A DNA stretch of 64,000 nt, taken from Cerasicoccus maritimus. GTDB lineage: Bacteria; Verrucomicrobiota; Verrucomicrobiia; Opitutales; Cerasicoccaceae. The notes under the pieces are model-generated. The model saw only the letters and a list, made by a program, of their open reading frames with translations, was not told the DNA's origin and made no database searches. This document shows positions 1 to 64,000 of this stretch, piece by piece. A program made the position numbers and the translations under genes. Positions within the stretch are counted from its first letter, which is position 1. Every line of letters starts with the position of its first letter. The stretch lies in the NCBI GenBank assembly GCA_031296935.1, contig JAVDPD010000002.1:81001-145000 (forward strand). The letters are read 5' to 3'.

Positions 1-133
1 TGGGGACAAAATGGCCGTCCATAATGTCGAGGTGTATCCACTCGGCGCCGGGTGTGGCTTCAACTACGGCCAAGCTTTCGGCGAGGCGGGCGTGGTTTCC
101 GGCAAGGATCGAAGGTGCAACCAATCGTTTCAT
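1..133 (-). CDS. rpe: Ribulose-phosphate 3-epimerase, N-terminal 44 residues (cut by window edge)
   Basis: The first 44 codons read leftward from an ATG at 131-133. The peptide begins MKRLVAPSILAG and contains WIHLDIMDGHFVP. Both are signatures of ribulose-5-phosphate 3-epimerase: the PSILA strand at the start of the TIM barrel, and the HxDxMDGxFVP strand whose His and Asp bind the metal and act in catalysis. The enzyme interconverts ribulose-5-P and xylulose-5-P in the cytoplasmic pentose phosphate pathway. The rest of the gene lies off the left edge. It is divergent from the mechanosensitive channel gene that follows, with about 190 bases between the two starts. Confidence 0.93.
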   Translation of the reverse strand, partial: MKRLVAPSILAGNHARLAESLAVVEATPGAEWIHLDIMDGHFVP

Positions 134-320
134 GGAATAGCGTTGTAGACCAAAGCAGTTTTTTCTCCATCAAAAAAAGGCAGCAAGTCGGTGCGCAGAG
201 GAAGCAATCGGGGGGATGGCCAAGTTGCTCAATCACATTGACTGTGTTCAGCGCAGAAACTGCTCAGACTGTTTTTCTCCCGTTTTTTTGCTTCCGACCG
301 GGGTGGAAGTAGGGTTTTCT

Positions 321-3038
321 ATGGGTATGGAGCGTTTGGAAGCTGTTCGTCGTGCTGCGCGTCATTGGGGTTGGCCGTGTTTGGAAGGGATGTTTGCGCG
401 GAAGGCGTTCGATTGGCGGCAATGGGGGATTCGCTGGTTGGCTTTTGTGACGGTCATGATGGCGGCGCAGCCAGTCACTGCGGAAAGGGCCGTATCGGAT
501 GCAGAGAGGGCCGTGCAGGAGACGACTTTGCCTTACGAACCTTTGCGACCGGCGAACACCATGAGCCCGCGGGACACCATCAGGACTTTTTTGACGGAAT
601 ATCAGAAGGTCGTCGATGAATACCTGGGGGAAGGGCGAGTGACTAGTAGCCGTGGCTTGGCGGCGTATGATCGCGCGTTGCGTACGCTGGATTTCAACAA
701 CACGCCCGATGGCGGTTCGCGCTGGGTGCAGACTGAGCACCTGGTTTTTCTCCAGGAAATTCTCCAGAAAATCGCCATGCCGCCGGAAGACACGATCCCC
801 GATTACGCTGAGGTAAAGGCGAGCGGCATCACGGAATGGACAATTCCGGACACGCGCATCACGCTACGGTGCGCTGACTCCGGCCCCTACGAAGGCGAAT
901 GGCGTTTCTCGGCGCGTACCGTGCAAATGCTGCCGCGCTATTTTCGCCAGATGCGAGATATTCCTTACCGGACGGGCGGCGCCGAGAGCCTCTATGACAT
1001 CATTCAGCAAGATACGGAAGGTTTGATTAACCGCGAGCGTTTGGTGGGCAATCGCTTGCGCGCCATCAACCTGGATAGCCCGCGCTCGGCCCTGGAAGGT
1101 TTTTTGAAAAATATGAATCAGGCCTACGCCTATCTGTTGCAGGTCGATGAGGCATTTAGCAAGGACGAGCCCTCCATGACAACCGAGGAAGCGGAAGCGC
1201 TCGAGCGTCTGGCTGAAGACTGCATGGAGCGCGCGGTTTCAACGCTGAACTTGAGCGAAGTTTCCGAGGCATTGCGTTATGACAGTGGCATTGAGTCAGC
1301 GATGTTGATCAAGGAGATCATCGACCGTATGGCGCCAGCGCCGCTTGACCAGATTCCCGACATCGAGATGGTGCGCCAGATGCGCAAGGATAGCGGGGGC
1401 AAGGCAATCCGCTGGACTTATCCCAATACGAAGTTGGAAATTGCTGAAATCATGGATGGCCATGACGAGGGGCTCTTTAAGTTTAGCCCGCACACCATTG
1501 AAATCGTGCGCGACGACTATGAGCGCATCAAAGATCTGCCTTACAGCGAGCGCTACTACAACCACTTTTCAGCTAAATACGACTCGGCGGATATCTCACC
1601 TGGGTTCTACGAATACTATGCGACCACTCCTGGAAACCTGATTCCGAAAGCAACTTTTTGGGGGCGTTTGGTGGATCGTTTGCCAGAGTTTATGCATGCG
1701 GCAGTCAAAGGTCAGCCGCTGTGGCAATGGATTGCAACGATCATCCTTTATGCTTTTGGTTTTATCCTCTCACTCTTGGTTTATGTGTGGACGACGCGGA
1801 TGATTGGCCATTGCAAGCCGCCCTACAAAAGCTGGCTGCGTCTCTTCAGCCCCTTGTTCATTTCCGGCATTATTTTTTGGGTGACCCGGTGCATCACCAA
1901 CGGTGTGAACATCACGGGACAGGCCATCCTCAGCATCCTGGCGATCGAGCGCATATTGGAAACCTTTTTAATGTCCTGGTCGGCGTTTATTCTCTGTCGG
2001 GCCTTGGCGGAAACGGTCATCATGCTGCCGCAGATTAAAGACGAGAGTGTTGACGCGAGCCTCTTGCGGCTGACCTCGCGCATCATCGGCACAGTGCTCT
2101 CAATTTGGGTGATCATTGCTGGTTTGGACGACTTGGGCATCGACATATGGCCGCTCATTGCGGGCCTTGGGGTTGGAGGCTTGGCGGTGGCGTTGGCTTT
2201 CCGGCCGACGATGGAAAACATCATTGGCAGTTTCATGATCTTTGCGGATAAGCCCTTCAAGGTCGGCCAGCGCGTCAAGGTGCTGGGCGCCGATGGCACG
2301 GTGGAGTCCATCGGCTTGCGCTCCACGAAGATCCGCCTGTTGACCGGCCACCTGACTTCGATTCCCAACGAAAAGATGGCGACTGTGGTCATCGAGAACA
2401 TTGGCCAGCGTCCCTATATTCGACGCGTTTTTGATGTGACGATTACCTACGACACCAAGCCAGCGAGTATCAACCGCGCCGTGGAAATTATCCGCGAAAT
2501 CCTCGCGGTGCCCGAGGGCGAAAAGGAGCCCAAGGAAGACGGCTCGACGCACCCCAATGCGAACATCAACCAGCCGGATTTCCCGCCGCGCGTTTACTTT
2601 AATAACCTGAATACCGATTCGTTGAACATTCTGGTGCTTTACTGGTACCACCCGCCAGCTTACTGGGATTTCCTTGAGCACGCGAACTGGGTCAACGTGC
2701 AGATTATGGAGCGCTTTGCGGCCGAGGGCATCGACTTTGCATTTCCCACACAAACCCTTCACTTGGCAGGCGACAAGAGCCGCCCACTCACTGTGGGCCA
2801 GCGCTGGGAAAGTGACGAGGAGGGCCAGTCGCCGATCAACTTGTTTTCGCAGGCCGCTGCCTTCGGTGCCCACAGCGCTTTGGGCAACGTTTCCTTCGCC
2901 TCGGCCAGTGATGAAATAAAGCCCGAGGGCAAGAATCCCGCGACTCCCATTGTCCCTTCCGAAGAAACGGGTGATACCTCCGACGCGCCAGTGGAAGAAG
3001 ACTTAATGGACGGCGATTTGGATCAAAACAATCGCTAG
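321..3038 (+). CDS. Large MscS-family mechanosensitive channel with exported N-terminal domain
   Basis: An inner-membrane channel expected to release solutes on hypo-osmotic shock. The N-terminal ~450 residues look extra-cytoplasmic: a hydrophobic signal-like segment (WLAFVTVMMAAQPVTA) is followed by two related soluble modules, each carrying a motif like IPDxxxV followed by W-T-x-P-x-T. Membrane segments follow at nt ~1720-2200. The pore helix (LIAGLGVGGLAVALAF) leads into the MscS beta domain (FADKPFKVGQRV, then GTVESIGLRSTKIR and SIPNEKM). Three starts are possible: 216, 321 and 390. I prefer 321 because AGGG lies six bases upstream and 390 has no room for a binding site. The C-terminal half closely resembles the second MscS protein at 52192-53331. 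Its stop codon overlaps that of the convergent DUF445 gene. Confidence 0.85.
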   Translation: MGMERLEAVRRAARHWGWPCLEGMFARKAFDWRQWGIRWLAFVTVMMAAQPVTAERAVSDAERAVQETTLPYEPLRPANTMSPRDTIRTFLTEYQKVVDEYLGEGRVTSSRGLAAYDRALRTLDFNNTPDGGSRWVQTEHLVFLQEILQKIAMPPEDTIPDYAEVKASGITEWTIPDTRITLRCADSGPYEGEWRFSARTVQMLPRYFRQMRDIPYRTGGAESLYDIIQQDTEGLINRERLVGNRLRAINLDSPRSALEGFLKNMNQAYAYLLQVDEAFSKDEPSMTTEEAEALERLAEDCMERAVSTLNLSEVSEALRYDSGIESAMLIKEIIDRMAPAPLDQIPDIEMVRQMRKDSGGKAIRWTYPNTKLEIAEIMDGHDEGLFKFSPHTIEIVRDDYERIKDLPYSERYYNHFSAKYDSADISPGFYEYYATTPGNLIPKATFWGRLVDRLPEFMHAAVKGQPLWQWIATIILYAFGFILSLLVYVWTTRMIGHCKPPYKSWLRLFSPLFISGIIFWVTRCITNGVNITGQAILSILAIERILETFLMSWSAFILCRALAETVIMLPQIKDESVDASLLRLTSRIIGTVLSIWVIIAGLDDLGIDIWPLIAGLGVGGLAVALAFRPTMENIIGSFMIFADKPFKVGQRVKVLGADGTVESIGLRSTKIRLLTGHLTSIPNEKMATVVIENIGQRPYIRRVFDVTITYDTKPASINRAVEIIREILAVPEGEKEPKEDGSTHPNANINQPDFPPRVYFNNLNTDSLNILVLYWYHPPAYWDFLEHANWVNVQIMERFAAEGIDFAFPTQTLHLAGDKSRPLTVGQRWESDEEGQSPINLFSQAAAFGAHSALGNVSFASASDEIKPEGKNPATPIVPSEETGDTSDAPVEEDLMDGDLDQNNR

Positions 3039-3658
3039 CTAATCACGATCAGGATACCCACCTGCGCGAGGCCGACGACAAAGCCCAGCACGCCGCCGAG
3101 GATTTCGATCAGTTGAAATTCGCGGCTGGCGACACGCCTTACGAGCTCTTCGAGCTTATACATTTCGAAGGCCAAAATGCGGTCGCGGACAATGTCTCTG
3201 ACTTGCAGGCGCGCCTCGACGTCGTTGGCGATGCGCTCGCGCATGGGCTCGATCTCGGCGTGGATGGACTCCAGCGCCATGCGCTCCAGGCTGGCGATGG
3301 TGCTTTCGTTGATCATGCCACCGATCAGTGGAATGCCGCGCAGTTTTTCCGCCACACGGCCACGGATGACTTTGCGGACAAAGCCGTCGATGTAGCTGTG
3401 CACGTCGAGCTGCTCAATCTGTTCGCGGATCAGGTGCTGGGTCAGCAGCTCCTGCTCGACGACCTCGGCCACGCGCAGTGCGATCTCCTCCTGGCGACGC
3501 GGGATGAGCCCCTGTACTTTCGCGCCAAAGCAGCGGATGGGCTGGCGTGGGCGAAACAGCATTTGAATAGCCAGCCAGTTCGTGATCCAGCCGATAAAGG
3601 CCGTCACAAATGGAATCCACGAATAGCGGATTAAGGCGTCGGTGATTTCAGGGTTCAT
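3035..3658 (-). CDS. DUF445 family membrane protein
   Basis: A 207-residue protein of the DUF445 (YheB-like) family, whose function is not established. It has a membrane segment near the start (WIPFVTAFIGWITNWLAIQM) followed by RPRQP, a long charged and probably helical middle with repeated Glu/Arg patterns, and a hydrophobic tail (GGVLGFVVGLAQVGILIVIS). The reading frame stays open far upstream, but that part runs antisense to the exonuclease gene, so the ATG at 3656-3658 is taken as the start. The gene is divergent from the exonuclease gene, with 51 bases between start codons. It shares the last four bases of its stop region with the convergent channel gene. Family assignment is good; no role can be given. 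Confidence 0.8.
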   Translation of the reverse strand: MNPEITDALIRYSWIPFVTAFIGWITNWLAIQMLFRPRQPIRCFGAKVQGLIPRRQEEIALRVAEVVEQELLTQHLIREQIEQLDVHSYIDGFVRKVIRGRVAEKLRGIPLIGGMINESTIASLERMALESIHAEIEPMRERIANDVEARLQVRDIVRDRILAFEMYKLEELVRRVASREFQLIEILGGVLGFVVGLAQVGILIVIS

Positions 3659-3709
3659 TGGACAAAGGGACCATTTTGCATAGAGTGCGTTCCGTCTCAC
3701 AACTAAATA

Positions 3710-4756
3710 ATGCCGCGACCGCCCCTCATCCATGCCACGCCCCACGGCCTCTATTGCGAAGCTGGCGGGTTTTACATCGACCCCTGGCGGCCGGTTGATC
3801 GGGCGGTCATCACGCATGCGCACAGCGATCACGCGCGCTCGGGCTCGCGGGCCTACCTGTGCTCGCGGAGCGGGGAGGGCGTTTTGCGGCATCGCATCGG
3901 CAGCGCGTCGCCGATTGAAAGTCTGCCGTTCGGCGAGCAGACGACGATGAACGGCGTGACCGTTTCCCTGCATCCGGCAGGGCACATTCTCGGCTCGGCG
4001 CAAGTGCGTGTGGAGCATCAGGGCGAAGTCTGGGTGGTGTCCGGTGACTATAAAACGGCGCCCGACGCCGCGGCGGAAAATTACGAACCGGTGCGCTGCA
4101 ATCACTTCATTACGGAGTGCACGTTTGGGCTGCCGATCTACCGCTGGCCGGATCAGGCGGATGTCTTTGCCGAGCTCAACCAATGGTGGCGTGCGAATCA
4201 GGAGCTTGGCCGGACCTCCATTGTGTTGGCCTATTCGCTGGGCAAAGCGCAGCGCGTGCTGGCGGGCGTCGATGCGAGCATCGGGCCCATTGCCGTGCAT
4301 GGCGCGGTGGCGCCGTTCATGCCGCTGTATCGCCGTGAGGGCATTGAGCTGCCCGAGGTGGAAACGCTGACCAAGGACAATGCGCAGGACTATCGGGGCA
4401 AGGGGCTTGTCGTGGCACCGGGTTCGGTGCAGGGCACGACGTGGCTCAAGAAGATCGCACCGAATTCGCTGGCCTTTGCGAGTGGTTGGATGGCGGTTCG
4501 CGGCGCGCGGCGTCGCTTGTCGCTGGACCGCGGTTTCGTGCTGAGCGACCACGTGGATTGGCCGGGGCTCATTGATGCGGTCAAGGCGACTGGCGCGGAA
4601 ACCATCGGCGCGACGCATGGGCACACCGCGCCGTTTATCCGCTACGCACGCGAGGTCATGGGCCTCAATGCTTACAACGTGCCGACGCATTTTGTGGGCG
4701 AGCGGATCGACCGCGAGGAGCCCGAGGAACCGCAAACGGAGTTGCCGCTGGGGTGA
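3710..4756 (+). CDS. Ligase-associated DNA exonuclease (metallo-beta-lactamase / beta-CASP)
   Basis: A 348-residue metallo-beta-lactamase-fold nuclease of the SNM1/Pso2-like beta-CASP type that travels with bacterial ATP-dependent ligases. The metal-binding HxHxDH motif appears as THAHSDHARSG at residues ~31-41. Further family motifs are HPAGHILGSAQV, SGDYK, and C-terminal HVDWPGL and ATHGHTAPF. Its stop overlaps the GTG start of the DNA ligase (GTGA), so the two are translationally coupled. In other bacteria this pair usually sits with a large Lhr-type helicase and a phosphoesterase; neither is seen here. It probably processes damaged or cross-linked DNA ends before ligation, an inference from the family. 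Confidence 0.88.
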   Translation: MPRPPLIHATPHGLYCEAGGFYIDPWRPVDRAVITHAHSDHARSGSRAYLCSRSGEGVLRHRIGSASPIESLPFGEQTTMNGVTVSLHPAGHILGSAQVRVEHQGEVWVVSGDYKTAPDAAAENYEPVRCNHFITECTFGLPIYRWPDQADVFAELNQWWRANQELGRTSIVLAYSLGKAQRVLAGVDASIGPIAVHGAVAPFMPLYRREGIELPEVETLTKDNAQDYRGKGLVVAPGSVQGTTWLKKIAPNSLAFASGWMAVRGARRRLSLDRGFVLSDHVDWPGLIDAVKATGAETIGATHGHTAPFIRYAREVMGLNAYNVPTHFVGERIDREEPEEPQTELPLG

Positions 4757-6363
4757 AGGCGTTCACGCAACTTTTCACGCGGCTCGATGAGTCCAACCGC
4801 ACCAACGACAAGGTCGCGGCGATGCGGGGATACTTTGCCGAAGCGGAGCCGCGTTCGGCGGCGTGGGCGTTGTGGTTTTTGATGGGCAACAAACTCCGCG
4901 CCCCGGTGAAGACCAAGATGCTGCGCGAGTGGGCGAGCCAGCTTTCGGAGTTTCCGCTGTGGATGGTCGAGGAGTGCTACAGCCATGTGGGCGACCTGGC
5001 CGAGACGCTGGCGCTGATCCTGCCGGTAGGGAAGGGCGGCGGTGAAGAATTACCGCTTTGGCAACTGGTCGAAGAGCGTGTCATGGCGCTCGCGGATTGG
5101 GATGGCCCGCTGCAATTTCCGCTCGTGCGCGCAGCGTGGTCGACGCTCAGCAGCAGCGAGCGCTTTGTTTACAACAAGCTCATCACGGGCGGCTTTCGTG
5201 TAGGGGTGAGCCGCACGCTGGTGACGCGTGCTTTAGCCGAGCATGCCGGCATTGAGCGCGCGGTGATGGAGCACCGGTTGATGGGCGCGTGGCGTCCCTC
5301 GGCGGAAGCGTTTGAGCGCCTGCTCTCGGAAGAAGACGACGGCGAAGCCAGCGCGGCACAGCCGTATCCGTTTTTTCTGGCGTATCCACTGGAAGGTGCG
5401 CCCGCGGATTTGGGGGAGCCAGCCGACTGGCGTGCCGAGTGGAAGTGGGACGGTATTCGCGCGCAACTGATCAAGCGTCAGGGGCAGGTGATGCTCTGGT
5501 CGCGCGGCGAAGAGATGATTGCCGAGCGTTTTCCGGAGGTCACGACGTTGGCGGCGCGCTTGCCCGAGGGTACGGTGCTCGATGGCGAGTTAATGGCTTG
5601 GCGCGATGGGCGTCCGTTGTCATTTGCCGTGCTGCAAACGCGCATCGGCCGCACGAAGTTAACGCCCAAAGTATTGAAAGAAGCGCCTGCCGCCTTTCTT
5701 GCTTATGACTGTTTGGAGTTCAATGGCAGGGACCAGCGCGAGACACCGCTTCGGGTGCGCAGCGCGCTGCTGCATAAAGCGGTGGCTCCGCTGTGTTCCG
5801 AACATGCAGAGAGCTCGATTCTGCTGGCCGATGGTGTTGCTTTTCAAAATTGGGAGGACTTAACGAAGCTGCGTGAGAAGTCGCGTGAGCGCGGCGTGGA
5901 GGGGCTGATGCTCAAGCGCTGGGAGTCGCCGTATCGCGTGGGGCGCGTGAAGGGCGATTGGTGGAAGTGGAAGGTCGATCCGTATTCTGTCGACGCGGTG
6001 CTGGTGGCTGCGCAGTCGGGGCATGGTCGGCGGTCAGGTTTATTTACGGACTACACCTTTGCGCTGTGGAAGGATACGGAATTGGTGTCCTTCGCCAAAG
6101 CCTACAGCGGCTTGACTGATGCCGAGATTGCGCGGGTGGACCGCTGGGTGCGGCAGCACACGGTATCCAAGCATGGGCCGGTGCGGGTGGTTGAGCCGGA
6201 GCTGGTGTTTGAGCTGCATTTTGAGGGCATTGCGGAGTCGAGTCGGCACAAGAGTGGATTGGCGGTGCGCTTCCCGCGGATTGCGCGGTGGCGCGAAGAC
6301 AAGCCTGCGGCCGAGGCGGATTCCATCGGGACGGTGCGCGCGTTGTTGCGGACTTCTGATTAG
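4753..6363 (+). CDS. ATP-dependent DNA ligase
   Basis: A 536-residue ATP-dependent DNA ligase of the kind linked to DNA-damage tolerance, distinct from the essential NAD-dependent LigA. An N-terminal DNA-binding helical domain (residues ~1-200) precedes the nucleotidyltransferase core. The adenylated lysine is K231 in EWKWDGIRAQL. Further core motifs are DGELMAW, EGLMLKRWESPY and WWKWKVDP. The C-terminal OB domain contains the RFPRIARWR signature typical of these ligases. The start is a GTG overlapping the stop of the exonuclease gene by four bases, so the two proteins are made together. Codon use matches the neighbours, with no sign of recent transfer. Confidence 0.93.
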   Translation: MKAFTQLFTRLDESNRTNDKVAAMRGYFAEAEPRSAAWALWFLMGNKLRAPVKTKMLREWASQLSEFPLWMVEECYSHVGDLAETLALILPVGKGGGEELPLWQLVEERVMALADWDGPLQFPLVRAAWSTLSSSERFVYNKLITGGFRVGVSRTLVTRALAEHAGIERAVMEHRLMGAWRPSAEAFERLLSEEDDGEASAAQPYPFFLAYPLEGAPADLGEPADWRAEWKWDGIRAQLIKRQGQVMLWSRGEEMIAERFPEVTTLAARLPEGTVLDGELMAWRDGRPLSFAVLQTRIGRTKLTPKVLKEAPAAFLAYDCLEFNGRDQRETPLRVRSALLHKAVAPLCSEHAESSILLADGVAFQNWEDLTKLREKSRERGVEGLMLKRWESPYRVGRVKGDWWKWKVDPYSVDAVLVAAQSGHGRRSGLFTDYTFALWKDTELVSFAKAYSGLTDAEIARVDRWVRQHTVSKHGPVRVVEPELVFELHFEGIAESSRHKSGLAVRFPRIARWREDKPAAEADSIGTVRALLRTSD

Positions 6364-6438
6364 AAAGTGTGGGTTGTTGCTTGCCGCTTAATGAATTTTA
6401 TACATACTGGCAGCTAATCTGCTATAGCTAAGTCGGCC

Positions 6439-7698
6439 ATGCCCAAGAACATCGGATTTATCTCAACCCGCTTTGCCGGAACAGACGGCGTCTCTCTCGA
6501 GAGCGCAAAATGGGCCGAAGTCCTATGGGACGATCGCCATGTGAGCTACTGGTATTCAGGGCTCAACGACCGCAGTAAGGATTGCGCATACGTCGTGCCC
6601 GAGGCCTATTTTGGCCACCCGGAAAATATGTGGATCAATGAGCGTTTGTGGAATCGCACGGCGCGTGATCCGCTGGTCTCGACGCGTATTCGCGACATGG
6701 CGGACTACCTGAAGAGCACGCTGCACAATTTTGCCCGCAAGCATAACCTCGATTTCATCATTCCGCAAAACGTGCTGACGATCCCAATGCACGTGCCGCT
6801 GGGCATTGCGGTGACGGAGTTTTTGGCCGAGACGGGCATCCCGACCATTGCGCATCACCACGACTTTTATTGGGAGCGCACGCGCTTCTCGGTGGGCTGC
6901 ATTCAGGACTACCTGGACCAAGCTTTCCCGCCGAGTCTGCCGAACATTCGCAACGTGGTCATCAACCGCCCGGCCGAAGAGCAGTTTGCGCTGCGCAAGG
7001 GCGACTCCGCGTTGCTGATTCCGAACGTTTTTGATTTCGATAAGCCCGCGCCGCAGCCCGATGATTATTCTGCGGATATCCGCGATGAACTCGGCCTGGA
7101 GCCGGACGATATCATGATCCTTCAGCCGACGCGCATTGTGCCCCGCAAGGGCATCGAGCACGCGATTACGGCGGTGGGCATGTTGAAAGATCCGCGTTGC
7201 AAGCTGGTCATCTCGCACGCCGCGGGCGACGAAGGCATGGACTACAAACACATGCTCGACGAGAAAGCCAAAGAGGAGGGCGTCGACATTCGTTACTTCG
7301 ACAAGCGCATTGGAGAAGTCCGCCAATACGATGACGACGGCAAAAAGATTTATACGCTGTGGGACCTTTACCCGCACGCGGACTTCGTCACTTATCCGAG
7401 CACCTACGAAGGCTTCGGCAACGCGCTCCTGGAAGCGGTTTATTTCCGAAAACCCACGCTGGTCAACCGCTACTCGATCTTCATTCAAGACATCGAGCCG
7501 AAGGGCTTCCGCTTCGCACTGATGGACGGCATCGTGACCAATCGCGTGGTCAATGAAATCAAACGCATCCTCGACGAACCGGCCTACCGCGAAGAAATGT
7601 GCGAACATAATTATCGGGTCGCAAGGCGGCATTATAGCTACACGGTGCTGAGAAGGTCGTTGCGGATGTTGATGACGCAGCTGACGGGACTTAATTGA
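6439..7698 (+). CDS. Group 1 (GT4) glycosyltransferase
   Basis: A 419-residue retaining glycosyltransferase with a GT-B fold. The C-terminal Rossmann domain starts near residue 225 (ILQPTRIVPRKGIEHAI). It has the donor-sugar motif YPSTYEGFGNALLEAVYFRKP, with the two glutamates of the E-x7-E signature. The N-terminal acceptor domain begins MPKNIGFISTRFAGTDGVSLE, a nucleotide-sugar enzyme start. No membrane segment is seen, so it is probably cytoplasmic. A GH13_18 phosphorylase follows about 470 bases downstream, interrupted only by an inverted-repeat-bounded mini-gene. A HAD phosphatase comes next on the other strand. Synthesis and breakdown of a small glycoside such as glucosylglycerate or mannosylglucosylglycerate would fit, but the substrate cannot be read from sequence. 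Confidence 0.85.
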   Translation: MPKNIGFISTRFAGTDGVSLESAKWAEVLWDDRHVSYWYSGLNDRSKDCAYVVPEAYFGHPENMWINERLWNRTARDPLVSTRIRDMADYLKSTLHNFARKHNLDFIIPQNVLTIPMHVPLGIAVTEFLAETGIPTIAHHHDFYWERTRFSVGCIQDYLDQAFPPSLPNIRNVVINRPAEEQFALRKGDSALLIPNVFDFDKPAPQPDDYSADIRDELGLEPDDIMILQPTRIVPRKGIEHAITAVGMLKDPRCKLVISHAAGDEGMDYKHMLDEKAKEEGVDIRYFDKRIGEVRQYDDDGKKIYTLWDLYPHADFVTYPSTYEGFGNALLEAVYFRKPTLVNRYSIFIQDIEPKGFRFALMDGIVTNRVVNEIKRILDEPAYREEMCEHNYRVARRHYSYTVLRRSLRMLMTQLTGLN

Positions 7699-7715
7699 GG
7701 TCCGTGAAGATTAAA

Positions 7716-8153
7716 GGAAAAAGATTAAAGGAAAAAGTGGAATTCGAAGTCGCAGAAGCTTTCAAAGAATTCGAGAGCTTGCAGGTGTGGAAGCGCGCCT
7801 GTCGATTGACTGTTTCACTTTATCGCGAACTCGAATCTTTTCCTGATCGTAGTTTAAAAGATCAAATGACGCGGGCTTCAGTGTCGATTGCCTCAAACAT
7901 TGCTGAAGGTTACGAGCGCAATAGCCCTAAAGATTTTGTGCGTTTTCTGCGCATTGCTAAAGGCTCAACTGGCGAATTGCGAACGCAGCTATATCTGTCT
8001 CAAGCAGTTGGTCTGTTAAGCAAAGAACAAACCGAACCACTCGTGGCTGAATGTCGCGAAATCTCCGCCATGCTCCAAGGCTTCATCAACAAGATTAAGC
8101 TCTAACTTTACCAAACTCACCGAACTTTTTCCTTTTTTCTTTAATCTTTTTCC
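7716..8153 (+). mobile_element. Inverted-repeat-bounded mini-gene cassette 1 (IVS-like, four-helix-bundle gene)
   Basis: The four-helix-bundle gene is enclosed by inverted repeats rich in A on the left and T on the right. GGAAAAAGATTAAAG at 7716-7730 is matched by its exact complement at 8139-8153, and GGAAAAAG at 7730-7737 by CTTTTTCC at 8125-8132. The right side carries about six extra T residues between the two blocks. A transcript would fold so that the gene becomes the loop of a stem of over 20 pairs. This is the arrangement of 23S rRNA intervening sequences, whose usual encoded protein is this same family. Here it lies between two sugar-metabolism genes, beginning just after the glycosyltransferase stop. 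Confidence 0.65.
7737..8105 (+). CDS. Four-helix-bundle protein (23S rRNA IVP / S23 family)
   Basis: A ~122-residue all-helical protein of the four-helix-bundle family first known from 23S rRNA intervening sequences. Signature segments are FESLQVWKRACRL, LKDQMTRASVSIASNIAEGYER and FLRIAKGSTGELRTQLYL, which match the family's usual length and spacing. The GTG at 7737 is chosen because it falls exactly at the end of the left inverted-repeat arm and gives the normal family length; a TTG at 7695 overlapping the previous stop is also in frame. Function is not established: related proteins bind nucleic acid as pentamers (Avd in diversity-generating retroelements) or have no known job. Lower GC than the flanking genes suggests acquisition. 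Confidence 0.87.
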   Translation: MEFEVAEAFKEFESLQVWKRACRLTVSLYRELESFPDRSLKDQMTRASVSIASNIAEGYERNSPKDFVRFLRIAKGSTGELRTQLYLSQAVGLLSKEQTEPLVAECREISAMLQGFINKIKL

Positions 8154-8165
8154 TCCTTTTCTTCC

Positions 8166-9914
8166 ATGATCAAATACATCGACCAAGCCATTTTTACCCG
8201 CATTAAGCGTCGGCTCTACTACTTATACGGGGACCAGGCTGACCAGCTAACCGAACGCCTCTATTACATGGTGGGGCGCTATGGAGTGGGGACGAATCCG
8301 CCGCTCAAACCCGAGCACCGCTGGACTGAAAACGACGTCTTCCTCATTACGTATGCGGATATGGTGCAGAGCCAACAAAGCACGCCGCTGGCTACGCTGA
8401 AACGCTTTGCGACAGAGCACCTCAAAGGCGCAATCAGCACGGTGCATATTTTGCCGTTTTATCCGTGGTCGAGTGATGATGGCTTCTCCGTGATCGATTA
8501 CCGCGAGGTCAAGGAGGACTACGGCGACTGGAAGGACGTCGAGAATCTTGGCGATGAGTTTAAGCTGATGTTCGACTTGGTTTGTAACCATTGTTCCAGC
8601 CAAAGCCCTTGGTTCCGCGACTTCCTGATCGGCATTTCGCCGGCCAGTGAATACTTCGTCGAAATGGACCCGGAAACGGACCTCTCCGCTGTCGTGCGCC
8701 CGCGCACGTCGCCACTGCTGACGAAGACCACTACCCGCGATGGCGACGCCTATGTTTGGACGACTTTCAGCGCGGATCAAGTCGACCTGAATTGGAAGAA
8801 TCCTGATCTGCTGTTTGAGTTCCTGGACATCCTCATGGTCTACATCAGCCACGGCGCAACGACGGTTCGCCTCGACGCCTGCGCCTTCATGTGGAAAGAG
8901 GTGGGGACCGATTGCCTGCACCTGCCTCAAACGCACGAGATCATCAAGCTCATGCGTGACTTCTGCGAGCTCGTGGCGCCAGAGGTGTTAATCATTACCG
9001 AGACGAATGTACCGCATGATGAAAACGTCAGCTACTTCGGTCGAAATGACGAGGCGCACATGGTTTACAACTTTAGCCTGCCGCCGCTGCTTCTACACGC
9101 GCTGCTGACCAATAGCAGCAAATACCTGACGAAGTGGGCGAAGAAACTTGAGTTCCCGGATCCAGGCGAGGGCACGTTCTTCAACTTCACTGCGTCGCAC
9201 GATGGTGTGGGCGTGCGACCGCTACAGGGGCTGCTCCCACAAAAGGAATTCGATAAGCTGATCCACTCTGTGGAGCAGAGCGGGGCGCATGTATCCAAGC
9301 GGACGCTGCCCGACGGTTCGCAGAGCCCCTACGAGCTAAACATTACGTATTTCTCAGCGCTGTCCGGGCGTCATGATTCCGATGGCACGGGCGCCGCGCG
9401 CTTCCTGTGTTCTCAGGCTGTGGCGTTGGCTTTCAAGGGCGTGCCGGCAGTTTATTTCCATAGCTTGGTGGCGACGCCAAATTACCACGAAGGTGTCGAG
9501 CAGACGGGCGCTCCGCGCACGATTAACCGCCGCAAATACGACGAGCAGGAGCTGATGGATCTGCTGGGCGACAAGTCGCGCAAGCAGGGCAAGGTGTTCC
9601 GCAAATATCTACAGATGCTGCGCCGCCGCACGAACTACCCGGCCTTCCACCCGGACGGCGATCAGAAGATCATCGATGCAGGCCCAAATTTATTTGCCTT
9701 GGAGCGCACTTCGCCGCGTAAAAACCAGACGGTGTTCTGTGTGTTTAATTTCTCCGACGAGGAGCAAACCGTGGTCAACCCGAAGGACACCGAGCTGCTC
9801 AAGAAGGCGAAGAAATTCTACGACATCCTGTCGGGCAAGACCCACAGCGACGGCTCACGCGGCATTAAACTTGCGCCTTATCAGGCCATGTGGCTTGTGC
9901 CGCGAGTTGAGTAG
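8166..9914 (+). CDS. GH13 subfamily 18 sugar phosphorylase (sucrose / glucosylglycerate phosphorylase type)
   Basis: A 582-residue GH13 enzyme of the sucrose-phosphorylase subfamily. The catalytic triad is visible: nucleophile D237 in RLDACAF, acid/base E279 in ITETN, and D346 in SHDG. FYPWSSDDGFSVIDYR near residue 100 is diagnostic of subfamily 18. These enzymes split an alpha-glucoside with phosphate to give glucose-1-phosphate. Substrates in the subfamily include sucrose, sucrose-6-phosphate, glucosylglycerol and 2-O-glucosylglycerate. The adjacent glycosyltransferase and HAD protein favour a glycerate- or glycerol-based glycoside over dietary sucrose, but this is inference. There is no signal peptide, so it is cytoplasmic. 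The reading start is ATG 8166, right after the T-rich arm of cassette 1. Confidence 0.88.
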   Translation: MIKYIDQAIFTRIKRRLYYLYGDQADQLTERLYYMVGRYGVGTNPPLKPEHRWTENDVFLITYADMVQSQQSTPLATLKRFATEHLKGAISTVHILPFYPWSSDDGFSVIDYREVKEDYGDWKDVENLGDEFKLMFDLVCNHCSSQSPWFRDFLIGISPASEYFVEMDPETDLSAVVRPRTSPLLTKTTTRDGDAYVWTTFSADQVDLNWKNPDLLFEFLDILMVYISHGATTVRLDACAFMWKEVGTDCLHLPQTHEIIKLMRDFCELVAPEVLIITETNVPHDENVSYFGRNDEAHMVYNFSLPPLLLHALLTNSSKYLTKWAKKLEFPDPGEGTFFNFTASHDGVGVRPLQGLLPQKEFDKLIHSVEQSGAHVSKRTLPDGSQSPYELNITYFSALSGRHDSDGTGAARFLCSQAVALAFKGVPAVYFHSLVATPNYHEGVEQTGAPRTINRRKYDEQELMDLLGDKSRKQGKVFRKYLQMLRRRTNYPAFHPDGDQKIIDAGPNLFALERTSPRKNQTVFCVFNFSDEEQTVVNPKDTELLKKAKKFYDILSGKTHSDGSRGIKLAPYQAMWLVPRVE

Positions 9915-9921
9915 TTTTCCT

Positions 9922-10947
9922 CTATTCGAACAGCTCTTTTTGCTCGTCTTCCGGTGGGAGGTTGGTGGCGGGCCTCTCCGGGGGGTGGAGGTGCTGAGGC
10001 GGCTTTTTAACGCGGAGCGCGAGCGCGGCTTCGCCTTCTTCAACAAGGCGGTCGCAAATGCGGCGCACTTGCATCTTGAGCCAGCGGTGGGTCTGCGAGG
10101 TTTGGGTGTAGTCGGCTGGGCCATAGCTGTCTACGCGGCCGTCTTGCAGGAGCTGGTCGTTTTGCAGGAATTCACTTTCGCGCTCGGGATCGTAAACGGC
10201 GAAGGTCTTGCCCCCATTGCGTCGGACCACTGAAAAGACGGGCACGTCACTGGGGCCGTCGGCGATGTAGATCATGTTTTCCATCGGCACGCGGCGATCT
10301 TCGGGCAGCATCTTGGCGTTTACGGAGATGTCCGGGTTTTTGTTGGAGCCCTTATTGATCTCAAATATGTAGCGTGTCTTGATGGTGTTATCGACCATGA
10401 CGCCGATTTGGCTGATCTCGAAGTCCATCGGGATCTCCAGTTCGTTTTGCTTGAGATAGTAGGGCGCCAGGGGTGCCTCAATGAACTCACAGCCAAAGAC
10501 ACCATCGACTTCGGGTGCGATTTTGCTGCCACGTATCATTTCGGCAAGGCCAGTGCTGATGATGTAGTGCTCCAGCTGGATGTCGTGCTTGCGATAGGCA
10601 GCTTCGGATTTGGTGAACTCGGTTAGCTCCTTGAAAAAGTCGGGCAAGCCCGGGTAAAAGGGCAGTTCGGCGCCTAGCTCGCGCAAAATGCTGTTGCGCA
10701 GGCCTTTGAGTGGGCCGTTCTTAATGTAGCTGAGCAGGTGGTTCAGGTAAACGGTATCCGGGGAGACGTGGACACCACGATCGCCGTATATTTTCGGCAG
10801 CTCGTTGACCTCTTTCCAGAACTGCTTGCCGTCCACTTTGTAGCGGCGAAAGAGCGGCTCTTGCATGTAGCCGGGGATGAGCGTTTTATCAAAATCCCAG
10901 ACGCAGGCAACGATGCGTCGACGGTTCAGGCTGTGACTTGCAGGCAT
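9922..10947 (-). CDS. HAD superfamily phosphatase
   Basis: A 341-residue haloacid dehalogenase-like hydrolase. Motif I is WDFDKTLIP (nucleophile and acid/base aspartates, residues ~18-22), motif II is the ISTG segment, and motif IV is [12 protein letters not shown] long insertion between I and II suggests a helical cap domain. The tail after residue ~315 is Pro/Glu rich and probably disordered ([20 protein letters not shown]). It converges on the phosphorylase gene with only seven bases between stops. A phosphatase beside a GT4 enzyme and a GH13_18 phosphorylase would be consistent with removal of a phosphate during glycoside synthesis. The true substrate is unknown. Confidence 0.8.
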
Positions 10948-11060
10948 GGTTGATGAATAATGCGGAAAAAAGTCCCCACAGTGCGAGACTCAAAACAAAA
11001 GAAAGTCAGCATAATCTACAGTTGAAATACTGATCTTCTCGGTATTGGATTATCAGCAGT

Positions 11061-12266
11061 ATGGATCCTCGATTCCCCAATGGTCCACCTCATCCACCAT
11101 CAGGTGGAGGCCCTATGCCGCCCTTCCCCCCAGGCATGCGACCTCCACCGGGGACTCCCATGGGCCCACCACCACGTCCCCCACGACGCAAGCCCGGTGA
11201 AGTGGACCCCAATGAAGCGCCACGCAAGGGGCGTAATTTGATTAGGGATGAGGTGATTCAGACTGCGGCTAAACCAGTGATTGCCGGTAGTGAGCAAAAG
11301 TCGCGCCCGCGCTCTAGCAAGTCAAAGGATTACCAATTGCTCAATGGGATTCGCGTCGACAAGAAGTCCTTCTGGATCGGTTTTTGTTTTGTGAGTCTAG
11401 TCCTGGTTTTAGCGGGTAGCATCCCACTTTATCTGGTGCTGAGTTCACGGGCGCAGCAGCCTGCCCAAATGGCTGAGCAAACGCCTGAGCAGGAAGGAAA
11501 GACTGAGGAAGAGGGCCCATTGTCGGGGATTGAGGCAGCGCCATTGCGCGATTCTTTTCAGGAACTCAAAAGCGCCGCTTTGAAGCGCATTGACGATCCG
11601 GCCTCGATGGTCGAGGAAATCCTCACCGGTAACGCGCAAGCAACGGGTTGGGACAAGGCGCGAACGTATTCGCTGGAAGGAACGCTAAAGACCTCCAGTC
11701 GTGAATACTTGTTGAATCTATTCGTCAAGGCACCCAATCAGGTAAGGCAGGTATTAACCATCGAGGAAATGAAGATCACAACGATTTTCAATGGTGCCAG
11801 CGGCGCTTTGCAGGCCAAGGATTTTACAAAGAACCGCGAAATGGACCGGGAGATGACCGTGGCGCAGAATATTTCCCTCTTGATGGCGTCGATCCCCAGC
11901 ATGCCATTGTGGCAGTATGCGGAAAACGAGGAAGCGCTGCGCTACGAGGGTAAACGCTCGATGCACGGTATGATGTGCCATGTGATTGTTAACGAGGCTC
12001 ATGCACCTTACACGATTGAGCACTTCATTGATATCGACCAACTAGTAGAACGCTATCGGACGATGGAAGGGCTCGATGAAAACGATCAGACGATACAAAT
12101 CGAAGTCGCCTTTTCAGATTACCAGCGGCAGGGCGGCTTTTACGCACCTTCTCAAATTTTGGTTCACGAAAAATCCGCGATCGAAGTGAATAGCGAATTT
12201 ACCATTGAGAAATGGCGCTTCAATCACGGTCTTTTACCGAGCCTCTTTCAGCTCGATAACTCGTAG
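11061..12266 (+). CDS. Single-pass membrane protein with Pro/Gly-rich N-terminus and LolA-like C-terminal domain
   Basis: A 401-residue protein. Residues 1-55 are very rich in Pro, Gly and Met (repeats such as PPFPPGMRPPPG), then comes a basic stretch. One membrane helix lies at ~105-128 (FCFVSLVLVLAGSIPLYLVL), followed by an acidic linker. The C-terminal ~220 residues resemble outer-membrane lipoprotein-carrier-type beta folds: a YSLEGTLKTSSREYLLNLFVKAP strand pair and a bound-cofactor-like ITTIFNGASGALQ turn. The layout (cytoplasmic tail, one helix, periplasmic LolA-like domain) matches the protein at 41527-42408, so the two look like distant paralogues. Function is unknown. The gene is divergent from the HAD gene, with a 113-base gap. 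Confidence 0.7.
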   Translation: MDPRFPNGPPHPPSGGGPMPPFPPGMRPPPGTPMGPPPRPPRRKPGEVDPNEAPRKGRNLIRDEVIQTAAKPVIAGSEQKSRPRSSKSKDYQLLNGIRVDKKSFWIGFCFVSLVLVLAGSIPLYLVLSSRAQQPAQMAEQTPEQEGKTEEEGPLSGIEAAPLRDSFQELKSAALKRIDDPASMVEEILTGNAQATGWDKARTYSLEGTLKTSSREYLLNLFVKAPNQVRQVLTIEEMKITTIFNGASGALQAKDFTKNREMDREMTVAQNISLLMASIPSMPLWQYAENEEALRYEGKRSMHGMMCHVIVNEAHAPYTIEHFIDIDQLVERYRTMEGLDENDQTIQIEVAFSDYQRQGGFYAPSQILVHEKSAIEVNSEFTIEKWRFNHGLLPSLFQLDNS

Positions 12267-12290
12267 AGCAAGCAAGGCAATTGGATCAGC

Positions 12291-12349
12291 CATTTGCGCA
12301 ATACGCAAATCCGGATGCAGCGCATCCGACGGGCCAGCCGGAGGCTGGG
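12291..12349. repeat. REP-like three-hairpin element, copy 1 (order C-B-A)
   Basis: Three palindromes lie side by side: ATTTGCGCAATACGCAAAT (12292-12310), CGGATGCAGCGCATCCG (12312-12328) and CCAGCCGGAGGCTGG (12334-12348). The last abuts the stop codon of the minus-strand HAD gene, so the element begins at that gene's 3' end. It also separates two convergent genes. Confidence 0.85.
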
Positions 12350-12967
12350 TTAGATGCCGGCGCCGGCTGAGTAGGTTTCGGGGTCGATATAGACCCAGCG
12401 CATGCCGGCGGCTTCGGCGGCTTGAAGGCCCAGCTTGCTGTCTTCGAAGACGACGCATTTCGTCGGGTCAACGCCGAGTAGCTCCGCGGCCTTCAGGAAG
12501 CCATCGGGCGCGGGCTTGCTGTTGACCACGTCCGCCTTGGTTACGACGACTTCGAATAAATCCTCGATCCCGCAATACTTCAGCGTGCCATAAACGTGGC
12601 GTGGATCGCCGCCGGAGGCCACTGCGAGCGGATAGCCCTCGGCCTTGAGCTCGCGCGCGATTTCCGCGACTGGGTGAATCAGCTCCACGTGCTGGTGCTC
12701 GCGGCTGAAGTAGTCGTTGTTGTCCTCGACGACCACATCGGCGTCGAGGTTGTCATTAAAGCGCTCGTTGAACTGATAGACGGTGTCGTGCATGCCGACA
12801 CCGGCCATCGAATAAAAAAGCTCCCAGGTGAAGTCGAACTTGGCGCCGTTTTTCTCAAAGGCGTATTTCCACGCCCGATAGTGCAGCGGCATCGTGTCGG
12901 CCAGCGTTCCGTCGCAATCAAAGATATACGCCGCAGTTTCTCCCTCCGGTAGCTTTAATTCGTTCAT
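12350..12967 (-). CDS. HAD hydrolase, beta-phosphoglucomutase-like (subfamily IA)
   Basis: A 205-residue HAD protein. Motif I is IFDCDGTLADTMPLHYRAW (residues ~15-33) with the small helical cap typical of beta-phosphoglucomutase and related sugar phosphatases. Motif II is VASGG, the lysine motif is SKPAPDGF, and motif IV is VFEDSKLGLQAA. It acts in the cytoplasm on a small phosphorylated metabolite. The DGTLADT start and the CxGTLKY/PDGFLKAAELL segments fit phosphatases or mutases of hexose phosphates. Its ATG overlaps the topB stop by four bases, so the two are cotranscribed. Since a GH13_18 phosphorylase (producing glucose-1-P) lies 2.4 kb away, a sugar-phosphate role is plausible but not shown. 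Confidence 0.85.
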   Translation of the reverse strand: MNELKLPEGETAAYIFDCDGTLADTMPLHYRAWKYAFEKNGAKFDFTWELFYSMAGVGMHDTVYQFNERFNDNLDADVVVEDNNDYFSREHQHVELIHPVAEIARELKAEGYPLAVASGGDPRHVYGTLKYCGIEDLFEVVVTKADVVNSKPAPDGFLKAAELLGVDPTKCVVFEDSKLGLQAAEAAGMRWVYIDPETYSAGAGI

Positions 12968-15498
12968 CCCTCTTTTTTAGCGGCCTTTTTGGCAGCCTTT
13001 TTAGCTGCTTTTTTCTTCGGGGGCCGGGGGGGAAACTCAAAACCAATCTTGCCGTCGTCCTTGAGCAGAAGGTGGGCGTCGAACAAACGACCCGTGCGGT
13101 TGGACTTGAAGCCCTTGATGAGGCCGGTCTTTTTCTCGGCCAACAGCTTCTTCACTTCCTCGGGAGGCAAGGTCTTGCTCAGCATGTTACGGCTCAAGCG
13201 GAAGGCGGGTTTGCCGTCGGGGTCGCGACCTTCGGAGACGTAGGCGTTGGGCGTTTCGCGGACGGGGCTGCCGTCCACCGGCGAGACGCCAACCTGCGGA
13301 TACTGGCTGAGGTCCACGCTTTCATCGAGCGCTTCTTCGCCGTTGTTGCCGAAGTCGAGCTCCACGCGGTGTGTGCCGTTTTCCTTTGCGGTCAACTTGA
13401 GGATGGCCGAGAAGGTTTTGCCGGTCTTCGAGGAGAAGCCGTCGACGGGGCCGATCTCGCGCTTGGTAATCAGCTCCTGGACTTCTTCAAGGGAAAGCTT
13501 GCGGTTGCCGATGACCTTGTTGACTTGCAGCACCGGGTACTCACGACCGCGGATTTCCACCTTGTCCTGGGAGAACCACGCGCGGTGGTCTTCCATGAGC
13601 GGTTCGTTGTTGGTCGGCGAAACCAGGCTGGTCTTCTCGGGGGGCGGCGGGTTGTTGAGCTTGTCCACCATGTCCTGCGTGGAGTCGATGATGCCCTTCA
13701 TGAAGGCGTCGCGGGAGAGCCCGCCTTCTTCGACGAGGCGCAGCTTGTGCTCCCATTCGCCAGTCATGGCGGGGGAGGTGAGCTGCTCAATGTCGAATTG
13801 CTTGAGGAACTGCATGAGGCTCTCGGCCTTTTGTGTCGGGACGAGTTCGCGGCCCTGGCGCTCCATGTAGCGTTCGTGCGCAAGGTGGTCAATGGTGGCC
13901 GCGCGGGTAGCTGGCGTGCCGAGACCCTTTTCCTTCATCGCTTCGGCCAGCTCTTCGTCGTCGAGCAGCTTGCCGGCGCTTTCCATTGCAGAGAGCAGCG
14001 TGGCTTCCGAATAGCGGGGCGGGGGCTTGGTCTGATCTTCTTCGAGGTGAGCTTCCTGGCGATCGGCAATGGCGACCTTGGGTTGCCCACTGCGGGCAAA
14101 GTCTGGATCGGTCAACGGAGTTAGCGTGTCTTCGCCGATGCCACCCTTGCCGTAAACATCCATCCAGCCGCCAACGGCGAGCACCTTACCCTCGGTCTTG
14201 AAGGAGTGGCCCGCAATCTCGCTGGTGCGCGTGGTGACGTCGAACTCCGCCGAGGGGAAGAACACGGCGATCGTGCGGCGCGCAATCATGTCGAAGACTT
14301 TGGCTTCGAGGTCGCCGAGCTTCTTGGGCTTGGCGTCGGTCGGGATGATCGCAAAGTGATCGCTGACCTGCTTGTTGTTAAAGATGCGCTTGTTGCCAGT
14401 GTGGACCCAGTCGTTGGCGAGTACCTTCTCGGCGTGGATCGCGTAGGGCTCATCGAGGTTGGCCAAGGTATTTCTCACCGTGGGACCGTAGTCTTCCGGC
14501 AGCGCCCGCGAGTCAGTTCGCGGATAGGTGATCATCTTGTGCTTTTCGTAGAGGGCCTGCGCAATGTTCAGCGTGTGGCCGGCGGCCAGGCCGAAGCGGC
14601 TGTTGGCCTCGCGCTGGAGGCTGGTCAGGTCGTAAAGGCGCGGAGCGGATTGCTTGGAGCGCTTCTTCTCTTCGGTGACGTTGGCTTCACCTGCGGCCAT
14701 CACGGCCTGCACGATGGCTTCGGCGTCGGTCTTGTTCCAAATGCGGTCAGCGCGGTCGTGCTCGTCGTCGCCTTTCTTGAAATTGGGCTTCTGATAGAGG
14801 CCGGAGTATTGGCCGGCGGCTACGCCGAAATCTGCGGTAATGCGCCAGTAGTCACGGGGCTTGAAGTTGCGGATTTCCAACTCGCGCTGATAGATGAGCG
14901 AGAGGGTGGGGGTCTGCACGCGGCCAACGGTGGCGGCGCGTCCGCCCCGGCGACCAAACACGATGGTGGCGCCGCGGGTGCCGTTGATGCCGATCAGCCA
15001 GTCTGCCTCGGAGCGCGAGCGCGCGGCGTCTTGCAGCGGCTGCATCTCGGCGTCGTCGCGGAGGTTGGCGAACGCGGATTTAATGGCGTCCGGGGTCATG
15101 GACGACATCCACAGGCGCTTGACGGGCTTCTTGTTTTTGGCGAGTTCGAGGATGTAGGTAAAGATGAGCTCACCCTCGCGCCCGGCGTCACAGGCGTTGA
15201 TGACGGCGCCCACGTCTTTGCGGGCAATGAGCTTTTTCAGCTCTTGAAACTTCTGCTTGGTCTTGTCGATCGGCTTGAGCTTAAACTTGTCCGGGACGAT
15301 GGGCAGCGTCTTGATGGTCCAGCGCTTGAGGTCCTTGCTGATATCCTCGGGCATGTAGAGCTCCACGAGGTGGCCGACGGCCGAGCTGATCACGTATTCG
15401 TCGTTTTCGTAAAAATCGCCCTTTTTCGGGATCTTCCCCAACACGCGGGCCAGGTCGCCCGCCACGGATGGTTTCTCGGCAATAACTAAAGTTTTCAT
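12964..15498 (-). CDS. topB: DNA topoisomerase III
   Basis: An 844-residue type IA topoisomerase. The TOPRIM domain opens the protein (MKTLVIAEKPSVAGDLARVLG, with the DAGREGELIF acidic motif near residue 105). The active tyrosine is Y325 in MITYPRTDSRALP. The C-terminal part has two repeats of the topoisomerase C-terminal domain (FSAILKLT-type and FDAHLLLKDDGKIGFEFPPR). The very end is a Lys/Ala-rich tail, KKKAAKKAAKKAAKKEG, likely for DNA contact. It relaxes and decatenates single-stranded crossings at replication forks. It is followed by the overlapping HAD gene and preceded by cassette 2, whose inverted repeat ends about 30 bases upstream of the ATG. No Shine-Dalgarno sequence is visible. 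Confidence 0.95.
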   Translation of the reverse strand: MKTLVIAEKPSVAGDLARVLGKIPKKGDFYENDEYVISSAVGHLVELYMPEDISKDLKRWTIKTLPIVPDKFKLKPIDKTKQKFQELKKLIARKDVGAVINACDAGREGELIFTYILELAKNKKPVKRLWMSSMTPDAIKSAFANLRDDAEMQPLQDAARSRSEADWLIGINGTRGATIVFGRRGGRAATVGRVQTPTLSLIYQRELEIRNFKPRDYWRITADFGVAAGQYSGLYQKPNFKKGDDEHDRADRIWNKTDAEAIVQAVMAAGEANVTEEKKRSKQSAPRLYDLTSLQREANSRFGLAAGHTLNIAQALYEKHKMITYPRTDSRALPEDYGPTVRNTLANLDEPYAIHAEKVLANDWVHTGNKRIFNNKQVSDHFAIIPTDAKPKKLGDLEAKVFDMIARRTIAVFFPSAEFDVTTRTSEIAGHSFKTEGKVLAVGGWMDVYGKGGIGEDTLTPLTDPDFARSGQPKVAIADRQEAHLEEDQTKPPPRYSEATLLSAMESAGKLLDDEELAEAMKEKGLGTPATRAATIDHLAHERYMERQGRELVPTQKAESLMQFLKQFDIEQLTSPAMTGEWEHKLRLVEEGGLSRDAFMKGIIDSTQDMVDKLNNPPPPEKTSLVSPTNNEPLMEDHRAWFSQDKVEIRGREYPVLQVNKVIGNRKLSLEEVQELITKREIGPVDGFSSKTGKTFSAILKLTAKENGTHRVELDFGNNGEEALDESVDLSQYPQVGVSPVDGSPVRETPNAYVSEGRDPDGKPAFRLSRNMLSKTLPPEEVKKLLAEKKTGLIKGFKSNRTGRLFDAHLLLKDDGKIGFEFPPRPPKKKAAKKAAKKAAKKEG

Positions 15499-15527
15499 GT
15501 AATATATTTCTGACAGGGCGCTGTTTT

Positions 15528-15989
15528 AAACAGGAAGATCGGGAAGAACGGGAAGCTCAGTTATCCGCTCCTGGTAAGGTTAACCGGCGAATGCCGTTCT
15601 TTAAATAAGGTTCGTAAAAGTTAAGGATGAGTCCAATCGGCGCATCGAGCAAACGCATGTAGCTAAGTGTCTGGGCAATGTGGGCCGGACTGATTTTTTC
15701 AACGACCTTAAGTTCCACCAAGAGACATTCTTCAACAAAAATGTCTGCTCGAATGTATTCATCAAAAACTTCTCCACGGTATTCAATCGGCACCTTGACT
15801 TCGCGTTTGGACGCTATGCCTTCGAGCGTTAAATCCCGATTGAGAGCTTTTTGATAGATAGGTTCCAGAAGACCGGGACCGAAGTGTCGATGCACCCGAA
15901 AGGCGGAATCAATAACCGGTTTGGTTAGCTCATCTGCCTTTACGTAATTTGGATGCATCAACTTCCCGTTCTTCTCGATCTTCCTGTTT
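15528..15989 (-). mobile_element. Inverted-repeat-bounded mini-gene cassette 2 (GxxExxY gene)
   Basis: A 28-nt arm at 15528-15555 (starts AAACAGGAAGATCG) is the reverse complement of 15962-15989 with one mismatch. The enclosed gene fills the interior: its stop codon begins one base inside the left arm and its ATG lies three bases inside the right arm. Read as RNA, the gene is the loop of a 28-bp stem. Same design as cassettes 1 and 3, but with an unrelated protein. It is inserted between the aminotransferase and topB on the same strand. Confidence 0.75.
15557..15958 (-). CDS. GxxExxY protein (PD-(D/E)XK nuclease-like)
   Basis: A 133-residue member of the GxxExxY family, named for the motif seen here as GLLEPIY (in HFGPGLLEPIYQKAL). 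A PD-(D/E)XK-like core follows: the acidic residue in ADIFVEE, then LLVELKVV, with the E-x-K pair that would bind metal. The family is common in Verrucomicrobia, Planctomycetes and Lentisphaerae. Its biological role is not established, though a nuclease fold is predicted. A TTG one codon earlier is also possible. The striking point is the setting: the coding region exactly fills the space between two long inverted repeats. Confidence 0.88.
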   Translation of the reverse strand: MHPNYVKADELTKPVIDSAFRVHRHFGPGLLEPIYQKALNRDLTLEGIASKREVKVPIEYRGEVFDEYIRADIFVEECLLVELKVVEKISPAHIAQTLSYMRLLDAPIGLILNFYEPYLKNGIRRLTLPGADN

Positions 15990-16019
15990 GAACCTTCGCT
16001 TGTTTGGTTAGTTCCTTGT

Positions 16020-17102
16020 TTACTTGGGCAGGAACTGCGGGAGGAGGTCGTCGAGCTGCTCTAGGAGTTGGGTGATGGTTTCGTCGGTTTCGTCACCCAT
16101 GTTGGAGATGCGGAAGGTCTTGCCCTTCACCTTGCCGTAGCCGCCGTCGATGTCGCAGCTGTACTTGGCCTTCAGTTCCTTGCGCAGGCCTTCGAGGTCG
16201 ATGCCGATCTCGTTCTTAAAGCAGCACAGGGTCTTGGAGCCGAATTCCGCCGGCGGAAGCAACTCGATGCCGTGCTTGGAGCCCCAGGCGCGGACGAGGT
16301 TGTTCAGGCGCTCGTGGCGAGCATAGCGGTTTTCGAGGCCTTCTTCGAAGATGTCCTCGAGCTTGCTTTGCAGCGCGTAAATCAGCGGGATGACCGGCGT
16401 GGACGGGGTCATGCCCTTCTCGTAGTTCTTTTGGAACTCGATGAAGTCAAAGTAGTAACCGCGGCCTTCGACTTCCTCGGCGCGCTTGAGTGCGCGTTCG
16501 GAGACGGACAGCAGGGCGAGGCCGGGAGGGCAAGCCAGGGCCTTCTGGGTGCCGGTCAGCAGCACGTCGATGCCGAGCTCGTCCTTCTTGATCGGCAGGG
16601 CGCTGAAGGAGCTGACGGTGTCGGTGATGGAGATCACATCCGGGAACTCGCGGAGGACTTCCATGATGCCTTCGAGCGGGTTCATGGTGCCGGTGGAGGT
16701 CTCGTTGTGGATGAAGGTGATCGCGTCGTATTTGCCGGTGGACAGCTCGCGGCGAACGTCTTCCGGGTCGATCGGGGTGCCCCAATCATACTGAAGCTTT
16801 CCGCAGGGGAGGCTGCAACGCTGGGCAACGTCGTTCCATTTGTCGGAGAAAGCGCCGGACATACAGTTGAGCACGCCCTTCTTCGTGACGTTGCGAATCG
16901 AGCCTTCCATCACGCCCCAGGCGGAGGAGGTGCTCAGGTAAACCGGGTCCTGCGTGTACATCAGCTCCTGGAGCTTCGGCTGGACGGCTTGAAAGAGGTT
17001 GACGAAATCCTTGCTTCGGTGGCCCATCACCCACTGGGTCATGGCTTGATAGGTTTTTTCCGAAACAGCGATCGGTCCTGGAATGAAGAGTTTATAGCTC
17101 AC
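16020..17102 (-). CDS. Class V aminotransferase (alanine-glyoxylate / serine-pyruvate / phosphoserine type)
   Basis: A 360-residue PLP enzyme of aminotransferase class V. It starts LFIPGPIAVSE, the GPGP-type opening of the alanine-glyoxylate aminotransferase group. The PLP lysine is K187 in GTQKALACPPGLALLSVS, with ITDTVSSFSALP supplying the cofactor-binding aspartate. A GTG start is used. A TATAAT-like box (17120-17125, reading leftward) sits about 18 bases before it, so the leader must be short. Enzymes of this group either transaminate glyoxylate/serine or replace SerC in serine synthesis; the window holds no other serine gene to decide. It lies upstream of cassette 2 and topB on the same strand. 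Confidence 0.87.
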   Translation of the reverse strand: MSYKLFIPGPIAVSEKTYQAMTQWVMGHRSKDFVNLFQAVQPKLQELMYTQDPVYLSTSSAWGVMEGSIRNVTKKGVLNCMSGAFSDKWNDVAQRCSLPCGKLQYDWGTPIDPEDVRRELSTGKYDAITFIHNETSTGTMNPLEGIMEVLREFPDVISITDTVSSFSALPIKKDELGIDVLLTGTQKALACPPGLALLSVSERALKRAEEVEGRGYYFDFIEFQKNYEKGMTPSTPVIPLIYALQSKLEDIFEEGLENRYARHERLNNLVRAWGSKHGIELLPPAEFGSKTLCCFKNEIGIDLEGLRKELKAKYSCDIDGGYGKVKGKTFRISNMGDETDETITQLLEQLDDLLPQFLPK

Positions 17103-17347
17103 GTGTTTGTGCGTTGAATATTATAAAGCAGCTGCGGCTATAGAGTGGAAAGCCGTGCGGTGTCAAACGTCGCGTTGCAAAAATTAGTGAGACGCGCTGT
17201 CTCAGCCAGAGTCGCTGGGAGGCAAAGTGCCGTCCATTGTCGCCGCTCGCTGCGTCCTTTAACACGGAATTTGGGAATAAATAGGGTAAAAATTCAACAA
17301 AATCTAACGCTTGACCAAACACGATATAGGTGCATCCTGCAGAGTTC

Positions 17348-18184
17348 ATGAGATTAACTTACCCCATACTCTGTCTTCTATCCACCGCCTCTGTTCAGGC
17401 TACTCTGATTGAATATGATGGCTTTGATTACCCCGTTAGCAGCAGCGAACCCGCAGGTTGGGTGAGCGATGGCGATTCGGATCACGCGTCGGTAGAAGCT
17501 GGCTCATTGTCTTTCCCGGACTACGCCGCTTCGACTGGCAATCAAATGGCATTGCAGAACAAGACTGCGGATTACCTTCACTCATTTGCGGCGACTGACC
17601 TCGCGGTGGGCGAGACGGTTTATTTCTCACTCTTGATGCAGATCGATTCGGTTGCTGACTTTGGCAGCCAGTTTAACGTGGTGTTCCGGCTCTACGACGC
17701 CGCTGACCCCAATGGCAGTGCGGTTTCTGTGGGCATGGGCTCCAGTACTTCAGGCAGTAACACATTCGGCTTTTCGGTTGATAACCGCAACCGCGGTTGG
17801 GGGCATACGGACGCGGTCACGGGCCCGGAAGTGTATGCGTTTGGCGAGACGCACTTGGTCGTTGGCGCCTACACGCGCGGCGCTTCAAGTGGCGATGGTG
17901 AGGTTAAGTTGTGGATCGATCCTTCCAGCTCGAGTTTTGGAGGTGCCGAGCCGGCGGTCTCCTTGAGTGAAGCCAGTTACCAGAGTGACGCCGTTTGGGA
18001 TACCTTTGAAATTGCGTCGTCGGGCTCCAGCTCTTTGCCGAGTGATTGGTCGGTTGACGAGTTTCGCGTTGGTACGGATTGGGCCAGTGTGGTGCCAGCC
18101 ACGATCCCCGAGCCTTCGACTTACGCGCTGCTCTTGGGTGTCGGCGTAGCGCTGATGGCCTACCGCCGCCGGACTCAACGTTGA
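17348..18184 (+). CDS. PEP-CTERM sorting-domain protein
   Basis: A 278-residue exported protein. The signal peptide is MRLTYPILCLLSTASVQA. The C-terminus has the sorting tail IPEPSTYALLLGVGVALMAYRRRTQR, i.e. PEP motif, hydrophobic helix and Arg cluster. The tail is recognised by an exosortase, which is not in this window. Between them is a Gly/Ser/Asp-rich beta domain starting IEYDGFDYPVSSSEPAGW, a start shared by many PEP-CTERM proteins that resemble concanavalin-like lectin folds. It probably ends at the cell surface or in exopolysaccharide. The upstream in-frame GTG at 17330 would spoil the signal peptide, so ATG 17348 is used. Its 3' end overlaps the convergent frameshifted gene by 10 bases. 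Confidence 0.85.
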   Translation: MRLTYPILCLLSTASVQATLIEYDGFDYPVSSSEPAGWVSDGDSDHASVEAGSLSFPDYAASTGNQMALQNKTADYLHSFAATDLAVGETVYFSLLMQIDSVADFGSQFNVVFRLYDAADPNGSAVSVGMGSSTSGSNTFGFSVDNRNRGWGHTDAVTGPEVYAFGETHLVVGAYTRGASSGDGEVKLWIDPSSSSFGGAEPAVSLSEASYQSDAVWDTFEIASSGSSSLPSDWSVDEFRVGTDWASVVPATIPEPSTYALLLGVGVALMAYRRRTQR

Positions 18185-18797
18185 GGCAGCTCTCTAACCA
18201 CGTTAATGCCGGTGTGGAAGACCTGCTTGCCCAGATCATTGCTGGCGTCTTCCGATGATGTGTTGAGGGTGTATTCTAAAGAGAAGCTTCCACCTTCCAT
18301 CAGTTCGAGGTCCAGCAGCACGTCGGTTGGCAGCTCTGTGCTGTCCCAAATCGGTAGCTCCAGCGGCTTGGGAAACTGTCGGCCATTTACGGTGTGAAGC
18401 TCAAGAATCCTCGCAGACGACTGCTTGTGGCTCTTGGCTGGGGGGATGACAACCTTGCCTTGTCCGCGAAATACTTGCCCGAGCGGAAGCCCGGTCTTGC
18501 CGACCAAGACATAACTGCCGCCGATTGAGCCCGCGGAAATCGGGATGCGATTGTCGAAATCTACTGGCTCATCGATTGGCTCTCCCGCGATGAGCTGCTT
18601 GGTGGTGGTTAGCCGCGCGCAATCAAGTCGGCGACTCCCTTGCTGCGGTCGGTGCTGACGAGCTCCTGAATGTCGACGATGGCGATCAGCTCGGCGTCCG
18701 CCACCATGTCTTCCTTGGATTTGAAAATGATCGAGGCCGACAGCGTCGAGGCTCCCAGCAGCAGCAGGCAGGCGAGCGTGATTAGCTTTTTCGTCAT
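18175..18797 (-). pseudogene. Exported hypothetical protein split by a two-base frameshift
   Basis: Reading leftward from ATG 18797, a signal peptide (MTKKLITLACLLLLGASTLSA) and about 60 residues (through VSTDRSKGVADLIARG) end at a TAA at 18609-18611. From the same place the other frame reads on without a break (RLTTTKQLIAGEPIDEPVDF, then SYVLVGKTGLPLGQVF) to a TGA at 18175-18177. The junction lies in a GCGCGCGG run near 18612-18620. Removing one GC pair restores a single frame of about 207 residues. So the gene is either a recent pseudogene, slips at this GC repeat, or carries a sequencing error. The protein is not recognised; it would be periplasmic. The gene converges on, and overlaps, the PEP-CTERM gene. 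Confidence 0.6.
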
Positions 18798-19293
18798 CCG
18801 AGGTTTGTTAAGGTTAATCGAAGCGCTCATAATTGGCAATCTACGCAATTTCGCAGATATTTCAGCGTTCTTTTTGTAAGTATATTGTCAGGTTTTTGTC
18901 AGGTGTGAGGACTGGTGAAAAATTAATTGTAGGTGTTGTAATGGTGCTGTCAGATAATTAGCCGTCGCTCGACCTTTTGTTGATGCGGAATACATCAACA
19001 ACAGTTTGGACAAGGAGGCGGCCAAGGACTCAGTGGAATCTAATATGTGGGAGACCATGCAGTTGCAGTCGCCGGTAGTGAAAGGCGATTTGAAGTATTG
19101 ATTGATCTGCTGCAAGCACATGTTTCATCTGCGCAGACATGATTTAAAGCAGAAGGTCGCAGATCGCTTCCTAACGTTTTATAGGGCTGTAACTCCTTTA
19201 GTAGTGGGCTTCTGTGGTCCCATATTGGTAGCGCTGGCGTGTTAAGATTCGGTAAGCCTTGACTTAATGGTTTGCTATTAGTTCTTCTACGAC
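18798..19293. other. Intergenic stretch upstream of pyruvate carboxylase
   Basis: About 500 bases with no complete gene. It contains one open piece (18958-19101, listed separately) that looks like the 3' end of a lost gene. The rest is AT-rich and is presumably the pyc promoter region. I cannot place a convincing -35/-10 pair, although TTGACTTAATGG occurs at 19258-19269. Confidence 0.4.
18958..19101 (+). pseudogene. Possible 3' remnant of an unidentified gene
   Basis: A 47-residue open piece ends at TGA 19099-19101. It reads like real protein (FVDAEYINNSLDKEAAKDS, then ETMQLQSPVVKGDLKY) but has no start codon at its left end, where the frame hits a TAA. The residue mix (Asp/Glu/Lys/Asn alternation) is typical of coding sequence. 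Most likely the tail of a gene lost by deletion; chance cannot be excluded. Confidence 0.3.
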
Positions 19294-22200
19294 ATGGATA
19301 AGTTGCTTGCCGCCAATCGTTCTGAAATTGCTGTCCGTATCTTCCGTAGCGCCACTGAGTTGGGTTTGCGCACCGTCGCAGTTTATGCGGATGAGGACCG
19401 TTTCGGCGTCCATCGTTTCAAGGCAGATGAATCTTATAAAGTAGGCGTCGGCAAAGGCCCCGTTGCCGCCTATCTTGATATTGAGAGCATCGTCGCCTTG
19501 GCTAAAGAGAAGGGCGTAAAATACATTCACCCGGGTTATGGTTTCCTTTCGGAAAACGCCCACTTTGCCCGCGCTTGCGCTGACAACGGCTTGGTCTTCG
19601 TGGGACCACAGCCCGAGATGCTTGAGCGCATGGGTGACAAAACCGAGGCCCGCAAAATCGCGGAGCTCGCCGAGGTGCCCACGCTCCCTGGCACGAAGGA
19701 TCCGATCAAGGACCCCAAGAAGGCCAAGGCCGCTGCGAAGAAGGTTGGCTTCCCGCTGATCATCAAGGCGGCGTTCGGCGGCGGTGGCCGCGGCATGCGC
19801 GTCGTCAAAAAAGAGGCCGACCTCGAACACCTGCTGCTCGAAGCGCAGAGCGAGGCGCAGACCGCGTTTGGCAATCCCGCAGTGTTCCTGGAGCGCTACG
19901 TCGGCCGCGCCAAGCACATCGAAGTGCAGATCCTTGGCGACAAGCATGGCAACGTGATGCATCTGCATGAGCGCGATTGCTCGGTGCAGCGCCGCCACCA
20001 GAAGGTGGTCGAAGTCGCCCCGTCGATCAACCTGCCCGACGACACCCGCATCGCGCTGTGCGACGCCGCGGTCAAGGTCGCCAAGGCCGTGAATTACGAA
20101 AACGCCGGCACCGTCGAGTTCCTCTACGACCTCGACACCGACGAGTGGTTCTTCATCGAAATGAACCCCCGCGTGCAGGTGGAGCACACCGTCACGGAAG
20201 TTATCACCGGCATCGACATTGTCCGCTCGCAGATCCTCATTGCGCAGGGCAAAAAATTGACCGACCCCGAGCTCGCGCTGCCCAAGCAGGAAGACGTGCC
20301 GCGCAACGGCTTTGCCATGCAGGCCCGCATCACGACCGAGGACCCGGAAAAGAATTTCGCGCCCGACTACGGCAAGATCGTCAACTACCGCTCGGCGGCC
20401 GGTTTTGGCATCCGCTTGGATGGCGCGATGGGCGACACCGGTTCCGTCATCACGCCGTTCTACGACTCGCTGCTCGTCAAGCTGACGGCGTCCGCCTCGA
20501 GCTTCGACATTGCCTGCCACCGCATGATCCGCGCCTTGCAGGAAATGCGGATCCGCGGCGTGAAGACGAACATCCCGTTCATCGAAAACGTCGTCAACCA
20601 CCCGGACTTCGTTTCCGGCATGGCGACGACCACGATGATCGACACCTCGCCCGAGCTCTTTAAATTCAAGCAGCGCAAGGACCGCGCAACGAAGCTCCTC
20701 AAGTTCCTCGGCGAGACGATTGTCAATGGCAACGACCAGGTCAAAGGCCGCCCCGTGCCGAAGATGGAGCTGCCCGTCATCATCCCCGAATACAACCACA
20801 AGGAGGCGATCCCCAAGGGCACGCGCGACTACCTGCTCAAGCACGGCGCCACGAAGTTTGCCGAGTGGACCACCAAGCAAAAGCAGCTGCTGATCACCGA
20901 CACCACCTTCCGCGACGCGCACCAGAGCCTGCTCGCCGCCCGCATGCGCACCTACGACATGATGCAGGTCGCCGGCGCGATGGCCCACCGCGCGCCCGAG
21001 CTTTACTCGATGGAAATGTGGGGTGGGGCGACGTTCGACACCTCGATGCGCTTCCTCAAGGAAGGCCCGTTCAAGCGCCTGCGCGCGCTCCGCGAAAAGA
21101 TCCCCAACATCTGTTTCCAAATGCTCTTCCGCGGCTCCAACGCCGTGGGCTACGCCGCCTACCCGGACAACGTCATTAAGGGCTTCATCAAGCACTCGGC
21201 CGAGGCGGGCATGGACATCTTCCGCATCTTCGACTCGCTGAATTATTTGCCGAACCTGAAGGTCGCCATGGAAACCGTCGCGGGCCAGACCCACGGCGTT
21301 TGCGAAGGCACCCTCTGCTACACCGGCAACATTCTCGACGCCAAGCGCGACAAGTATGACCTCAAATACTACGTCGATCTCGCGAAGGAACTGGAGAAAA
21401 TGGGCGCGCACATCATTGCGATCAAGGACATGTCCGGCCTCTGTCATCCGCTCGCTGCGGAGAAGCTCGTCAAGACGCTGAAGCAGGAAGTCGGCACGCC
21501 GATCCATTTCCACACGCACGACTCCAGCGGCATCGCCAGCGCCTCGATCATCAAGGCCGCCGAAGCTGGCGTCGACGTCGTCGACCTCGCGATTTCGTCG
21601 CTCTCCGGCCTCACCGCGCAGCCCAACCTGAACTCGATCGTCTATGCGCTCGCCGGTTCGAAGCGCGATACCAAACTCGACCAAAAATTCCTCAACGAGC
21701 TCTCGATTTACTGGGAAGCCGTCCGCCAATACTACGGCCCCTTCGACACCTCGCCCAAGTTCGGCAGCGCCGAAGTTTACGAGCACGAAATGCCCGGCGG
21801 CCAATACACCAACCTGCGCGAGCAGGCCTCGGCCCTCGGCCTGGGCGCCCGCTGGCCCGAAGTGGTCCGCTACTACGAGGAGGTCAACGAACTCTTTGGC
21901 GACATCGTCAAGGTCACGCCGAGCTCCAAGGTGGTCGGCGACATGGCCATCTTCCTGCTCACCCGCGGCATTGAGCCAAGGGACCTCGTGAACCTCGAGC
22001 CCGGCAGCCAGCCGTTCCCCGCATCGGTCATCGACATGCTTGGCGGCGGCCTCGGACAGCCCAAGGGCGGGTTCCCGAAAAAGGTCGTCAAGACCGTCCT
22101 CGGCGACAACAAGCCGCGCAAGGGACGCCCCGGCAGCTACGCCGAGAAGATCGACCTCGACGAGACGATGGCCAAGGTCACCAAAATGCGTGGCCGCGAA

Positions 22201-22731
22201 GCCAACACGGACGACCTTTACAGCTACCTGATGTATCCCGACGTCTACAAGCAGCTCGTCGATTTCGTGAAGGAAAACGGCCACGCTCGCGTGCTCCCAA
22301 CGCCGGCCTTCTTCTACGGGCTCAAGCCCGGCGAGGAAATTTCCGTTGAGATCGAAGAGGGCAAGACGCTCATTGTGAAGCTCATTCACGTGGGTGACGC
22401 CAATGCCGACGGCAACCGCACGCTCACCTTCGAGATGAACGGACGCGCCCGCGAAACCGTCATCCGCGACAAGTCCATTGCCTCCGAAACCCAGAAGCGC
22501 GCGCAAGCCGACGCCGGCGACGAAAAGCAGGTCGGCTCGCCGATCCCGGCCATGGTCAGCAGCGTGGCCGTCAGCGTGGGCAACAAGGTCAAGAAGGGCG
22601 ACAAGCTCGTGGTCCTCGAAGCCATGAAGATGCAGAGCACGGTTTACGCGCCATGCGACGGCGTCGCGCAGGAAGTCACCGTCAAGACCGGCGACCAGGT
22701 CGACGCCAAAGACCTCCTCGTCCGCCTCTAG
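19294..22731 (+). CDS. pyc: Pyruvate carboxylase (single-chain)
   Basis: A 1145-residue biotin enzyme that makes oxaloacetate from pyruvate, bicarbonate and ATP, refilling the TCA cycle. Domains in order: biotin carboxylase (residues ~1-450; MDKLLAANRSEIAVRIFRSA, the GGGGRGMRVV ATP loop, EMNPRVQVEHTVTE), carboxyltransferase (~530-830; TDTTFRDAHQSLLAARMRT, the metal-site HFHTHDSSGIA), the PYC-specific linker, and a biotinyl domain whose biotinylated lysine is K1112 in EAMKMQST. Length and order match alpha4-type pyruvate carboxylase. It stands alone, with a terminator about 130 bases downstream (22861-22891). The strong codon bias leaves the opposite strand open for 1188 codons; that frame is a shadow. 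Confidence 0.97.
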   Translation: MDKLLAANRSEIAVRIFRSATELGLRTVAVYADEDRFGVHRFKADESYKVGVGKGPVAAYLDIESIVALAKEKGVKYIHPGYGFLSENAHFARACADNGLVFVGPQPEMLERMGDKTEARKIAELAEVPTLPGTKDPIKDPKKAKAAAKKVGFPLIIKAAFGGGGRGMRVVKKEADLEHLLLEAQSEAQTAFGNPAVFLERYVGRAKHIEVQILGDKHGNVMHLHERDCSVQRRHQKVVEVAPSINLPDDTRIALCDAAVKVAKAVNYENAGTVEFLYDLDTDEWFFIEMNPRVQVEHTVTEVITGIDIVRSQILIAQGKKLTDPELALPKQEDVPRNGFAMQARITTEDPEKNFAPDYGKIVNYRSAAGFGIRLDGAMGDTGSVITPFYDSLLVKLTASASSFDIACHRMIRALQEMRIRGVKTNIPFIENVVNHPDFVSGMATTTMIDTSPELFKFKQRKDRATKLLKFLGETIVNGNDQVKGRPVPKMELPVIIPEYNHKEAIPKGTRDYLLKHGATKFAEWTTKQKQLLITDTTFRDAHQSLLAARMRTYDMMQVAGAMAHRAPELYSMEMWGGATFDTSMRFLKEGPFKRLRALREKIPNICFQMLFRGSNAVGYAAYPDNVIKGFIKHSAEAGMDIFRIFDSLNYLPNLKVAMETVAGQTHGVCEGTLCYTGNILDAKRDKYDLKYYVDLAKELEKMGAHIIAIKDMSGLCHPLAAEKLVKTLKQEVGTPIHFHTHDSSGIASASIIKAAEAGVDVVDLAISSLSGLTAQPNLNSIVYALAGSKRDTKLDQKFLNELSIYWEAVRQYYGPFDTSPKFGSAEVYEHEMPGGQYTNLREQASALGLGARWPEVVRYYEEVNELFGDIVKVTPSSKVVGDMAIFLLTRGIEPRDLVNLEPGSQPFPASVIDMLGGGLGQPKGGFPKKVVKTVLGDNKPRKGRPGSYAEKIDLDETMAKVTKMRGREANTDDLYSYLMYPDVYKQLVDFVKENGHARVLPTPAFFYGLKPGEEISVEIEEGKTLIVKLIHVGDANADGNRTLTFEMNGRARETVIRDKSIASETQKRAQADAGDEKQVGSPIPAMVSSVAVSVGNKVKKGDKLVVLEAMKMQSTVYAPCDGVAQEVTVKTGDQVDAKDLLVRL

Positions 22732-22734
22732 CCA

Positions 22735-22842
22735 TCCAGCGTCCCGCTGGACCGTCGGATGCTTCGCATCCGGGCAGCGTGCCGGCCTGGGGTGAGCTTG
22801 TCGAATCCCTGCACCCATCGATTTGCCCATTGGGCAAATGGC
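22735..22842. repeat. REP-like three-hairpin element, copy 2 (A-B-spacer-C)
   Basis: CCAGCGTCCCGCTGG (22736-22750) begins four bases after the pyc stop. It is followed by CGGATGCTTCGCATCCG (22756-22772) and, after a 48-base insertion, ATTTGCCCATTGGGCAAAT (22821-22839). Same family as the other eight copies. Confidence 0.85.
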
Positions 22843-22860
22843 CAGCAGAACGAATTCAGC

Positions 22861-22891
22861 AACGGCGTCCGCTCAGGGCGCCGTTTTTTTT
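22861..22891 (+). terminator. Rho-independent terminator of pyc
   Basis: Stem AACGGCG / CGCCGTT (22861-22867 with 22879-22885), 11-base loop, followed by a run of eight T residues to 22891. It lies 130 bases past the pyc stop, beyond the REP-like element. Confidence 0.8.
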
Positions 22892-22901
22892 AGGTAGCCT
22901 C

Positions 22902-23068
22902 TAAGAGGGCGTCTAAAAAGTCTGATCGAGTCGGCGAGATGTATTCGAGAGGCAAAATTTCGGCTTCTGAATCGAGGCGAAACCAGTTTCGTCGAGATGA
23001 AGAAATGATATTTTGACCTCGAAGACGCTCTCCGGCGAAGACCACTTGAGTTTTTAGACGCCCTCTAA
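22902..23068. mobile_element. MITE-1, copy 1 (~165 bp)
   Basis: The ends are AGAGGGCGTCTAAAAA (left, from 22904) and TTTTTAGACGCCCTCT (right, to 23066), a perfect 16-bp inverted pair. The interior is about 130 bases and is almost identical, in the opposite orientation, to the copies at 26532-26699 and 44705-44866. There is no coding capacity. Such short elements are moved by a transposase encoded elsewhere. Confidence 0.85.
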
Positions 23069-24034
23069 GTAATGTAGGGCGACGCTTACAGGCTAGCCGC
23101 CTCGTCGCCTCACGGTCCAAATCCGTCATATTAAGGTAGCGGCCAGCGTCCCCGCTGGCCAAGCTTGGAACGAGAATGATTCAATCAGTCCACGCTACCC
23201 CTACATCCGCGAAACATGCGATCCAGATAATCAATTACTGTCAGCCTGCATGGTGGCCAGCGGGGCCGTCCCCATTGTTCTCGGCGTGGTGTCGTGCAAA
23301 CTGTTCAATCGCGGCGTCCGCGCCTACTTCATGCGCAATCGGCTTGTGGTGGCGTAGGCTCGGGAAGCAGCGGACCAAGCAGGGTGATTCGCTATTCTGG
23401 CTTAGTTGGTAGTATAAAATTAAGCATTTAAATATGTTCACTAAATGATGGACGCGCTGCGGCCTTTGTGCATGATTGGAAGTTCAGTTAATCCTAACCA
23501 TCCACCACCGTGAAAAATTCTCCCAATTCAGCCCTTGGCCACCCGCCTTAGCCGGCGGTTAGTCGAGTCGATGTGTCCGCGAATGCATTCGTTCGCGCGT
23601 GACGTTGTCGCCGTTGACCGAGCTCATTCGCCCCCGCACTGGTGACAGCTTTGCGGCCGGCGACGCTTGGAGGCGTTCATGCGGTTTTCCGCGCAATCTC
23701 ACGCCCGATTATGCCAGCTTGCACTTCCGCGCATGGACGTTTGGACGCCCGACACAACGGGGCGTCGTCCCACTGCGCCGTGGTTTTCGGCGGCGGCGTG
23801 GTTGCCTGTTCTTTGATAGTTTGTTTGGGCGGTCGTTTTACCCCCCCCTGGCCCCCCTCCGCGCCTAGCGCCTGAGTCTCCTAGACCTGCTGAGTGACCG
23901 TTTGGGAGTTATCTTCTTCAGAATCAGAGGGGTGAGGCTTATACCTTAAAAAATAACAAAAACATAAGGGATGATTCTTGGAATTATAAGTTAATCAGAT
24001 ACATGGCTTACATTACTGTGTTATATTTGATCAT
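23069..24034. other. Repeat-rich stretch without an intact gene
   Basis: Nearly 1 kb. It holds a dispersed repeat GTAGGGCGACGCTT... (23074-23100), an 8-bp GC-rich hairpin (GGCCAGCG/CGCTGGCC, 23141-23160), the tail of a lost gene (23172-23357), and from 23440 a GC-rich piece with short open frames of odd composition that I do not believe. The last 100 bases turn AT-rich and lead into the acyltransferase gene. Confidence 0.5.
23172..23357 (+). pseudogene. Possible 3' remnant of a membrane-protein gene
   Basis: A 61-residue open piece ends at TAG 23355-23357. It reads ENDSISPRYPYIRETCDPDN, then a hydrophobic helix (SACMVASGAVPIVLGVVSCK) and a basic tail (RGVRAYFMRNRLVVA), as at the end of a membrane protein. 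There is no start codon at the left, where the frame runs into repeat DNA next to MITE-1. Probably the end of a gene destroyed by insertion or deletion. Family unknown. Confidence 0.35.
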
Positions 24035-25102
24035 GTGAGTGCGTCATTTAGCTGTGAGGGAGTGAAAGAAACTGTTCGTGGAAATTATGCTTACCTAGAC
24101 GTGTTGCGCGTTCTTTCCGCGTTTCTCGTGGTGATGGTGCATAATTCTGCCTGTTTCCACAAAATGAACACTGTTTCGCTGGGGACTTGGCTACACGCAG
24201 ATTACTTAGAGTCATTTGCCACGATTTGCGTCCCTCTGTTTTTTATGATTTCCGGGGCGCTCTTGTTAAAAAAAGACATCGAACCGCTCACATTTTACAA
24301 AAAACGGCTCCAAAGGATCATCATCCCTACGCTTGCATGGTCACTGATTTACATTGGTAGTCGGACCTATCCGGAGTTTAACCCAAATGATGTCTTTTCC
24401 TCCATCTTCATGTCGCTATTACGAGAAGAACATTACCATTTATGGTATATGTATGCGCTCTTTGGGGCCTATATTTGTATTCCATTTATGTCGCGATTGC
24501 TGAGTGGTAGCGACTTTCCCGGAGTTCGGTTGCTCGTCCTTTTTACGGCTCTTTGGTATTTGTTCTGCTCGGTGTTTCCAACCGCCAATAATGTCAGCAA
24601 GCAGGTTTTTGATATCCCCGTGGAGCCTAATTTCCGACTCAGCTTTTTCCAGGATGCCTTGGGATATATTGCGCTTGGAGCATTGCTGAATCGTGCTCCA
24701 CTGCACATTCGCTACCGCAATGTTGCTCTTGTATGCCTGTTGGTTGGATACGGGGTGGTCGTTTGGGGCAACTACTGGGCTAAATCCGAGATGGGGACGC
24801 AAACGATGCTGTTTGGCTACTACAATCCTTTTGTTGTAATCATCGCTTGTGCCACCTTCTATCTGTTTCGATACACTTTGAACTCCAAGAAGTCGGGCAA
24901 GATGCTTCAATTCTTGGCTTCACTGACGCTGGGGATTTATCTCTGCCATCCGCTGGTGATGACGCAATTGCTCCGGATTGAGCTCATGCGTGAACTGTAT
25001 AGCTCGAATTTCATCGTATTACGCACTCTAGTTACTTTTTTGATCAGTGGGGTTCTGACTTACGTGATCATGAAAATGCCTGTTGTTAGGCGCATCGTTT
25101 AG
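24035..25102 (+). CDS. Acyltransferase 3 family membrane protein
   Basis: A 355-residue integral membrane protein with about ten hydrophobic segments. It opens YAYLDVLRVLSAFLVVMVHN, the acyltransferase-3 signature; the His of MVHN is the conserved catalytic residue. FMISGALLLKKD follows, and LTLGIYLCHPLVMTQLL near the end. These enzymes transfer acetyl or other acyl groups to sugars of surface polysaccharides at the inner membrane. The start is a GTG at 24035. The gene stands alone, with no polysaccharide genes nearby. Base composition is clearly more AT-rich than its neighbours, and it sits in a repeat-rich stretch, so horizontal gain is likely. Confidence 0.87.
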   Translation: MSASFSCEGVKETVRGNYAYLDVLRVLSAFLVVMVHNSACFHKMNTVSLGTWLHADYLESFATICVPLFFMISGALLLKKDIEPLTFYKKRLQRIIIPTLAWSLIYIGSRTYPEFNPNDVFSSIFMSLLREEHYHLWYMYALFGAYICIPFMSRLLSGSDFPGVRLLVLFTALWYLFCSVFPTANNVSKQVFDIPVEPNFRLSFFQDALGYIALGALLNRAPLHIRYRNVALVCLLVGYGVVVWGNYWAKSEMGTQTMLFGYYNPFVVIIACATFYLFRYTLNSKKSGKMLQFLASLTLGIYLCHPLVMTQLLRIELMRELYSSNFIVLRTLVTFLISGVLTYVIMKMPVVRRIV

Positions 25103-25181
25103 AACATCTCTCGTGATTCTGAGGATTAGGGATTGACGGAAAGAAAACTCCCATCAACATATCGAAATAAATTGATGCGTT

Positions 25182-26066
25182 ATGCCTCGTAGAATTATTT
25201 CCAAGATGGCCGACGGGCACAAAGTGTTCTCGGTAGAGTTTTTCCCGCCCAAGACTGAAGAGGGTGCGCGGCAGATCCTGCGCACCGCCAACGCGCTGAA
25301 GGCCTACCAGCCGGACTTCGTGTCGATCACCTATGGGGCCGGCGGCTCCAGCCGTGAGCGCACCATCGAATACGGCGAGCTGCTGCGCGACCTGTTCAAC
25401 TTCGAGGTGATGCCGCACCTGACCTGCGTCGGCCACTCCAAGGACGAACTGGCGGCGATTCTGGAGCGCTTCCAAAAGAGCAACTTCCACAACATCATGA
25501 CCCTACGCGGTGATCCGCCCAAGGGCCAGGACAGCTTTGAGCCGCACCCGGACGGCCTCGCCTATGCCTCGGACCTCGTGGCCTTCATCAAGGAGCGCTT
25601 TCCAAGCTTTTGCCTCGGCGTTGGCGGCTACCCGGAGAAGCATCCGGAGGCGCCAGACATGGAAACCGACCTCGCCAACCTGAAGATCAAGGTCGATGCG
25701 GGCGCGGACTTCATCACCACGCAGCTCTTCTTCCGCAATGCGCTTTACCACGACTTCGTGAAGTCTTGCCGCGAGCGCGGCATCGAGATCCCGGTTCTGC
25801 CAGGCATCATGGCAGCCATGTCGTTCGACCAGGTGCAGCGCTTTTGCAACTTCTGTGGCTCGAGCGTGCCGCGTGAACTCCTCGGCAAGCTGGAGCTGGT
25901 CAAGGACGACGCCTCGGCCTCGGAAGCAGTCGGCGTGGACTGGGCCTTCCAGCAAATTCGCGAGCTCCTCGACCACGGGGCTCCCGGAGTCCACCTCTAC
26001 ATCCTCAACCGCTCCAAGGCGGCCGTAGAGCTGATCGAACGCCTCCGCGACGCCAAGGCGCTGTAG
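25182..26066 (+). CDS. metF: 5,10-Methylenetetrahydrofolate reductase
   Basis: A 294-residue flavoenzyme reducing 5,10-methylene-THF to 5-methyl-THF for methionine synthesis. It is a TIM barrel of normal length. Motifs: FSVEFFPPKTEEG (catalytic Glu), FVSITYGAGGSSRERT, MPHLTCVGHS, NIMTLRGDPP, and the FITTQLFF strand. The C-terminus carries GVHLYILNRS, the standard family ending. A small stem (CATCAA / TTGATG) ends four bases before the ATG, where it could affect initiation. There is no Shine-Dalgarno sequence and no S-adenosylmethionine riboswitch that I can recognise. It is monocistronic, with an 11-bp inverted repeat 26 bases downstream. Confidence 0.95.
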   Translation: MPRRIISKMADGHKVFSVEFFPPKTEEGARQILRTANALKAYQPDFVSITYGAGGSSRERTIEYGELLRDLFNFEVMPHLTCVGHSKDELAAILERFQKSNFHNIMTLRGDPPKGQDSFEPHPDGLAYASDLVAFIKERFPSFCLGVGGYPEKHPEAPDMETDLANLKIKVDAGADFITTQLFFRNALYHDFVKSCRERGIEIPVLPGIMAAMSFDQVQRFCNFCGSSVPRELLGKLELVKDDASASEAVGVDWAFQQIRELLDHGAPGVHLYILNRSKAAVELIERLRDAKAL

Positions 26067-26092
26067 GAAGCTGGTTAATTTTCACGCGAAGA

Positions 26093-26137
26093 CCCGTAGA
26101 CCCCCAAAAAGCATTTCAAGAACGTTGGGTCTACGGG
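26093..26137 (+). terminator. Inverted repeat after metF, possible terminator
   Basis: CCCGTAGACCC (26093-26103) pairs perfectly with GGGTCTACGGG (26127-26137) across a 23-base loop. No T-tract follows, so it may be a processing or 3'-protecting hairpin and not an intrinsic terminator. Confidence 0.45.
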
Positions 26138-26246
26138 GCGAGAGTTTACCTCACGGGCGACACACACCCGGACCTCGACACGATTTGCGCTTTTCGTCGT
26201 GAGAACCAGGCGGCCTTCACGGCGTGTTTTCTTGAGGTACTGCTGC

Positions 26247-26310
26247 TAGAGATAACATGAAGTTGCCGGGTTGAGCAAGTGCTGGACCCGGCAACTTCAT
26301 GTTATCTCTA
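26247..26310. repeat. 25-bp perfect inverted-repeat hairpin element, copy 1
   Basis: The 25-base arm at 26247-26271 (TAGAGATAACATG..., ending CCGGGT) is perfectly complementary to 26286-26310, with the 14-base loop TGAGCAAGTGCTGG. A second, half-decayed copy with nearly the same loop lies at 46873-46920. Confidence 0.8.
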
Positions 26311-26358
26311 AGCTCATAGCAGGCGAAGCGAGCCGCCACGTTGGATGGGCGCATTTAA

Positions 26359-26424
26359 GTAGCACAGGCGTCTCGCCTGTGTTCAGTTAGATGGATTAGG
26401 GCACAGGCGGGACGCCTATGCTAC
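26359..26424. repeat. Nested GTAGCACAGGCG palindrome
   Basis: GTAGCACAGGCGTC (26359-26372) pairs with GACGCCTATGCTAC (26411-26424), with one mismatch. Inside it is a second hairpin CACAGGCG-tct-CGCCTGTG. A simpler version lies at 33076-33102. A dispersed intergenic palindrome. Confidence 0.65.
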
Positions 26425-26441
26425 GACTGAGAGGCAGCTGT

Positions 26442-26469
26442 GGTGGCTCGCATGTAAGCGACGCCCTAC
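26442..26469. repeat. Dispersed repeat of the AAGCGTCGCCCTAC family
   Basis: GTAAGCGACGCCCTAC closes a 28-base unit also found, in either orientation, at 23074-23100, 33032-33059 and 33869-33893. Always intergenic and next to other repeats. Confidence 0.55.
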
Positions 26470-26531
26470 CTCAAAATGATAGTTTGGAACCCGTCAGCAT
26501 GGGGTGCGGCGCGGGGACGCGCCTGCGCTAC

Positions 26532-26699
26532 CTAAGAGGGCGTCTAAAAACTCAAGTGGTCTTCGCTGGAGAGCGTCTTCGAGGTCAAAATATCATTTCT
26601 TCATCTCGACGAAACTGGTTTCGCCTCGATTCAGAAGCCGAACTTTTGCCTCTCGAATACATCTCGCCGACTCGATCAGAGTTTTTAGACGCCCTCTTA
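26532..26699. mobile_element. MITE-1, copy 2 (~165 bp)
   Basis: Complete copy: TAAGAGGGCGTCTAAAAA at the left and TTTTTAGACGCCCTCTTA at the right, a perfect inverted pair. The interior is nearly identical to copy 3 in the same orientation and to copy 1 inverted. It lies against REP-like copy 3. Confidence 0.88.
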
Positions 26700-26709
26700 G
26701 AGATAAGCC

Positions 26710-26766
26710 ATTTGCCCAATGGGCAAATCCGGATGCGAGGCATCCGACGGTGCAGCGGGACGCTGC
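26710..26766. repeat. REP-like three-hairpin element, copy 3 (C-B-A)
   Basis: ATTTGCCCAATGGGCAAAT (26710-26728), CGGATGCGAGGCATCCG (26730-26746) and GCAGCGGGACGCTGC (26752-26766). The last overlaps the first base of the stop region of the minus-strand permease gene, so again the element starts at a gene's 3' end. Confidence 0.85.
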
Positions 26767-27713
26767 TAGCTGAAGCGGAGTTTGGGGTTCATCACGGCTT
26801 GGACGATTTCGGCGAGCATGTTGAGCACGACCAGCAGTGTTGCGTAAAACAGCGCGCAGCCGATGACGAGCATGGCGTCGCGATTGATCGCGGCCTCGAC
26901 GAAAAACCGGCCCAGGCCCGGGATGCGGAAAATGGTTTCCACGACGAATGAGCCGCTGATCAGCCCAGCCGCCGCTGGCCCGAGGAAGGACACCACCGGT
27001 AAAATGCCGTTGCGCAGGCCATGCACGCCATACACGCGCCAGCCGCTGACGCCCTTGGCGAGCGCCGTGCGCATGTAGTCCTGGTTGCGGACCTCCAGCA
27101 TGCTGCCGCGCGTGAGGCGCGCAAGGTAGGCCGCGTAAAACAGACCCAGCGTGAGCGAGGGCAACACGCGGTCGCTGGCAAACTCCCAGCCCGACACGTT
27201 GAACCACTGCAGATCGAGCGCGAAATACAGCAGGAGCAGCGGCCCGATGACAAACGTGGGCAGGCAGATACCAAGCATCGCGAGGCTCATCGGCAGGTGA
27301 TCAGTCCACGTGTGGGGACGCCATGCCGCGATCACGCCGGCGCTGACGCCGATCAGGATCGCGATGATCAATGAGTAGAGCCCGAGCTCGAGGGAAATGG
27401 GAATTTTCTGGCCCATAAGCTCATCCACGTCCCAGCCGGTGTAAGTCGTGGAGACGCCGAGGTCGCCCTGTAGGAGGCCGCGGATTTCGCCATCGGGCCG
27501 CGGGGCGATGCCCATAAACTGGCCGTATTGCACGATGAGCGGCTGGTCGAGACCGTATTGTTTCTCGTAAGCCTCGCGAATGTGCGTGGCGACTTCTTTC
27601 TCTTTGTCAAACGGAGAGCCGGGCGCCGCGCGCATCATGAAGAACGCCATCGTTGCCAGGAGCAACAGCACCGGGATGGTTTCGAGCAGGCGTCTGAGGA
27701 TGAGCTTCGTCAT
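26766..27713 (-). CDS. ABC transporter permease, OppB/DppB type
   Basis: A 315-residue permease of a peptide- or oligosaccharide-type ABC importer. It begins ILRRLLETIPVLLLLATMAFFMM, the usual first membrane helix and its preceding LRR. The long periplasmic loop carries REAYEKQYGLDQPLIVQYGQ. The cytoplasmic coupling (EAA) loop is DYMRTALAKGVSGWRVYGVH, and GSFVVETIFRIPGLGRFFVEA follows. About six helices, normal length. No partner genes (OppC, ATPases, binding protein) lie on either side: upstream is the amidase, downstream only repeats. The rest of the transporter must be elsewhere, or this is a relict. Confidence 0.9.
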   Translation of the reverse strand: MTKLILRRLLETIPVLLLLATMAFFMMRAAPGSPFDKEKEVATHIREAYEKQYGLDQPLIVQYGQFMGIAPRPDGEIRGLLQGDLGVSTTYTGWDVDELMGQKIPISLELGLYSLIIAILIGVSAGVIAAWRPHTWTDHLPMSLAMLGICLPTFVIGPLLLLYFALDLQWFNVSGWEFASDRVLPSLTLGLFYAAYLARLTRGSMLEVRNQDYMRTALAKGVSGWRVYGVHGLRNGILPVVSFLGPAAAGLISGSFVVETIFRIPGLGRFFVEAAINRDAMLVIGCALFYATLLVVLNMLAEIVQAVMNPKLRFS

Positions 27714-27800
27714 GTGTCCTCCAGGTCTGCAAGGCGAGCCGGGACATCTACTGCTTGTCTTTTAGGCATTGTGAGTAAGCTAGCCATGCGGTGCGTTAGG

Positions 27801-28997
27801 TCAAGGTGCGGCGTAGAAACGAACTAGCGCGAGTTCGACCGCACGGGCGTAGGTTTGCGCTAATTGCTCGGGGTTTTCCTGGTAGTCTGAGTAGAAGCCG
27901 ACTTCGTTCGCGACGAAGGGCTCGAGGAAAATGGTTGGGCATTGGTAAAGGCGGTTCGCCATCAGATTGCGCGCCCACACGTAGGGGTTGGGGTTGATGC
28001 GCACGGCGTTTGGGCCGGTGTAGGTGAAGGGAGGCTGAGGCGATATTTCGCGAAAGCAAACGGCCATTGTATCGGCCAGTGGGCGCTCGACTTGCCACGT
28101 GCCGCTGAGCAGGCGCTCGATCATGGCGTAGCGTTGGTCATCGTAGCTCAGCTCGTCCGCGCTGTAGGCGCCGTTGACAAGGAAGTGCGCGTAACCTTGG
28201 TCGGCGAGCTCCTTGTCTTCGGGCGTCGTTGTGCCGTCGACATGGAGGCAGAGGGTCACGTCGGGCTGGAACTGTTCGTTGACTAACTGCGCGCGCGCCT
28301 TGATCTCGCTCACCCGGTAAAACAACAGACGAGCGAGGGACTTTTCCTTCAGCTCACGGTCCTTCACGTCGAGCTCCAAGCCAGGCGTCAACTCGCGCTC
28401 GGTCACGAGCTTGGCTGCCAGCGGGCGCAGGCTTTCGGGCGTGTCGGTGGTGACGGGTTCGTTGGTTTCGCGGACTAAATAAACCGTCGCGCCAAGGGCT
28501 TCGAGTTGCGGCTTGAGCACCTTGGAAACCTCGAGCACGAACTCGCCTTCGCGGAAGAGCGGGCCGTCCGAAGTTTTCCAACTGCGGAATTCCATCGCGG
28601 CGAATTCTCCGCCGATGTGCCCCGGGTCGAGAGCAACTTTCAGGCCGGCGAGGGGGAGGGCGTCGTCGGGCTTGGTCGCGCGCCACTCATCGCGCGTGCG
28701 CCAATAGCGCGGCGGCGGGGCCGGGAGGCGGCCGTATTCGCGGAATTCGATTTCGTAGGGCTCGGCATCGTCTTCAAAGCGGAGCACGAGGGCGCGGTCG
28801 CGCTCCACGGTGACCCAGCCTTCGTTCGCGCCGTTGGGGGCGTACTGGGATTCCAGCAGCCAGCGAAAATCACTGGCGGTGAGTTGGGCTTGATATTCGC
28901 CCAAGCGCGACCAATCTGGGGCACTGCCCATCGAGGTAAGTTTCTCGGCGCCGAGCGTTCCCGCCCAGCAAAAAATCAACATCGCCATCCACCGCAT
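27801..28997 (-). CDS. N-acetylmuramoyl-L-alanine amidase (amidase_3)
   Basis: A 398-residue exported zinc amidase that cuts the bond between muramic acid and the stem peptide. The signal peptide is MRWMAMLIFCWAGTLGA. The catalytic domain starts near residue 150 with LKVALDPGHIGGEFAAMEFR (first zinc His, then Glu). Other landmarks are VLEVSKVLKPQLEALGATVYLVRET and VTLCLHVDGTT with the third zinc ligand. The ~140-residue N-terminal part, with YPNG-like and WVTVERDRALVLRF segments, is not recognised. Earlier in-frame starts lack a signal peptide and would overlap the divergent glycosylase gene. Only 18 bases separate the two start codons. Confidence 0.85.
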   Translation of the reverse strand: MRWMAMLIFCWAGTLGAEKLTSMGSAPDWSRLGEYQAQLTASDFRWLLESQYAPNGANEGWVTVERDRALVLRFEDDAEPYEIEFREYGRLPAPPPRYWRTRDEWRATKPDDALPLAGLKVALDPGHIGGEFAAMEFRSWKTSDGPLFREGEFVLEVSKVLKPQLEALGATVYLVRETNEPVTTDTPESLRPLAAKLVTERELTPGLELDVKDRELKEKSLARLLFYRVSEIKARAQLVNEQFQPDVTLCLHVDGTTTPEDKELADQGYAHFLVNGAYSADELSYDDQRYAMIERLLSGTWQVERPLADTMAVCFREISPQPPFTYTGPNAVRINPNPYVWARNLMANRLYQCPTIFLEPFVANEVGFYSDYQENPEQLAQTYARAVELALVRFYAAP

Positions 28998-29015
28998 CCC
29001 GACCACATTGCCCAC

Positions 29016-29741
29016 ATGACCATTGCCAAACAACTGGAAAATGCCGCGATTACGCTGCGCGACGCTGTCGACGCGCTTAGCTTCAGCGAGCCCGTCACCC
29101 ACGTGTATAATCCCCTGGCGTACGCCTGGGAGTCGCATCTGCTATACATCCGGCGTTTCGGCAATTCCAAGAAGAAGGTCGTTTTTCTCGGTATGAATCC
29201 GGGCCCCTTCGGCATGGCGCAGACGGGCGTGCCGTTTGGCGAAATCGCCGCCGTGCGCGATTGGATGGGCATCACGGCTCCCGTTGGCAAGCCGCCCGTG
29301 GAGCACAAAAAGCGCCCCGTCGATGGCTTTGATTGCCCGAAAAGCGAGGTTAGCGGTCGTCGTCTGTGGGGCCTGATGATGGACCGCTTTGGCGCGCCGG
29401 AAAATTTCTTTGCCGATCATTACGTCATTAATTACTGCCCGCTGCTCTTCCTCGATGGCTCCGATGGCAAGTGCCGCAATTTAACGCCGGACAAGCTCAA
29501 GGCGTCCGACGTCAAAGACATGTATGCCGCCTGTGATGACCACCTGCGCTCGGTCCTTGACGCGCTCCAGCCCGAGTGGCTCATCGGCGTCGGTGGCTTC
29601 GGTGAGCAAAAGCTCGCCGATCTCAATTGGGACAAGCCACACAGCATTGGCAAAATTCTCCACCCGAGCCCCGCCAGCCCTGCCGCCAATCGCGGCTGGG
29701 CCGAAGCCGCCACCAAGCAACTCTCCGCCCTCGGCCTCTAG
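29016..29741 (+). CDS. SMUG1-type single-strand-selective uracil-DNA glycosylase
   Basis: A 241-residue uracil-DNA glycosylase of the SMUG1 family, which removes uracil and oxidised pyrimidines in base excision repair. Motif 1 is VVFLGMNPGPFGMAQTGVPFG (GMNPGP is the SMUG1 signature). The C-terminal motif is LHPSPASPAANRGW, with the catalytic-loop His. IVGGFGEQKL lies between. The frame is open much further upstream, but that part is antisense to the amidase, so ATG 29016 is used. It is divergent from the amidase with an 18-base gap, so each promoter must lie within the other's coding region. A REP-like element follows the stop immediately. Confidence 0.88.
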   Translation: MTIAKQLENAAITLRDAVDALSFSEPVTHVYNPLAYAWESHLLYIRRFGNSKKKVVFLGMNPGPFGMAQTGVPFGEIAAVRDWMGITAPVGKPPVEHKKRPVDGFDCPKSEVSGRRLWGLMMDRFGAPENFFADHYVINYCPLLFLDGSDGKCRNLTPDKLKASDVKDMYAACDDHLRSVLDALQPEWLIGVGGFGEQKLADLNWDKPHSIGKILHPSPASPAANRGWAEAATKQLSALGL

Positions 29742-29797
29742 CAGCCTCCGGCTGGACCGGCGGATGCTGCGCATCCGGATTTCTGCATTGCGGAAAT
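29742..29797. repeat. REP-like three-hairpin element, copy 4 (A-B-C)
   Basis: CAGCCTCCGGCTG (29742-29754) directly follows the TAG of the glycosylase gene. CGGATGCTGCGCATCCG (29761-29777) and ATTTCTGCATTGCGGAAAT (29779-29797) complete the set. Confidence 0.85.
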
Positions 29798-29902
29798 GGC
29801 TAATCGATGACTCTGAGGTGGCGCGGATCGTCTCGATCCGCAGTTTCATTTGCTCACATCCATCCGCAGGTCCGCGTAGGCCATCAGGCGACAATCACGC
29901 AC

Positions 29903-29935
29903 AAAAAAAAAACCGCCCGGATGACTCCGGACGGC
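29903..29935 (-). terminator. Rho-independent terminator of the trmD-rplS-rplI operon
   Basis: Reading leftward: GCCGTCCGG pairs with CCGGGCGG around a short loop (29913-29935), followed by a run of ten T residues (29903-29912). It lies about 25 bases past the rplI stop. Confidence 0.88.
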
Positions 29936-29961
29936 AATTTTTGAAAGGATTAAGCAGGAGC

Positions 29962-30465
29962 TTAGGCTTCGGTCTTTTCTTCCTCGGCACCTTCTTCGGC
30001 AACTTCCTCGATCGGGTTTTCGGAAACGACTTCCCATTCGAGTTCGTAGGAGACTTCCGGGTGGAGCTTCACCTTGGTGGTGTGCTTGCCCAGGGTCTTA
30101 ACCGGAGTGTGGAGGTTGAGCTGCTTGCGCTCGACTTCGATGCCGTCTTCCTTGAGGCGGTCAACGAGGTCTTGAGAAGTGACGGAGCCGAACATCTTGC
30201 CACCTTCACCGGTCTTCACTGCGATAGCGATGGAGACGGTTTCGAGGCGGGCGAGGACTTGCTCAGCGTGCTCGCGCTCTTGCTTGAGGCGGGCATCCTT
30301 ACGGGCCTGAAGGGCTTCGATGTGCTTTCTGTTGGCGCGGTTGACCGGGAGGGCCAGCTTGCGCGGCAGCAGGAAGTTGCGGGCGTAACCAGCCTTTACG
30401 GAGACTTGGTCGCCTTCGTGGCCGAGGTTCTCGACGGGCTCGAGGAGTAAAACGTCTTGGTTCAT
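29962..30465 (-). CDS. rplI: 50S ribosomal protein L9
   Basis: A 167-residue L9 protein. It begins DVLLLEPVENLGHEGDQVSV, then KAGYARNFLLPRKLA, the universal L9 signature. A long connecting helix (residues ~45-80, charged) joins the C-terminal domain (GKMFGSVTSQDLVDRL). The last ~15 residues are an acidic extension (EEVAEEGAEEEKTEA) beyond the usual end. L9 sits near the L1 stalk and limits frameshifting. It is the last gene of an operon after rplS (21-base gap) and ends before a strong terminator. Linking L9 to rplS is unusual: in many bacteria it lies with rpsF and rpsR. Confidence 0.97.
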   Translation of the reverse strand: MNQDVLLLEPVENLGHEGDQVSVKAGYARNFLLPRKLALPVNRANRKHIEALQARKDARLKQEREHAEQVLARLETVSIAIAVKTGEGGKMFGSVTSQDLVDRLKEDGIEVERKQLNLHTPVKTLGKHTTKVKLHPEVSYELEWEVVSENPIEEVAEEGAEEEKTEA

Positions 30466-30486
30466 TGGTAAATTGCGTCTCGGGGT

Positions 30487-30858
30487 TTACTTCTTGCGGC
30501 CGGCTTCAATGAGGCGCTTTTCCTTAACCTCGGTAGCCTTCTTACCGATGCGGTCACGCAGGTAGTAGAGGCGAGCCTTGCGGGTGATGGACTCACGGTC
30601 GACTTCGATCTGGTCGATGTTCGGGCTGTGAATCGGGAATACCTTTTCGACGCCTTCGCCGAAGCTGATGCGGCGGACCGTGAAGGTTTCACGGATGCCG
30701 GAACCCTTGCGGGCGATAACGATGCCAGCAAAGATCTGGATACGTTCTTTGTCGCCTTCGCGAACGCGGGTGTGGACGCGCACGCCGTCACCTACCTTGA
30801 AATTGAGGCGGCTGGAGTCGAGTTGGTCCGAGGTGACTTCTTCAAGTGTGGCTTGCAT
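30487..30858 (-). CDS. rplS: 50S ribosomal protein L19
   Basis: A 123-residue L19 protein of normal length. Landmarks are [46 protein letters not shown] and [16 protein letters not shown]19 lies at the interface of the two ribosomal subunits. It follows trmD by 15 bases on the same strand, as in most bacteria, and precedes rplI. No Shine-Dalgarno sequence is seen before the ATG (CCACCCACCAGTC). Confidence 0.97.
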
Positions 30859-30873
30859 GACTGGTGGGTGGAA

Positions 30874-31566
30874 TTACTGGTGGCCTTCGGTGTCGGAGTT
30901 TTCCAACAGGTCTGGCCGGCGTTCTTTGGTTTTTAAATAGCTTTGCTCCCGCCTCCACGCTGCGATTTTCGCATGGTCGCCACTCAGTAAAACCTCCGGA
31001 ACTTTCATTCCGCGGTACTCAGCTGGACGCGTGAATTGAGGAAAACCGAGGAAAGTGTCGTGAAAGGAGTCTTGCGTCAAGGATTTTTCTTCACCTAAAA
31101 CGCCGGGCACATAACGGGCCACGCAATCGATCAAAACACAGGCCGGGAGGGTGCCATTGGTCAGCACATAATCGCCGATGGAGACCTCCCGCGTGACGAG
31201 TGCATCGCGCACCCGCTGGTCGATGCCCTCGTAGTGCCCGCTCACGAGAACCAAGTGCTCCTTCTGAGCGAGTTCCTTCACCAGTGGCGTGTTGAGCTGC
31301 TCGCCGTCGGGGCACAGATAAATGACCTCCGCGCCCGGCGTGGCGATCTCTTCTATAGAGTGAAAGAGCGGCTCGGGCGACAGCAGCATCCCCGCGCCCC
31401 CGCCAAATGGGCGGTCGTCGGCGGTTTTGTGCTTATTTTGGGACCAATCGCGCAAATCGTGCACGCCAATCTCCAGCAGACCCTTCTTGGTGGCCTGCCC
31501 GAGCATGCTTTCCTGCAAGTAGCCCTCGGCCATGCGAGGGAAAAGGGTGATTAGGTCGAAGCGCAT
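30874..31566 (-). CDS. trmD: tRNA (guanine37-N1)-methyltransferase
   Basis: A 230-residue SPOUT-class enzyme that methylates G37 next to the anticodon and prevents +1 frameshifting. It begins MRFDLITLFPRMAEGYLQES. Knot-region motifs are DRPFGGGAGMLL, VSGHYEGIDQRV and IGDYVLTNGTLPA, with LLSGDHAKIAAWRRE near the end. It is the first gene of trmD-rplS-rplI. Upstream, the position usually held by rimM is instead occupied by cassette 3 and the rpsP terminator, so this operon must have its own promoter in or near the cassette. Confidence 0.97.
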   Translation of the reverse strand: MRFDLITLFPRMAEGYLQESMLGQATKKGLLEIGVHDLRDWSQNKHKTADDRPFGGGAGMLLSPEPLFHSIEEIATPGAEVIYLCPDGEQLNTPLVKELAQKEHLVLVSGHYEGIDQRVRDALVTREVSIGDYVLTNGTLPACVLIDCVARYVPGVLGEEKSLTQDSFHDTFLGFPQFTRPAEYRGMKVPEVLLSGDHAKIAAWRREQSYLKTKERRPDLLENSDTEGHQ

Positions 31567-31617
31567 TGGGTGAAATGGTGGATTCGTGGCTGGCTGGTTG
31601 GATGGAACGATTTTTTA

Positions 31618-31902
31618 ACCGCAGAGAACGCAGAGAACGTGGAGAGCGCAGAGTTTAAATGGAGGGAGGTGTTCTGTAGATTAAGTCTTCTATACATGGA
31701 TCATTCTTTTGAATGTATCCACGGTATTCTAGGCGGCCGGGTTGTTCCATTTCTTCCAATAGATCTGGCGGTAAGCTACCATTGCCTTATGTCCAAATGA
31801 AGTAGCGATCTTCATACTCACTAAACACTGCTAATTGGTAACCTTTGTAGACTACGAATTCTATTTTTTTGCTCACTCTGCGTCCTCCGCGTTCTCTGCG
31901 GT
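31618..31902 (-). mobile_element. Inverted-repeat-bounded mini-gene cassette 3 (decayed)
   Basis: ACCGCAGAGAACGC (31618-31631) is the exact complement of 31889-31902. The following GCAGAGT (to 31654) matches ACTCTGC at 31875-31881; the left arm carries nine extra bases. Inside lies a 74-codon frame whose start and stop codons abut the arms, as in cassettes 1 and 2, but with a stop at codon 30. It sits between the rpsP terminator and trmD. Confidence 0.65.
31655..31876 (-). pseudogene. Small gene interrupted by an in-frame stop (inside cassette 3)
   Basis: From a GTG at 31874-31876 reading leftward: VSKKIEFVVYKGYQLAVFSE, then YEDRYFIWT, a TAA at codon 30, and on in the same frame GNGSLPPDLLEEMEQPGRLE through LIYRTPPSI to a TAA at 31655-31657. 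Both halves look like real protein, and the frame is kept for all 74 codons, so the stop appears to be a recent point mutation. A functional 29-residue product or readthrough cannot be excluded. I do not recognise the family. The coding piece fills the cassette exactly. Confidence 0.5.
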
Positions 31903-31946
31903 AAATTTAAAAACGTCCCGCTGGCCGTCCCCGCAGCCTCGCCAAC

Positions 31947-31971
31947 AAAAAACCCCGGCGCGGAGCCGGGG
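31947..31971 (-). terminator. Rho-independent terminator of rpsP
   Basis: Reading leftward: CCCCGGC and GCCGGGG pair around a five-base loop (31953-31971), then six or more T residues. It lies 45 bases after the rpsP stop and separates rpsP from trmD. Confidence 0.9.
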
Positions 31972-32016
31972 CCAGAATGCGAGGTCAGGCAAAGGCCTGG
32001 CGTCGAGTGCCGATAC

Positions 32017-32286
32017 TTAGGCTTCGACCGCGGCTGCTTCTGCGCGACGGGCGCGGTTGATCAGCGTGCGTGCGGTGTCGGTCGGCTTGGCGCCAACGCT
32101 TACCCAGTAGTCAACGCGCTCGAGGTTGAGCTTCAGTTCGGCGTCGTTACCGCGTGCGCACGGGTTGTAGTTGCCGAGAACTTCGTTGTGGCGGCCGTCG
32201 CGGCGGTTGCTCGCTTCAGCAACCACGATGCGGTAAACCGGATTGTGGGTGGCGCCGTGACGCTGGAGTCGGATCTTGAGTGCCAT
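32017..32286 (-). CDS. rpsP: 30S ribosomal protein S16
   Basis: An 89-residue S16 protein of normal length. It begins MALKIRLQRHGATHNPVYRI and continues VVAEASNRRDGRHNEVLGNY, both universal. S16 stabilises the 5' domain of 16S rRNA during 30S assembly. Normally it heads an rpsP-rimM-trmD-rplS operon. Here a strong terminator follows directly and rimM is absent, so it is transcribed alone. It is divergent from the DUF985 gene, 121 bases apart. Confidence 0.97.
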   Translation of the reverse strand: MALKIRLQRHGATHNPVYRIVVAEASNRRDGRHNEVLGNYNPCARGNDAELKLNLERVDYWVSVGAKPTDTARTLINRARRAEAAAVEA

Positions 32287-32407
32287 GATTAAATTAAGAC
32301 TGAAAAGTGTTTTCGAGTGCTGGATTAAATGGAAAACAGAGGAAAAAATAGGTTGCCGCCAGCCCTGTCAAGCCGCATTTACTCGAAAAGCTACTGATAT
32401 TTCTTTC

Positions 32408-32908
32408 ATGGACGCAGAATCGATCATACACGATTTCGGACTCGAACCGCTGCCACACGAGGGGGGCTGGTTTCGGCGCATTTACACCGACGATGAACAA
32501 ATTCCGGCCGGCGTCAAGGGCCCGGCTTGCGGTCTTTCCTCGATAATCTACTACCTGATCACCGCCGAGGGCTACTCCGCGATGCACCGCCTGATCCGCT
32601 CCACGGAGACGTTTCACTGGCACGCTGGCGACCCAATGGTGCAGCTAATTCTTCACCCGGATGGCTCTGGAGAGAAGCTGACGCTGGGTAACGACTATAG
32701 CCGTGGCCACGTCCCAATGTCGATCGTGCCGCGTGGCTCCTGGCAGGGTGCCCGGCTCTCCGACGACACGAATTACCACGGCTACGCGTTTATGAGTGTA
32801 GTCGTGACGCCAGAATTCCTCTGGGAAGACTTTGCCCTTGGCGACGCCGACGAGCTCATCGAGCAATACCCGGAGTTTAAAGACGATATTGCGCGGCTGA
32901 CGCGCTAA
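32408..32908 (+). CDS. DUF985 cupin-like protein
   Basis: A 166-residue single-domain cupin of the DUF985 family. Signature segments: [28 protein letters not shown]-type (here [20 protein letters not shown]), [10 protein letters not shown] and [11 protein letters not shown]. The His pair in FHWHAGD lies where cupins bind metal or ligand. Family members have no settled role; some are linked to oxalate or sugar-like ligands. ATG 32408 is used since the frame upstream overlaps the rpsP promoter region. A REP-like element follows the stop with no gap, and pdxH lies 245 bases further on. Confidence 0.85.
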
Positions 32909-32965
32909 CCAGCCTCCGGCTGGACCGTCGGATGCGCTGCATCCGGATTTTTGCGGAGCAAAAAT
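32909..32965. repeat. REP-like three-hairpin element, copy 5 (A-B-C)
   Basis: CCAGCCTCCGGCTGG (32909-32923) starts on the base after TAA. CGGATGCGCTGCATCCG (32929-32945) and ATTTTTGCGGAGCAAAAAT (32947-32965) follow. The third stem differs in sequence from the other copies but pairs equally well. Confidence 0.88.
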
Positions 32966-33031
32966 GGCTAATCGATGACTTCGAGGTAGCGCAGGCGCGT
33001 CCCCGCGCCGCACCCCATCAGAGTGGAAAAG

Positions 33032-33102
33032 GTAGGGCGCAGTCTCCAGACAAGCCGCCGCGTTGCCTCTCCGAAGTAGCACAGGCGGGACACCTGTGCT
33101 AC
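33032..33102. repeat. Dispersed intergenic repeats upstream of pdxH
   Basis: A GTAGGGCGCAGTC... unit (33032-33059) is followed by the perfect palindrome GTAGCACAGG / CCTGTGCTAC (33076-33102). Just before, at 32988-33018, lies an inverted copy of a GC-rich stretch also found at 26498-26531. Confidence 0.6.
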
Positions 33103-33153
33103 GAATGCACAACTCGCCTTGCCACCCGCCGCGCCTTGCCCCATTTTACCCGT

Positions 33154-33795
33154 ATGACCGACCCCGCAGACATGCGCCGCGAATACACCCAAGCCGGGCT
33201 TTCCGAGGAAAACGCCCTGGCCGACCCGATTGCGCAGTTTCGGCTGTGGTTCGAGCAGGCGCTCGCCGCCCAGCTCGTTGAGCCCAATGCGATGACGCTG
33301 TCCACGGTCGATGCCTATGGCGCGCCTGACTCGCGCACGGTCTTACTTAAGGCCTACGATGAGCGCGGCTTTGTGTTTTTCACGAACTACCACAGCGCCA
33401 AGGCTGGGCAGATTGAAAAGAACCCGCGCGTTTCGCTGCAATTTCCGTGGCTCGGACTGGAGCGACAGGTGAAAATCCGTGGCGCTGCCGAGAAAATTTC
33501 GACCAAAGACTCCCTGAAATACTTCCTGAGCCGCCCACGGGGCAGTCAGCTCGGGGCGTGGGTCTCGCACCAAAGCACGGTGATTTCCAACCGCAGCATC
33601 CTCGAAATGAAGCTTGCCGAGATGAAGCGGAAATTCGGCGACGGCGAAATCCCGCTGCCGGACTTCTGGGGCGGCTACCGCGTTGTGCCCGCTTTAATTG
33701 AATTCTGGCAGGGGCGCCCGAGCCGTCTGCATGACCGCCTGCAGTATTCGCAAAACGATGTGGGCGAGTGGCAGATCGAGCGTCTGGCGCCCTAG
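33154..33795 (+). CDS. pdxH: Pyridoxamine 5'-phosphate oxidase
   Basis: A 213-residue FMN enzyme making pyridoxal 5'-phosphate, the last step of vitamin B6 synthesis and salvage. Motifs: [56 protein letters not shown] and [20 protein letters not shown], with the RLHDR ending. Length is normal. The frame extends upstream without need; ATG 33154 gives the family's usual N-terminus. It stands between intergenic repeats, with a REP-like element right after its stop. Confidence 0.96.
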
Positions 33796-33852
33796 CCAGC
33801 GTCCCGCTGGACCGTCGAATGCGTTGCATCCGGATTTGGCCATTGGGCAAAT
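33796..33852. repeat. REP-like three-hairpin element, copy 6 (A-B-C)
   Basis: CCAGCGTCCCGCTGG (33796-33810) begins on the base after TAG. CGAATGCGTTGCATCCG (33816-33832) and ATTTGGCCATTGGGCAAAT (33834-33852) follow; the B stem has a mismatch. A 25-base dispersed repeat (33869-33893) comes next. Confidence 0.85.
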
Positions 33853-33928
33853 GCCACTCCGTCGCTACGGCTTGCTTATAAGCGTCGCCCTACCTCAGTA
33901 AGATTGAATAATCGCCTGCCTCTTCGCT

Positions 33929-33970
33929 ATTTGCGCAATGCGCAAATCTATCGGTCCAGCGGGACGCTGG
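33929..33970. repeat. REP-like element, copy 7 (C-A, no B)
   Basis: ATTTGCGCAATGCGCAAAT (33929-33947), the linker CTATCGGT, then CCAGCGGGACGCTGG (33956-33970). It is inverted relative to copy 6, and unlike all others no gene ends at its A side; kup starts 48 bases to the right. Confidence 0.85.
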
Positions 33971-34017
33971 AAATAATAGCTGGATGCGGCGGGGAGTTGC
34001 CGCCATGATGCGCAACC

Positions 34018-35934
34018 GTGAGTGAGAGCGCTCAAGGGGGAGATGCCGCTGCTGCGTCGAAAGCCGGGACCGCGGGCCTGATGGTCGGCGCGCTGGGCGT
34101 GGTGTTTGGCGACATCGGGACGAGCCCGCTGTATGCGTTTTCGACGGCTTGTAATTATTTGGATGCGGCCGATGTGGAGGCGTCGGTGCTCGGGATTGCG
34201 TCGCTGTTCTTTTGGTCGCTGATGCTCGTGGTGACGGTGAAATACCTGGGCTTCGTCATGCGGGCGGACAACCACGGGGAGGGCGGAGTGTTCGCGTTGA
34301 TGGCTCAGCTGCGACCGTATTTTTCGTCGAAGAAAGGCACGCCGGTCGTGCTGCTGATCATGATGTTTGGCGCGGCGCTGCTGTTGGGCGACGGAGTCAT
34401 TACGCCGGCTATTTCGGTGCTCAGCGCGGTCGAGGGGCTGGAGTTTTTTGAACCGCGGCTGGAGCACTACATCGTGCCGCTGTCGATGCTGATTCTGCTG
34501 GGGCTGTTTGCGGCGCAGCGCTTTGGCACGGGGAAGATCGGCGTGCTGTTTGGGCCGGTGATGCTGGTGTGGTTTATCACGCTGGGCGCTTTGGGCGCGT
34601 GGCAGCTGATGCAGCACGGGCTCGCGGTGCTGGCGGCGGTTAACCCTTACTACGCGGTGCATTTTCTGGTGATGCACTGGCAGCAGGCGATCTGGGTGAT
34701 CGGCGCGGTGGTGCTTTGCGTGACGGGGGCTGAGGCGCTATTTGCCGACATGGGCCACTTCGGGCGCAAGCCGATCACGCTGGCGTGGTATTGCCTGGCG
34801 TTGCCAGGGCTGCTCTTAAATTATTTTGGGCAGGCGGCGCTGGTGCTCGCGGCGGGTAAGGCACCGGAGAATGCCTTTTACGCGCTCGTGCCCGATGGCT
34901 GGCCGACGCTCGCGCTGACAATTCTCGCCACGGTGGCGACGGTGGTGGCGTCGCAGGCGTTGATCTCGGGCTCCTTCGCGCTGGTCCGGCAGGCGATCCA
35001 GCTCCGGCTGCTGCCACCGCTGCAAATCATCCATACGAGCGAGGCGCACGAGTCGCAGATTTTCATTCCGCTGGTCAACCAATGCCTCGGCGGCGCGTGC
35101 ATCCTGACGGTGCTGCTATTTCGCTCGGCCGAGAACCTCGCCGCCGCCTATGGCCTCGCCGACACCGGCGCGATGATCGTGACGAGCATTGCGTATTTCT
35201 ACGTGCGGACGCGGCGTCAGGAGAAGGGCATGGCGCTGAGTTTGGCGCTGCTGGTGTTGTTCTTCTCGGTGGACTTTGCCTTCTTTGGCGCGAACTTGCT
35301 CAAGCTGTTTGCGGGCGGCTATTACCCGTTGGCGATTGCTGGCGGTGCCTTCCTGATGATGGTCACTTACCGCGCGGGGCGTCGCGCACTGCATGCGTAT
35401 CATAATGACCGCCGCGAGCCGCTGAGTGCGTTTTTGGAAAAGCTGGAGCCGGGCAACTATCAGCGATTGCCGGGGACGGCGGTTTATTTAACGGGTAACA
35501 ACCTGACGACGCCCACGATGCTGGCGAGCCAGCTGCGACTGTTTGGCAGCTTGCGCGAGCGGAACCTGATCCTGACGATGGCGCCGGAATCCGTGCCCCG
35601 CGTGGCGGGCGACCTGATCACCGAGACGACGCCGTTGCCCCATGGGTTTGTGCGCGTAACGGCGTCCTACGGCTACGAGGATCGGCCCGATTTGGACGCG
35701 ATCATCGAGGAGGCGGAGCGTCGTTTGTTCGACGGCGCGGTGCCCGAGCCGGTGGCCTATTTTGCCTCGCGCGAACGCTATGTGCCGACGGAGGACGGCC
35801 CGATGCCGATGTTTATGCAGCGGCTGTATTCGCTCCAGCTCCGCAACGCGCGGCCGATTTATGAATACTTCCAGTGGCGCCCGGACGACTTCGTAGAGGT
35901 GATCCAGACGGTGAAGTTTGAGAAGTCGGGGTAG
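34018..35934 (+). CDS. kup: KUP-family potassium uptake protein
   Basis: A 638-residue K+/H+ symporter. About twelve membrane segments occupy residues ~20-455. The family opening is seen: LGVVFGDIGTSPLYAFSTAC, then LMLVVTVKYLGFVMRADNHGEGG and LLGDGVITPAISVLSAVEG. The cytoplasmic tail includes VYLTGNNLTTPTML, typical of KUP. It takes up potassium at low pH or constitutively. The start is a GTG at 34018 with no Shine-Dalgarno sequence. It is monocistronic, 100-plus bases from the next gene, and preceded by two opposed REP-like elements. Confidence 0.95.
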   Translation: MSESAQGGDAAAASKAGTAGLMVGALGVVFGDIGTSPLYAFSTACNYLDAADVEASVLGIASLFFWSLMLVVTVKYLGFVMRADNHGEGGVFALMAQLRPYFSSKKGTPVVLLIMMFGAALLLGDGVITPAISVLSAVEGLEFFEPRLEHYIVPLSMLILLGLFAAQRFGTGKIGVLFGPVMLVWFITLGALGAWQLMQHGLAVLAAVNPYYAVHFLVMHWQQAIWVIGAVVLCVTGAEALFADMGHFGRKPITLAWYCLALPGLLLNYFGQAALVLAAGKAPENAFYALVPDGWPTLALTILATVATVVASQALISGSFALVRQAIQLRLLPPLQIIHTSEAHESQIFIPLVNQCLGGACILTVLLFRSAENLAAAYGLADTGAMIVTSIAYFYVRTRRQEKGMALSLALLVLFFSVDFAFFGANLLKLFAGGYYPLAIAGGAFLMMVTYRAGRRALHAYHNDRREPLSAFLEKLEPGNYQRLPGTAVYLTGNNLTTPTMLASQLRLFGSLRERNLILTMAPESVPRVAGDLITETTPLPHGFVRVTASYGYEDRPDLDAIIEEAERRLFDGAVPEPVAYFASRERYVPTEDGPMPMFMQRLYSLQLRNARPIYEYFQWRPDDFVEVIQTVKFEKSG

Positions 35935-36078
35935 GGCGAACCCTGATTTGGCTCTGTGCGAAGAACGCGTTTCGGGATTTCCGCATATGTCTGTAGGTGA
36001 ATTTTAGAACATCGGTAAGGTATGAGCGCTGGTTGAATTTACTTCGCTTTGCAGAGTGGGGCGTCCATTATCGCGAGG

Positions 36079-36921
36079 ATGTTCCCCCGAATTCTCGCTG
36101 TTTTTCTTACTTTAAGTGTGTCACTGGCTTTTGCTGAGCCGCAGGTTGAGCAGTTGGCGACGGGGTTTAAATTCGTGGAAGGGCCGACGCTGAGTCCGCT
36201 CGATGGCGCGGTTTATTTCTCCGACATTCCGAATCGCAAAGTGCATCGCTGGGACCCGGAGTCGGGCGAAGTGACGGTTTTTCTCGAAGACTCGGGTGGC
36301 TCAAACGGGCTCTTGTTTGACCATGCCGGGAATTTGTTTATTTGCCAGGATAAGTCGCGTCGCCTGGCGGTGCTTGCGCCCGATGGCGAGCTGACCGTGC
36401 TGGCCGAGACTTACGACGGCGGCAAACTTAACAGCACCAACGACCTCTGGATCGACCCGCAGGGCGGCGTTTATTTTACCGATCCGAAATACGGCAAACG
36501 CGACCAGCTTGAGCAGGACGGCGAGCATGTCTATTACCTCTCGCCCGACCGCGCGCAGCTCACGCGGGTCGTTGACGACATGGTGCGCCCCAACGGGATT
36601 GTCGGTACGCCGGACGGCAAAACGCTCTACATCGCCGACCATGGCGGGCAAAAGACCTGGCGTTATAAAATTGCGGACGATGGATCGCTGTCGGACAAAG
36701 CTTTGTTCGCCGACCAGCCGTCGGACGGCATGGCGCTCGACGCCGCAGGGAACCTTTACCTGACGCACGACGGCGTGGATGTCTATTCACCGGCGGGGGA
36801 GCATTTGCAGACGATCATGCTGCCGGAGCGTCCGGCCAATGTCACCGTGATTGGCGAGGAGCCGGTGGTCCTGTTTGTAACCGCGAAAAAATCCGTTTAC
36901 CGGGTCACGTTGGAGCATTGA
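36079..36921 (+). CDS. SMP-30 / gluconolactonase-family exported protein
   Basis: A 280-residue six-bladed beta-propeller. The signal peptide is MFPRILAVFLTLSVSLAFA. The metal-binding Glu is in FVEGPTLSPLDGAVYFSD, and further ligands are in STNDLWIDPQGGVYFTDPKYG, VRPNGIVGTPDGKTLYIADHG and SDGMALDAAGNLYLT. Family members hydrolyse sugar lactones such as gluconolactone, here in the periplasm. ATG 36079 is chosen since GCGAGG precedes it and the signal peptide starts there. A Fur-family gene follows after 30 bases and may be cotranscribed. Confidence 0.88.
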   Translation: MFPRILAVFLTLSVSLAFAEPQVEQLATGFKFVEGPTLSPLDGAVYFSDIPNRKVHRWDPESGEVTVFLEDSGGSNGLLFDHAGNLFICQDKSRRLAVLAPDGELTVLAETYDGGKLNSTNDLWIDPQGGVYFTDPKYGKRDQLEQDGEHVYYLSPDRAQLTRVVDDMVRPNGIVGTPDGKTLYIADHGGQKTWRYKIADDGSLSDKALFADQPSDGMALDAAGNLYLTHDGVDVYSPAGEHLQTIMLPERPANVTVIGEEPVVLFVTAKKSVYRVTLEH

Positions 36922-36951
36922 CCGGCGGCGTAAAATTTCTTGGATAAACTT

Positions 36952-37353
36952 ATGCCGGAAACTCCCACCTTTCGTCGCACCCGCCAGCGCGAAGCCATCT
37001 ACAACGTGCTGAGCGAGGCCGAGCGTCCGCTCAAATTTGAGGAGCTGCTGGAGCGCGCGCGCGAGCATTATCCCCGGCTCGGCGAGCGCACCGTCTTCCG
37101 CAACGTGCGTGAAATGCTCGATGACCACACCCTGGTTCGCGTTTATCTGCCGGGGCAGCCAGCGCGTTACGAGCTGCCAACCGGTAACCACTGCCCGCAC
37201 TTTATTTGCCGCAATTGCAACAACGTGTTTGTGCTGCCGGAGGAGACCCCCGACATCCTGCCAGAGTATCGGGCAAAAATCCCTGATAATTTCGTCGCCG
37301 AAGGCGAGGAGGTGATCATCTACGGTTATTGTCGTGAGTGTCCGAAGGATTAA
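36952..37353 (+). CDS. Fur-family transcriptional regulator
   Basis: A 133-residue metal-dependent repressor. The winged helix covers residues ~8-80, with TFRRTRQREAIYNVLSEAER and the recognition part GERTVFRNVREMLDDH. The dimerisation domain has HCPHFICRNCNNVF, whose CxxC, with the second pair in YCRECPKD, makes the structural zinc site of Fur, Zur and PerR. I cannot tell which metal or peroxide it senses. A TTG four codons earlier is possible. It lies 30 bases after the SMP-30 gene, which may be coincidental. No nearby transporter indicates its target. Confidence 0.87.
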   Translation: MPETPTFRRTRQREAIYNVLSEAERPLKFEELLERAREHYPRLGERTVFRNVREMLDDHTLVRVYLPGQPARYELPTGNHCPHFICRNCNNVFVLPEETPDILPEYRAKIPDNFVAEGEEVIIYGYCRECPKD

Positions 37354-37511
37354 ACTTGGGTAGATTGGGGGCTGAATGGCCCTGTAGGTAATTAAAATAT
37401 CTGGCAGATTGATATGGGGGGTGTCAGTTATTTAACTGAGCATAATACACTATCGGCTGGATGGTCAGCTTAGCAAGTATTTGATAGTGTCATGGCGTCA
37501 AAAGCGATGCC

Positions 37512-37910
37512 ATGAAAGAAGAAGCCGATCACTCCAGCTTATCCTATTCTGAGTTGTTTGACGCCGAAATGCGTCTGATCGTAACGTATGAGAATGAAGA
37601 CTTTTTGCGGAGATTTGCTCAGCTCATTCCAGAAGTGATTTCTCGATCCTCGTGGCGGGTGCGGAAATTGGAGCCAACAATGTTTATCCGCCTATATGCG
37701 GCGCTGGCTCATGAGCTGGCGATGTGCCAGGAAAAATTTGGAGACTACCGAGACTGCAGCATCGCCAGTATCTGCATTAGCCTCCGCCTTCAGCGCCGAC
37801 TGGAGCAGATCCTGCGCCCCCGGGTTTTGCGCCCCAAGAAGCCCGCTGGTCCGAAGAAGGAGAGCCTACAGGGCAAGCCGCCGTTTCATCGTCCGCGCTG
37901 CGTCGCTTAG
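37512..37910 (+). CDS. Hypothetical protein, basic C-terminal tail
   Basis: A 132-residue protein I do not recognise. The N-terminal ~95 residues look helical (SELFDAEMRLIVTYENEDFL, then LAHELAMCQEKFGDYRDCS). The last 35 are strongly basic and Pro-rich (RPRVLRPKKPAGPKKESLQG), suggesting contact with nucleic acid or a flexible tail. Start ATG 37512 lies in AT-richer DNA with no clear ribosome site. It stands between the Fur gene and the SafE-like gene, with gaps of 158 and 60 bases. Confidence 0.6.
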   Translation: MKEEADHSSLSYSELFDAEMRLIVTYENEDFLRRFAQLIPEVISRSSWRVRKLEPTMFIRLYAALAHELAMCQEKFGDYRDCSIASICISLRLQRRLEQILRPRVLRPKKPAGPKKESLQGKPPFHRPRCVA

Positions 37911-37973
37911 AGCGCATTTGCAAACTGTATTTGCCGATTGCCTGAGGCGGAAAACTGCCGATGGTAGGGGGTG

Positions 37974-38660
37974 ATGCTTTCCGCCGCCATGATTGATAGC
38001 GCCTCGGCTGCCTTTATTGCCGGGCTGGTGACGAGTCCGCACTGCGTTGGCATGTGTGGCCCGATTGGCTGCGCAACGTTGCCACTGGGCCAGTCGGAGA
38101 GCTCCCTGGCGTGGGCGACGGCGAGCTACCACCTGGCACGCGCGTTGGCTTATATGACGATCTGCCTGCTGGCGGGCTTGCTGGGCGGTTCAGTGCTCGA
38201 TGTATTTGGGGCGGCGCCAGCGCGGTTTTTGCCGTGGGTGATGGTGGCGATGCTGCTGGCGGTGGCGTTCCGGCTGGATCGTTATTTCCCGAAGCCCAAG
38301 GCCTGGGGCGGAGTTTTTCAAAAGGCGAGCCGCAAGGTGCGTCAATTGCCGCGTTGGCTGCTGGGCGCCGGATTGGGCGGGTTGACTCCGCTGCTGCCCT
38401 GCGGGCCGCTCTATTTAATCTTCACCGTGGCGCTTTTTTCGGGGTCGGCCATCCGCGGGGCAGAGATCGGCCTTGGCTTTGCGCTGGGGACCGTGCCGCT
38501 GCTGGCCTTGGCGCAAGGGGGGTATTTTCGCTATCAGAGTAAGTTTTCGCCCACGGTGTTGCGTTGGGTGCAGCTCGTGTTCGCCTTGGCGGCCGCGGGG
38601 CTGATCGCTTTCCGAATGATCGCCAGTGACGGCGCTTTTGGCGAGCAATTCTGCCACTAG
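37974..38660 (+). CDS. SafE-like (TauE/UreH-type) membrane protein
   Basis: A 228-residue protein with six membrane segments in two halves. Each half has a Cys-containing motif: SPHCVGMCGPIGC (residues ~21-33) and LLPCGPLYLIF (~143-153). This Cys-x-x-x-Cys/PCGP pattern belongs to the sulfite-exporter-TauE/SafE-like family related to DsbD and CcdA, often linked to copper or cytochrome oxidase maturation. No oxidase genes are nearby, so the role here is open. A GTG one codon earlier is in frame; GGTAGGGG lies just upstream and would suit either start. Confidence 0.83.
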   Translation: MLSAAMIDSASAAFIAGLVTSPHCVGMCGPIGCATLPLGQSESSLAWATASYHLARALAYMTICLLAGLLGGSVLDVFGAAPARFLPWVMVAMLLAVAFRLDRYFPKPKAWGGVFQKASRKVRQLPRWLLGAGLGGLTPLLPCGPLYLIFTVALFSGSAIRGAEIGLGFALGTVPLLALAQGGYFRYQSKFSPTVLRWVQLVFALAAAGLIAFRMIASDGAFGEQFCH

Positions 38661-38836
38661 TAAGGGGCAGGAAATGCTTAGCTACAGGATCTCACCAAGG
38701 GCAACGGCGACGGGGCCCCACGCGTGGATAGGGCTGTTTGCCCAAAATGTCGCAATGCGTGTTTAGCCTTTGTTAAAGCGGCTTTCAGCGCCTGCCGAGC
38801 CTTGACCGTTGTCGGTTTTAGGGTAGCTTGATTACC

Positions 38837-39127
38837 ATGACAAATGCCCAATCCGTCCTCGTGATCGAGGGTTTTCAATCCACTGAAGTCACCCTGAAAC
38901 CAGGGCGTTGCGAGTTGCACATGAAGGGCCCTGATTCCAATCGCTTGCTGGCCGTGGAAAACTTCGTGCCGCTGAAGCGAATTGTTGATTTGTTCCTCGG
39001 TTTCGACAAGCTGGAGGTCATTGATCAGCTGAGTCCGGACAATCCCGTGGAATCCGGCCGTTTTCTGGTCCGCGCGCATCGTGGTAATGAGGTCATCAAG
39101 GGCTTCTGCGACCAATACGAAGGCTAA
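38837..39127 (+). CDS. Small hypothetical protein
   Basis: A 96-residue soluble protein, not recognised. It reads as a compact alpha/beta domain: VLVIEGFQSTEVTLKPGRCE, then KRIVDLFLGFDKLEVIDQLS, then FLVRAHRGNEVIKGFCDQYE. No signal peptide or membrane segment. It is preceded by 176 bases without genes and followed by 121 bases before the DeoR regulator. Coding statistics look genuine (codon use as in neighbours). Confidence 0.65.
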   Translation: MTNAQSVLVIEGFQSTEVTLKPGRCELHMKGPDSNRLLAVENFVPLKRIVDLFLGFDKLEVIDQLSPDNPVESGRFLVRAHRGNEVIKGFCDQYEG

Positions 39128-39248
39128 TTCCGCCTCAGCGCTGGTCATTCAGTTTCTGCGAGGCGTGGGCTGGAAGAATTTGGCAGCTTTTGGTTGATTC
39201 CATGCAGCCAAGGCCTAATCTGGAGCAAATACCAGATTAGGAAGCCCC

Positions 39249-40013
39249 ATGACGAACAAGCAGCGCCTCGACGAAATCGAAAAATTCATCCGTGAGCACA
39301 AGTATGCCGACCTGCATACCTTGGGGACGAAGTTTGACATCTCCCTGTCGACGGTCCGCCGAGCGCTCAACGAGCTGGAAACCAATGGCGTGATCCGACG
39401 TCACCACGGTGGCGCGAGTTTAGTGGACGAAGAATCCGCCGCCAGCGACTACGACTTTATTACGCAGGACGACCGCCAATCGGAGGAAAAACACCGGATC
39501 GCGCACAGCGTCGCGTCGAAAATTGAGTCCGGTATGACGGTCATCATCGACGGCGGCACCACGAGCTACGCCGTCGCTAAACTCCTGACGGAAAAGCGTT
39601 TAGTGGTCATTACCAACAGCCTGCCCGTGGCGGCGCTGTTCAGCGAAGTGGGCTCCTGCGAAACGATTGTCACCGGCGGCACGGTTTACGCGCGCCTCGG
39701 TATTCTCTACGGGCCAACCTGCGAGCAGGCGCTCAGCCAAGTGCACGCGGACATCGCGGTCTGCGGTTGCGCGGGCGTCACCGCCAAGGGGCTTTGGAAC
39801 ACGAACTCGTTCATTGTCTCCTTCCAGCAACGGATGATCGAGTCGTCTGACCAAACTTTTTACGTGGTGGACAGCAGCAAGCATGACCGCCGCGCCCTGC
39901 ATTTATCCACGCCCTTTAAACCAAATCTGACCGTTGCGACGGACGCCCCGCCCCCTGATGAAATTACCCAGGCCATCCAGGAACATGGTGGGGAGCTGAT
40001 CGTCGCTCAGTAA
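39249..40013 (+). CDS. DeoR-family transcriptional regulator of the rhamnose gene
   Basis: A 254-residue DeoR-type repressor. The N-terminal helix-turn-helix (residues ~1-60; QRLDEIEKFIREHKYADLHT, LSTVRRALNELETNGVIRRH, HGGA) is followed by a sugar-phosphate-sensing domain related to ribose-5-P isomerase (IIDGGTTSYAVAKLL, then VITNSLPVA, VTGGTVYARLG). AGGAAG lies a few bases before the ATG, one of the few clear ribosome sites in the window. It ends 24 bases before rhamnulokinase, so it probably controls that gene in response to a phosphorylated intermediate such as rhamnulose-1-P or its breakdown products. Confidence 0.9.
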   Translation: MTNKQRLDEIEKFIREHKYADLHTLGTKFDISLSTVRRALNELETNGVIRRHHGGASLVDEESAASDYDFITQDDRQSEEKHRIAHSVASKIESGMTVIIDGGTTSYAVAKLLTEKRLVVITNSLPVAALFSEVGSCETIVTGGTVYARLGILYGPTCEQALSQVHADIAVCGCAGVTAKGLWNTNSFIVSFQQRMIESSDQTFYVVDSSKHDRRALHLSTPFKPNLTVATDAPPPDEITQAIQEHGGELIVAQ

Positions 40014-40037
40014 ACTCCCACACCTCCCCCCTAAGCG

Positions 40038-41453
40038 ATGAAGAAGACCCATTGCGCCGCGATTGACCTCGGCGCCACCAGCGGACGCGTCATCGTCGGC
40101 GCCTACACCGACGAGTCGCTCGAACTCACCGAAATTCACCGTTTCCCGAACGGCTTTCACCGGCTCAATGACCACGATTATTGGGACCTCGGCAGCTTCT
40201 TCAGCCACATTGAAAAGGGGCTCACGGAAGCCAAAAAGCTCTTCCCGGACCTCGTTTCCTGCGGCGTCGACACCTGGGGCGTGGACTACGCGCTGCTCGA
40301 CAAAGACGGCCGCCTCGTGGCCCCCGTGCACGCCTATCGTGACGAGCGCACTGAGCCGATCCGCGACCGACTGATTGCCAAGGGCGACGACAAGCAGCTC
40401 TACGACTGGACGGGCCTGCCGCCGGTTAATTACAACACGGTAATCCAGCTTCACGAGTCGTTGACCGCCTTCCCGCACCTCCGCGAGGCCGTGGACCGCT
40501 GCCTGCTGTTGCCGGATTATTTCAACTACCTGCTGTCGGGCAAAATGGTCAACGAAGTCTCCATTGCGAGCACTGGCCAACTGCTCGACATCCAAACCGG
40601 CGGCTTCTCCAAGGAGACCCTCGACTTCTTCGGCATCCCCGAAAAGTGGTTCCAGGGCCCGGCTAAGGCGGGCGAAAACCTCGGCAAGGTCCGCAATATG
40701 CCGGGCTTGGAAGACGTCGATGTGATCCTCGCGCCCGGGCACGACACCTCGTGCGCCTTCGAGGCGATTCCCCGCATCGGCAAGGACTTGTTTGTGTCGG
40801 CGGGCACGTGGCTGCTGACCGGTGGCTTGACCGCCCAGGCGGCCTCGGGCGACGCGGCTTACGAGCTGGGCGTTTCCAACGAGCGCGACGGCCAGGGCGG
40901 CTATCGCCCGAATAAGATTTTGCTCGGCCTTTGGTTGCTCGAAAAGGTGATGCCTTACTTCGAGGGTCGCCCGACGAACGACGCCGAATGGTCCGGCCTC
41001 ATCGAGCGCGCCGACGACATTGGCCGCGCCGAAGTCCTCATTGACACCAGCGACCGCTCGCTCTTCAACCCCGACAACATGAAGGAGGCCATCGACGCCA
41101 ACCTGAAGCGCCAGGGAGGCCAGCCGCCGGCGGACTTGCCGGGCTACGTGAGCCTGATCTGTGATTCGCTGGGCGCGAGCGTCGCGAACACGGTCAAGGT
41201 GTTTGAGGAAATGACGGGCGAAACCTTCGACAACCTCATCATCGTGGGCGGCGGTTCGAAGAATCGCCTGCTCTGCCAGCGCATCGCAGACTTTGCGGGC
41301 ATCCCCGTAACGAGCTACAAGCTGGAAGGCACCACGGTAGGCAACATCGGCTATCAGCTGCTCGGGATGGGCGTGATTCAGTCGCTCGATGAATACCGCG
41401 CCGTCGTCGCGCGAGACATCGCCAAGCAAAGCTACCGGCCCAACGTCGGGTAG
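40038..41453 (+). CDS. rhaB: Rhamnulokinase
   Basis: A 471-residue FGGY-type sugar kinase. It begins CAAIDLGATSGRVIVG, the phosphate-1 motif. SCGVDTWGVDYALLDKDGRL with HAYRDERT is characteristic of rhamnulokinase. APGHDTSCAFEAIP (catalytic Asp in GHDT) and IIVGGGSKNRLLCQRIADFAG follow. It phosphorylates L-rhamnulose to rhamnulose-1-P. It lies directly after the DeoR regulator. Isomerase and aldolase are not in the window. Rhamnose is common in marine algal and plant polysaccharides, which suits the nearby sulfatase maturase and glycosidase. Confidence 0.93.
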   Translation: MKKTHCAAIDLGATSGRVIVGAYTDESLELTEIHRFPNGFHRLNDHDYWDLGSFFSHIEKGLTEAKKLFPDLVSCGVDTWGVDYALLDKDGRLVAPVHAYRDERTEPIRDRLIAKGDDKQLYDWTGLPPVNYNTVIQLHESLTAFPHLREAVDRCLLLPDYFNYLLSGKMVNEVSIASTGQLLDIQTGGFSKETLDFFGIPEKWFQGPAKAGENLGKVRNMPGLEDVDVILAPGHDTSCAFEAIPRIGKDLFVSAGTWLLTGGLTAQAASGDAAYELGVSNERDGQGGYRPNKILLGLWLLEKVMPYFEGRPTNDAEWSGLIERADDIGRAEVLIDTSDRSLFNPDNMKEAIDANLKRQGGQPPADLPGYVSLICDSLGASVANTVKVFEEMTGETFDNLIIVGGGSKNRLLCQRIADFAGIPVTSYKLEGTTVGNIGYQLLGMGVIQSLDEYRAVVARDIAKQSYRPNVG

Positions 41454-41526
41454 GGGCCGGGTGATAATTTATCCGCATCGTTACTTACCGGGTTGACTCT
41501 GCCGCGCGCTTTACAAGCGTGTAGCT

Positions 41527-42408
41527 GTGTCTGTTCGCTACCGCAAACGCCGATCCCGCACGCCCCTGATTCTTGGGGGGATGATTCTTCTGCTGGCGCT
41601 GAGCGGCGCCGTTGCCTGGTATTTGAATCAGTGGAAGCCCGGCGAGGAGCCCGAGACGGATGTTGAAGCCGCCGTCTCGGAAGAGTCGGCCCCGATGAAA
41701 ACCGTTAGGCTGGTTCACTATGGCTACCCGCCGCGCAACCTCGAAGAGCTGGTCGAGCGCTATGCCAAGGCGCAAGGCGGCCCGGAGAAGATTGCCCAGA
41801 TTAAGAGCCTGAAGCTTCGTGGCGTGACGCGCCAGGGCGATCAGGAAATGGAGTTTCAGCAGATTAAGCGTGTGCCGTCGAGCAGCCGTATTACTTTGGA
41901 AACCGCCCAGTACGAACTGAGCACCATTACGAATGGCGACGAGGTGTGGCGCAAGTTTGGCGGCCGCCCGGAGGTCTACCGTGTTACGGGAGAAGACCGC
42001 GAACGAGTCCTCAGCGAATCGCAGATTATCAGTCCGCTCTGGACCTATCGCAATACGCCGGGCGTGCTTTCGATGATGTCTGACGAGATGTTGGACGGCG
42101 TGATCTACCACCGCGTTAAGGTAGCCATTCCGGATCAGCCTGTAGCGGTTTATTGGATCGATCCAGAAACCTATTTGGAGCGTCAGATTGTGACGACCAA
42201 TGCCGAAGGTGGCGAAGTTGTCACGCTATTTGAAGACTACCGTCCGCTGGATTGGCTCGTGATTCCCTACCGCGTCGTGTTCATGAAAGATGGCGAGCTG
42301 GTTTCCGACATCGAGCTCATGACGGCCGATATGAACATCGGCGTGTTCGCGTCCTATTTTGATCCGCCGGAAATGACGGCGGAGTGGCCGCCGAAGGGCT
42401 TTAATTAA
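41527..42408 (+). CDS. Single-pass membrane protein with LolA-like domain
   Basis: A 293-residue protein. A short basic start (SVRYRKRRSRTPL) is followed by one membrane helix (residues ~15-35; GGMILLLALSGAVAWYL) and an acidic linker. The periplasmic domain carries LEELVERYAKAQGGPEKIAQ, KSLKLRGVTRQGDQEMEFQQ and ITLETAQYELSTITNGDEVW, a pattern of outer-membrane lipoprotein-carrier-type folds. The organisation mirrors 11061-12266. Function unknown; binding of a hydrophobic ligand would fit. The start is a GTG. The last eight bases overlap the convergent Nudix gene. Confidence 0.7.
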   Translation: MSVRYRKRRSRTPLILGGMILLLALSGAVAWYLNQWKPGEEPETDVEAAVSEESAPMKTVRLVHYGYPPRNLEELVERYAKAQGGPEKIAQIKSLKLRGVTRQGDQEMEFQQIKRVPSSSRITLETAQYELSTITNGDEVWRKFGGRPEVYRVTGEDRERVLSESQIISPLWTYRNTPGVLSMMSDEMLDGVIYHRVKVAIPDQPVAVYWIDPETYLERQIVTTNAEGGEVVTLFEDYRPLDWLVIPYRVVFMKDGELVSDIELMTADMNIGVFASYFDPPEMTAEWPPKGFN

Positions 42409-42904
42409 TATCGCCCAAGTAAAGCGGGTCGACGGATAGCTGGCCGTCCTGGATGAATTCCAGAATCTTGCGCGGGTAGAAGTTGGCGTTGGGCAAATCT
42501 GCGAGTGGAATCCACTCGATGCCGATCTGGTTCTTGTCGCCGTTGGTGCTCAGGTCGATCACGACGCCTTCGGGCAGGCGGCAATTGAAGACCACTTCGA
42601 GCTGATGGAAATGCTTGTGCTTGCTGGCGAATGAGTGGTTGCGGCCGATGTATTCGCGGACGTAGGCCACGGTTTCAATGATCGGCTCCACGCCGATTTC
42701 TTCCCGGCACTCGCGCATGAGCGAGGTCACGAGGGTTTCGCCGTGTTGTTGCCCACCGCCCGGGAGGATATAGAAAACTTCCTCCTCGCGCGGACGCTTC
42801 ATCTTGATCGCCAACAACTTACCATCCTTTATGATCAACGCACGCGATGCGCTGCGCACATTGCGAGAGTTGTGGGGAAAGATGTTGTCACCGCGAAAAG
42901 GCAT
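42401..42904 (-). CDS. Nudix hydrolase
   Basis: A 167-residue Nudix-fold pyrophosphatase. The Nudix box is complete: GGGQQHGETLVTSLMRECRE followed by EIGVEP, with the metal-binding REEIG glutamates. It is preceded by ASRALIIKDGKLLAIKMKRP. The family cleaves nucleoside diphosphates linked to another group; the substrate is unknown. ATG 42904 is chosen, since upstream codons run through the terminator of the next gene. Its 3' end overlaps the convergent gene by eight bases. Confidence 0.87.
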   Translation of the reverse strand: MPFRGDNIFPHNSRNVRSASRALIIKDGKLLAIKMKRPREEEVFYILPGGGQQHGETLVTSLMRECREEIGVEPIIETVAYVREYIGRNHSFASKHKHFHQLEVVFNCRLPEGVVIDLSTNGDKNQIGIEWIPLADLPNANFYPRKILEFIQDGQLSVDPLYLGDIN

Positions 42905-42975
42905 AAGCGATACAGTTCTATCGCTAGCTTTCCGGCTGGCAAGCGTGGATTCAAAAGGGATTGTCACCTTTGCCC

Positions 42976-43010
42976 AAAAAAGAAAAACGGTCGGCATTTC
43001 CGCCGACCGT
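42976..43010 (-). terminator. Rho-independent terminator of the UDP-sugar pyrophosphorylase gene
   Basis: ACGGTCGGC (42987-42995) pairs with GCCGACCGT (43002-43010) around a six-base loop. Reading leftward a T-rich tract follows (TTTTTCTTTTTT). On the plus strand it also has a shorter T-run, so it may act both ways. Confidence 0.85.
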
Positions 43011-43033
43011 TTCTTAAAAATCCTTGTGCACCC

Positions 43034-43075
43034 ATTCGCGCAATGCGCGAATCTCCCGGTCCAGCCGGAGGCTGG
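43034..43075. repeat. REP-like element, copy 8 (C-A, no B)
   Basis: ATTCGCGCAATGCGCGAAT (43034-43052), short linker, CCAGCCGGAGGCTGG (43061-43075), then the stop codon of the minus-strand pyrophosphorylase gene at 43081. It lies between that stop and its terminator. Confidence 0.85.
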
Positions 43076-43080
43076 CTGGG

Positions 43081-44517
43081 TTAGGCGTCGAGGATGACGC
43101 CTTCCTTGATTTCCGGCTTCGGGTCGAGGCTGTTCCAGCGCTCGATGAAGGCGGCTTCGCTATCGGCAAACTTCGGGGTGATCTCGAAGACGAAGGACGG
43201 CTGGCCCTTTTCGTCGACCGGGATGCCCGCGCCGGCGGCGTTGGCCCAAGCGGTAAACTCCGCAACTTGCGCTTCGCAGCAAGTCTGCGGGGAGTCGAGG
43301 CCTTCGGCGTTCTTGACCGGAGCGAAATCGCTTTCGCGGGAGGTCTCGATGATGACCGGATTTTTGGCAAAGGGCAGGGCGTCGAACACGAACATTTCAA
43401 ACTTCACGCCGTTAGGTGTCTCGGGCTTGAAGGGCTCGCCGTTGGCGTCAACGGTGGCGACCTTCTTGTCTGCGCGGTGGAAGGGCAGGGCGGCGTCAGG
43501 GTTGTCCCCGCCCATGCCTTCGACGAAGGCGCGGTCGAGCACGTGAATCGCGATGGAGCCGGCGATGTAGCGGAGCTCGCCATTGTCGTTAGTTTGGTCG
43601 GTGAGCTCGTCGGGCATGTCGCTGTATTCGACGACGACGGTGCGGCCGCGCTGGGTGCAGAAGTGGCCGACTTTTTCCTTGGAGTAAGCCTTGGGCAGCA
43701 TCTTGGAAGACATCTCGCTGCCGGCGTCGATGTGGAAGCCGATCAGGGCCGGGTCGAGGAACTTCACGAGCGGATTATCCACCTGGAAGTAGGAAATGAT
43801 GTCGATGCCGGCTTCCTTCATCTTGGTGGTGGCGCCGCTGCGGACGAGCGCGCGGAGGGAGCCGCCGTGGCCGTCCGGGCTCATGGCGATCTCACCCTTG
43901 TCGGCGAGGATGATTTTGCCTTCGAGGTCGACGGCGGGCATCAGGCCCTGCTTGAAGAAATGCACGGTGTCGGCGCCGAGGCCGAAGAAGTCGTTTTCCT
44001 TAAAGAAGGCTTCGGTGGCTTCGTGGTTGAGGTTGCTGGTCATCAAGAACCACGGGATCGACGCGCCGTAGCGGATGCGGGCAGCGAGCACCTTTTCGGC
44101 AAAGACCTGGAACAGCGTCGCCTTGCGGATCGGGCTTACCGGGTAGGTGCCCTTGGGGCCATCGTAGCCGAGGCGGGTGCCCTGGCCGCCAGCCACGGTA
44201 AACGCGGCCACGCGGCCAGCCTTGAGCGCTTCCTCGCCCTTGGCGCTGGCGGCTTGCCACTGCGCGGGATCACCACCGCTCTTTGGCAGCGGGATGAACG
44301 GCGCGGGCGCGAGATCCGTCAAGTCCACGCCATGATGGCCTTGGCCGAGCACGAGTGTGTTGCTCAGGCGGTCGATTTCGGAGAGGTCGATGAGCGATGC
44401 TTGCTCGATCAGGGCGTCCTTGGCGGAGTCATCCAATTGATCCCAGAAACGGAACACCTGGCCTTGGCCAGCCTGTTGGAATGAGTCGATTAGGGTGTCG
44501 GCGGAAGCGGATTTCAT
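43081..44517 (-). CDS. UDP-sugar pyrophosphorylase (UAP1 / UDPGP type 1 family)
   Basis: A 478-residue nucleotidyltransferase that joins UTP and a sugar-1-phosphate. The uridine-binding motif is TVAGGQGTRLGYDGPKGTYP. Others are IPWFLMTSN, FFKQGLMPAVD, SPDGHGGSLRAL and SYFQVDNPLVKF, the order found in eukaryote-like UAP1/UDP-glucose pyrophosphorylase proteins rather than bacterial GalU or GlmU. The substrate is either glucose-1-P or GlcNAc-1-P. The reading start 44517 is preferred over an upstream ATG at 44604 that would cover a 10-bp leader hairpin. No neighbour sharpens the function. Confidence 0.88.
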   Translation of the reverse strand: MKSASADTLIDSFQQAGQGQVFRFWDQLDDSAKDALIEQASLIDLSEIDRLSNTLVLGQGHHGVDLTDLAPAPFIPLPKSGGDPAQWQAASAKGEEALKAGRVAAFTVAGGQGTRLGYDGPKGTYPVSPIRKATLFQVFAEKVLAARIRYGASIPWFLMTSNLNHEATEAFFKENDFFGLGADTVHFFKQGLMPAVDLEGKIILADKGEIAMSPDGHGGSLRALVRSGATTKMKEAGIDIISYFQVDNPLVKFLDPALIGFHIDAGSEMSSKMLPKAYSKEKVGHFCTQRGRTVVVEYSDMPDELTDQTNDNGELRYIAGSIAIHVLDRAFVEGMGGDNPDAALPFHRADKKVATVDANGEPFKPETPNGVKFEMFVFDALPFAKNPVIIETSRESDFAPVKNAEGLDSPQTCCEAQVAEFTAWANAAGAGIPVDEKGQPSFVFEITPKFADSEAAFIERWNSLDPKPEIKEGVILDA

Positions 44518-44575
44518 AGCCTGCAAAGCTATAACCCTGCTTGCAGACAGGGCAAGAGTAAGGTCGCCCGTTTTC

Positions 44576-44602
44576 GTCGCAAAAAGTTGTCGTTTTTGCG
44601 AC
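44576..44602 (-). promoter_or_regulatory. Leader hairpin upstream of the UDP-sugar pyrophosphorylase gene
   Basis: GTCGCAAAAA (44576-44585) pairs perfectly with TTTTTGCGAC (44593-44602), loop of seven. It lies 59 bases upstream of the chosen start and would be in the 5' leader. It could be a regulatory stem or a bidirectional terminator; no gene ends here on the plus strand. Confidence 0.4.
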
Positions 44603-44704
44603 ATTTTTGAACTCTATGATACGTTAACTGGATCTTAGGACTACTTCGTTAAATTCATTTAGAACCGCCTCAGGAAGGTTCATGAGGTGGAAATGGCCGC
44701 AAAA

Positions 44705-44866
44705 AGGCTCAAAAAACACAAAGTGGTCTTCGCCGGAGAGCGTCTTCGAGGTCAAAATATCATTTCTTCATCTCGACGAAACTAGTTTCGCCTCGATTCA
44801 GAAGCCGGAATTTTGCCTCTCGAATACATCTCGCCGATTCGATCAGACTTTTTAGACGCCCTCTTA
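44705..44866. mobile_element. MITE-1, copy 3 (left end decayed)
   Basis: Same orientation as copy 2, with about 95% agreement by eye over the interior. The right end TTTTTAGACGCCCTCTTA is intact (to 44866), while the left end is altered (GGCTCAAAAAACACAAAGTGG in place of the normal end). It can probably no longer move. Confidence 0.83.
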
Positions 44867-44888
44867 GAAATGCCTCGCCGAAAAACCT

Positions 44889-45141
44889 TCGGTGTTTTTT
44901 GGCAAAAAACACTGGGGCAAACTGGCAATATCCACTGGTGTTTTTCGACAGAATGCCCCGGTGTTTTGCGACACAACCAACCAGTGTTTTCCGTCGCAAT
45001 CAACCAGTGTTTTGCGACACAAAACACCAGAGGGTTGCGTCACAACCGACTAGAGGTTTCCGACAAAAAACACCGGTGCATTTTCGCAAAAAACACTGGT
45101 GGTTTTTGTCAGAAGGCTCAGTTGGTTTGTGGTTGAAGCGT
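44889..45141. repeat. Diverged tandem repeat with strict 23-bp period (11 units)
   Basis: Eleven consecutive 23-base units begin at 44889, 44912, 44935, 44958, 44981, 45004, 45027, 45050, 45073, 45096 and 45119 with no gaps. The approximate consensus is CCGGTGTTTTNCGACACAA then ANCA. Examples are CCAGTGTTTTGCGACACAA at 45004 and CCGGTGTTTTGCGACACAA at 44958. Units differ at many positions, yet the spacing is exact. The period is not a multiple of three and stops occur in all frames, so it is not coding. Confidence 0.75.
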
Positions 45142-45208
45142 TGCCCTCCAGCACGGCGGTCTCCCGATTGGAGGACACGTTTCTAGCAACGCCCTGCGAG
45201 ATGCTTAT

Positions 45209-45901
45209 TTAGAACTCGATGACATCGCCGCAGGCCATGATGCAGACGGCCACGCCGGTTTCGGCGGCTTTTTCGGCAAAGGCGTCGGGGTCCTGGTCGA
45301 TCATGCCGGGGAAGGTATTGTAGTGAATCGGCACGACGAGGCGCGGGCGAATGTATTCGCAGGCGATGATGGCGTCCTCCGGTCCCATGGTAAAGCGGTC
45401 ACCGATGGGCAGCATGGCGAGCTCGATGTTGTAGCGGTCGCCAATCAGCTTCATGTCGCTGAAGAGGCCGGTGTCGCCCGCGTGGTAGAAACTCTTCTTA
45501 TCACTGGTAACGACGATGCCTGCTGGCTGCCCCATATAGATCGGCAGACCGTTTTCGTCGGGATAGCTGGAGCTGTGGTAGGCAAACGTGAAGTTGACGC
45601 GGCCAAAGGGGAAGTCTGCGCCGCCGCCGGGATTGACGGGGGAGATCTTCACGCCGTGCTTGGCGTTGAGGTAGCTCGCGAGCTCGAAGTTTGCGATGAT
45701 GGTGGCGTCGTTGGCGAGGGCAATTTCCACGGCGTCGCCCACGTGGTCCTGATGCCCGTGGGTCAGCAGGATGTAGTCGCATTTGACGTCGGCCGGGGCG
45801 ACGTTGCAGCTTTCGTTTCCGGAGAGGAAAGGATCAAACAGCAGTTGTGCTCCGTCGACATCGAGGAGGCACGCAGAGTGGCCAAAGTATTGAAGTTTCA
45901 T
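45209..45901 (-). CDS. UPF0173 metal-dependent hydrolase
   Basis: A 230-residue metallo-beta-lactamase-fold protein of the UPF0173 family. It begins MKLQYFGHSACLLDVDGAQL. The metal motif is ILLTHGHQDHVGDAVEIA (HxHxDH), followed by HSSSYPDENGLPI, FYHAGDTGLFSDM and VVPIHYNTFP. The cytoplasmic hydrolase has no established substrate. Two in-frame ATGs lie close together; the second (45901) gives the family's usual start. It is divergent from the thioredoxin-like gene, 93 bases apart. Confidence 0.9.
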   Translation of the reverse strand: MKLQYFGHSACLLDVDGAQLLFDPFLSGNESCNVAPADVKCDYILLTHGHQDHVGDAVEIALANDATIIANFELASYLNAKHGVKISPVNPGGGADFPFGRVNFTFAYHSSSYPDENGLPIYMGQPAGIVVTSDKKSFYHAGDTGLFSDMKLIGDRYNIELAMLPIGDRFTMGPEDAIIACEYIRPRLVVPIHYNTFPGMIDQDPDAFAEKAAETGVAVCIMACGDVIEF

Positions 45902-45994
45902 CGGCATTTGGATTATCACGGAAATTCCGGGCGCGCAATCATGGATTAGCAAGTCTGGTTGAAACACCTGTTTTGAATTGATTTGCGATTTTGT

Positions 45995-46600
45995 ATGCCT
46001 ACGCTGCTATCCATGGCAGCGGTAAACTCTACGATGCTCCCCCTGGGGACGCCAGCCCCGGAATTCGCGTTACCGGACGTGAACGGTGATACCGTGTCGC
46101 TGGGGCAGTTCGACGGTGCGTCGGCTTTCCTGATCGCATTCATCTGCAATCATTGTCCTTATGTTTTCCACATTCGGCGCGACTTTGCGCGTCTGGCAGA
46201 GGAATATCAAAGTCGTGGGGTGGCGGTCATCGCGATCAACGCCAACGACGTTGCGCAATACCCGGACGACAGCCCCGAGAAGATGAAGGCTCAGGTATTT
46301 GAGGCTGGTTACACTTTCCCCTACCTCTTTGACGAAGCGCAAACCGTGGCCAAGGCCTACCGCGCCGCCTGCACGCCGGACTTCTACGTGTTCAATCACG
46401 ACCGCTACCTGTGCTACCGTGGCCAGTTTGACGACTCGCGCCCGGGCAACGGCATTTCCGTGACCGGCTCCGATGTCCGTGCCGCGCTCGACGCTACGCT
46501 CGAAGGCGAACGCATCCTCGACGATGTGCAAAAGCCGTCCATCGGCTGCAACATCAAGTGGAAGCCCGGCAACGAGCCCGACTACTTCGCCGGCACCTAG
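45995..46600 (+). CDS. Thioredoxin-fold (AhpC/TSA-like) protein
   Basis: A 201-residue peroxiredoxin/thioredoxin-like protein. LPLGTPAPEFALPDVNGDTV leads the fold. The redox site is FICNHCPYVF, where CNHC takes the CxxC place of thioredoxins. AVIAINANDVAQYPDDSPEKM is characteristic of a subfamily of thioredoxin-like proteins whose partners are unknown. IKWKPGNEPDYF ends the chain. No signal peptide is clear, so it is likely cytoplasmic. An in-frame ATG lies at 45995; an upstream start at 45983 is less likely. Confidence 0.86.
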   Translation: MPTLLSMAAVNSTMLPLGTPAPEFALPDVNGDTVSLGQFDGASAFLIAFICNHCPYVFHIRRDFARLAEEYQSRGVAVIAINANDVAQYPDDSPEKMKAQVFEAGYTFPYLFDEAQTVAKAYRAACTPDFYVFNHDRYLCYRGQFDDSRPGNGISVTGSDVRAALDATLEGERILDDVQKPSIGCNIKWKPGNEPDYFAGT

Positions 46601-46604
46601 CCAG

Positions 46605-46646
46605 CCAGCGTCCCGCTGGACCGATAGATTCGCGCAGTGCGCGAAT
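46605..46646. repeat. REP-like element, copy 9 (A-C, no B)
   Basis: CCAGCGTCCCGCTGG (46605-46619) lies four bases after the TAG. The linker ACCGATAG and ATTCGCGCAGTGCGCGAAT (46628-46646) follow. With copies 7 and 8 it forms a two-hairpin subtype with the same linker in either orientation. Confidence 0.85.
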
Positions 46647-46708
46647 GTGGGGCAACGAGTGCGTCCATCCGTGGACGTAGATGTGAAACGGAGGCAGCGA
46701 GCAATTAC

Positions 46709-46873
46709 TTAGAACATTTTTAATATTACTTGGCCGATCAGGCCGCACTGATTTTTCGCGTCCAGCAAGACGGCTTGAGCGTAGCAGGCAACTTGACGAG
46801 CCACCAAGTTGCTTTCAGTGCGAACATCGATGCCGAGTTTGACGTCCAGGTATTGTTTTTGATCTATCACCGG
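46709..46873 (-). pseudogene. Possible 3' remnant of an unidentified gene
   Basis: Reading leftward to a TAA at 46709-46711, the frame gives QPVIDQKQYLDVKLGIDVRT, then ESNLVARQVACYAQAVLLDA, then KNQCGLIGQVILKMF. The composition is strongly protein-like. A GTG occurs near 46870, but the frame runs into the hairpin element at 46873, so the gene seems to have been cut off there by insertion. A free-standing ~53-residue gene is the alternative. Not recognised. Confidence 0.4.
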
Positions 46874-46920
46874 TTGCCGGGTTGAGCATTTGCTGGACCC
46901 GGCAACTTCATGTTTTCTCT
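46873..46920. repeat. Hairpin element, copy 2 (outer left arm lost)
   Basis: GTTGCCGGGT, loop TGAGCATTTGCTGG, ACCCGGCAAC, then CTTCATGTTTTCTCTA. The loop differs from the copy at 26247-26310 by two bases. The outer left arm has gone, so only the inner stem pairs. The next MITE begins exactly in its last CTA. Confidence 0.75.
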
Positions 46921-47056
46921 AGCAGCCTGTCGGATTTAAATGCGCTTATGCGGGACTGGGAGCATTTCGGGGGGTGGCTTGACCCTGCCTTGTTCGTCGA
47001 AAAGTAACTCTGGGGCATTTTCGCGGCTCGAAAAATCAAATCCGACAGGCTGCTAG
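46919..47056. mobile_element. 138-bp MITE with perfect 19-bp terminal inverted repeats
   Basis: CTAGCAGCCTGTCGGATTT (46919-46937) is the perfect complement of 47038-47056. The interior is ~100 bases, with no gene. It sits at the end of the older hairpin element, so it inserted later. Ends of this type are carried by autonomous elements elsewhere in related genomes; no transposase is in the window. Confidence 0.85.
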
Positions 47057-47153
47057 GTGAAATCCAATGTTGTCTTAGCGGATTTGCTGTCATACCACAG
47101 ATTACCACAAAAAGAGTTAAAGGCTCTTTGGCGTGCTGCGCAGACCACAAGCT

Positions 47154-47519
47154 ATGGACAAACTGGATTATATTTCTTTGGGGCTGATCTTTGTTTCGGT
47201 GATCGTCATCGTGTTGGGGATCGTCAAGATTCATTGCTATCCGGGGAAGATTGCCGAAGAGCGCGGTCACCCGCAGGCCAAGGCCATCGAGGTCACGTCG
47301 TTGCTTGGCTTGATCGCGTTTCCGCTATGGATGTTTGCCCTGATGTGGGCGTATTCCAATGCCATCATTGGCAAGCTCTACCGCGAAGAACCGGTGAAGG
47401 AAGAGAAGCCGCCGAAGCCCTTGCCCGAATTTTTGGAGAAACACCGTAAGCATCGCAAAGAGGCGGATAAGACTTCGGCCAAGACCGAAGATAAGCCCGA
47501 GCCCAAGGAGAAGCAATAA
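47154..47519 (+). CDS. DUF3302 inner-membrane protein (YiaW-like)
   Basis: A 121-residue protein with two membrane helices (residues ~5-25, YISLGLIFVSVIVIVLGIVK, and ~47-70, SLLGLIAFPLWMFALMWAYS). The signature YPGKIAEERGHPQ lies between them, and the tail is Lys/Glu/Pro rich. DUF3302 proteins are encoded next to HlyD/EmrA-type adaptors, as E. coli yiaW is with yiaV. Here the adaptor follows after nine bases and an outer-membrane factor comes next, so the three act together. Its own biochemical role is unknown. Confidence 0.88.
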   Translation: MDKLDYISLGLIFVSVIVIVLGIVKIHCYPGKIAEERGHPQAKAIEVTSLLGLIAFPLWMFALMWAYSNAIIGKLYREEPVKEEKPPKPLPEFLEKHRKHRKEADKTSAKTEDKPEPKEKQ

Positions 47520-47528
47520 GGCTACGTC

Positions 47529-48656
47529 ATGGAGCTCTTACTTACAATAGCCTACTACTTCCTCGTCCGGCTGATCTTCATCGATTACAAGCTGCTGCCG
47601 TGGAATCTCTTTTTTAAGTTCGTCGTTTGTGCCCTTTATGGTGGCGCGGCGCTGACGGAAGTTCTCATGCTGGGCCAATACACGCCCTACAGTAAGTTTG
47701 CGTTTACGCAGGCCTATGTCGTCCAGATGGCACCGGAGTTTGGCGGCCGCGTGGATGAGGTTTACGTGCAGGCCAACGAACGCGTGAAGAAGGGCGACCC
47801 GCTCTTCAAAATGGACGCTCAGCCATGGGAAGACCGGGTGCGTGAGCACGAGGCGCAATTGGTTCTCGCCAAGACGCAGGTTGCCGCGATGGACGCGCAG
47901 GTGGAAGAGGCGCAGGCCCGCGTGGAGCAGGCCAAGGCTCAGTTGGCGCTTGATCAGGAAAAGCTTTCCGAACTCACTGCCGCCAATCAGAAGAACGCCG
48001 TTGCCACGATTCGCATTCAGCAGCAGGAGCAAAGTGTGCGTAACTCCGAGGCGCAGCTCAAGGTGAACCAAGCAGCCTTGCGCGCATCGCTGATTGCTTA
48101 CGACGCCAAGCTGGACGGCGTGCATGCGCAGGTGGCCGAAATCGAAGCAAAACTTGCCTCTGCAAAATACAATTTGGAGCACACGATTATCCGGGCACCT
48201 GCCAACGGCTACGTGCCGAATATGCAGCTTTATCCGGGTTCGTTCATCCGCATGAAGTCGCCGGTCATGCCCTTCGTCAACGAGGAGGAATACTGGATCG
48301 TCGGCGGCTTTGACCAACGCGGCATGCAGCATGTTCGTGAGGGGGACAAGGCTGAGATCGCCTTTGAGATGTATCCGGGGGAGGTCTTTGAGGCGGAGGT
48401 CGTTAGCATCGGTTGGGCATCTTACGGCGCGCAGGGCATCCCAAGTGGCGTTTTGCAGGAAGGTCAAAATCACCCGAGTATGGAGTTTGCGATCCGCTTG
48501 AAGCTTACCGAGGAAAATCCGAAGTATCCCATGCGCTTTGGGGCAGCTTCGCTGGTGGCGGTGCACTCTAAAGAAGCGATCGACTTGCTGGTGGTTATCC
48601 GGCAAATCGAGATCCGCTCCGAGAGTTACCTGAACTACCTGTTCAACCCATTCTAA
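47529..48656 (+). CDS. HlyD-family membrane fusion protein (YiaV/EmrA-like)
   Basis: A 375-residue periplasmic adaptor. Two membrane segments occur at the N-terminus (residues ~5-20 and ~25-45). The first biotinyl-lipoyl half is VVQMAPEFGGRVDEVYVQAN followed by ERVKKGDPLF. A coiled-coil hairpin spans ~95-215 (many Ala, Gln and Glu). The second lipoyl half is TIIRAPANGYVPNMQLYPGS, then a beta-barrel domain. It bridges an inner-membrane partner to an outer-membrane factor. Two N-terminal helices in place of one match YiaV. It sits between the DUF3302 gene and the OMF gene. Confidence 0.9.
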   Translation: MELLLTIAYYFLVRLIFIDYKLLPWNLFFKFVVCALYGGAALTEVLMLGQYTPYSKFAFTQAYVVQMAPEFGGRVDEVYVQANERVKKGDPLFKMDAQPWEDRVREHEAQLVLAKTQVAAMDAQVEEAQARVEQAKAQLALDQEKLSELTAANQKNAVATIRIQQQEQSVRNSEAQLKVNQAALRASLIAYDAKLDGVHAQVAEIEAKLASAKYNLEHTIIRAPANGYVPNMQLYPGSFIRMKSPVMPFVNEEEYWIVGGFDQRGMQHVREGDKAEIAFEMYPGEVFEAEVVSIGWASYGAQGIPSGVLQEGQNHPSMEFAIRLKLTEENPKYPMRFGAASLVAVHSKEAIDLLVVIRQIEIRSESYLNYLFNPF

Positions 48657-48662
48657 GAACGG

Positions 48663-50141
48663 ATGGAACGCACGATGGAAAAAGCGCGCCCCCGGATTGG
48701 ACTGCTCTTGTTATTCGCCTTGTTGGGCGGTTGCACAGTGGGGCCAGACTATAAAAAAGCGGAGATCGAAACGCCGGCTTCCTGGAGTAACCCTATCCAA
48801 AACGAGCCGCCGGAAGATCCCGTAGCGCCGCTTGAAGACTGGTGGACTATTTTTAATGACCCGGTGCTCGATGGCCTGATTGAGGACGCACATGAGTCGA
48901 ATTTGACATTGCAGGCAGCGCTCGGCAGCGTGCGCGAGGCGCGGGCGCGTTTAGCCTACGCGGGCGCTCAGAACCTGCCGGAAGCCAATGTTTTCGGCAA
49001 ACCTTCGACCACCAAGATTAGTGACAATGGAGCCTTCCGCCAGATTGCACCTCCGGGTGGATTTAAGGGCCAGAGCATGATGATTTTCGGCCTCGATGCC
49101 GCCTGGGAAATCGACATTTTTGGCCGCAATCGTCGGGAGGTAGAGGCCGAAAGTGCACGCTACGAATCGTCGATCGAAACGTATCGCGATGCGCTCGTCT
49201 CGCTCTATTCGGAAGTGGCTCTAGCCTATATCGAAATCCTCTCTTATCAGGCGCACATTGCCAAGGCTCAGAGTAACATCGACGTTCAGCAAAAGGCCTT
49301 GGCGCTCACGGAAGAACGCTTCCGCGACGGTCTCACTTCGGCGCTCGATATTGAGCAGGCCAAGTCCAACCTTTACTCGACGCAGGCCGCAGTGCCGCTC
49401 TTTCGCTTGCGCATGAACGAAGCCTACAACCGCTTGGCCGTGCTTTGCGGCAAAGATGCAGGCTCGCTCCAAGGCCAGATTGCGGACACCGGAACTTTGC
49501 CCACACCGCAGATGGATGTCTCTGCCGGGGTGCCAGCTGATATCATGCGCCAGCGTCCGGACATCCGGCGCGCGGAGCGTCAAGCCGCGGCTGCGACAGC
49601 GATGATTGGCGTGGCCGAGGCCGATCTTTACCCGCGTTTTGCGCTGAAGGGATCCATTGGTTTGGAGTCCAGTTCGGTGAGCTCGTTGTTTGATTCCTCC
49701 AGCCTGATCTGGACAGTCGCCGCGCCAATTCATTGGAATGTTTTCACCGCGGGCCGCACGCTGGACCACATCGAGATCAAGGAAGAGCAGGCCAAGCAAG
49801 CGGTGCTCAACTACCGCGAGACCGTGCTCGTGGCGCTGGAAGAAGTGGAGAATGCGATCACCGGTTTCAACGAGTACCGCATTCGGCATCGTCACCTGAT
49901 CGAGGCGACGAAGGCCACGGAAAACGCGGTGGAGCTGGTCACCACGCAGTATGAAAATGGCCTGACCGATTTTAATAACGTCCTCGATATGCAGCGCGCG
50001 CTTTACGATCAGGAAAACAAGCTGGTGAGCAGCAAGACGGACTCGCTGCGCAACGTGGTTGCGCTCTACAAGGCGATGGGCGGCGGCTGGCAACCTCCCG
50101 AGGAAACAGAGATCATCGAAGACGCGGTTAACGCGCAGTAG
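48663..50141 (+). CDS. Outer-membrane efflux lipoprotein (NodT/OprM type)
   Basis: A 492-residue TolC-like outer-membrane factor. A lipoprotein signal ends LLFALLGGC, with the Cys as lipid-attachment site, followed by TVGPDYKKAEIETPASW, the usual NodT-family opening. Two repeated OEP domains follow: LIEDAHESNLTLQAALGSVR and VPADIMRQRPDIRRAERQAA. A C-terminal hairpin includes YENGLTDFNNVLDMQRALYD. It forms the exit duct of a three-part efflux system with the adaptor six bases upstream. No RND or MFS pump is in the set. Confidence 0.92.
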   Translation: MERTMEKARPRIGLLLLFALLGGCTVGPDYKKAEIETPASWSNPIQNEPPEDPVAPLEDWWTIFNDPVLDGLIEDAHESNLTLQAALGSVREARARLAYAGAQNLPEANVFGKPSTTKISDNGAFRQIAPPGGFKGQSMMIFGLDAAWEIDIFGRNRREVEAESARYESSIETYRDALVSLYSEVALAYIEILSYQAHIAKAQSNIDVQQKALALTEERFRDGLTSALDIEQAKSNLYSTQAAVPLFRLRMNEAYNRLAVLCGKDAGSLQGQIADTGTLPTPQMDVSAGVPADIMRQRPDIRRAERQAAAATAMIGVAEADLYPRFALKGSIGLESSSVSSLFDSSSLIWTVAAPIHWNVFTAGRTLDHIEIKEEQAKQAVLNYRETVLVALEEVENAITGFNEYRIRHRHLIEATKATENAVELVTTQYENGLTDFNNVLDMQRALYDQENKLVSSKTDSLRNVVALYKAMGGGWQPPEETEIIEDAVNAQ

Positions 50142-50225
50142 GTTCTATCACACATCGGCTGCTTTCGTGGTTGTCGGGAATAAACAAGACTGGTAGCGTT
50201 TCTAATTGTTCGACCTACTTTGCTT

Positions 50226-52133
50226 ATGATGCGAAACCTTTTCTTTGCCGGACTCCTCGCTCCACTTAGCCTGCTCGCGATCGCGCCAACGCCGGCTGAG
50301 CTGCGCCAATACAATGGCGCCGCTTTTGGTGCGTTTCCGGTGGAGTATCCCAGCACGCCGAGCGGGCAGTCCACCAAGATAAAGGCGTTTGGCGAATACA
50401 CCTTGGCGGATATCGACGGCGAGCTGGGTTACATTCAGTCGTTGGGCGTTAATCAGGTGAAGACCTACGCGCACGCGGTGTGGGCGCCATTCGGGCAGTA
50501 TGACCAAGGGCTTCAGCAATACATCGAAGGCTGGAATACCATCAACAGCAACCCGAACTCGACGACCGCTGCGACGCCCCTAGGGCAGTTGAATAACCCT
50601 TTCGCCAACTGGTCCTTTGCTACCGTGGGCACGAAATGGGTAATCCCGTTGGCGGCTGAACGCGGCATGGAAATGTTCGCCACGGCAAACGTGAGCAGCG
50701 GCACTTTGGCGAGCTCGCCGACTGGCGTGCCCGCGACGGTCGACATTAAATACCGCGTCAAAGGAACGCTGAAGACGATGACGGTGGACACCACTGGCTA
50801 CACCAGTGCACATTGGGATGTGGAGCTGGCGCTGGCCGCAATTGCCAATGATCGCCTGACCCTCACGCAGCCTACGACGAGCACGGGCAGTTATTCCGTG
50901 GCGACGAAGTCGGGGCAGAATCGTACTTACGTGAAGGCGCTGATCATCGGCAACGAAGTGCTTTCGACGGGCGGCATGACTGCGGCGCAGGTCAAAACGA
51001 TGGTGGCCTTTGCGAAGACGCGCCGCGACGCCTATGGGCTCACCAAGGCCGAGCTGCCGATCACCACCTGCACGAACAGCCTTGGCAATTGGCAGAATAT
51101 GCAGTCGGACGTGTTGCCCGAGATCGAGACCTATATTGTTTTCAACACCTACGGGATGCCGTTCGTGAGCGTGGGCGGCACGAATCAGGCGAGTCCAACT
51201 GGCCTGAGTACCACGAACCCCGCGAAGTCAGTTGGCGATCAAGTCATCACGAACATCCAGGCATTTAAGGCGTGGCTCGCCACGACAGCGCAGAATGGAT
51301 TGACGGTTGTGGTAGGCGAGCATGGTTACCCTTCAAAAACGGTGGCCAGCGACCCGAATGATCTCTTTAACAATACCCATGCTGGCGAGTATTACTGCGG
51401 TAGCACGAGCCCGGCATACGAAGGCGTGCTCAACGCAATTGCGGAGGAGGGCGTGCTGGCGTTTTTCTTCGAGGCCTTCGATGAGCCTTGGAAGGACTTA
51501 ACGTATCCGACCGACGGCACGGAGAATTATTGGGGCGTCGCGACGGTCAGCCAGACCGAGCGCCGCGTGCCGAGCAATATCTATGATCCCTCCACTTACA
51601 AGGTGTGGGAGTATCCGCAGAGCTACGCGCAGAAAACGAATTATTGCTCACCACTGCTGCCAGCCTCGACGCGTGACACGGATGGCGATGGCCTGACGGA
51701 TGATTTTGAAGCACAGATTGTCAATGCGCGCGTAGATGACGGCTTGCTAGGCTATGAGCATGTGCAACCAGGCGACGATTTCGATGGCGATGGCCTGACA
51801 GAAATTCAGGAGCATGGCTTGGGCACCAGCCCCGTTAGCAATGATTCCGACAATGATTTGTTCAACGACCTGACCGAAGTGAATTTTGGCTCGGACCCGA
51901 ATGATCTACGTAGCTTGCCGGTCGCGCAGGCGGCAGTCTCGGCCTTTGAGTTTCGTTTTGTGAGTGAGGCTGGCTACATCTATCAGGTCGAGTATTCGCC
52001 GAACCTCGTGATCTGGGAACCGGTAGGGTCGTCGGTCGTGGGCGACGGTGAGCGACAGAGCATCTTTGTTTCGACTGAGGGACGCAGCAAAAACCGCGAA
52101 AACTACCGCCTGGGCGTGTCGTTAGCGGAGTAA
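50226..52133 (+). CDS. GH17-like secreted glycosidase with calcium-binding C-terminal repeats
   Basis: A 635-residue exported protein. The signal peptide is MMRNLFFAGLLAPLSLLAIA. The catalytic part (~25-470) has the TIM-barrel features of GH17 beta-1,3-glucanases: proton donor E244 in IIGNEVLSTGG and nucleophile E365 in VVVGEHGYPSK, with FFFEAFDEPWKD after them. The C-terminal part has three acidic calcium-binding repeats (DTDGDGLTDDFE, DFDGDGLTEIQE, DSDNDLFNDLTE), as in thrombospondin type 3 repeats, then a beta domain. A role in breaking beta-1,3-glucans such as laminarin is likely. GH17 enzymes of this shape also act as transglycosylases. It does not group with other carbohydrate genes. 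Confidence 0.78.
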   Translation: MMRNLFFAGLLAPLSLLAIAPTPAELRQYNGAAFGAFPVEYPSTPSGQSTKIKAFGEYTLADIDGELGYIQSLGVNQVKTYAHAVWAPFGQYDQGLQQYIEGWNTINSNPNSTTAATPLGQLNNPFANWSFATVGTKWVIPLAAERGMEMFATANVSSGTLASSPTGVPATVDIKYRVKGTLKTMTVDTTGYTSAHWDVELALAAIANDRLTLTQPTTSTGSYSVATKSGQNRTYVKALIIGNEVLSTGGMTAAQVKTMVAFAKTRRDAYGLTKAELPITTCTNSLGNWQNMQSDVLPEIETYIVFNTYGMPFVSVGGTNQASPTGLSTTNPAKSVGDQVITNIQAFKAWLATTAQNGLTVVVGEHGYPSKTVASDPNDLFNNTHAGEYYCGSTSPAYEGVLNAIAEEGVLAFFFEAFDEPWKDLTYPTDGTENYWGVATVSQTERRVPSNIYDPSTYKVWEYPQSYAQKTNYCSPLLPASTRDTDGDGLTDDFEAQIVNARVDDGLLGYEHVQPGDDFDGDGLTEIQEHGLGTSPVSNDSDNDLFNDLTEVNFGSDPNDLRSLPVAQAAVSAFEFRFVSEAGYIYQVEYSPNLVIWEPVGSSVVGDGERQSIFVSTEGRSKNRENYRLGVSLAE

Positions 52134-52191
52134 AGGTGTGACTGGGAATTGCTATTATCGCAGTGGTACTTCATGCCAAGCTGAAGGCAGC

Positions 52192-53331
52192 TTAACTGTC
52201 GAGTGGAATGCTGGGGAGATTGAGGGGGCGTTTCTCATCTCCGGCCAAGTAGACCGTTTGGGACGGGAACGCGAAGTCGATGTCGGCTTCGCCAAAGGCG
52301 CGAAAAATGCGTAGGTTTAGCCATTGGCTGTGCTCCAGATAATCCCAATACTTTGGTGGCTGAAACCAGTAAATGCAGATAATGTTCAGAGAGTCAGCAT
52401 TGAGATCATTAAAATAAACACGCGGCAGCAAATCGCCTTGGTTGATGCGTTCGTTCATCTTGGTGGATTCATCGTCCTCCTTATACGCCAATAGGTCTCG
52501 GAGAATATTGACCGCTTCTTCAATTTTTTCCGGTGGAGTATCATAGGTGATGGTCACGTTCATGATACGCCGGATAAAGGGACGTTTGCCGATATTGTGG
52601 ATTGTTTTCTTATATAGTTGGCCATTGGGAATTGTAACCAGGTGGCCGTCGAGCCGCTCCATGCGCGTGCAGGTTAGGCCGACTTCGGTAATCACGCCAT
52701 CGTGGCCATCTATGTTGCAGCGGTCGCCGATTTCAAACGGCTTATTCATAAAGAGGAACACCGAGCCAAACAGGTTGCCGATGCTTTCCTGCGCTGCCAG
52801 GCCGAAGGCGAGTGAGGCAATCCCGAGTCCGGCTAGGATAGTGGTGATGTCTTTCGTGCTGATGATCTGAATGACCTGCAGGATGATGACCGCGATGATG
52901 ACCACGCGCATCGTCTTGCAAATGAGTGGTATGAGCATGGCGTCCATGCGGGTATCATCCTTTTGTGCATGTCGGTGAAGCATGAACTCTGGCACCGCGA
53001 CAAGGTGCAAAACAAGCGTCCCAAAGGATAGCACGATCAGAATTGAAGCAGCGACATCAGCAATGTGCTCCAAGTTTCCTGGGAAGATAATTAGGTTAAC
53101 ACCTATGTTGAAGCCAATTGCCATGCCAATCGCGCCCAGCGACTGACCTACGGAGCGGTAGAATACGTGGATGATGTTTTCTTCCTGATCAGAGATTCGG
53201 CTCCCGGCCTTTCTTACTGCGATCTCGCAGATCTTACCGATCACGAAGCCTATTGCTACGCAGGCGAGTGCCAGCAAGTATTGCCAAATTTTATTGCCGA
53301 GGAAGTCAGTGGTGAGGAAGTCGCTGTTCAT
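52192..53331 (-). CDS. Small MscS-family mechanosensitive channel
   Basis: A 379-residue channel with about four membrane segments. The pore helix is TTILAGLGIASLAFGLAAQE. The beta domain has MNKPFEIGDRCNIDGHDGVI and TIPNGQLYKKTIHNIGKRPF. The C-terminal domain (RVYFNDLNADSLNIICIYWF, then YWDYLEHSQWLNL and DIDFAFPSQTVYLAGD) is strikingly like that of the large channel at 321-3038, so the two are paralogues of one subgroup. It lacks the big exported N-terminal domain. ATG 53331 is chosen, as upstream codons are basic and unlike a membrane start. Confidence 0.92.
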   Translation of the reverse strand: MNSDFLTTDFLGNKIWQYLLALACVAIGFVIGKICEIAVRKAGSRISDQEENIIHVFYRSVGQSLGAIGMAIGFNIGVNLIIFPGNLEHIADVAASILIVLSFGTLVLHLVAVPEFMLHRHAQKDDTRMDAMLIPLICKTMRVVIIAVIILQVIQIISTKDITTILAGLGIASLAFGLAAQESIGNLFGSVFLFMNKPFEIGDRCNIDGHDGVITEVGLTCTRMERLDGHLVTIPNGQLYKKTIHNIGKRPFIRRIMNVTITYDTPPEKIEEAVNILRDLLAYKEDDESTKMNERINQGDLLPRVYFNDLNADSLNIICIYWFQPPKYWDYLEHSQWLNLRIFRAFGEADIDFAFPSQTVYLAGDEKRPLNLPSIPLDS

Positions 53332-53454
53332 CTGTTGATATATAAAAGTGAGGACTCGCCTTAATGCAAATTTGATTCCAAATCGGAAAAGTTCATACCT
53401 TCGCTTTGCTTTGCGCTTGGCGGTTCCGTACAATGCCTTACGTTATCCTTTACC

Positions 53455-54657
53455 ATGACTGCATTACCGACTGCTCAGCCCTGCGCGCCGTTGGAAGTTG
53501 CCGAGCTGCCCGGCGAGTTCGGCCCGGTGAGTCTTTCCGAGCTCGTGGTGCAGCGCATTTGGCTACGGCAAGACTTCATGCATGATAAATTGCGCACGCA
53601 AGGAGGGCGCAGTCTGCTTATTCGCAAACCCGGGCAGTGGAACCTCCAAGAAGGACCGGACTTTCGCGATGCCATAATCGAAATCGACGGCGAGCGAATT
53701 GACGGCGACATCGAAATACATTTCTATCCGGGGGATTGGTTTGACCACGGGCACGAGGCGGATGACGACTTCGGCCGCGTGGTGTTGCACGTGGTGGTGT
53801 TCGACGACGGTTCCCGCCCGGCCTACACTTCGCTCGGCGCGCAGCCGGAGGTGCTGGTGCTGCTGCCCCTACTCAGCCGTGATCTGGAATCCCATGCTAT
53901 GGAGGACGCGCTCCTCGCATTGGAGCGTCGCGACCACGTGGACTTGCTTGCTTTCTACTTGGGCCTCACGCCGGAAGCGCGCGTTTTTGATTTGCGTGAC
54001 CTCGCCTTCGAGCGTTGGCAGCAAAAGCGCCGCTACGCCAAGATGCGCTTGGAGCGCTTGGGCTGGCGTCTGGCCTTGCATCATGCAATGCTTGAGGTGT
54101 TGGGCTTTCGCCGCAACCGTGCGCCAATGATTGCGTTGGCTGAGCATTTTCCGCCGGAGGAGATAGTGGAGCATTCGGCAGACGAGCTGTTCGACTTCGC
54201 CCAAGGGCGCTGGAAACTTGCGGGCCTACGCCCGGCCAATCATCCACGCCGCCGTTTGGAGCAATACCAAGCGCTGCTCACGAATTGCCCGGACTGGCCT
54301 CAGGCCATGCTGCAATGGGCGGGGCTCCGCGCGAACGCAGATCCAGACGAGCTGACCTCACTCGTGCGCCGCAACTCTGGCTTCACTGCCTTGCGCGCCG
54401 AGTTGGCGGACGGCATTTTGGCCAGTTTCTTGACTGGACCACGGCTCGATACGCTGGTGGTCGACGCCTTGCTCCCTCTCGCATCCGTTGAGACCGGACG
54501 TGACTTGTTTGGTCTGTGGCATCACTGGATGGCGGGTGATTCGCCAGCGGCGCTTCTGCAATTCCTGCGGGAGGCGGGAGTTTGCCATTCCAGGCAGCCG
54601 CGTTGTAATGGCCTGCTTCAGGGGGCGCTTCAGCGCTTCTTTACGAGTGGTTTATGA
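53455..54657 (+). CDS. DUF2851 family protein
   Basis: A 400-residue cytoplasmic protein. Family features: SELVVQRIWLRQDFMHDKLR, VRKPGQWN-type (here LIRKPGQWNLQEGPDFRDAI), DGDIEIHFYPGDWFDHGHEA and VVLHVVVFDD, then a C-terminal helical part with GFRRNRAPM and RPANHPRRRLEQ. DUF2851 proteins occur in Bacteroidetes and Verrucomicrobia. Their function is unknown; the N-terminal fold has been compared with nucleases. It is divergent from the channel gene. Confidence 0.85.
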   Translation: MTALPTAQPCAPLEVAELPGEFGPVSLSELVVQRIWLRQDFMHDKLRTQGGRSLLIRKPGQWNLQEGPDFRDAIIEIDGERIDGDIEIHFYPGDWFDHGHEADDDFGRVVLHVVVFDDGSRPAYTSLGAQPEVLVLLPLLSRDLESHAMEDALLALERRDHVDLLAFYLGLTPEARVFDLRDLAFERWQQKRRYAKMRLERLGWRLALHHAMLEVLGFRRNRAPMIALAEHFPPEEIVEHSADELFDFAQGRWKLAGLRPANHPRRRLEQYQALLTNCPDWPQAMLQWAGLRANADPDELTSLVRRNSGFTALRAELADGILASFLTGPRLDTLVVDALLPLASVETGRDLFGLWHHWMAGDSPAALLQFLREAGVCHSRQPRCNGLLQGALQRFFTSGL

Positions 54658-54739
54658 GGCCGCCGCGTTAATTTTTTGACCCAAAACTTGTGACAACTGT
54701 CGAAGTGGATAACCTTTTGACTTAACCCAAGGCTACTCA

Positions 54740-57700
54740 ATGAAGAAATTTCTCAAAATCATCCTGATCCTCGCCGTGTTGCTCATCATCGTGGGCGTCA
54801 TTGCCGCCGTGGTCGTGACCCGCCCCGGTTTCCAAAAATCCATTTTCCTCAGCACGATGGAAGGTAAGGTGGACAAGGTGGAGGTCGGTACGCTTTCGGC
54901 TGGCACGTCCAAAGTCTCCATCCAAGCACTTGAGATCGAGCAGGCAGGCGCGCTGGTGAAACTCGGTGACCTGCAGTTGACCTATTCGCTGTGGGACTTC
55001 GTTTTCGCTAAGGAAATCCGCATCGATGAACTCGTGGTCTCAGATTTGCTCGTCGATACTACGAAAATGAAGCCCAGTGGTGATAAGGGCGAGTCTTCTG
55101 AGCCTTCAATTGAGGGTGGCGCCCCAAAATTTGGCGGCATTTTCGAAAACGCCGAGGTGCCAGTGAAGCTCTATATCGGCAAGGTTGACGTGAATGGCAA
55201 AGCCCTACTGCCCGCTCGACAAGTGGACTTCAAGCTTTCCGGCGGAGACATCGCACCCGGCCAGGAAGGCAAGCTTACGCTTAAGGGCGATCTGCTCGAT
55301 GAGACACCCGGCGCCGCCGCTGAAAGGCTCGCCTTGCACGGTGAGATCAAGCTGAACCAAACGTCAGAGCAAAAGCTAAACCGCATATCTTTTGACGGCG
55401 ACATATCTGCGAGCGGTGGCACGCTGGCTCAACCGGCTAGCCTCGCCATTGCTTTGGAGGCGGATAAAAAAGACGCGACGGAAGTCTATCAACTGAGTGT
55501 CAGTCGTGATGGGCAAGAGCTTGCAAAGCTGGAGTCCACTTTTACGCCTGCCTCGGAGTCACTCGTGGGCGGGGTGACGGCTAATGTTGACCGTGCGGCG
55601 CTGACGCCATTTCTGATGGGTGCGGATTTACCGGATTTCACGTTGATCATGGACGAGCAATTCCAACTCGACGGCAAAGCGAAGAAATTCGATGTGGTCG
55701 GCACGTTGCAGCTTGATCTGCGCAACCTCGCCCAGTGGAAGCCCGAGTTGGCCAACGTGGGTGGAGGCACGCTGAAGGCGAACTTGAAATCCACCCTTCA
55801 GACCGGGCAAATTTTATTGGAAACCCTGGACGCGCATTTTGTTACCAACAGCGGCCGCAAGCTGCTTGCGCTGGAGCTCAAGCGTAAGTTCACGATCAAG
55901 GTTGTAGATGGCAAGCCGCAGCTTGATGGCCAGTCTGGTGAGCTGCTGACTGTGGACCTGCAGAATTTGCCAGTGGCTTGGCTGAATCCATTTTTGAAAG
56001 GGACGTCTCTATCTGGCGACGAAATCACGGCCGGGATGTCGATTACGGCTCAAAGTGAGTCGGATATTAATTTGGTCGGCACGAAGCCTTTGCAGATTGG
56101 TCAACTCAGTGTGAAGCAGGGTGAAAAGCCACTTTTGAACCGTGTCGATATTGCGGTTTTGCCTCAGGCGGACCTTAGCGGTGAGCGACTGACGGTGAAG
56201 CTGGAAGATTTATCCTTGGCCAGCGGTGGCCAGCAGTTGGTGACTGGGGCGATCGTGGCTGATGTGCAGGACACCAAAACGCCAGCGGACACGACTGCGG
56301 TCAACATCAGCTTGAATGGTAATCTGGCTAAGCTACTCGAACAACCGGTGTTGGTGCCCTACGCTGGATTTGCGGGAGGCAATTACTCATTGGCAGGCAC
56401 GACTACGCCTCAGGCCGGAGAGTTGGGGCTAAATCTTACACTCGTCCTCAGTGACCTTACGCTCAAGCAGACATTCGATCAGCTCTCCACCGCGAGTCTG
56501 TCAGTGGTTGGTGCTGTGGATGGCGCTGATAGGATGGACCTCAAGGGAAAGCTGTCGGTTAAAGGAGGGTCTCTGGTTAGTGATGCAGCGCTTTCGGCCA
56601 AGGTTAATCGCAGCGATGGTAAGAACCAGTTCGATGTTGAATTGACCGGGGACATGCTAAGCATTGACCAACTACAGTTATTGGCGGCCGGTTTTAAAAA
56701 TCCTGATATCGCGAGTGATTCGGAGGCGCAGCCGGAAGTTGTTGAGCAACTCGCGAAGCCTACGGGACCAGATGAAACAGCAGCCTGGGCCGGTAATGAC
56801 GGTACGTTTGATTTAACTTACGGGCAGGTCATTTATGGAAAGACGACGCTCAAGCAATTTGTCGGTAAACTGCTAATCAATGACCAGACGCTGCGGATCA
56901 CGCCGCTGCAAGCGCAGATCAACGATGCCCCGGTCAGCGCCAAGGCGATAATTGATTTCACTGCTGGTGTGGCGAAGCCCTATGCGCTTGATACGAGCAT
57001 CGATTTACAGGGGCTCGAAGTGGGCACGCTTACCACTAAGACGGGTAAGGCGCAGGACGCCGGCATCACTGGTCCGTTTTCTTTCAAGGGTGAGGCCAAG
57101 GGCAGTGCGCCGACGCTGGGCCAGTTGGGCGACCTCGTGCTCTTCAACCTAGCGCTCAAAGGCGGACCAGGTGTGGTACGCACCGAAGGCAGCGCAGTCG
57201 GCAGTGCGGTCTCGGGCATTGGCGCTGGGCTCGGGCTTGTGACGGATATTACGAGCGCATTTGGAGTGACTGGCGTTAAGAATAATCCGGCCGTGCAACA
57301 GGTTAATGGTATGTTGGCCGCCATTAGCGAAGAAATTGTCTACGACGAGATTTCACTGGAGGCCAGCCGCAAGGAAAACCTCAACGTTAACTTGGATGAC
57401 TTCGTGCTGCTTAGCTCTAAGAACAACATGAAGTTTAAGGGCGCGGGCAAGATTACCTATCAGGAGGACGTCCCGATGACGGAACAGCCGATGGTCATTG
57501 CTGCTCAGCTGTGGACGAAGGGCAACCAGCTTAAATTGATTTCGGACCTCAAGCTCGCTGGTTCCTCGACGGACAAGGAGGGCTTTGTGGCTGGACCGCA
57601 GTTTCAGATCACCGGCACGCTGTCTGATCCGGATTATTACAGCAGTCTGGCTAGCACGATTCTGGGTAATTTGCCCAATATCGTCACTGGTTTGGTGGGC

Positions 57701-57883
57701 GGTGCTGCGGACTCAGCCACAAATACGCTTGGCGTTACTGATAGTAACGCCCAAGATTCTGGCACTGATCAATCTACAGATCAGTCTCAACCGCAGAATA
57801 AAAATCAAGAAGCCGCCCGTGCCATTGGTGGTCTTTTTCAGGGGCTTCTCAATTCCCAGCAGAAAAAAGATCAGCAAGAATAG
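54740..57883 (+). CDS. AsmA-family protein (large, membrane-anchored)
   Basis: A 1047-residue protein. One membrane helix at the N-terminus (residues ~5-28; IILILAVLLIIVGVIAAVVV) anchors a long periplasmic chain of beta strands. The AsmA-like opening VEVGTLSAGTSKVSIQALEI has its usual amphipathic pattern. The region near residue 790 (GPFSFKGEAKGSAPTLGQLG) and the following KGAGKITYQED resemble the AsmA C-terminal domain. The tail is Gln/Asp/Asn rich. AsmA, TamB and YhdP proteins form bridges for lipid between inner and outer membranes; a similar job is inferred. Confidence 0.75.
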   Translation: MKKFLKIILILAVLLIIVGVIAAVVVTRPGFQKSIFLSTMEGKVDKVEVGTLSAGTSKVSIQALEIEQAGALVKLGDLQLTYSLWDFVFAKEIRIDELVVSDLLVDTTKMKPSGDKGESSEPSIEGGAPKFGGIFENAEVPVKLYIGKVDVNGKALLPARQVDFKLSGGDIAPGQEGKLTLKGDLLDETPGAAAERLALHGEIKLNQTSEQKLNRISFDGDISASGGTLAQPASLAIALEADKKDATEVYQLSVSRDGQELAKLESTFTPASESLVGGVTANVDRAALTPFLMGADLPDFTLIMDEQFQLDGKAKKFDVVGTLQLDLRNLAQWKPELANVGGGTLKANLKSTLQTGQILLETLDAHFVTNSGRKLLALELKRKFTIKVVDGKPQLDGQSGELLTVDLQNLPVAWLNPFLKGTSLSGDEITAGMSITAQSESDINLVGTKPLQIGQLSVKQGEKPLLNRVDIAVLPQADLSGERLTVKLEDLSLASGGQQLVTGAIVADVQDTKTPADTTAVNISLNGNLAKLLEQPVLVPYAGFAGGNYSLAGTTTPQAGELGLNLTLVLSDLTLKQTFDQLSTASLSVVGAVDGADRMDLKGKLSVKGGSLVSDAALSAKVNRSDGKNQFDVELTGDMLSIDQLQLLAAGFKNPDIASDSEAQPEVVEQLAKPTGPDETAAWAGNDGTFDLTYGQVIYGKTTLKQFVGKLLINDQTLRITPLQAQINDAPVSAKAIIDFTAGVAKPYALDTSIDLQGLEVGTLTTKTGKAQDAGITGPFSFKGEAKGSAPTLGQLGDLVLFNLALKGGPGVVRTEGSAVGSAVSGIGAGLGLVTDITSAFGVTGVKNNPAVQQVNGMLAAISEEIVYDEISLEASRKENLNVNLDDFVLLSSKNNMKFKGAGKITYQEDVPMTEQPMVIAAQLWTKGNQLKLISDLKLAGSSTDKEGFVAGPQFQITGTLSDPDYYSSLASTILGNLPNIVTGLVGGAADSATNTLGVTDSNAQDSGTDQSTDQSQPQNKNQEAARAIGGLFQGLLNSQQKKDQQE

Positions 57884-57905
57884 TATCTAAGCAGTAACGA
57901 ATCAC

Positions 57906-59240
57906 ATGCCCCAAAGCCCGCGAATCCAAATCGATGAACGCCTAACGAGAGGTCCCCAGCACGAGCAAGCGTCTGCTCCATTTCACGTGATGACCAAGCC
58001 CATCGGGCCGCTGTGTAACCTCGATTGCGAATACTGCTTCTACCTCGAAAAGGAAAACCTCTTCGCATCGAACGAGCGCTTTAAGATGGACGACAAAACC
58101 CTCGAGGCCTACGTCCGCAACTACATCGAGTCTCAGCCGGAGCACAATGTCACCTTTGCCTGGCAGGGCGGCGAGCCCACGCTCATGGGCGTGAAGTTCT
58201 TCCAGAAGGTCGTCAAATTCCAGAAGCAATACGCCAACGGGCGCACCATTGAAAACGCCCTGCAGACCAATGGCACGCTGCTCAACGACGAGTGGTGCCA
58301 GTTCCTTCATGACGAAAATTTTCTCGTCGGCATCAGCATCGACGGCCCGGAAGACATCCACAATCACTACCGCGTCGACAAGAAAAAGGGCCCGTCCTAC
58401 GGTCAGGTCATCCGCGGCATCGAGCTCGCCAAAAAGCACAAGGTCGAGTTTAACACGCTGACCTGCGTCCACGCCGGCAACGTCGACAAGCCGCAGGAAG
58501 TTTACAAGTTTCTGCGCAACATAGGCAGCGGCTATTTGCAGTTTATCCCCATTGTCGAACGCCTGCCGGACAAGGATTCGCGCGACATCGGCCTTCAGCT
58601 CGCGCATCCGCCGGACTTCCGTAGCCCGCCCATCGAAAAGCGCCCGCCCGTCATGGCAGACTGGGCGGTGGACCCGCATAAGTTCGGCAGCTTCCTGTGC
58701 TCGATTTTCGACCGATGGGTCACGCGCGATGTCGGCAAGACCTTCGTGCAGATCATCGACATGTCGCTGGGCAAGTGGCTTAACATCCCCGGCGGCCTGT
58801 GTGTGTTCAGTGAGACTTGTGGCAAGGCAATGGCCATCGAGCACAATGGCGACGTCTACGCCTGCGACCACTACGTTTACCCGCGCTACAAAGTGGGTAA
58901 TGTGCTTAACCAGTCGCTGGGATCCATTGTCGATAGCGACGCGATGAAGCAGTTTGGTCAGGACAAAAAGACCGGCCTTCCGCAGCAATGCGTGAAGTGC
59001 GACGTCCGTTTCGCCTGCCACGGGGAGTGCCCAAAGCACCGCTTCACGTGGACCAAGGACGGCGAATTCGGCCTGAATTACCTCTGTCCGAGCTACTTGA
59101 AATTTTTCCGCCACATCGATCCAGCCATGCAGATCATGGCCCAGCTCTACCGCAACCGTCGCCCTCCGGCGGACATCATGCAATTGCTGAAGAAAGACCC
59201 GAAGTTGTTGGATAAGCAGCGGGTAGCCAGTCGACGCTAG
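57906..59240 (+). CDS. Anaerobic sulfatase-maturating enzyme (radical SAM)
   Basis: A 444-residue radical-SAM protein that turns the active-site Cys or Ser of sulfatases into formylglycine. The SAM cluster motif is CNLDCEYCFY (C37, C41, C44). QGGEPTLMG is typical of anSME. The C-terminal SPASM domain holds two further clusters (FSETCGKAMAIEHNGDVYAC, then CVKCDVRFACHGECPKHRF). Its sulfatase targets are not in the window. Organisms of this group often carry many sulfatases for algal polysaccharides, so one maturase would serve genes elsewhere. It follows the AsmA-like gene by 22 bases. Confidence 0.94.
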   Translation: MPQSPRIQIDERLTRGPQHEQASAPFHVMTKPIGPLCNLDCEYCFYLEKENLFASNERFKMDDKTLEAYVRNYIESQPEHNVTFAWQGGEPTLMGVKFFQKVVKFQKQYANGRTIENALQTNGTLLNDEWCQFLHDENFLVGISIDGPEDIHNHYRVDKKKGPSYGQVIRGIELAKKHKVEFNTLTCVHAGNVDKPQEVYKFLRNIGSGYLQFIPIVERLPDKDSRDIGLQLAHPPDFRSPPIEKRPPVMADWAVDPHKFGSFLCSIFDRWVTRDVGKTFVQIIDMSLGKWLNIPGGLCVFSETCGKAMAIEHNGDVYACDHYVYPRYKVGNVLNQSLGSIVDSDAMKQFGQDKKTGLPQQCVKCDVRFACHGECPKHRFTWTKDGEFGLNYLCPSYLKFFRHIDPAMQIMAQLYRNRRPPADIMQLLKKDPKLLDKQRVASRR

Positions 59241-59272
59241 TGGTGGGGGCTGCGCTAGGGAAAGTGTGTGTG

Positions 59273-60883
59273 CTACCTTGGTAGGTCCAGTGGGACTGAT
59301 TTCGTCGCGTCGGCGTGTGGCGCGGGGGCGTTTTGCAGCTTGGCGCGGATTTCGAAGAGATCCGTGCGGCGGTCGAAGCGCGGACGGACGGCGCCGGTGT
59401 TGCGGGCGCGGTGCAGGTCGGAGATATCCAGATCGCTGATGAGCAGGGTTTCGACGTTTGAATCGGCGATGGCCTGAATGCCGTCCCGGGCGAACTCGAA
59501 ATCGCTCGGCGTGTAGATCGCGGCCTGGCCGTAGTGCACGTCCATCGCGGGCACACTGGGCAAATTGCCAATGATACCGGCCGTGACGACGTAGATCTGG
59601 TTTTCGATCGCGCGGGCCTGCGCGCAGTATTTTACGCGGAGGTGCCCCTGGCGGTTGTCCGTGCAGTAGGGGACGAAAATAATTTCGCAGCCCTGGTCGG
59701 CCAGGTAGCGCGTGGCCTCGGGGAATTCGATGTCGTAGCAGATCTGCACGCCGATTTTGCACTTGGGCGTATCGACCACGTAGAGCTCGCTGCCGCCGTC
59801 GATGCCCCAGTATTTGCGCTCGGCAGGGGTGATGTGGAGTTTGGGCTGGGCGATGTACTCGCCGTCGGGCGAAAAAACGAGGCTCTTATTAAAGATCTTG
59901 CCGCTGTCGTCGCTGGCGGGGATCGGATGGCTGCCAGCAATGAGATAGCAGCCGTATTTGCGCGCGAGGCCGGACATCAGTTCGATAAATTGGTCCGTCA
60001 GCTCAGAAAGTTTGCGAATTCCCTCCAGCGCGGCGAGATTCGGCATCGTGGAAAGCAGCTGGACGGAGAAAAACTCCGGAAAAAGCACGAATTCGCTGCC
60101 GTAGTCGGCCGCCGTTTCGATGAAATACTCGGTTTGCGCCGCAAAATCGGCGAAATCTTTAATGCCGCGCACCTTGTATTGCACGCAGGAGACGCGAACT
60201 TTGCTCGTTTGGCCTTCTTCCGGCGGCTCATAGTCGGGGTTGAGCCACTCGATGAGGCTCGCGTTGTTGAGGCTGTTGGGGTCGGGCAGGTAATTTTTTA
60301 AGATATCCCGCAAAACAAAGCCTTCGCGGAGCTGGAAACTGAGCACGAGGTCCTTCATTTCGCCCTCAACGACGCGTCGCGCGTATTCCTCGGGCGACAT
60401 TTTGTCGGCGTGCTCGCGGTAGTTCCACAGGCGGCCGCCGGCCAGAATGCGACGCAAATTGAGGTCGCGGCAGAGTTTGCGGCGTCCTTCATAGAGCGCA
60501 GCGCCAATGCCGAGGCCACGGGAATCGGGGTCTACATAGACGTCCGCGCCGTAAAGCGTGTCGCCCTGCGGGTTGTGATTGTGGAAATAACCGCCGTCGG
60601 TGATGCCGGCGTAGGTGTGTGGGCGGAGCGGGTCGCCGCCCAGATTGACAATCAGGCTACAGGTCGCGCCAAGGATTTTGCCATCAACCGTGGCCACGAG
60701 CTGCCCTTGCGGGAAATAGCGTAGGTGGCTGCGCAAGTGGCCTTCGCACCACACGACGTTTTCTTCGGCCAGATTCGGGTAAGATTTCTTGTTGAGCTCG
60801 ACCAAACTGGAAATGTCGGCGGCGTTAGCGGGGCGAATGTGGATCTCATGGCCCTTAGGGCCGGTCGACGTGTATGGCTGCAT
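59273..60883 (-). CDS. GNAT acetyltransferase fused to carbon-nitrogen hydrolase
   Basis: A 536-residue two-domain protein. The N-terminal GNAT domain (~1-200) has ADVYVDPDSRGLGIGAALYE, the acetyl-CoA loop (R-G-L-G-I-G). The C-terminal nitrilase-like domain (~225-520) has the Glu-Lys-Cys triad: LFPEFFS, the Lys in QPKLHITPAERK, and the Cys in IGVQICYDIEFPEATR. Known fusions of this build occur across bacteria; their substrate is not settled, though an amide-forming or amide-cleaving step is expected. ATG 60883 is used over a TTG seven codons earlier. It converges on the maturase gene. Confidence 0.9.
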   Translation of the reverse strand: MQPYTSTGPKGHEIHIRPANAADISSLVELNKKSYPNLAEENVVWCEGHLRSHLRYFPQGQLVATVDGKILGATCSLIVNLGGDPLRPHTYAGITDGGYFHNHNPQGDTLYGADVYVDPDSRGLGIGAALYEGRRKLCRDLNLRRILAGGRLWNYREHADKMSPEEYARRVVEGEMKDLVLSFQLREGFVLRDILKNYLPDPNSLNNASLIEWLNPDYEPPEEGQTSKVRVSCVQYKVRGIKDFADFAAQTEYFIETAADYGSEFVLFPEFFSVQLLSTMPNLAALEGIRKLSELTDQFIELMSGLARKYGCYLIAGSHPIPASDDSGKIFNKSLVFSPDGEYIAQPKLHITPAERKYWGIDGGSELYVVDTPKCKIGVQICYDIEFPEATRYLADQGCEIIFVPYCTDNRQGHLRVKYCAQARAIENQIYVVTAGIIGNLPSVPAMDVHYGQAAIYTPSDFEFARDGIQAIADSNVETLLISDLDISDLHRARNTGAVRPRFDRRTDLFEIRAKLQNAPAPHADATKSVPLDLPR

Positions 60884-61085
60884 ATGGGTAATATTGTCGC
60901 TCAAATGCGTTTTGAAATCAAGTGGGCACAGTGAGGATTCTTGGTTTTGGGGAGGGGTGGGGCTCTATATGTCTTTGTTGACGGGGGCTCGTGGTGGCTT
61001 GAGGAGCTTAGTTGTAGAAAAGAAGGGAGTGCTATTCGCAAAAGCGTTGCCAAGGTTGTGGGTTTTTGGTCGTTTAGAGTTTTGC

Positions 61086-62786
61086 ATGTTCTGGCGGACG
61101 ATTGACACACCCAAAGAAGCTATGAAGCGCCTAAGGCGTGAGTTGGGTGTCTCCAAGGTTGTCGCAACGCTGCTGGCCCAGCGCGGTTTTTTGGAGCCAG
61201 AGGACGCAGAGCGCCACTTGAACCCACGTTTGGCGCACCTCGATGACCCGTTTTCCATCTATAATATGGACCCAGCGGTCGACCGGCTCATCGACGCCAT
61301 GCACAAAGGCGAGGAAATTTGCCTCGTCGGCGACTACGATGTAGACGGCGTTACGAGCACTTCGCTGATGGTCATGATCCTCCGCCGACTCGGCGTGAGC
61401 CCGCGTTTTTATGTGCCGCGCCGTCTGGATGAAGGCTATGGTCTGAGCGAAGCCGCCTTGGAGCGCATTTTAGGCGATGGTAAACCGGACTTGTTTGTCG
61501 CGCTGGATTGCGGGACGAACTCCGTGCAGGAAGTTGCTTCGCTACGGGCGCAAGGCGTGGACGTTCTTGTTATAGATCACCACCAGTCGAAGGATGAGAC
61601 GCCGGCGGACGCGATTTTGATCAATCCGCACATTTCCGGCCAAAGCGAGGCAGCGTGGGGCGATAGTTGCACGGTGGGGCTGGTCTTTAAATTTGTCCAC
61701 GCGCTGGTCAAACGCCTCCGCGAACAGGGCGACCCGACCGCGAAAGAAATTGTTTTGCGGGATTATTTAGACCTCGTGGCGCTGGGAACGGTGGCCGACC
61801 TCGTGCCTTTGCGTGACGAAAACCGCATCTTTACCCGCTTCGGGCTGCAATGCCTGGGCCGCACGGAGCGCCCTGGTCTGTTGGCGTTGATGCAGGTAGC
61901 GGGTCTTGAGTTGGAACAACCACTGGCCACGACAGACATCGCATTCCGCCTGGGACCCCGCATTAATGCAAGTGGTCGGCTGGGAGACGCTGCTGTCCCG
62001 GTGAATCTTTTGCTGAGCGAAGAATACAGCGAATGCCTGGAAATCGCACGCGAGCTCGACGAACGTAACCGCGAACGCCAGTCCATCGAGCGCGCTATCT
62101 TTGAGGAAGCGCGGGAGCAGGCCTTGGCGCAAGGCAACGCCGCGGGGCTCGTGGTTTATGGCAAAGATTGGCATCCCGGCGTGGTGGGGATTGTTGCGGG
62201 TAAGCTCGCAAAGGAATTTTACCGTCCTTGCCTGGCGCTGGGCGGAGAAGGTGATTTTGCCAAGGGAAGTGGGCGCAGCGTGGCGGGGATTGACCTACAG
62301 GCGGCGCTGCATCTGTGCGACTCGCTCTTTGTGGAGTGGGGCGGGCACCCAATGGCGGTCGGCGTTACTTTAGAAGCGGTTAATGTAGAAAAGCTCCGCC
62401 CGGCCTTTGCTGATGCGGTGCAAACCGTGGTTCCCGAGCCGCCGGAGCAGGAAATTGAGATAGCTGCCTGGCTGGATGCGAATCAATTGGGGGGCGATGT
62501 CGTCGCTGCCTTAGAGGAATTGCAACCGTATGGGCAGTCGCACCCAACGCCGGTTATTGGCCTGCGCGGTGTGCGTTTGACGGATAATCCCTTGGTTTTT
62601 GCTGGTCGCCACGCGCGTTTTCGCTTCCAGGGAACGAGCGGAGCGCCGTTTTCTGCCGTAGCCTGGGGAATGGGGAATCGTCCACCGCCCGTGGGTAAAG
62701 AGATCGAATTAGCCGTAAAATTGGGCTGGAATCGCTGGCAAGGCCGTTGCGAACCGCAGGCCGAAGTGCTGGATTGGCGCGCATAG
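61086..62786 (+). CDS. recJ: Single-stranded-DNA-specific exonuclease RecJ
   Basis: A 566-residue 5'-3' exonuclease of recombination and mismatch repair. DHH motifs: VGDYDVDGVTSTSLM (motif I), ALDCGTNS (II), VIDHHQSKDE (the DHH), and VALGTVADLVPL (IV). DHHA1 follows with VVGIVAGKLAKEFYRP and SGRSVAGIDL, then WGGHPMAVGVTL. The C-terminal OB-like domain contains LQPYGQSHPTPV. ATG 61086 is chosen because the open frame upstream runs through an AT-rich intergenic stretch. It is divergent from the GNAT-nitrilase gene by about 200 bases. Confidence 0.96.
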   Translation: MFWRTIDTPKEAMKRLRRELGVSKVVATLLAQRGFLEPEDAERHLNPRLAHLDDPFSIYNMDPAVDRLIDAMHKGEEICLVGDYDVDGVTSTSLMVMILRRLGVSPRFYVPRRLDEGYGLSEAALERILGDGKPDLFVALDCGTNSVQEVASLRAQGVDVLVIDHHQSKDETPADAILINPHISGQSEAAWGDSCTVGLVFKFVHALVKRLREQGDPTAKEIVLRDYLDLVALGTVADLVPLRDENRIFTRFGLQCLGRTERPGLLALMQVAGLELEQPLATTDIAFRLGPRINASGRLGDAAVPVNLLLSEEYSECLEIARELDERNRERQSIERAIFEEAREQALAQGNAAGLVVYGKDWHPGVVGIVAGKLAKEFYRPCLALGGEGDFAKGSGRSVAGIDLQAALHLCDSLFVEWGGHPMAVGVTLEAVNVEKLRPAFADAVQTVVPEPPEQEIEIAAWLDANQLGGDVVAALEELQPYGQSHPTPVIGLRGVRLTDNPLVFAGRHARFRFQGTSGAPFSAVAWGMGNRPPPVGKEIELAVKLGWNRWQGRCEPQAEVLDWRA

Positions 62787-63075
62787 GGGCGTTTTTTCGC
62801 ACTTAAATCGTTGGTTGGTGGGCGTTTGACTACCGCTGTGGAGAAAGAAACCGCGGCAAATTTCGGATTTGGGTGCGTTACTGGGATGGTTTTGAGGCGG
62901 AAAAACGAGGCTGCTTTGCGTACGAAACCAGCGCTTTAGTTGGAAAAAGGGCAAAGTTTGGCGCTGAAGTTCGTTGCTAATGGCTTCTGTTAGCTAAAGA
63001 GGGTGTCCGTGAGGGCTTTGTTTATGCGGGTTCTGGGTCTGTGGATAACTTTCTTCATTATTTTTAAAATATTAC
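62787..63075. other. Intergenic stretch between recJ and the promoter array
   Basis: About 290 bases without a gene. No clear terminator follows recJ; GGGGCGTTTTTTCGC at 62786-62800 has a T-run but no stem. The DNA becomes AT-rich toward 63060, leading into the first promoter unit. Confidence 0.4.
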
Positions 63076-63103
63076 TTGCCGAAGTGAGTCTAAACCTTAG
63101 CTT
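63076..63103 (+). promoter_or_regulatory. Promoter P1 of the array
   Basis: TTGCCG (63076-63081), 16-base spacer, TAGCTT (63098-63103). Hairpin GACTGGC-ctc-GCCGGTC follows, then boxA-like TGTTCTTTTAAAG (63150-63162). Confidence 0.6.
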
Positions 63104-63210
63104 CCGTCATCTTTCCCTGATGACTGGCCTCGCCGGTCGGAAGCGAAAATGTTCTTTTAAAGGTTTATCTAGGAGCTCAGTTGAGCGCGAAAAAAACTTA
63201 AAACTTTTTC

Positions 63211-63238
63211 TTGCTAACCAATTTATTTCCGCCAGTGT
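63211..63238 (+). promoter_or_regulatory. Promoter P2 of the array
   Basis: TTGCTA (63211-63216), 16-base spacer, CAGTGT (63233-63238). Hairpin CGAAGCG-c-CGCTTCG follows, then boxA-like TGTTCTTTAAAAG (63308-63320). Confidence 0.6.
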
Positions 63239-63368
63239 CTGCAACCTTTCCCACGAAGCGCCGCTTCGAAGGGAGCTTGAAAAGCCGCCTTCGGGTAGCG
63301 ATTCAAATGTTCTTTAAAAGGTCTCTAACGAGTGAAATTGGAAAGTTGAAAAAAGTTAAAACTTTTTC

Positions 63369-63396
63369 TTGCCAACCGGAAATTTTCCGCCAGTGT
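63369..63396 (+). promoter_or_regulatory. Promoter P3 of the array
   Basis: TTGCCA (63369-63374), 16-base spacer, CAGTGT (63391-63396). An A-rich then T-rich tract (GTTAAAACTTTTTC) lies just upstream, like an UP element. boxA-like TGTTCTTTAAAAG at 63466-63478. Confidence 0.62.
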
Positions 63397-63527
63397 CTGC
63401 AACCTTTCCCACGGAGCGTCGCTTCGAAGGGAGCTTGAAAAGCCGCCTTCGGGTAGCGATTCAAATGTTCTTTAAAAGGTCTCGCACGAGCGAAATTGGA
63501 AAGTTGAAAAAAAGTTAAAACTTTTTC

Positions 63528-63555
63528 TTGCCAACCGAAAATTTCCTGCCAGTGT
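63528..63555 (+). promoter_or_regulatory. Promoter P4 of the array
   Basis: TTGCCA (63528-63533), 16-base spacer, CAGTGT (63550-63555). Same A/T tract upstream as P3. boxA-like TGTTCTTTAAAAG at 63625-63637. Confidence 0.62.
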
Positions 63556-63686
63556 CTGCAACCTTTCCCACGAAGCGCCGCTTCGAAGGGAGTTTGAAAA
63601 GCCGCCTTCGGGTAGCGATTCAAATGTTCTTTAAAAGGTTCGTTACGAGCAGGTTTCGGAGAAATTAAAAAGTTGAAACTTTTTAC

Positions 63687-63714
63687 TTGCCAACTGAAAT
63701 TGCTCCGGTAGCTT
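63687..63714 (+). promoter_or_regulatory. Promoter P5 of the array
   Basis: TTGCCA (63687-63692), 16-base spacer, TAGCTT (63709-63714). The hairpin is GAAGC-gccaa-GCTTC and the boxA-like motif TGTTCTTAATAG (63783-63794). Confidence 0.6.
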
Positions 63715-63842
63715 TCACCACCTTTCGCCTGAAGCGCCAAGCTTCAAGCGGAGAAGGAATCCCAACTAAGTGTTGGTGATTATGTTCTTAATAGGGTTAG
63801 TGATTCGGCTAATTTTTTCTTCAAAAAAGTTTAACTCTTTTA

Positions 63843-63870
63843 TTGACGAAACAAATTAAAAGCCTAGCTT
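63843..63870 (+). promoter_or_regulatory. Promoter P6 of the array
   Basis: TTGACG (63843-63848), 16-base spacer, TAGCTT (63865-63870), the best -35 match. Hairpin CGCCAAAAGGCG follows, and a boxA-like TGTTCTTCTGAAAG (63917-63930). Confidence 0.65.
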
Positions 63871-63947
63871 CCACGACCTTCCGCTGGTCGCCAAAAGGCG
63901 AACGCGAAACTAAATTTGTTCTTCTGAAAGTTTTTTGAAAAAAGTGG

Positions 63948-63975
63948 TTGACGAACCGAAGATGAATCTTCTTTA
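63948..63975 (+). promoter_or_regulatory. Promoter P7 of the array (last before the edge)
   Basis: TTGACG (63948-63953), 16-base spacer, TCTTTA (63970-63975); TTTATG two bases on is an alternative -10. The distance from P6 is only 105 bases, and the downstream part is cut by the window edge. Confidence 0.5.
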
Positions 63976-64000
63976 TGGCCGTCTTTCCCCCATCGCCAAA

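Follow-up and report, generated by a model that had tools for sequence, protein, structure and literature searches.

MITEs and composite transposons have inverted ends, gene-less copies and genes trapped between two copies, and REPIN/RAYT systems link one protein family, a Y1 tyrosine transposase, to inverted pairs of units scattered through intergenic DNA. Intervening sequences (IVSs) of 23S rRNA with an S23/IVP open reading frame carry a PF05635 protein within inverted arms and heptameric direct repeats on the 5' side, tandem GACAGAT heptamers at the 5' end in the case of Coxiella, and their function and origin were said to "remain unclear" more than 25 years after discovery (PMC4990558, published 2016). 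Tandem heptamers have also been described in intergenic DNA of other bacteria, with GGGAATC in Xanthomonas, where two genomes contained 70 and 75 convergent heptamer pairs, and GGGGA(C/T)T in Nostoc (PMC4692102), and TAACTGA in Beggiatoaceae (PMC4679880). In their passages on these repeats neither report names a partner protein, PMC4679880 only speculating on a repeat-binding protein, and PMC4692102 offers no settled cause.

The window analysed here, a stretch of 64,000 nucleotides from Cerasicoccus maritimus, contains three intergenic segments bounded by inverted arms (to which no strand is assigned), and these proved to be real and general. In the first, arms at 7715–7737 and 8132–8154 are 96% complementary and score 20.5 against a maximum of 17.5 over 2000 dinucleotide shuffles, the 5' arm being of heptamer type (AGGAAAAAGATTAAAGGAAAAAG). 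A plus-strand gene at 7704–8105, its GTG start at 7704 placed by eye, encodes an IVP (four-helix-bundle) protein identified by profile search as PF05635/TIGR02436 (E 1e-34; 119.1 bits against a cut-off of 33.8 and 119.9 against 24) and is co-directional with neighbouring glycosyltransferase and alpha-amylase-like genes. Arms of the second element at 15518–15566 and 15951–15999 are 80% complementary, with a core at 15525–15555 and 15962–15992, and score 26.0 against a maximum of 13.0 over 2000 such shuffles. The 15525–15555 arm contains AACAGGAAGATCGGGAAGAACGGGAAG and belongs to a dispersed 'b' arm family with 35 copies in the window's genome when up to 3 mismatches are allowed. Between the core arms, on the minus strand at 15557–15961, lies a GxxExxY gene (PF13366/TIGR04256; E 3e-35, 121.4 bits against a cut-off of 22 by profile search) with conserved PD-(D/E)XK residues, co-directional with its aminotransferase and topoisomerase I neighbours. 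The third element is located between rpsP and trmD, where arms at 31615–31650 and 31870–31905 (81% complementary; score 19.5 against a maximum of 14.0 over 2000 dinucleotide shuffles) extend to 31604–31919. Its first arm, 31604–31650, contains TTAACCGCAGAGAACGCAGAGAACGTGGAGAGCGCA and is of CRCRRAG type, its partner occupies 31870–31919, and the strandless interior at 31651–31869 gave no Pfam or NCBIfam match and consists of short ORF fragments in several frames, representing decayed or unknown cargo. The first-pass annotation had described a short gene exactly enclosed by inverted repeats at each of these loci; arms are present at all three and genes at the first two, and 'a gene' is too strong a term for the third because it holds only ORF fragments with no family match. 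Exact enclosure requires correction at the first locus, where the 5' arm lies within the N-terminal part of the ORF rather than outside it. The further statement that the cassettes lie between protein genes in the direction of transcription agrees with the co-directionality of both intact genes and the position of the third element.

As in 23S IVSs, inverted arms enclosing an ORF and heptameric repeats were found here, although these elements lie between protein genes, occur in gene-less, nested and passenger-carrying forms and include a second, nuclease branch. No rRNA or intron RNA core in the window was matched by Rfam, and on that count it holds neither a 23S insertion nor a self-splicing intron. 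The tandem 7-nt units in intergenic DNA resemble the bacterial heptameric repeats in the accounts cited above, but the heptamer arms here flank IVP genes. Dispersed intergenic inverted pairs linked to one protein family are a likeness to REPIN/RAYT (PMC3116915), whereas the cargo proteins here are PF05635 and PF13366 members rather than a Y1 transposase, the arms are arrays of iterons and many copies carry their own gene. Unlike the integron cassette, in which the gene lies beside a hairpin at the attC site, the gene here lies within one.

Arms of this kind were present around 48 of 51 GxxExxY and 23 of 36 IVP genes in 10 genomes of the window's family, compared with 13 of 1051 ORFs outside both families. 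Phylum-wide, among the best 57 matching loci from 79 genomes, they occurred at 22/28 GxxExxY and 18/29 IVP loci (single shuffles, 0/57), and IVP loci from genomes mostly of other phyla had arms in 24 of 30 cases, 21 of them with period 7 (shuffles, 0/30). Eight of 11 plasmid IVP loci also had arms, every one with period 7. At the cut-off no arms were seen for 13/36 IVP genes of the family, 11/29 of those sampled across the phylum and 6/30 of those mostly from other phyla. When the family genes in the control region were delimited by their ORFs instead of the profile match, only 5 of 8 reached the cut-off, since part of the ORFs run into the arms. In distant genomes a partner was found for 37 of 110 CRCRRAG arms, and 118 stretches contained 3 GxxExxY genes. 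None of 20 IVP loci submitted to Rfam gave an rRNA match, no relative was detected in viral contigs by a short-peptide method that reaches close relatives only, and the phage collection searched yielded no IVP. Lack of enrichment in other genomes had been named at the outset as grounds for refuting the idea that stem-loop cassettes outside rRNA, related to 23S IVSs and differing in cargo, form a general class; enrichment around both families was instead observed, and the family, phylum and other-phyla surveys support such a class.

The arm sequences had been said to differ among the cassettes; they are not unrelated, their repeat grammar being specific to the cargo gene family. Paired CRCRRA units flank 62/79 GxxExxY but 2/95 IVP loci, and runs of 7-nt tandem repeats flank 40/95 IVP but 0/79 GxxExxY loci. 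GxxExxY arms consist of spaced CRCRRAG-like units with a period of 8–11 and IVP arms of tandem heptamers, period 7 being found in 1/48 and 18/23 arm pairs, respectively, in the family genomes (p 2e-11). Arms also have an inward polarity, with G>C in 55/62 IVP elements and purine-rich sequence in 45/48 GxxExxY elements; only inward polarity is meaningful, because an inverted repeat reads alike on both strands, and for the same reason the idea that the purine-rich arm invariably precedes the gene was dropped. On the GxxExxY tree arm type changes 12 times compared with 27.9 when shuffled, a result inflated by same-site orthologues; with one row per site the effect is modest (10 changes against 13.9, 0/200 shuffles as low), and since the arm labels were assigned by the analyst the CRCRRA/heptamer motif count is the cleaner test. 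Similarity of IVP heptamers tracks protein similarity only among closer proteins (r 0.215 overall, 0.135 below 70% identity and 0.027 below 50%). Arm copies and gene presence do not correspond strictly, as in one genome (G004) with 17 e-type and 27 b-type arms whose four GxxExxY genes have neither type. Matches listed by a literature text search with the arm letters look like primer matches.

Gene-less hairpins are present with the same arms as gene-bearing elements, elements are nested inside other elements, and the same arms surround unrelated single genes, among them DUF4926 and TPR genes. A GNAT gene at site 3 of one genome (G001) was considered as a passenger; the scan found no arms and it was not counted. 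Terminal inverted repeats, a trait of MITEs and insertion sequences, are present, and with gene-less copies and genes between two copies they resemble MITEs and composite transposons, differing in that no transposase was found among the cargo families and no target-site duplication could be resolved, filled and empty sites being too diverged. Such forms would also be produced if some transposase acting in trans moved ordinary MITE-like elements, GxxExxY and IVP being carried along in the same way as the DUF4926 or TPR genes, and Pfam and NCBIfam profiles indeed matched the cargo proteins of the first two loci to no transposase family. This explanation is considered unlikely: arm grammar fits the protein family in distant genomes and arm type follows the phylogeny of the protein, and a passenger should not predict its ends. 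Immobile growth of intergenic units and palindromes by slippage and template switching, with small genes caught by chance, would accommodate heptamer arrays that differ in unit number (PMC4692102, PMC4990558) and the polymerase slippage proposed for heptamers (PMC4692102). It appears most improbable given the rarity of such arms at other ORFs, the dispersal of arm families across the genome (reversed-pattern controls, 0–1) and the sites that are empty or differently filled in relatives.

The cassettes had also been proposed to act at the RNA level; in that view selection is on the transcript stem, RNase III cleaves it, and the loop is released, spliced or reverse-transcribed. 23S IVSs have the same design and are RNase III substrates (PMC4990558), elements can lie in sense between co-directional genes, and among orthologous elements at the first locus changes in one arm go with changes in the other. 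Action at the level of RNA nonetheless lacks support, because gene-oriented arm mismatches show no G-U excess (57 of G-U type against 71 of A-C type, p 0.25, with a binomial interval for the G-U fraction of about 0.36–0.54). In one element pair (G005) the loop is inverted between the arms, a DNA event, and arms retain motif and polarity beyond mere complementarity, leaving this mechanism quite doubtful.

We favour, with a probability of roughly 0.6, the interpretation that these stem-loop elements are mobile as DNA and that the small protein of each recognises the arms of its own element, 23S IVSs occupying one niche. A single architectural class would comprise one gene, or nothing, inside inverted arms of short tandem units ('iterons'), with two branches each having its own protein and grammar, a GxxExxY nuclease with CRCRRAG-like units and an IVP four-helix-bundle protein with heptamers. 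Each protein would bind its arms as DNA and promote copying or moving of whatever they enclose, whether its own gene, a gene-less mini-hairpin or a passenger; comparisons of relatives' sites revealed no movement. Among 27 GxxExxY proteins the catalytic residues D73, K85 and Q97 are invariant and E33 and E83 are conserved in at least 90%, and the chemistry is probably PD-(D/E)XK cleavage at an extruded arm, as a cruciform or single-stranded hairpin. The predicted structure (pLDDT 66) gives no more than a hint of a nuclease fold, its best PDB matches being a Holliday junction resolvase from an archaeon (E 0.038), the Cas4 SSO0001 (E 0.044) and a tRNA-intron endonuclease (E 0.056); lambda exonuclease came at E 0.19 amid unrelated proteasome chains. 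A profile relationship to T7 endonuclease I was not significant (E 1.4). The IVP branch is without a chemistry, since IVP is not known to have a catalytic site. Insertion after the stop codon of one gene and ahead of the following start, or within an older element, would be tolerated, and 23S rRNA IVSs would be members of the IVP branch inserted into rRNA, the transcript being cut there by RNase III. 23S_rRNA_IVP is listed as a function in cas loci (PMC3936711), and three plasmid IVP genes were found in such loci, two between cas6 and cas4 and one between cas10 and cmr3. Their arm scores were 25.5 (clear heptamer arms), 14.5 (weak) and 6.5 (none), and because one of the three has clear heptamer arms insertion explains at least one case.

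A broader formulation, held tentatively and at not quite an even chance, is that these are phylum-spanning, previously unrecognised transposase-less DNA elements in which a lone PD-(D/E)XK nuclease or four-helix-bundle protein may recognise inverted iteron arms and move them with any cargo, the IVP branch having supplied the known heptameric repeats and rRNA IVSs as its arms and copies. The pairing of each arm grammar with a single protein family provides candidate proteins for 23S IVSs and heptameric repeats. If this is right, one neglected, passenger-carrying class of mobile DNA would include many intergenic hairpins, some unusual genes within operons and many of the genes annotated as 'four helix bundle' or 'GxxExxY'.

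Long inverted repeats were found to close three intergenic stretches of the window, with scores exceeding those of 2000 shuffles each. Element 1 (7715-8154), lying between glycosyltransferase and alpha-amylase-like genes, carries a gene for the four-helix-bundle protein IVP (PF05635), and element 2 (15525-15992), between aminotransferase and topoisomerase I genes, carries a GxxExxY gene (PF13366). Element 3 (31604-31919), between rpsP and trmD, contains only ORF fragments; the first-pass annotation of three mini-genes enclosed by inverted repeats holds for the IVP and GxxExxY elements but is too strong for this one. Profile searches of the genome identified 8 PF05635 and 8 PF13366 matches, 14 of these 16 having flanking arms that scored above the best of 200 shuffles; of the other two, L006 has arms equal to the best shuffle and L008 has none. 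Ten family genomes contained 55 GxxExxY and 41 IVP matches. After exclusion of three locus-2 orthologues (arms scored separately) and one short fragment from the former, and of five partial or weak matches from the latter, arms reaching the cut-off score of 15 were present at 48/51 GxxExxY and 23/36 IVP genes. As a control, 1051 other ORFs were scored across 1.237 Mb of this genome, and 13 had such arms; by eye, several of the 13 lie between two elements rather than inside one. With the same control script, in which ORF ends serve as bounds, 5/8 family genes reached 15, the low scores of some being due to ORFs that overlap an arm. In the phylum of the window, PF05635 was present in 54 and PF13366 in 34 of 79 genomes. 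Among loci chosen there as best matches rather than at random, with one GxxExxY locus dropped at a contig end, arms were found at 22/28 GxxExxY and 18/29 IVP loci; a single-shuffle control gave 0/57, and mismatched flank pairs scored at least 15 in 24/756 (GxxExxY) and 10/812 (IVP) cases. IVP was also present in 24 of 28 further genomes, picked for having an arm pattern and by title mostly from other phyla with a few Lentisphaerae, where 24 of 30 IVP loci had arms (shuffles 0/30). Plasmid loci drawn from 15 of 33 matching records had arms in 8/11 IVP and 2/4 GxxExxY cases. Arms recur around both families in other genomes, the enrichment for which a check had been proposed, and enclosure of these genes is not a coincidence of one window.

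Self-matching revealed an arm period of 8-11 in 47/48 GxxExxY elements and of 7 in 18/23 IVP elements of the family set. Period 7 was likewise seen at 14/18 IVP and 1/22 GxxExxY armed loci of the phylum, at 21 of 24 armed IVP loci of the 28 further genomes, many of whose arms are plain heptamer arrays (e.g. Lyngbya, an Oscillatoriales cyanobacterium, Bacteroidales, Lentisphaeria), and at 8/8 armed plasmid IVP loci. When motifs were counted without regard to whether arms pair, the gene had two CRCRRA units on one or both sides at 62/79 GxxExxY versus 2/95 IVP loci, and a 28-nt run of lag-7 identity was present at 0/79 versus 40/95, respectively. Read inward, the arms contain more G than C in 55/62 IVP elements and in 34 of the 46 GxxExxY elements with unequal counts, and are purine-rich in 45/48 GxxExxY elements. 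In a 50-protein GxxExxY tree, many rows of which are same-site orthologues, arm type required 12 changes compared with 27.9 when shuffled; with one row per site (30 sites, 27 labelled) there were 10 changes against 13.9, 0/200 being as low, suggesting that GxxExxY protein and arm type go together. Putative catalytic D, K and Q residues were invariant among 27 GxxExxY proteins compared and both E residues conserved in at least 90%. The QxxxY motif presumably resembles that of Cas4/RecB nucleases, and the predicted fold gave weak structural matches only.

Selection on a sense-strand RNA stem would be expected to produce more G·U than A·C mismatches. With genes oriented, the arms contained 57 G·U and 71 A·C mismatches, a comparison of limited power that lends no support to the earlier proposal of stem-loop cassettes acting at the RNA level. 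Intervening sequences of 23S rRNA do use RNase III (PMC4990558). For the elements described here, action at the DNA level appears more likely.

Comparison of empty and filled sites, also proposed in the first-pass annotation, showed that a single intergenic site differs in content among relatives. At site 1 an IVP element with scored arms was present in five genomes; G008 has an IVP gene with arms below the cut-off (12.0), G009 a hairpin, G007 a hairpin and G006 a single arm (the last two by eye only), and G005 is empty. Site 2 is occupied by a GxxExxY element in four genomes. Three others have a hairpin without a gene there, two arm types being represented among them; a fourth has a marginal hairpin, and two have neither. 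Eight genomes were compared at site 3. In this genome the arms enclose ORF fragments; in G002 they surround a DUF4926 gene and in G003 the gene for a protein that matches no Pfam family. G009 has a short hairpin, and G001 (where a GNAT gene is present), G004, G006 and G007 have no scored arms. The junction read as cysD-cysN is empty in this genome and carries IVP elements in G002 and G009, and a second IVP site is filled in G002 and empty in this genome.

Other repeats were also observed in the window. Two copies of a 169-bp element, at 22901-23069 and 26532-26700, have CTAAGAGGGCGTCTAAAAA at their ends and 125 nt between them; the element has more copies in the genome and looks like an ordinary MITE. 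Further palindromic repeats lie at 46919-47056, 33796-33970, 26247-26310 and 44881-45108, several such families, REP-like by eye, being repeated across the genome.

A search with a 30-nt CRCRRAG arm pattern returned at least 118 matching stretches, the titles of the 80 matches listed covering many phyla and one archaeon. For 110 arms, 1 kb of downstream sequence was available, and 37 of these had a partner arm. Three GxxExxY genes occurred in these stretches, all at such arms: between paired arms (L197), just behind one arm at the stretch end (L172) and between a weaker pair scoring 16.5 versus 14.0 for 20 shuffles (L249). In Microcoleus and relatives (L194-L242) the arms are mostly single among the matches listed, and L242 has three, without partner, spaced regularly at 135 nt. 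On a Sphingomonas plasmid (L400) a GxxExxY gene lies between fabD and fabG, with arms scoring 11.5, hardly higher than the shuffled 11.0. IVP genes within CRISPR-cas operons of cyanobacterial plasmids have arms that are clear (L394), weak (L398) or absent (L390), and these genes could be relevant to the co-occurrence of IVP and cas that has been reported. This class of element was not found in literature on GxxExxY, IVP with inverted repeats or heptamers, most subscription journals being outside the search.

Arms of the same kinds also occur without a gene, forming hairpins whose loops span 14-29 nt or more. Allowing up to 3 mismatches, arm type e has 31 copies in this genome and none in four of ten family genomes, and arm type b, that of element 2, has 35 and none in one of ten; reversed-pattern controls gave 0, once 1. 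By eye, elements are nested e in d, e in b and b in d. Arms in this genome also enclose genes for a TPR protein and for two further proteins that match no Pfam family. An SGNH-hydrolase-like gene, its Pfam match just below cut-off, is flanked by two e-arm elements (G000:C6:158787-160009, L136); at this junction G003 lacks it and has an IVP gene instead. In G005 two copies of a b-armed element (L353 and L354) differ in that the loop is inverted between the arms: the loops are 86% identical inverted and 57% direct, the left flanks are 75% alike in direct orientation and the right flanks are uninformative. Both copies contain a nested CACGGAG hairpin. The gene-less copies, dispersed arms, nesting and differences between sites are read as signs of mobility.
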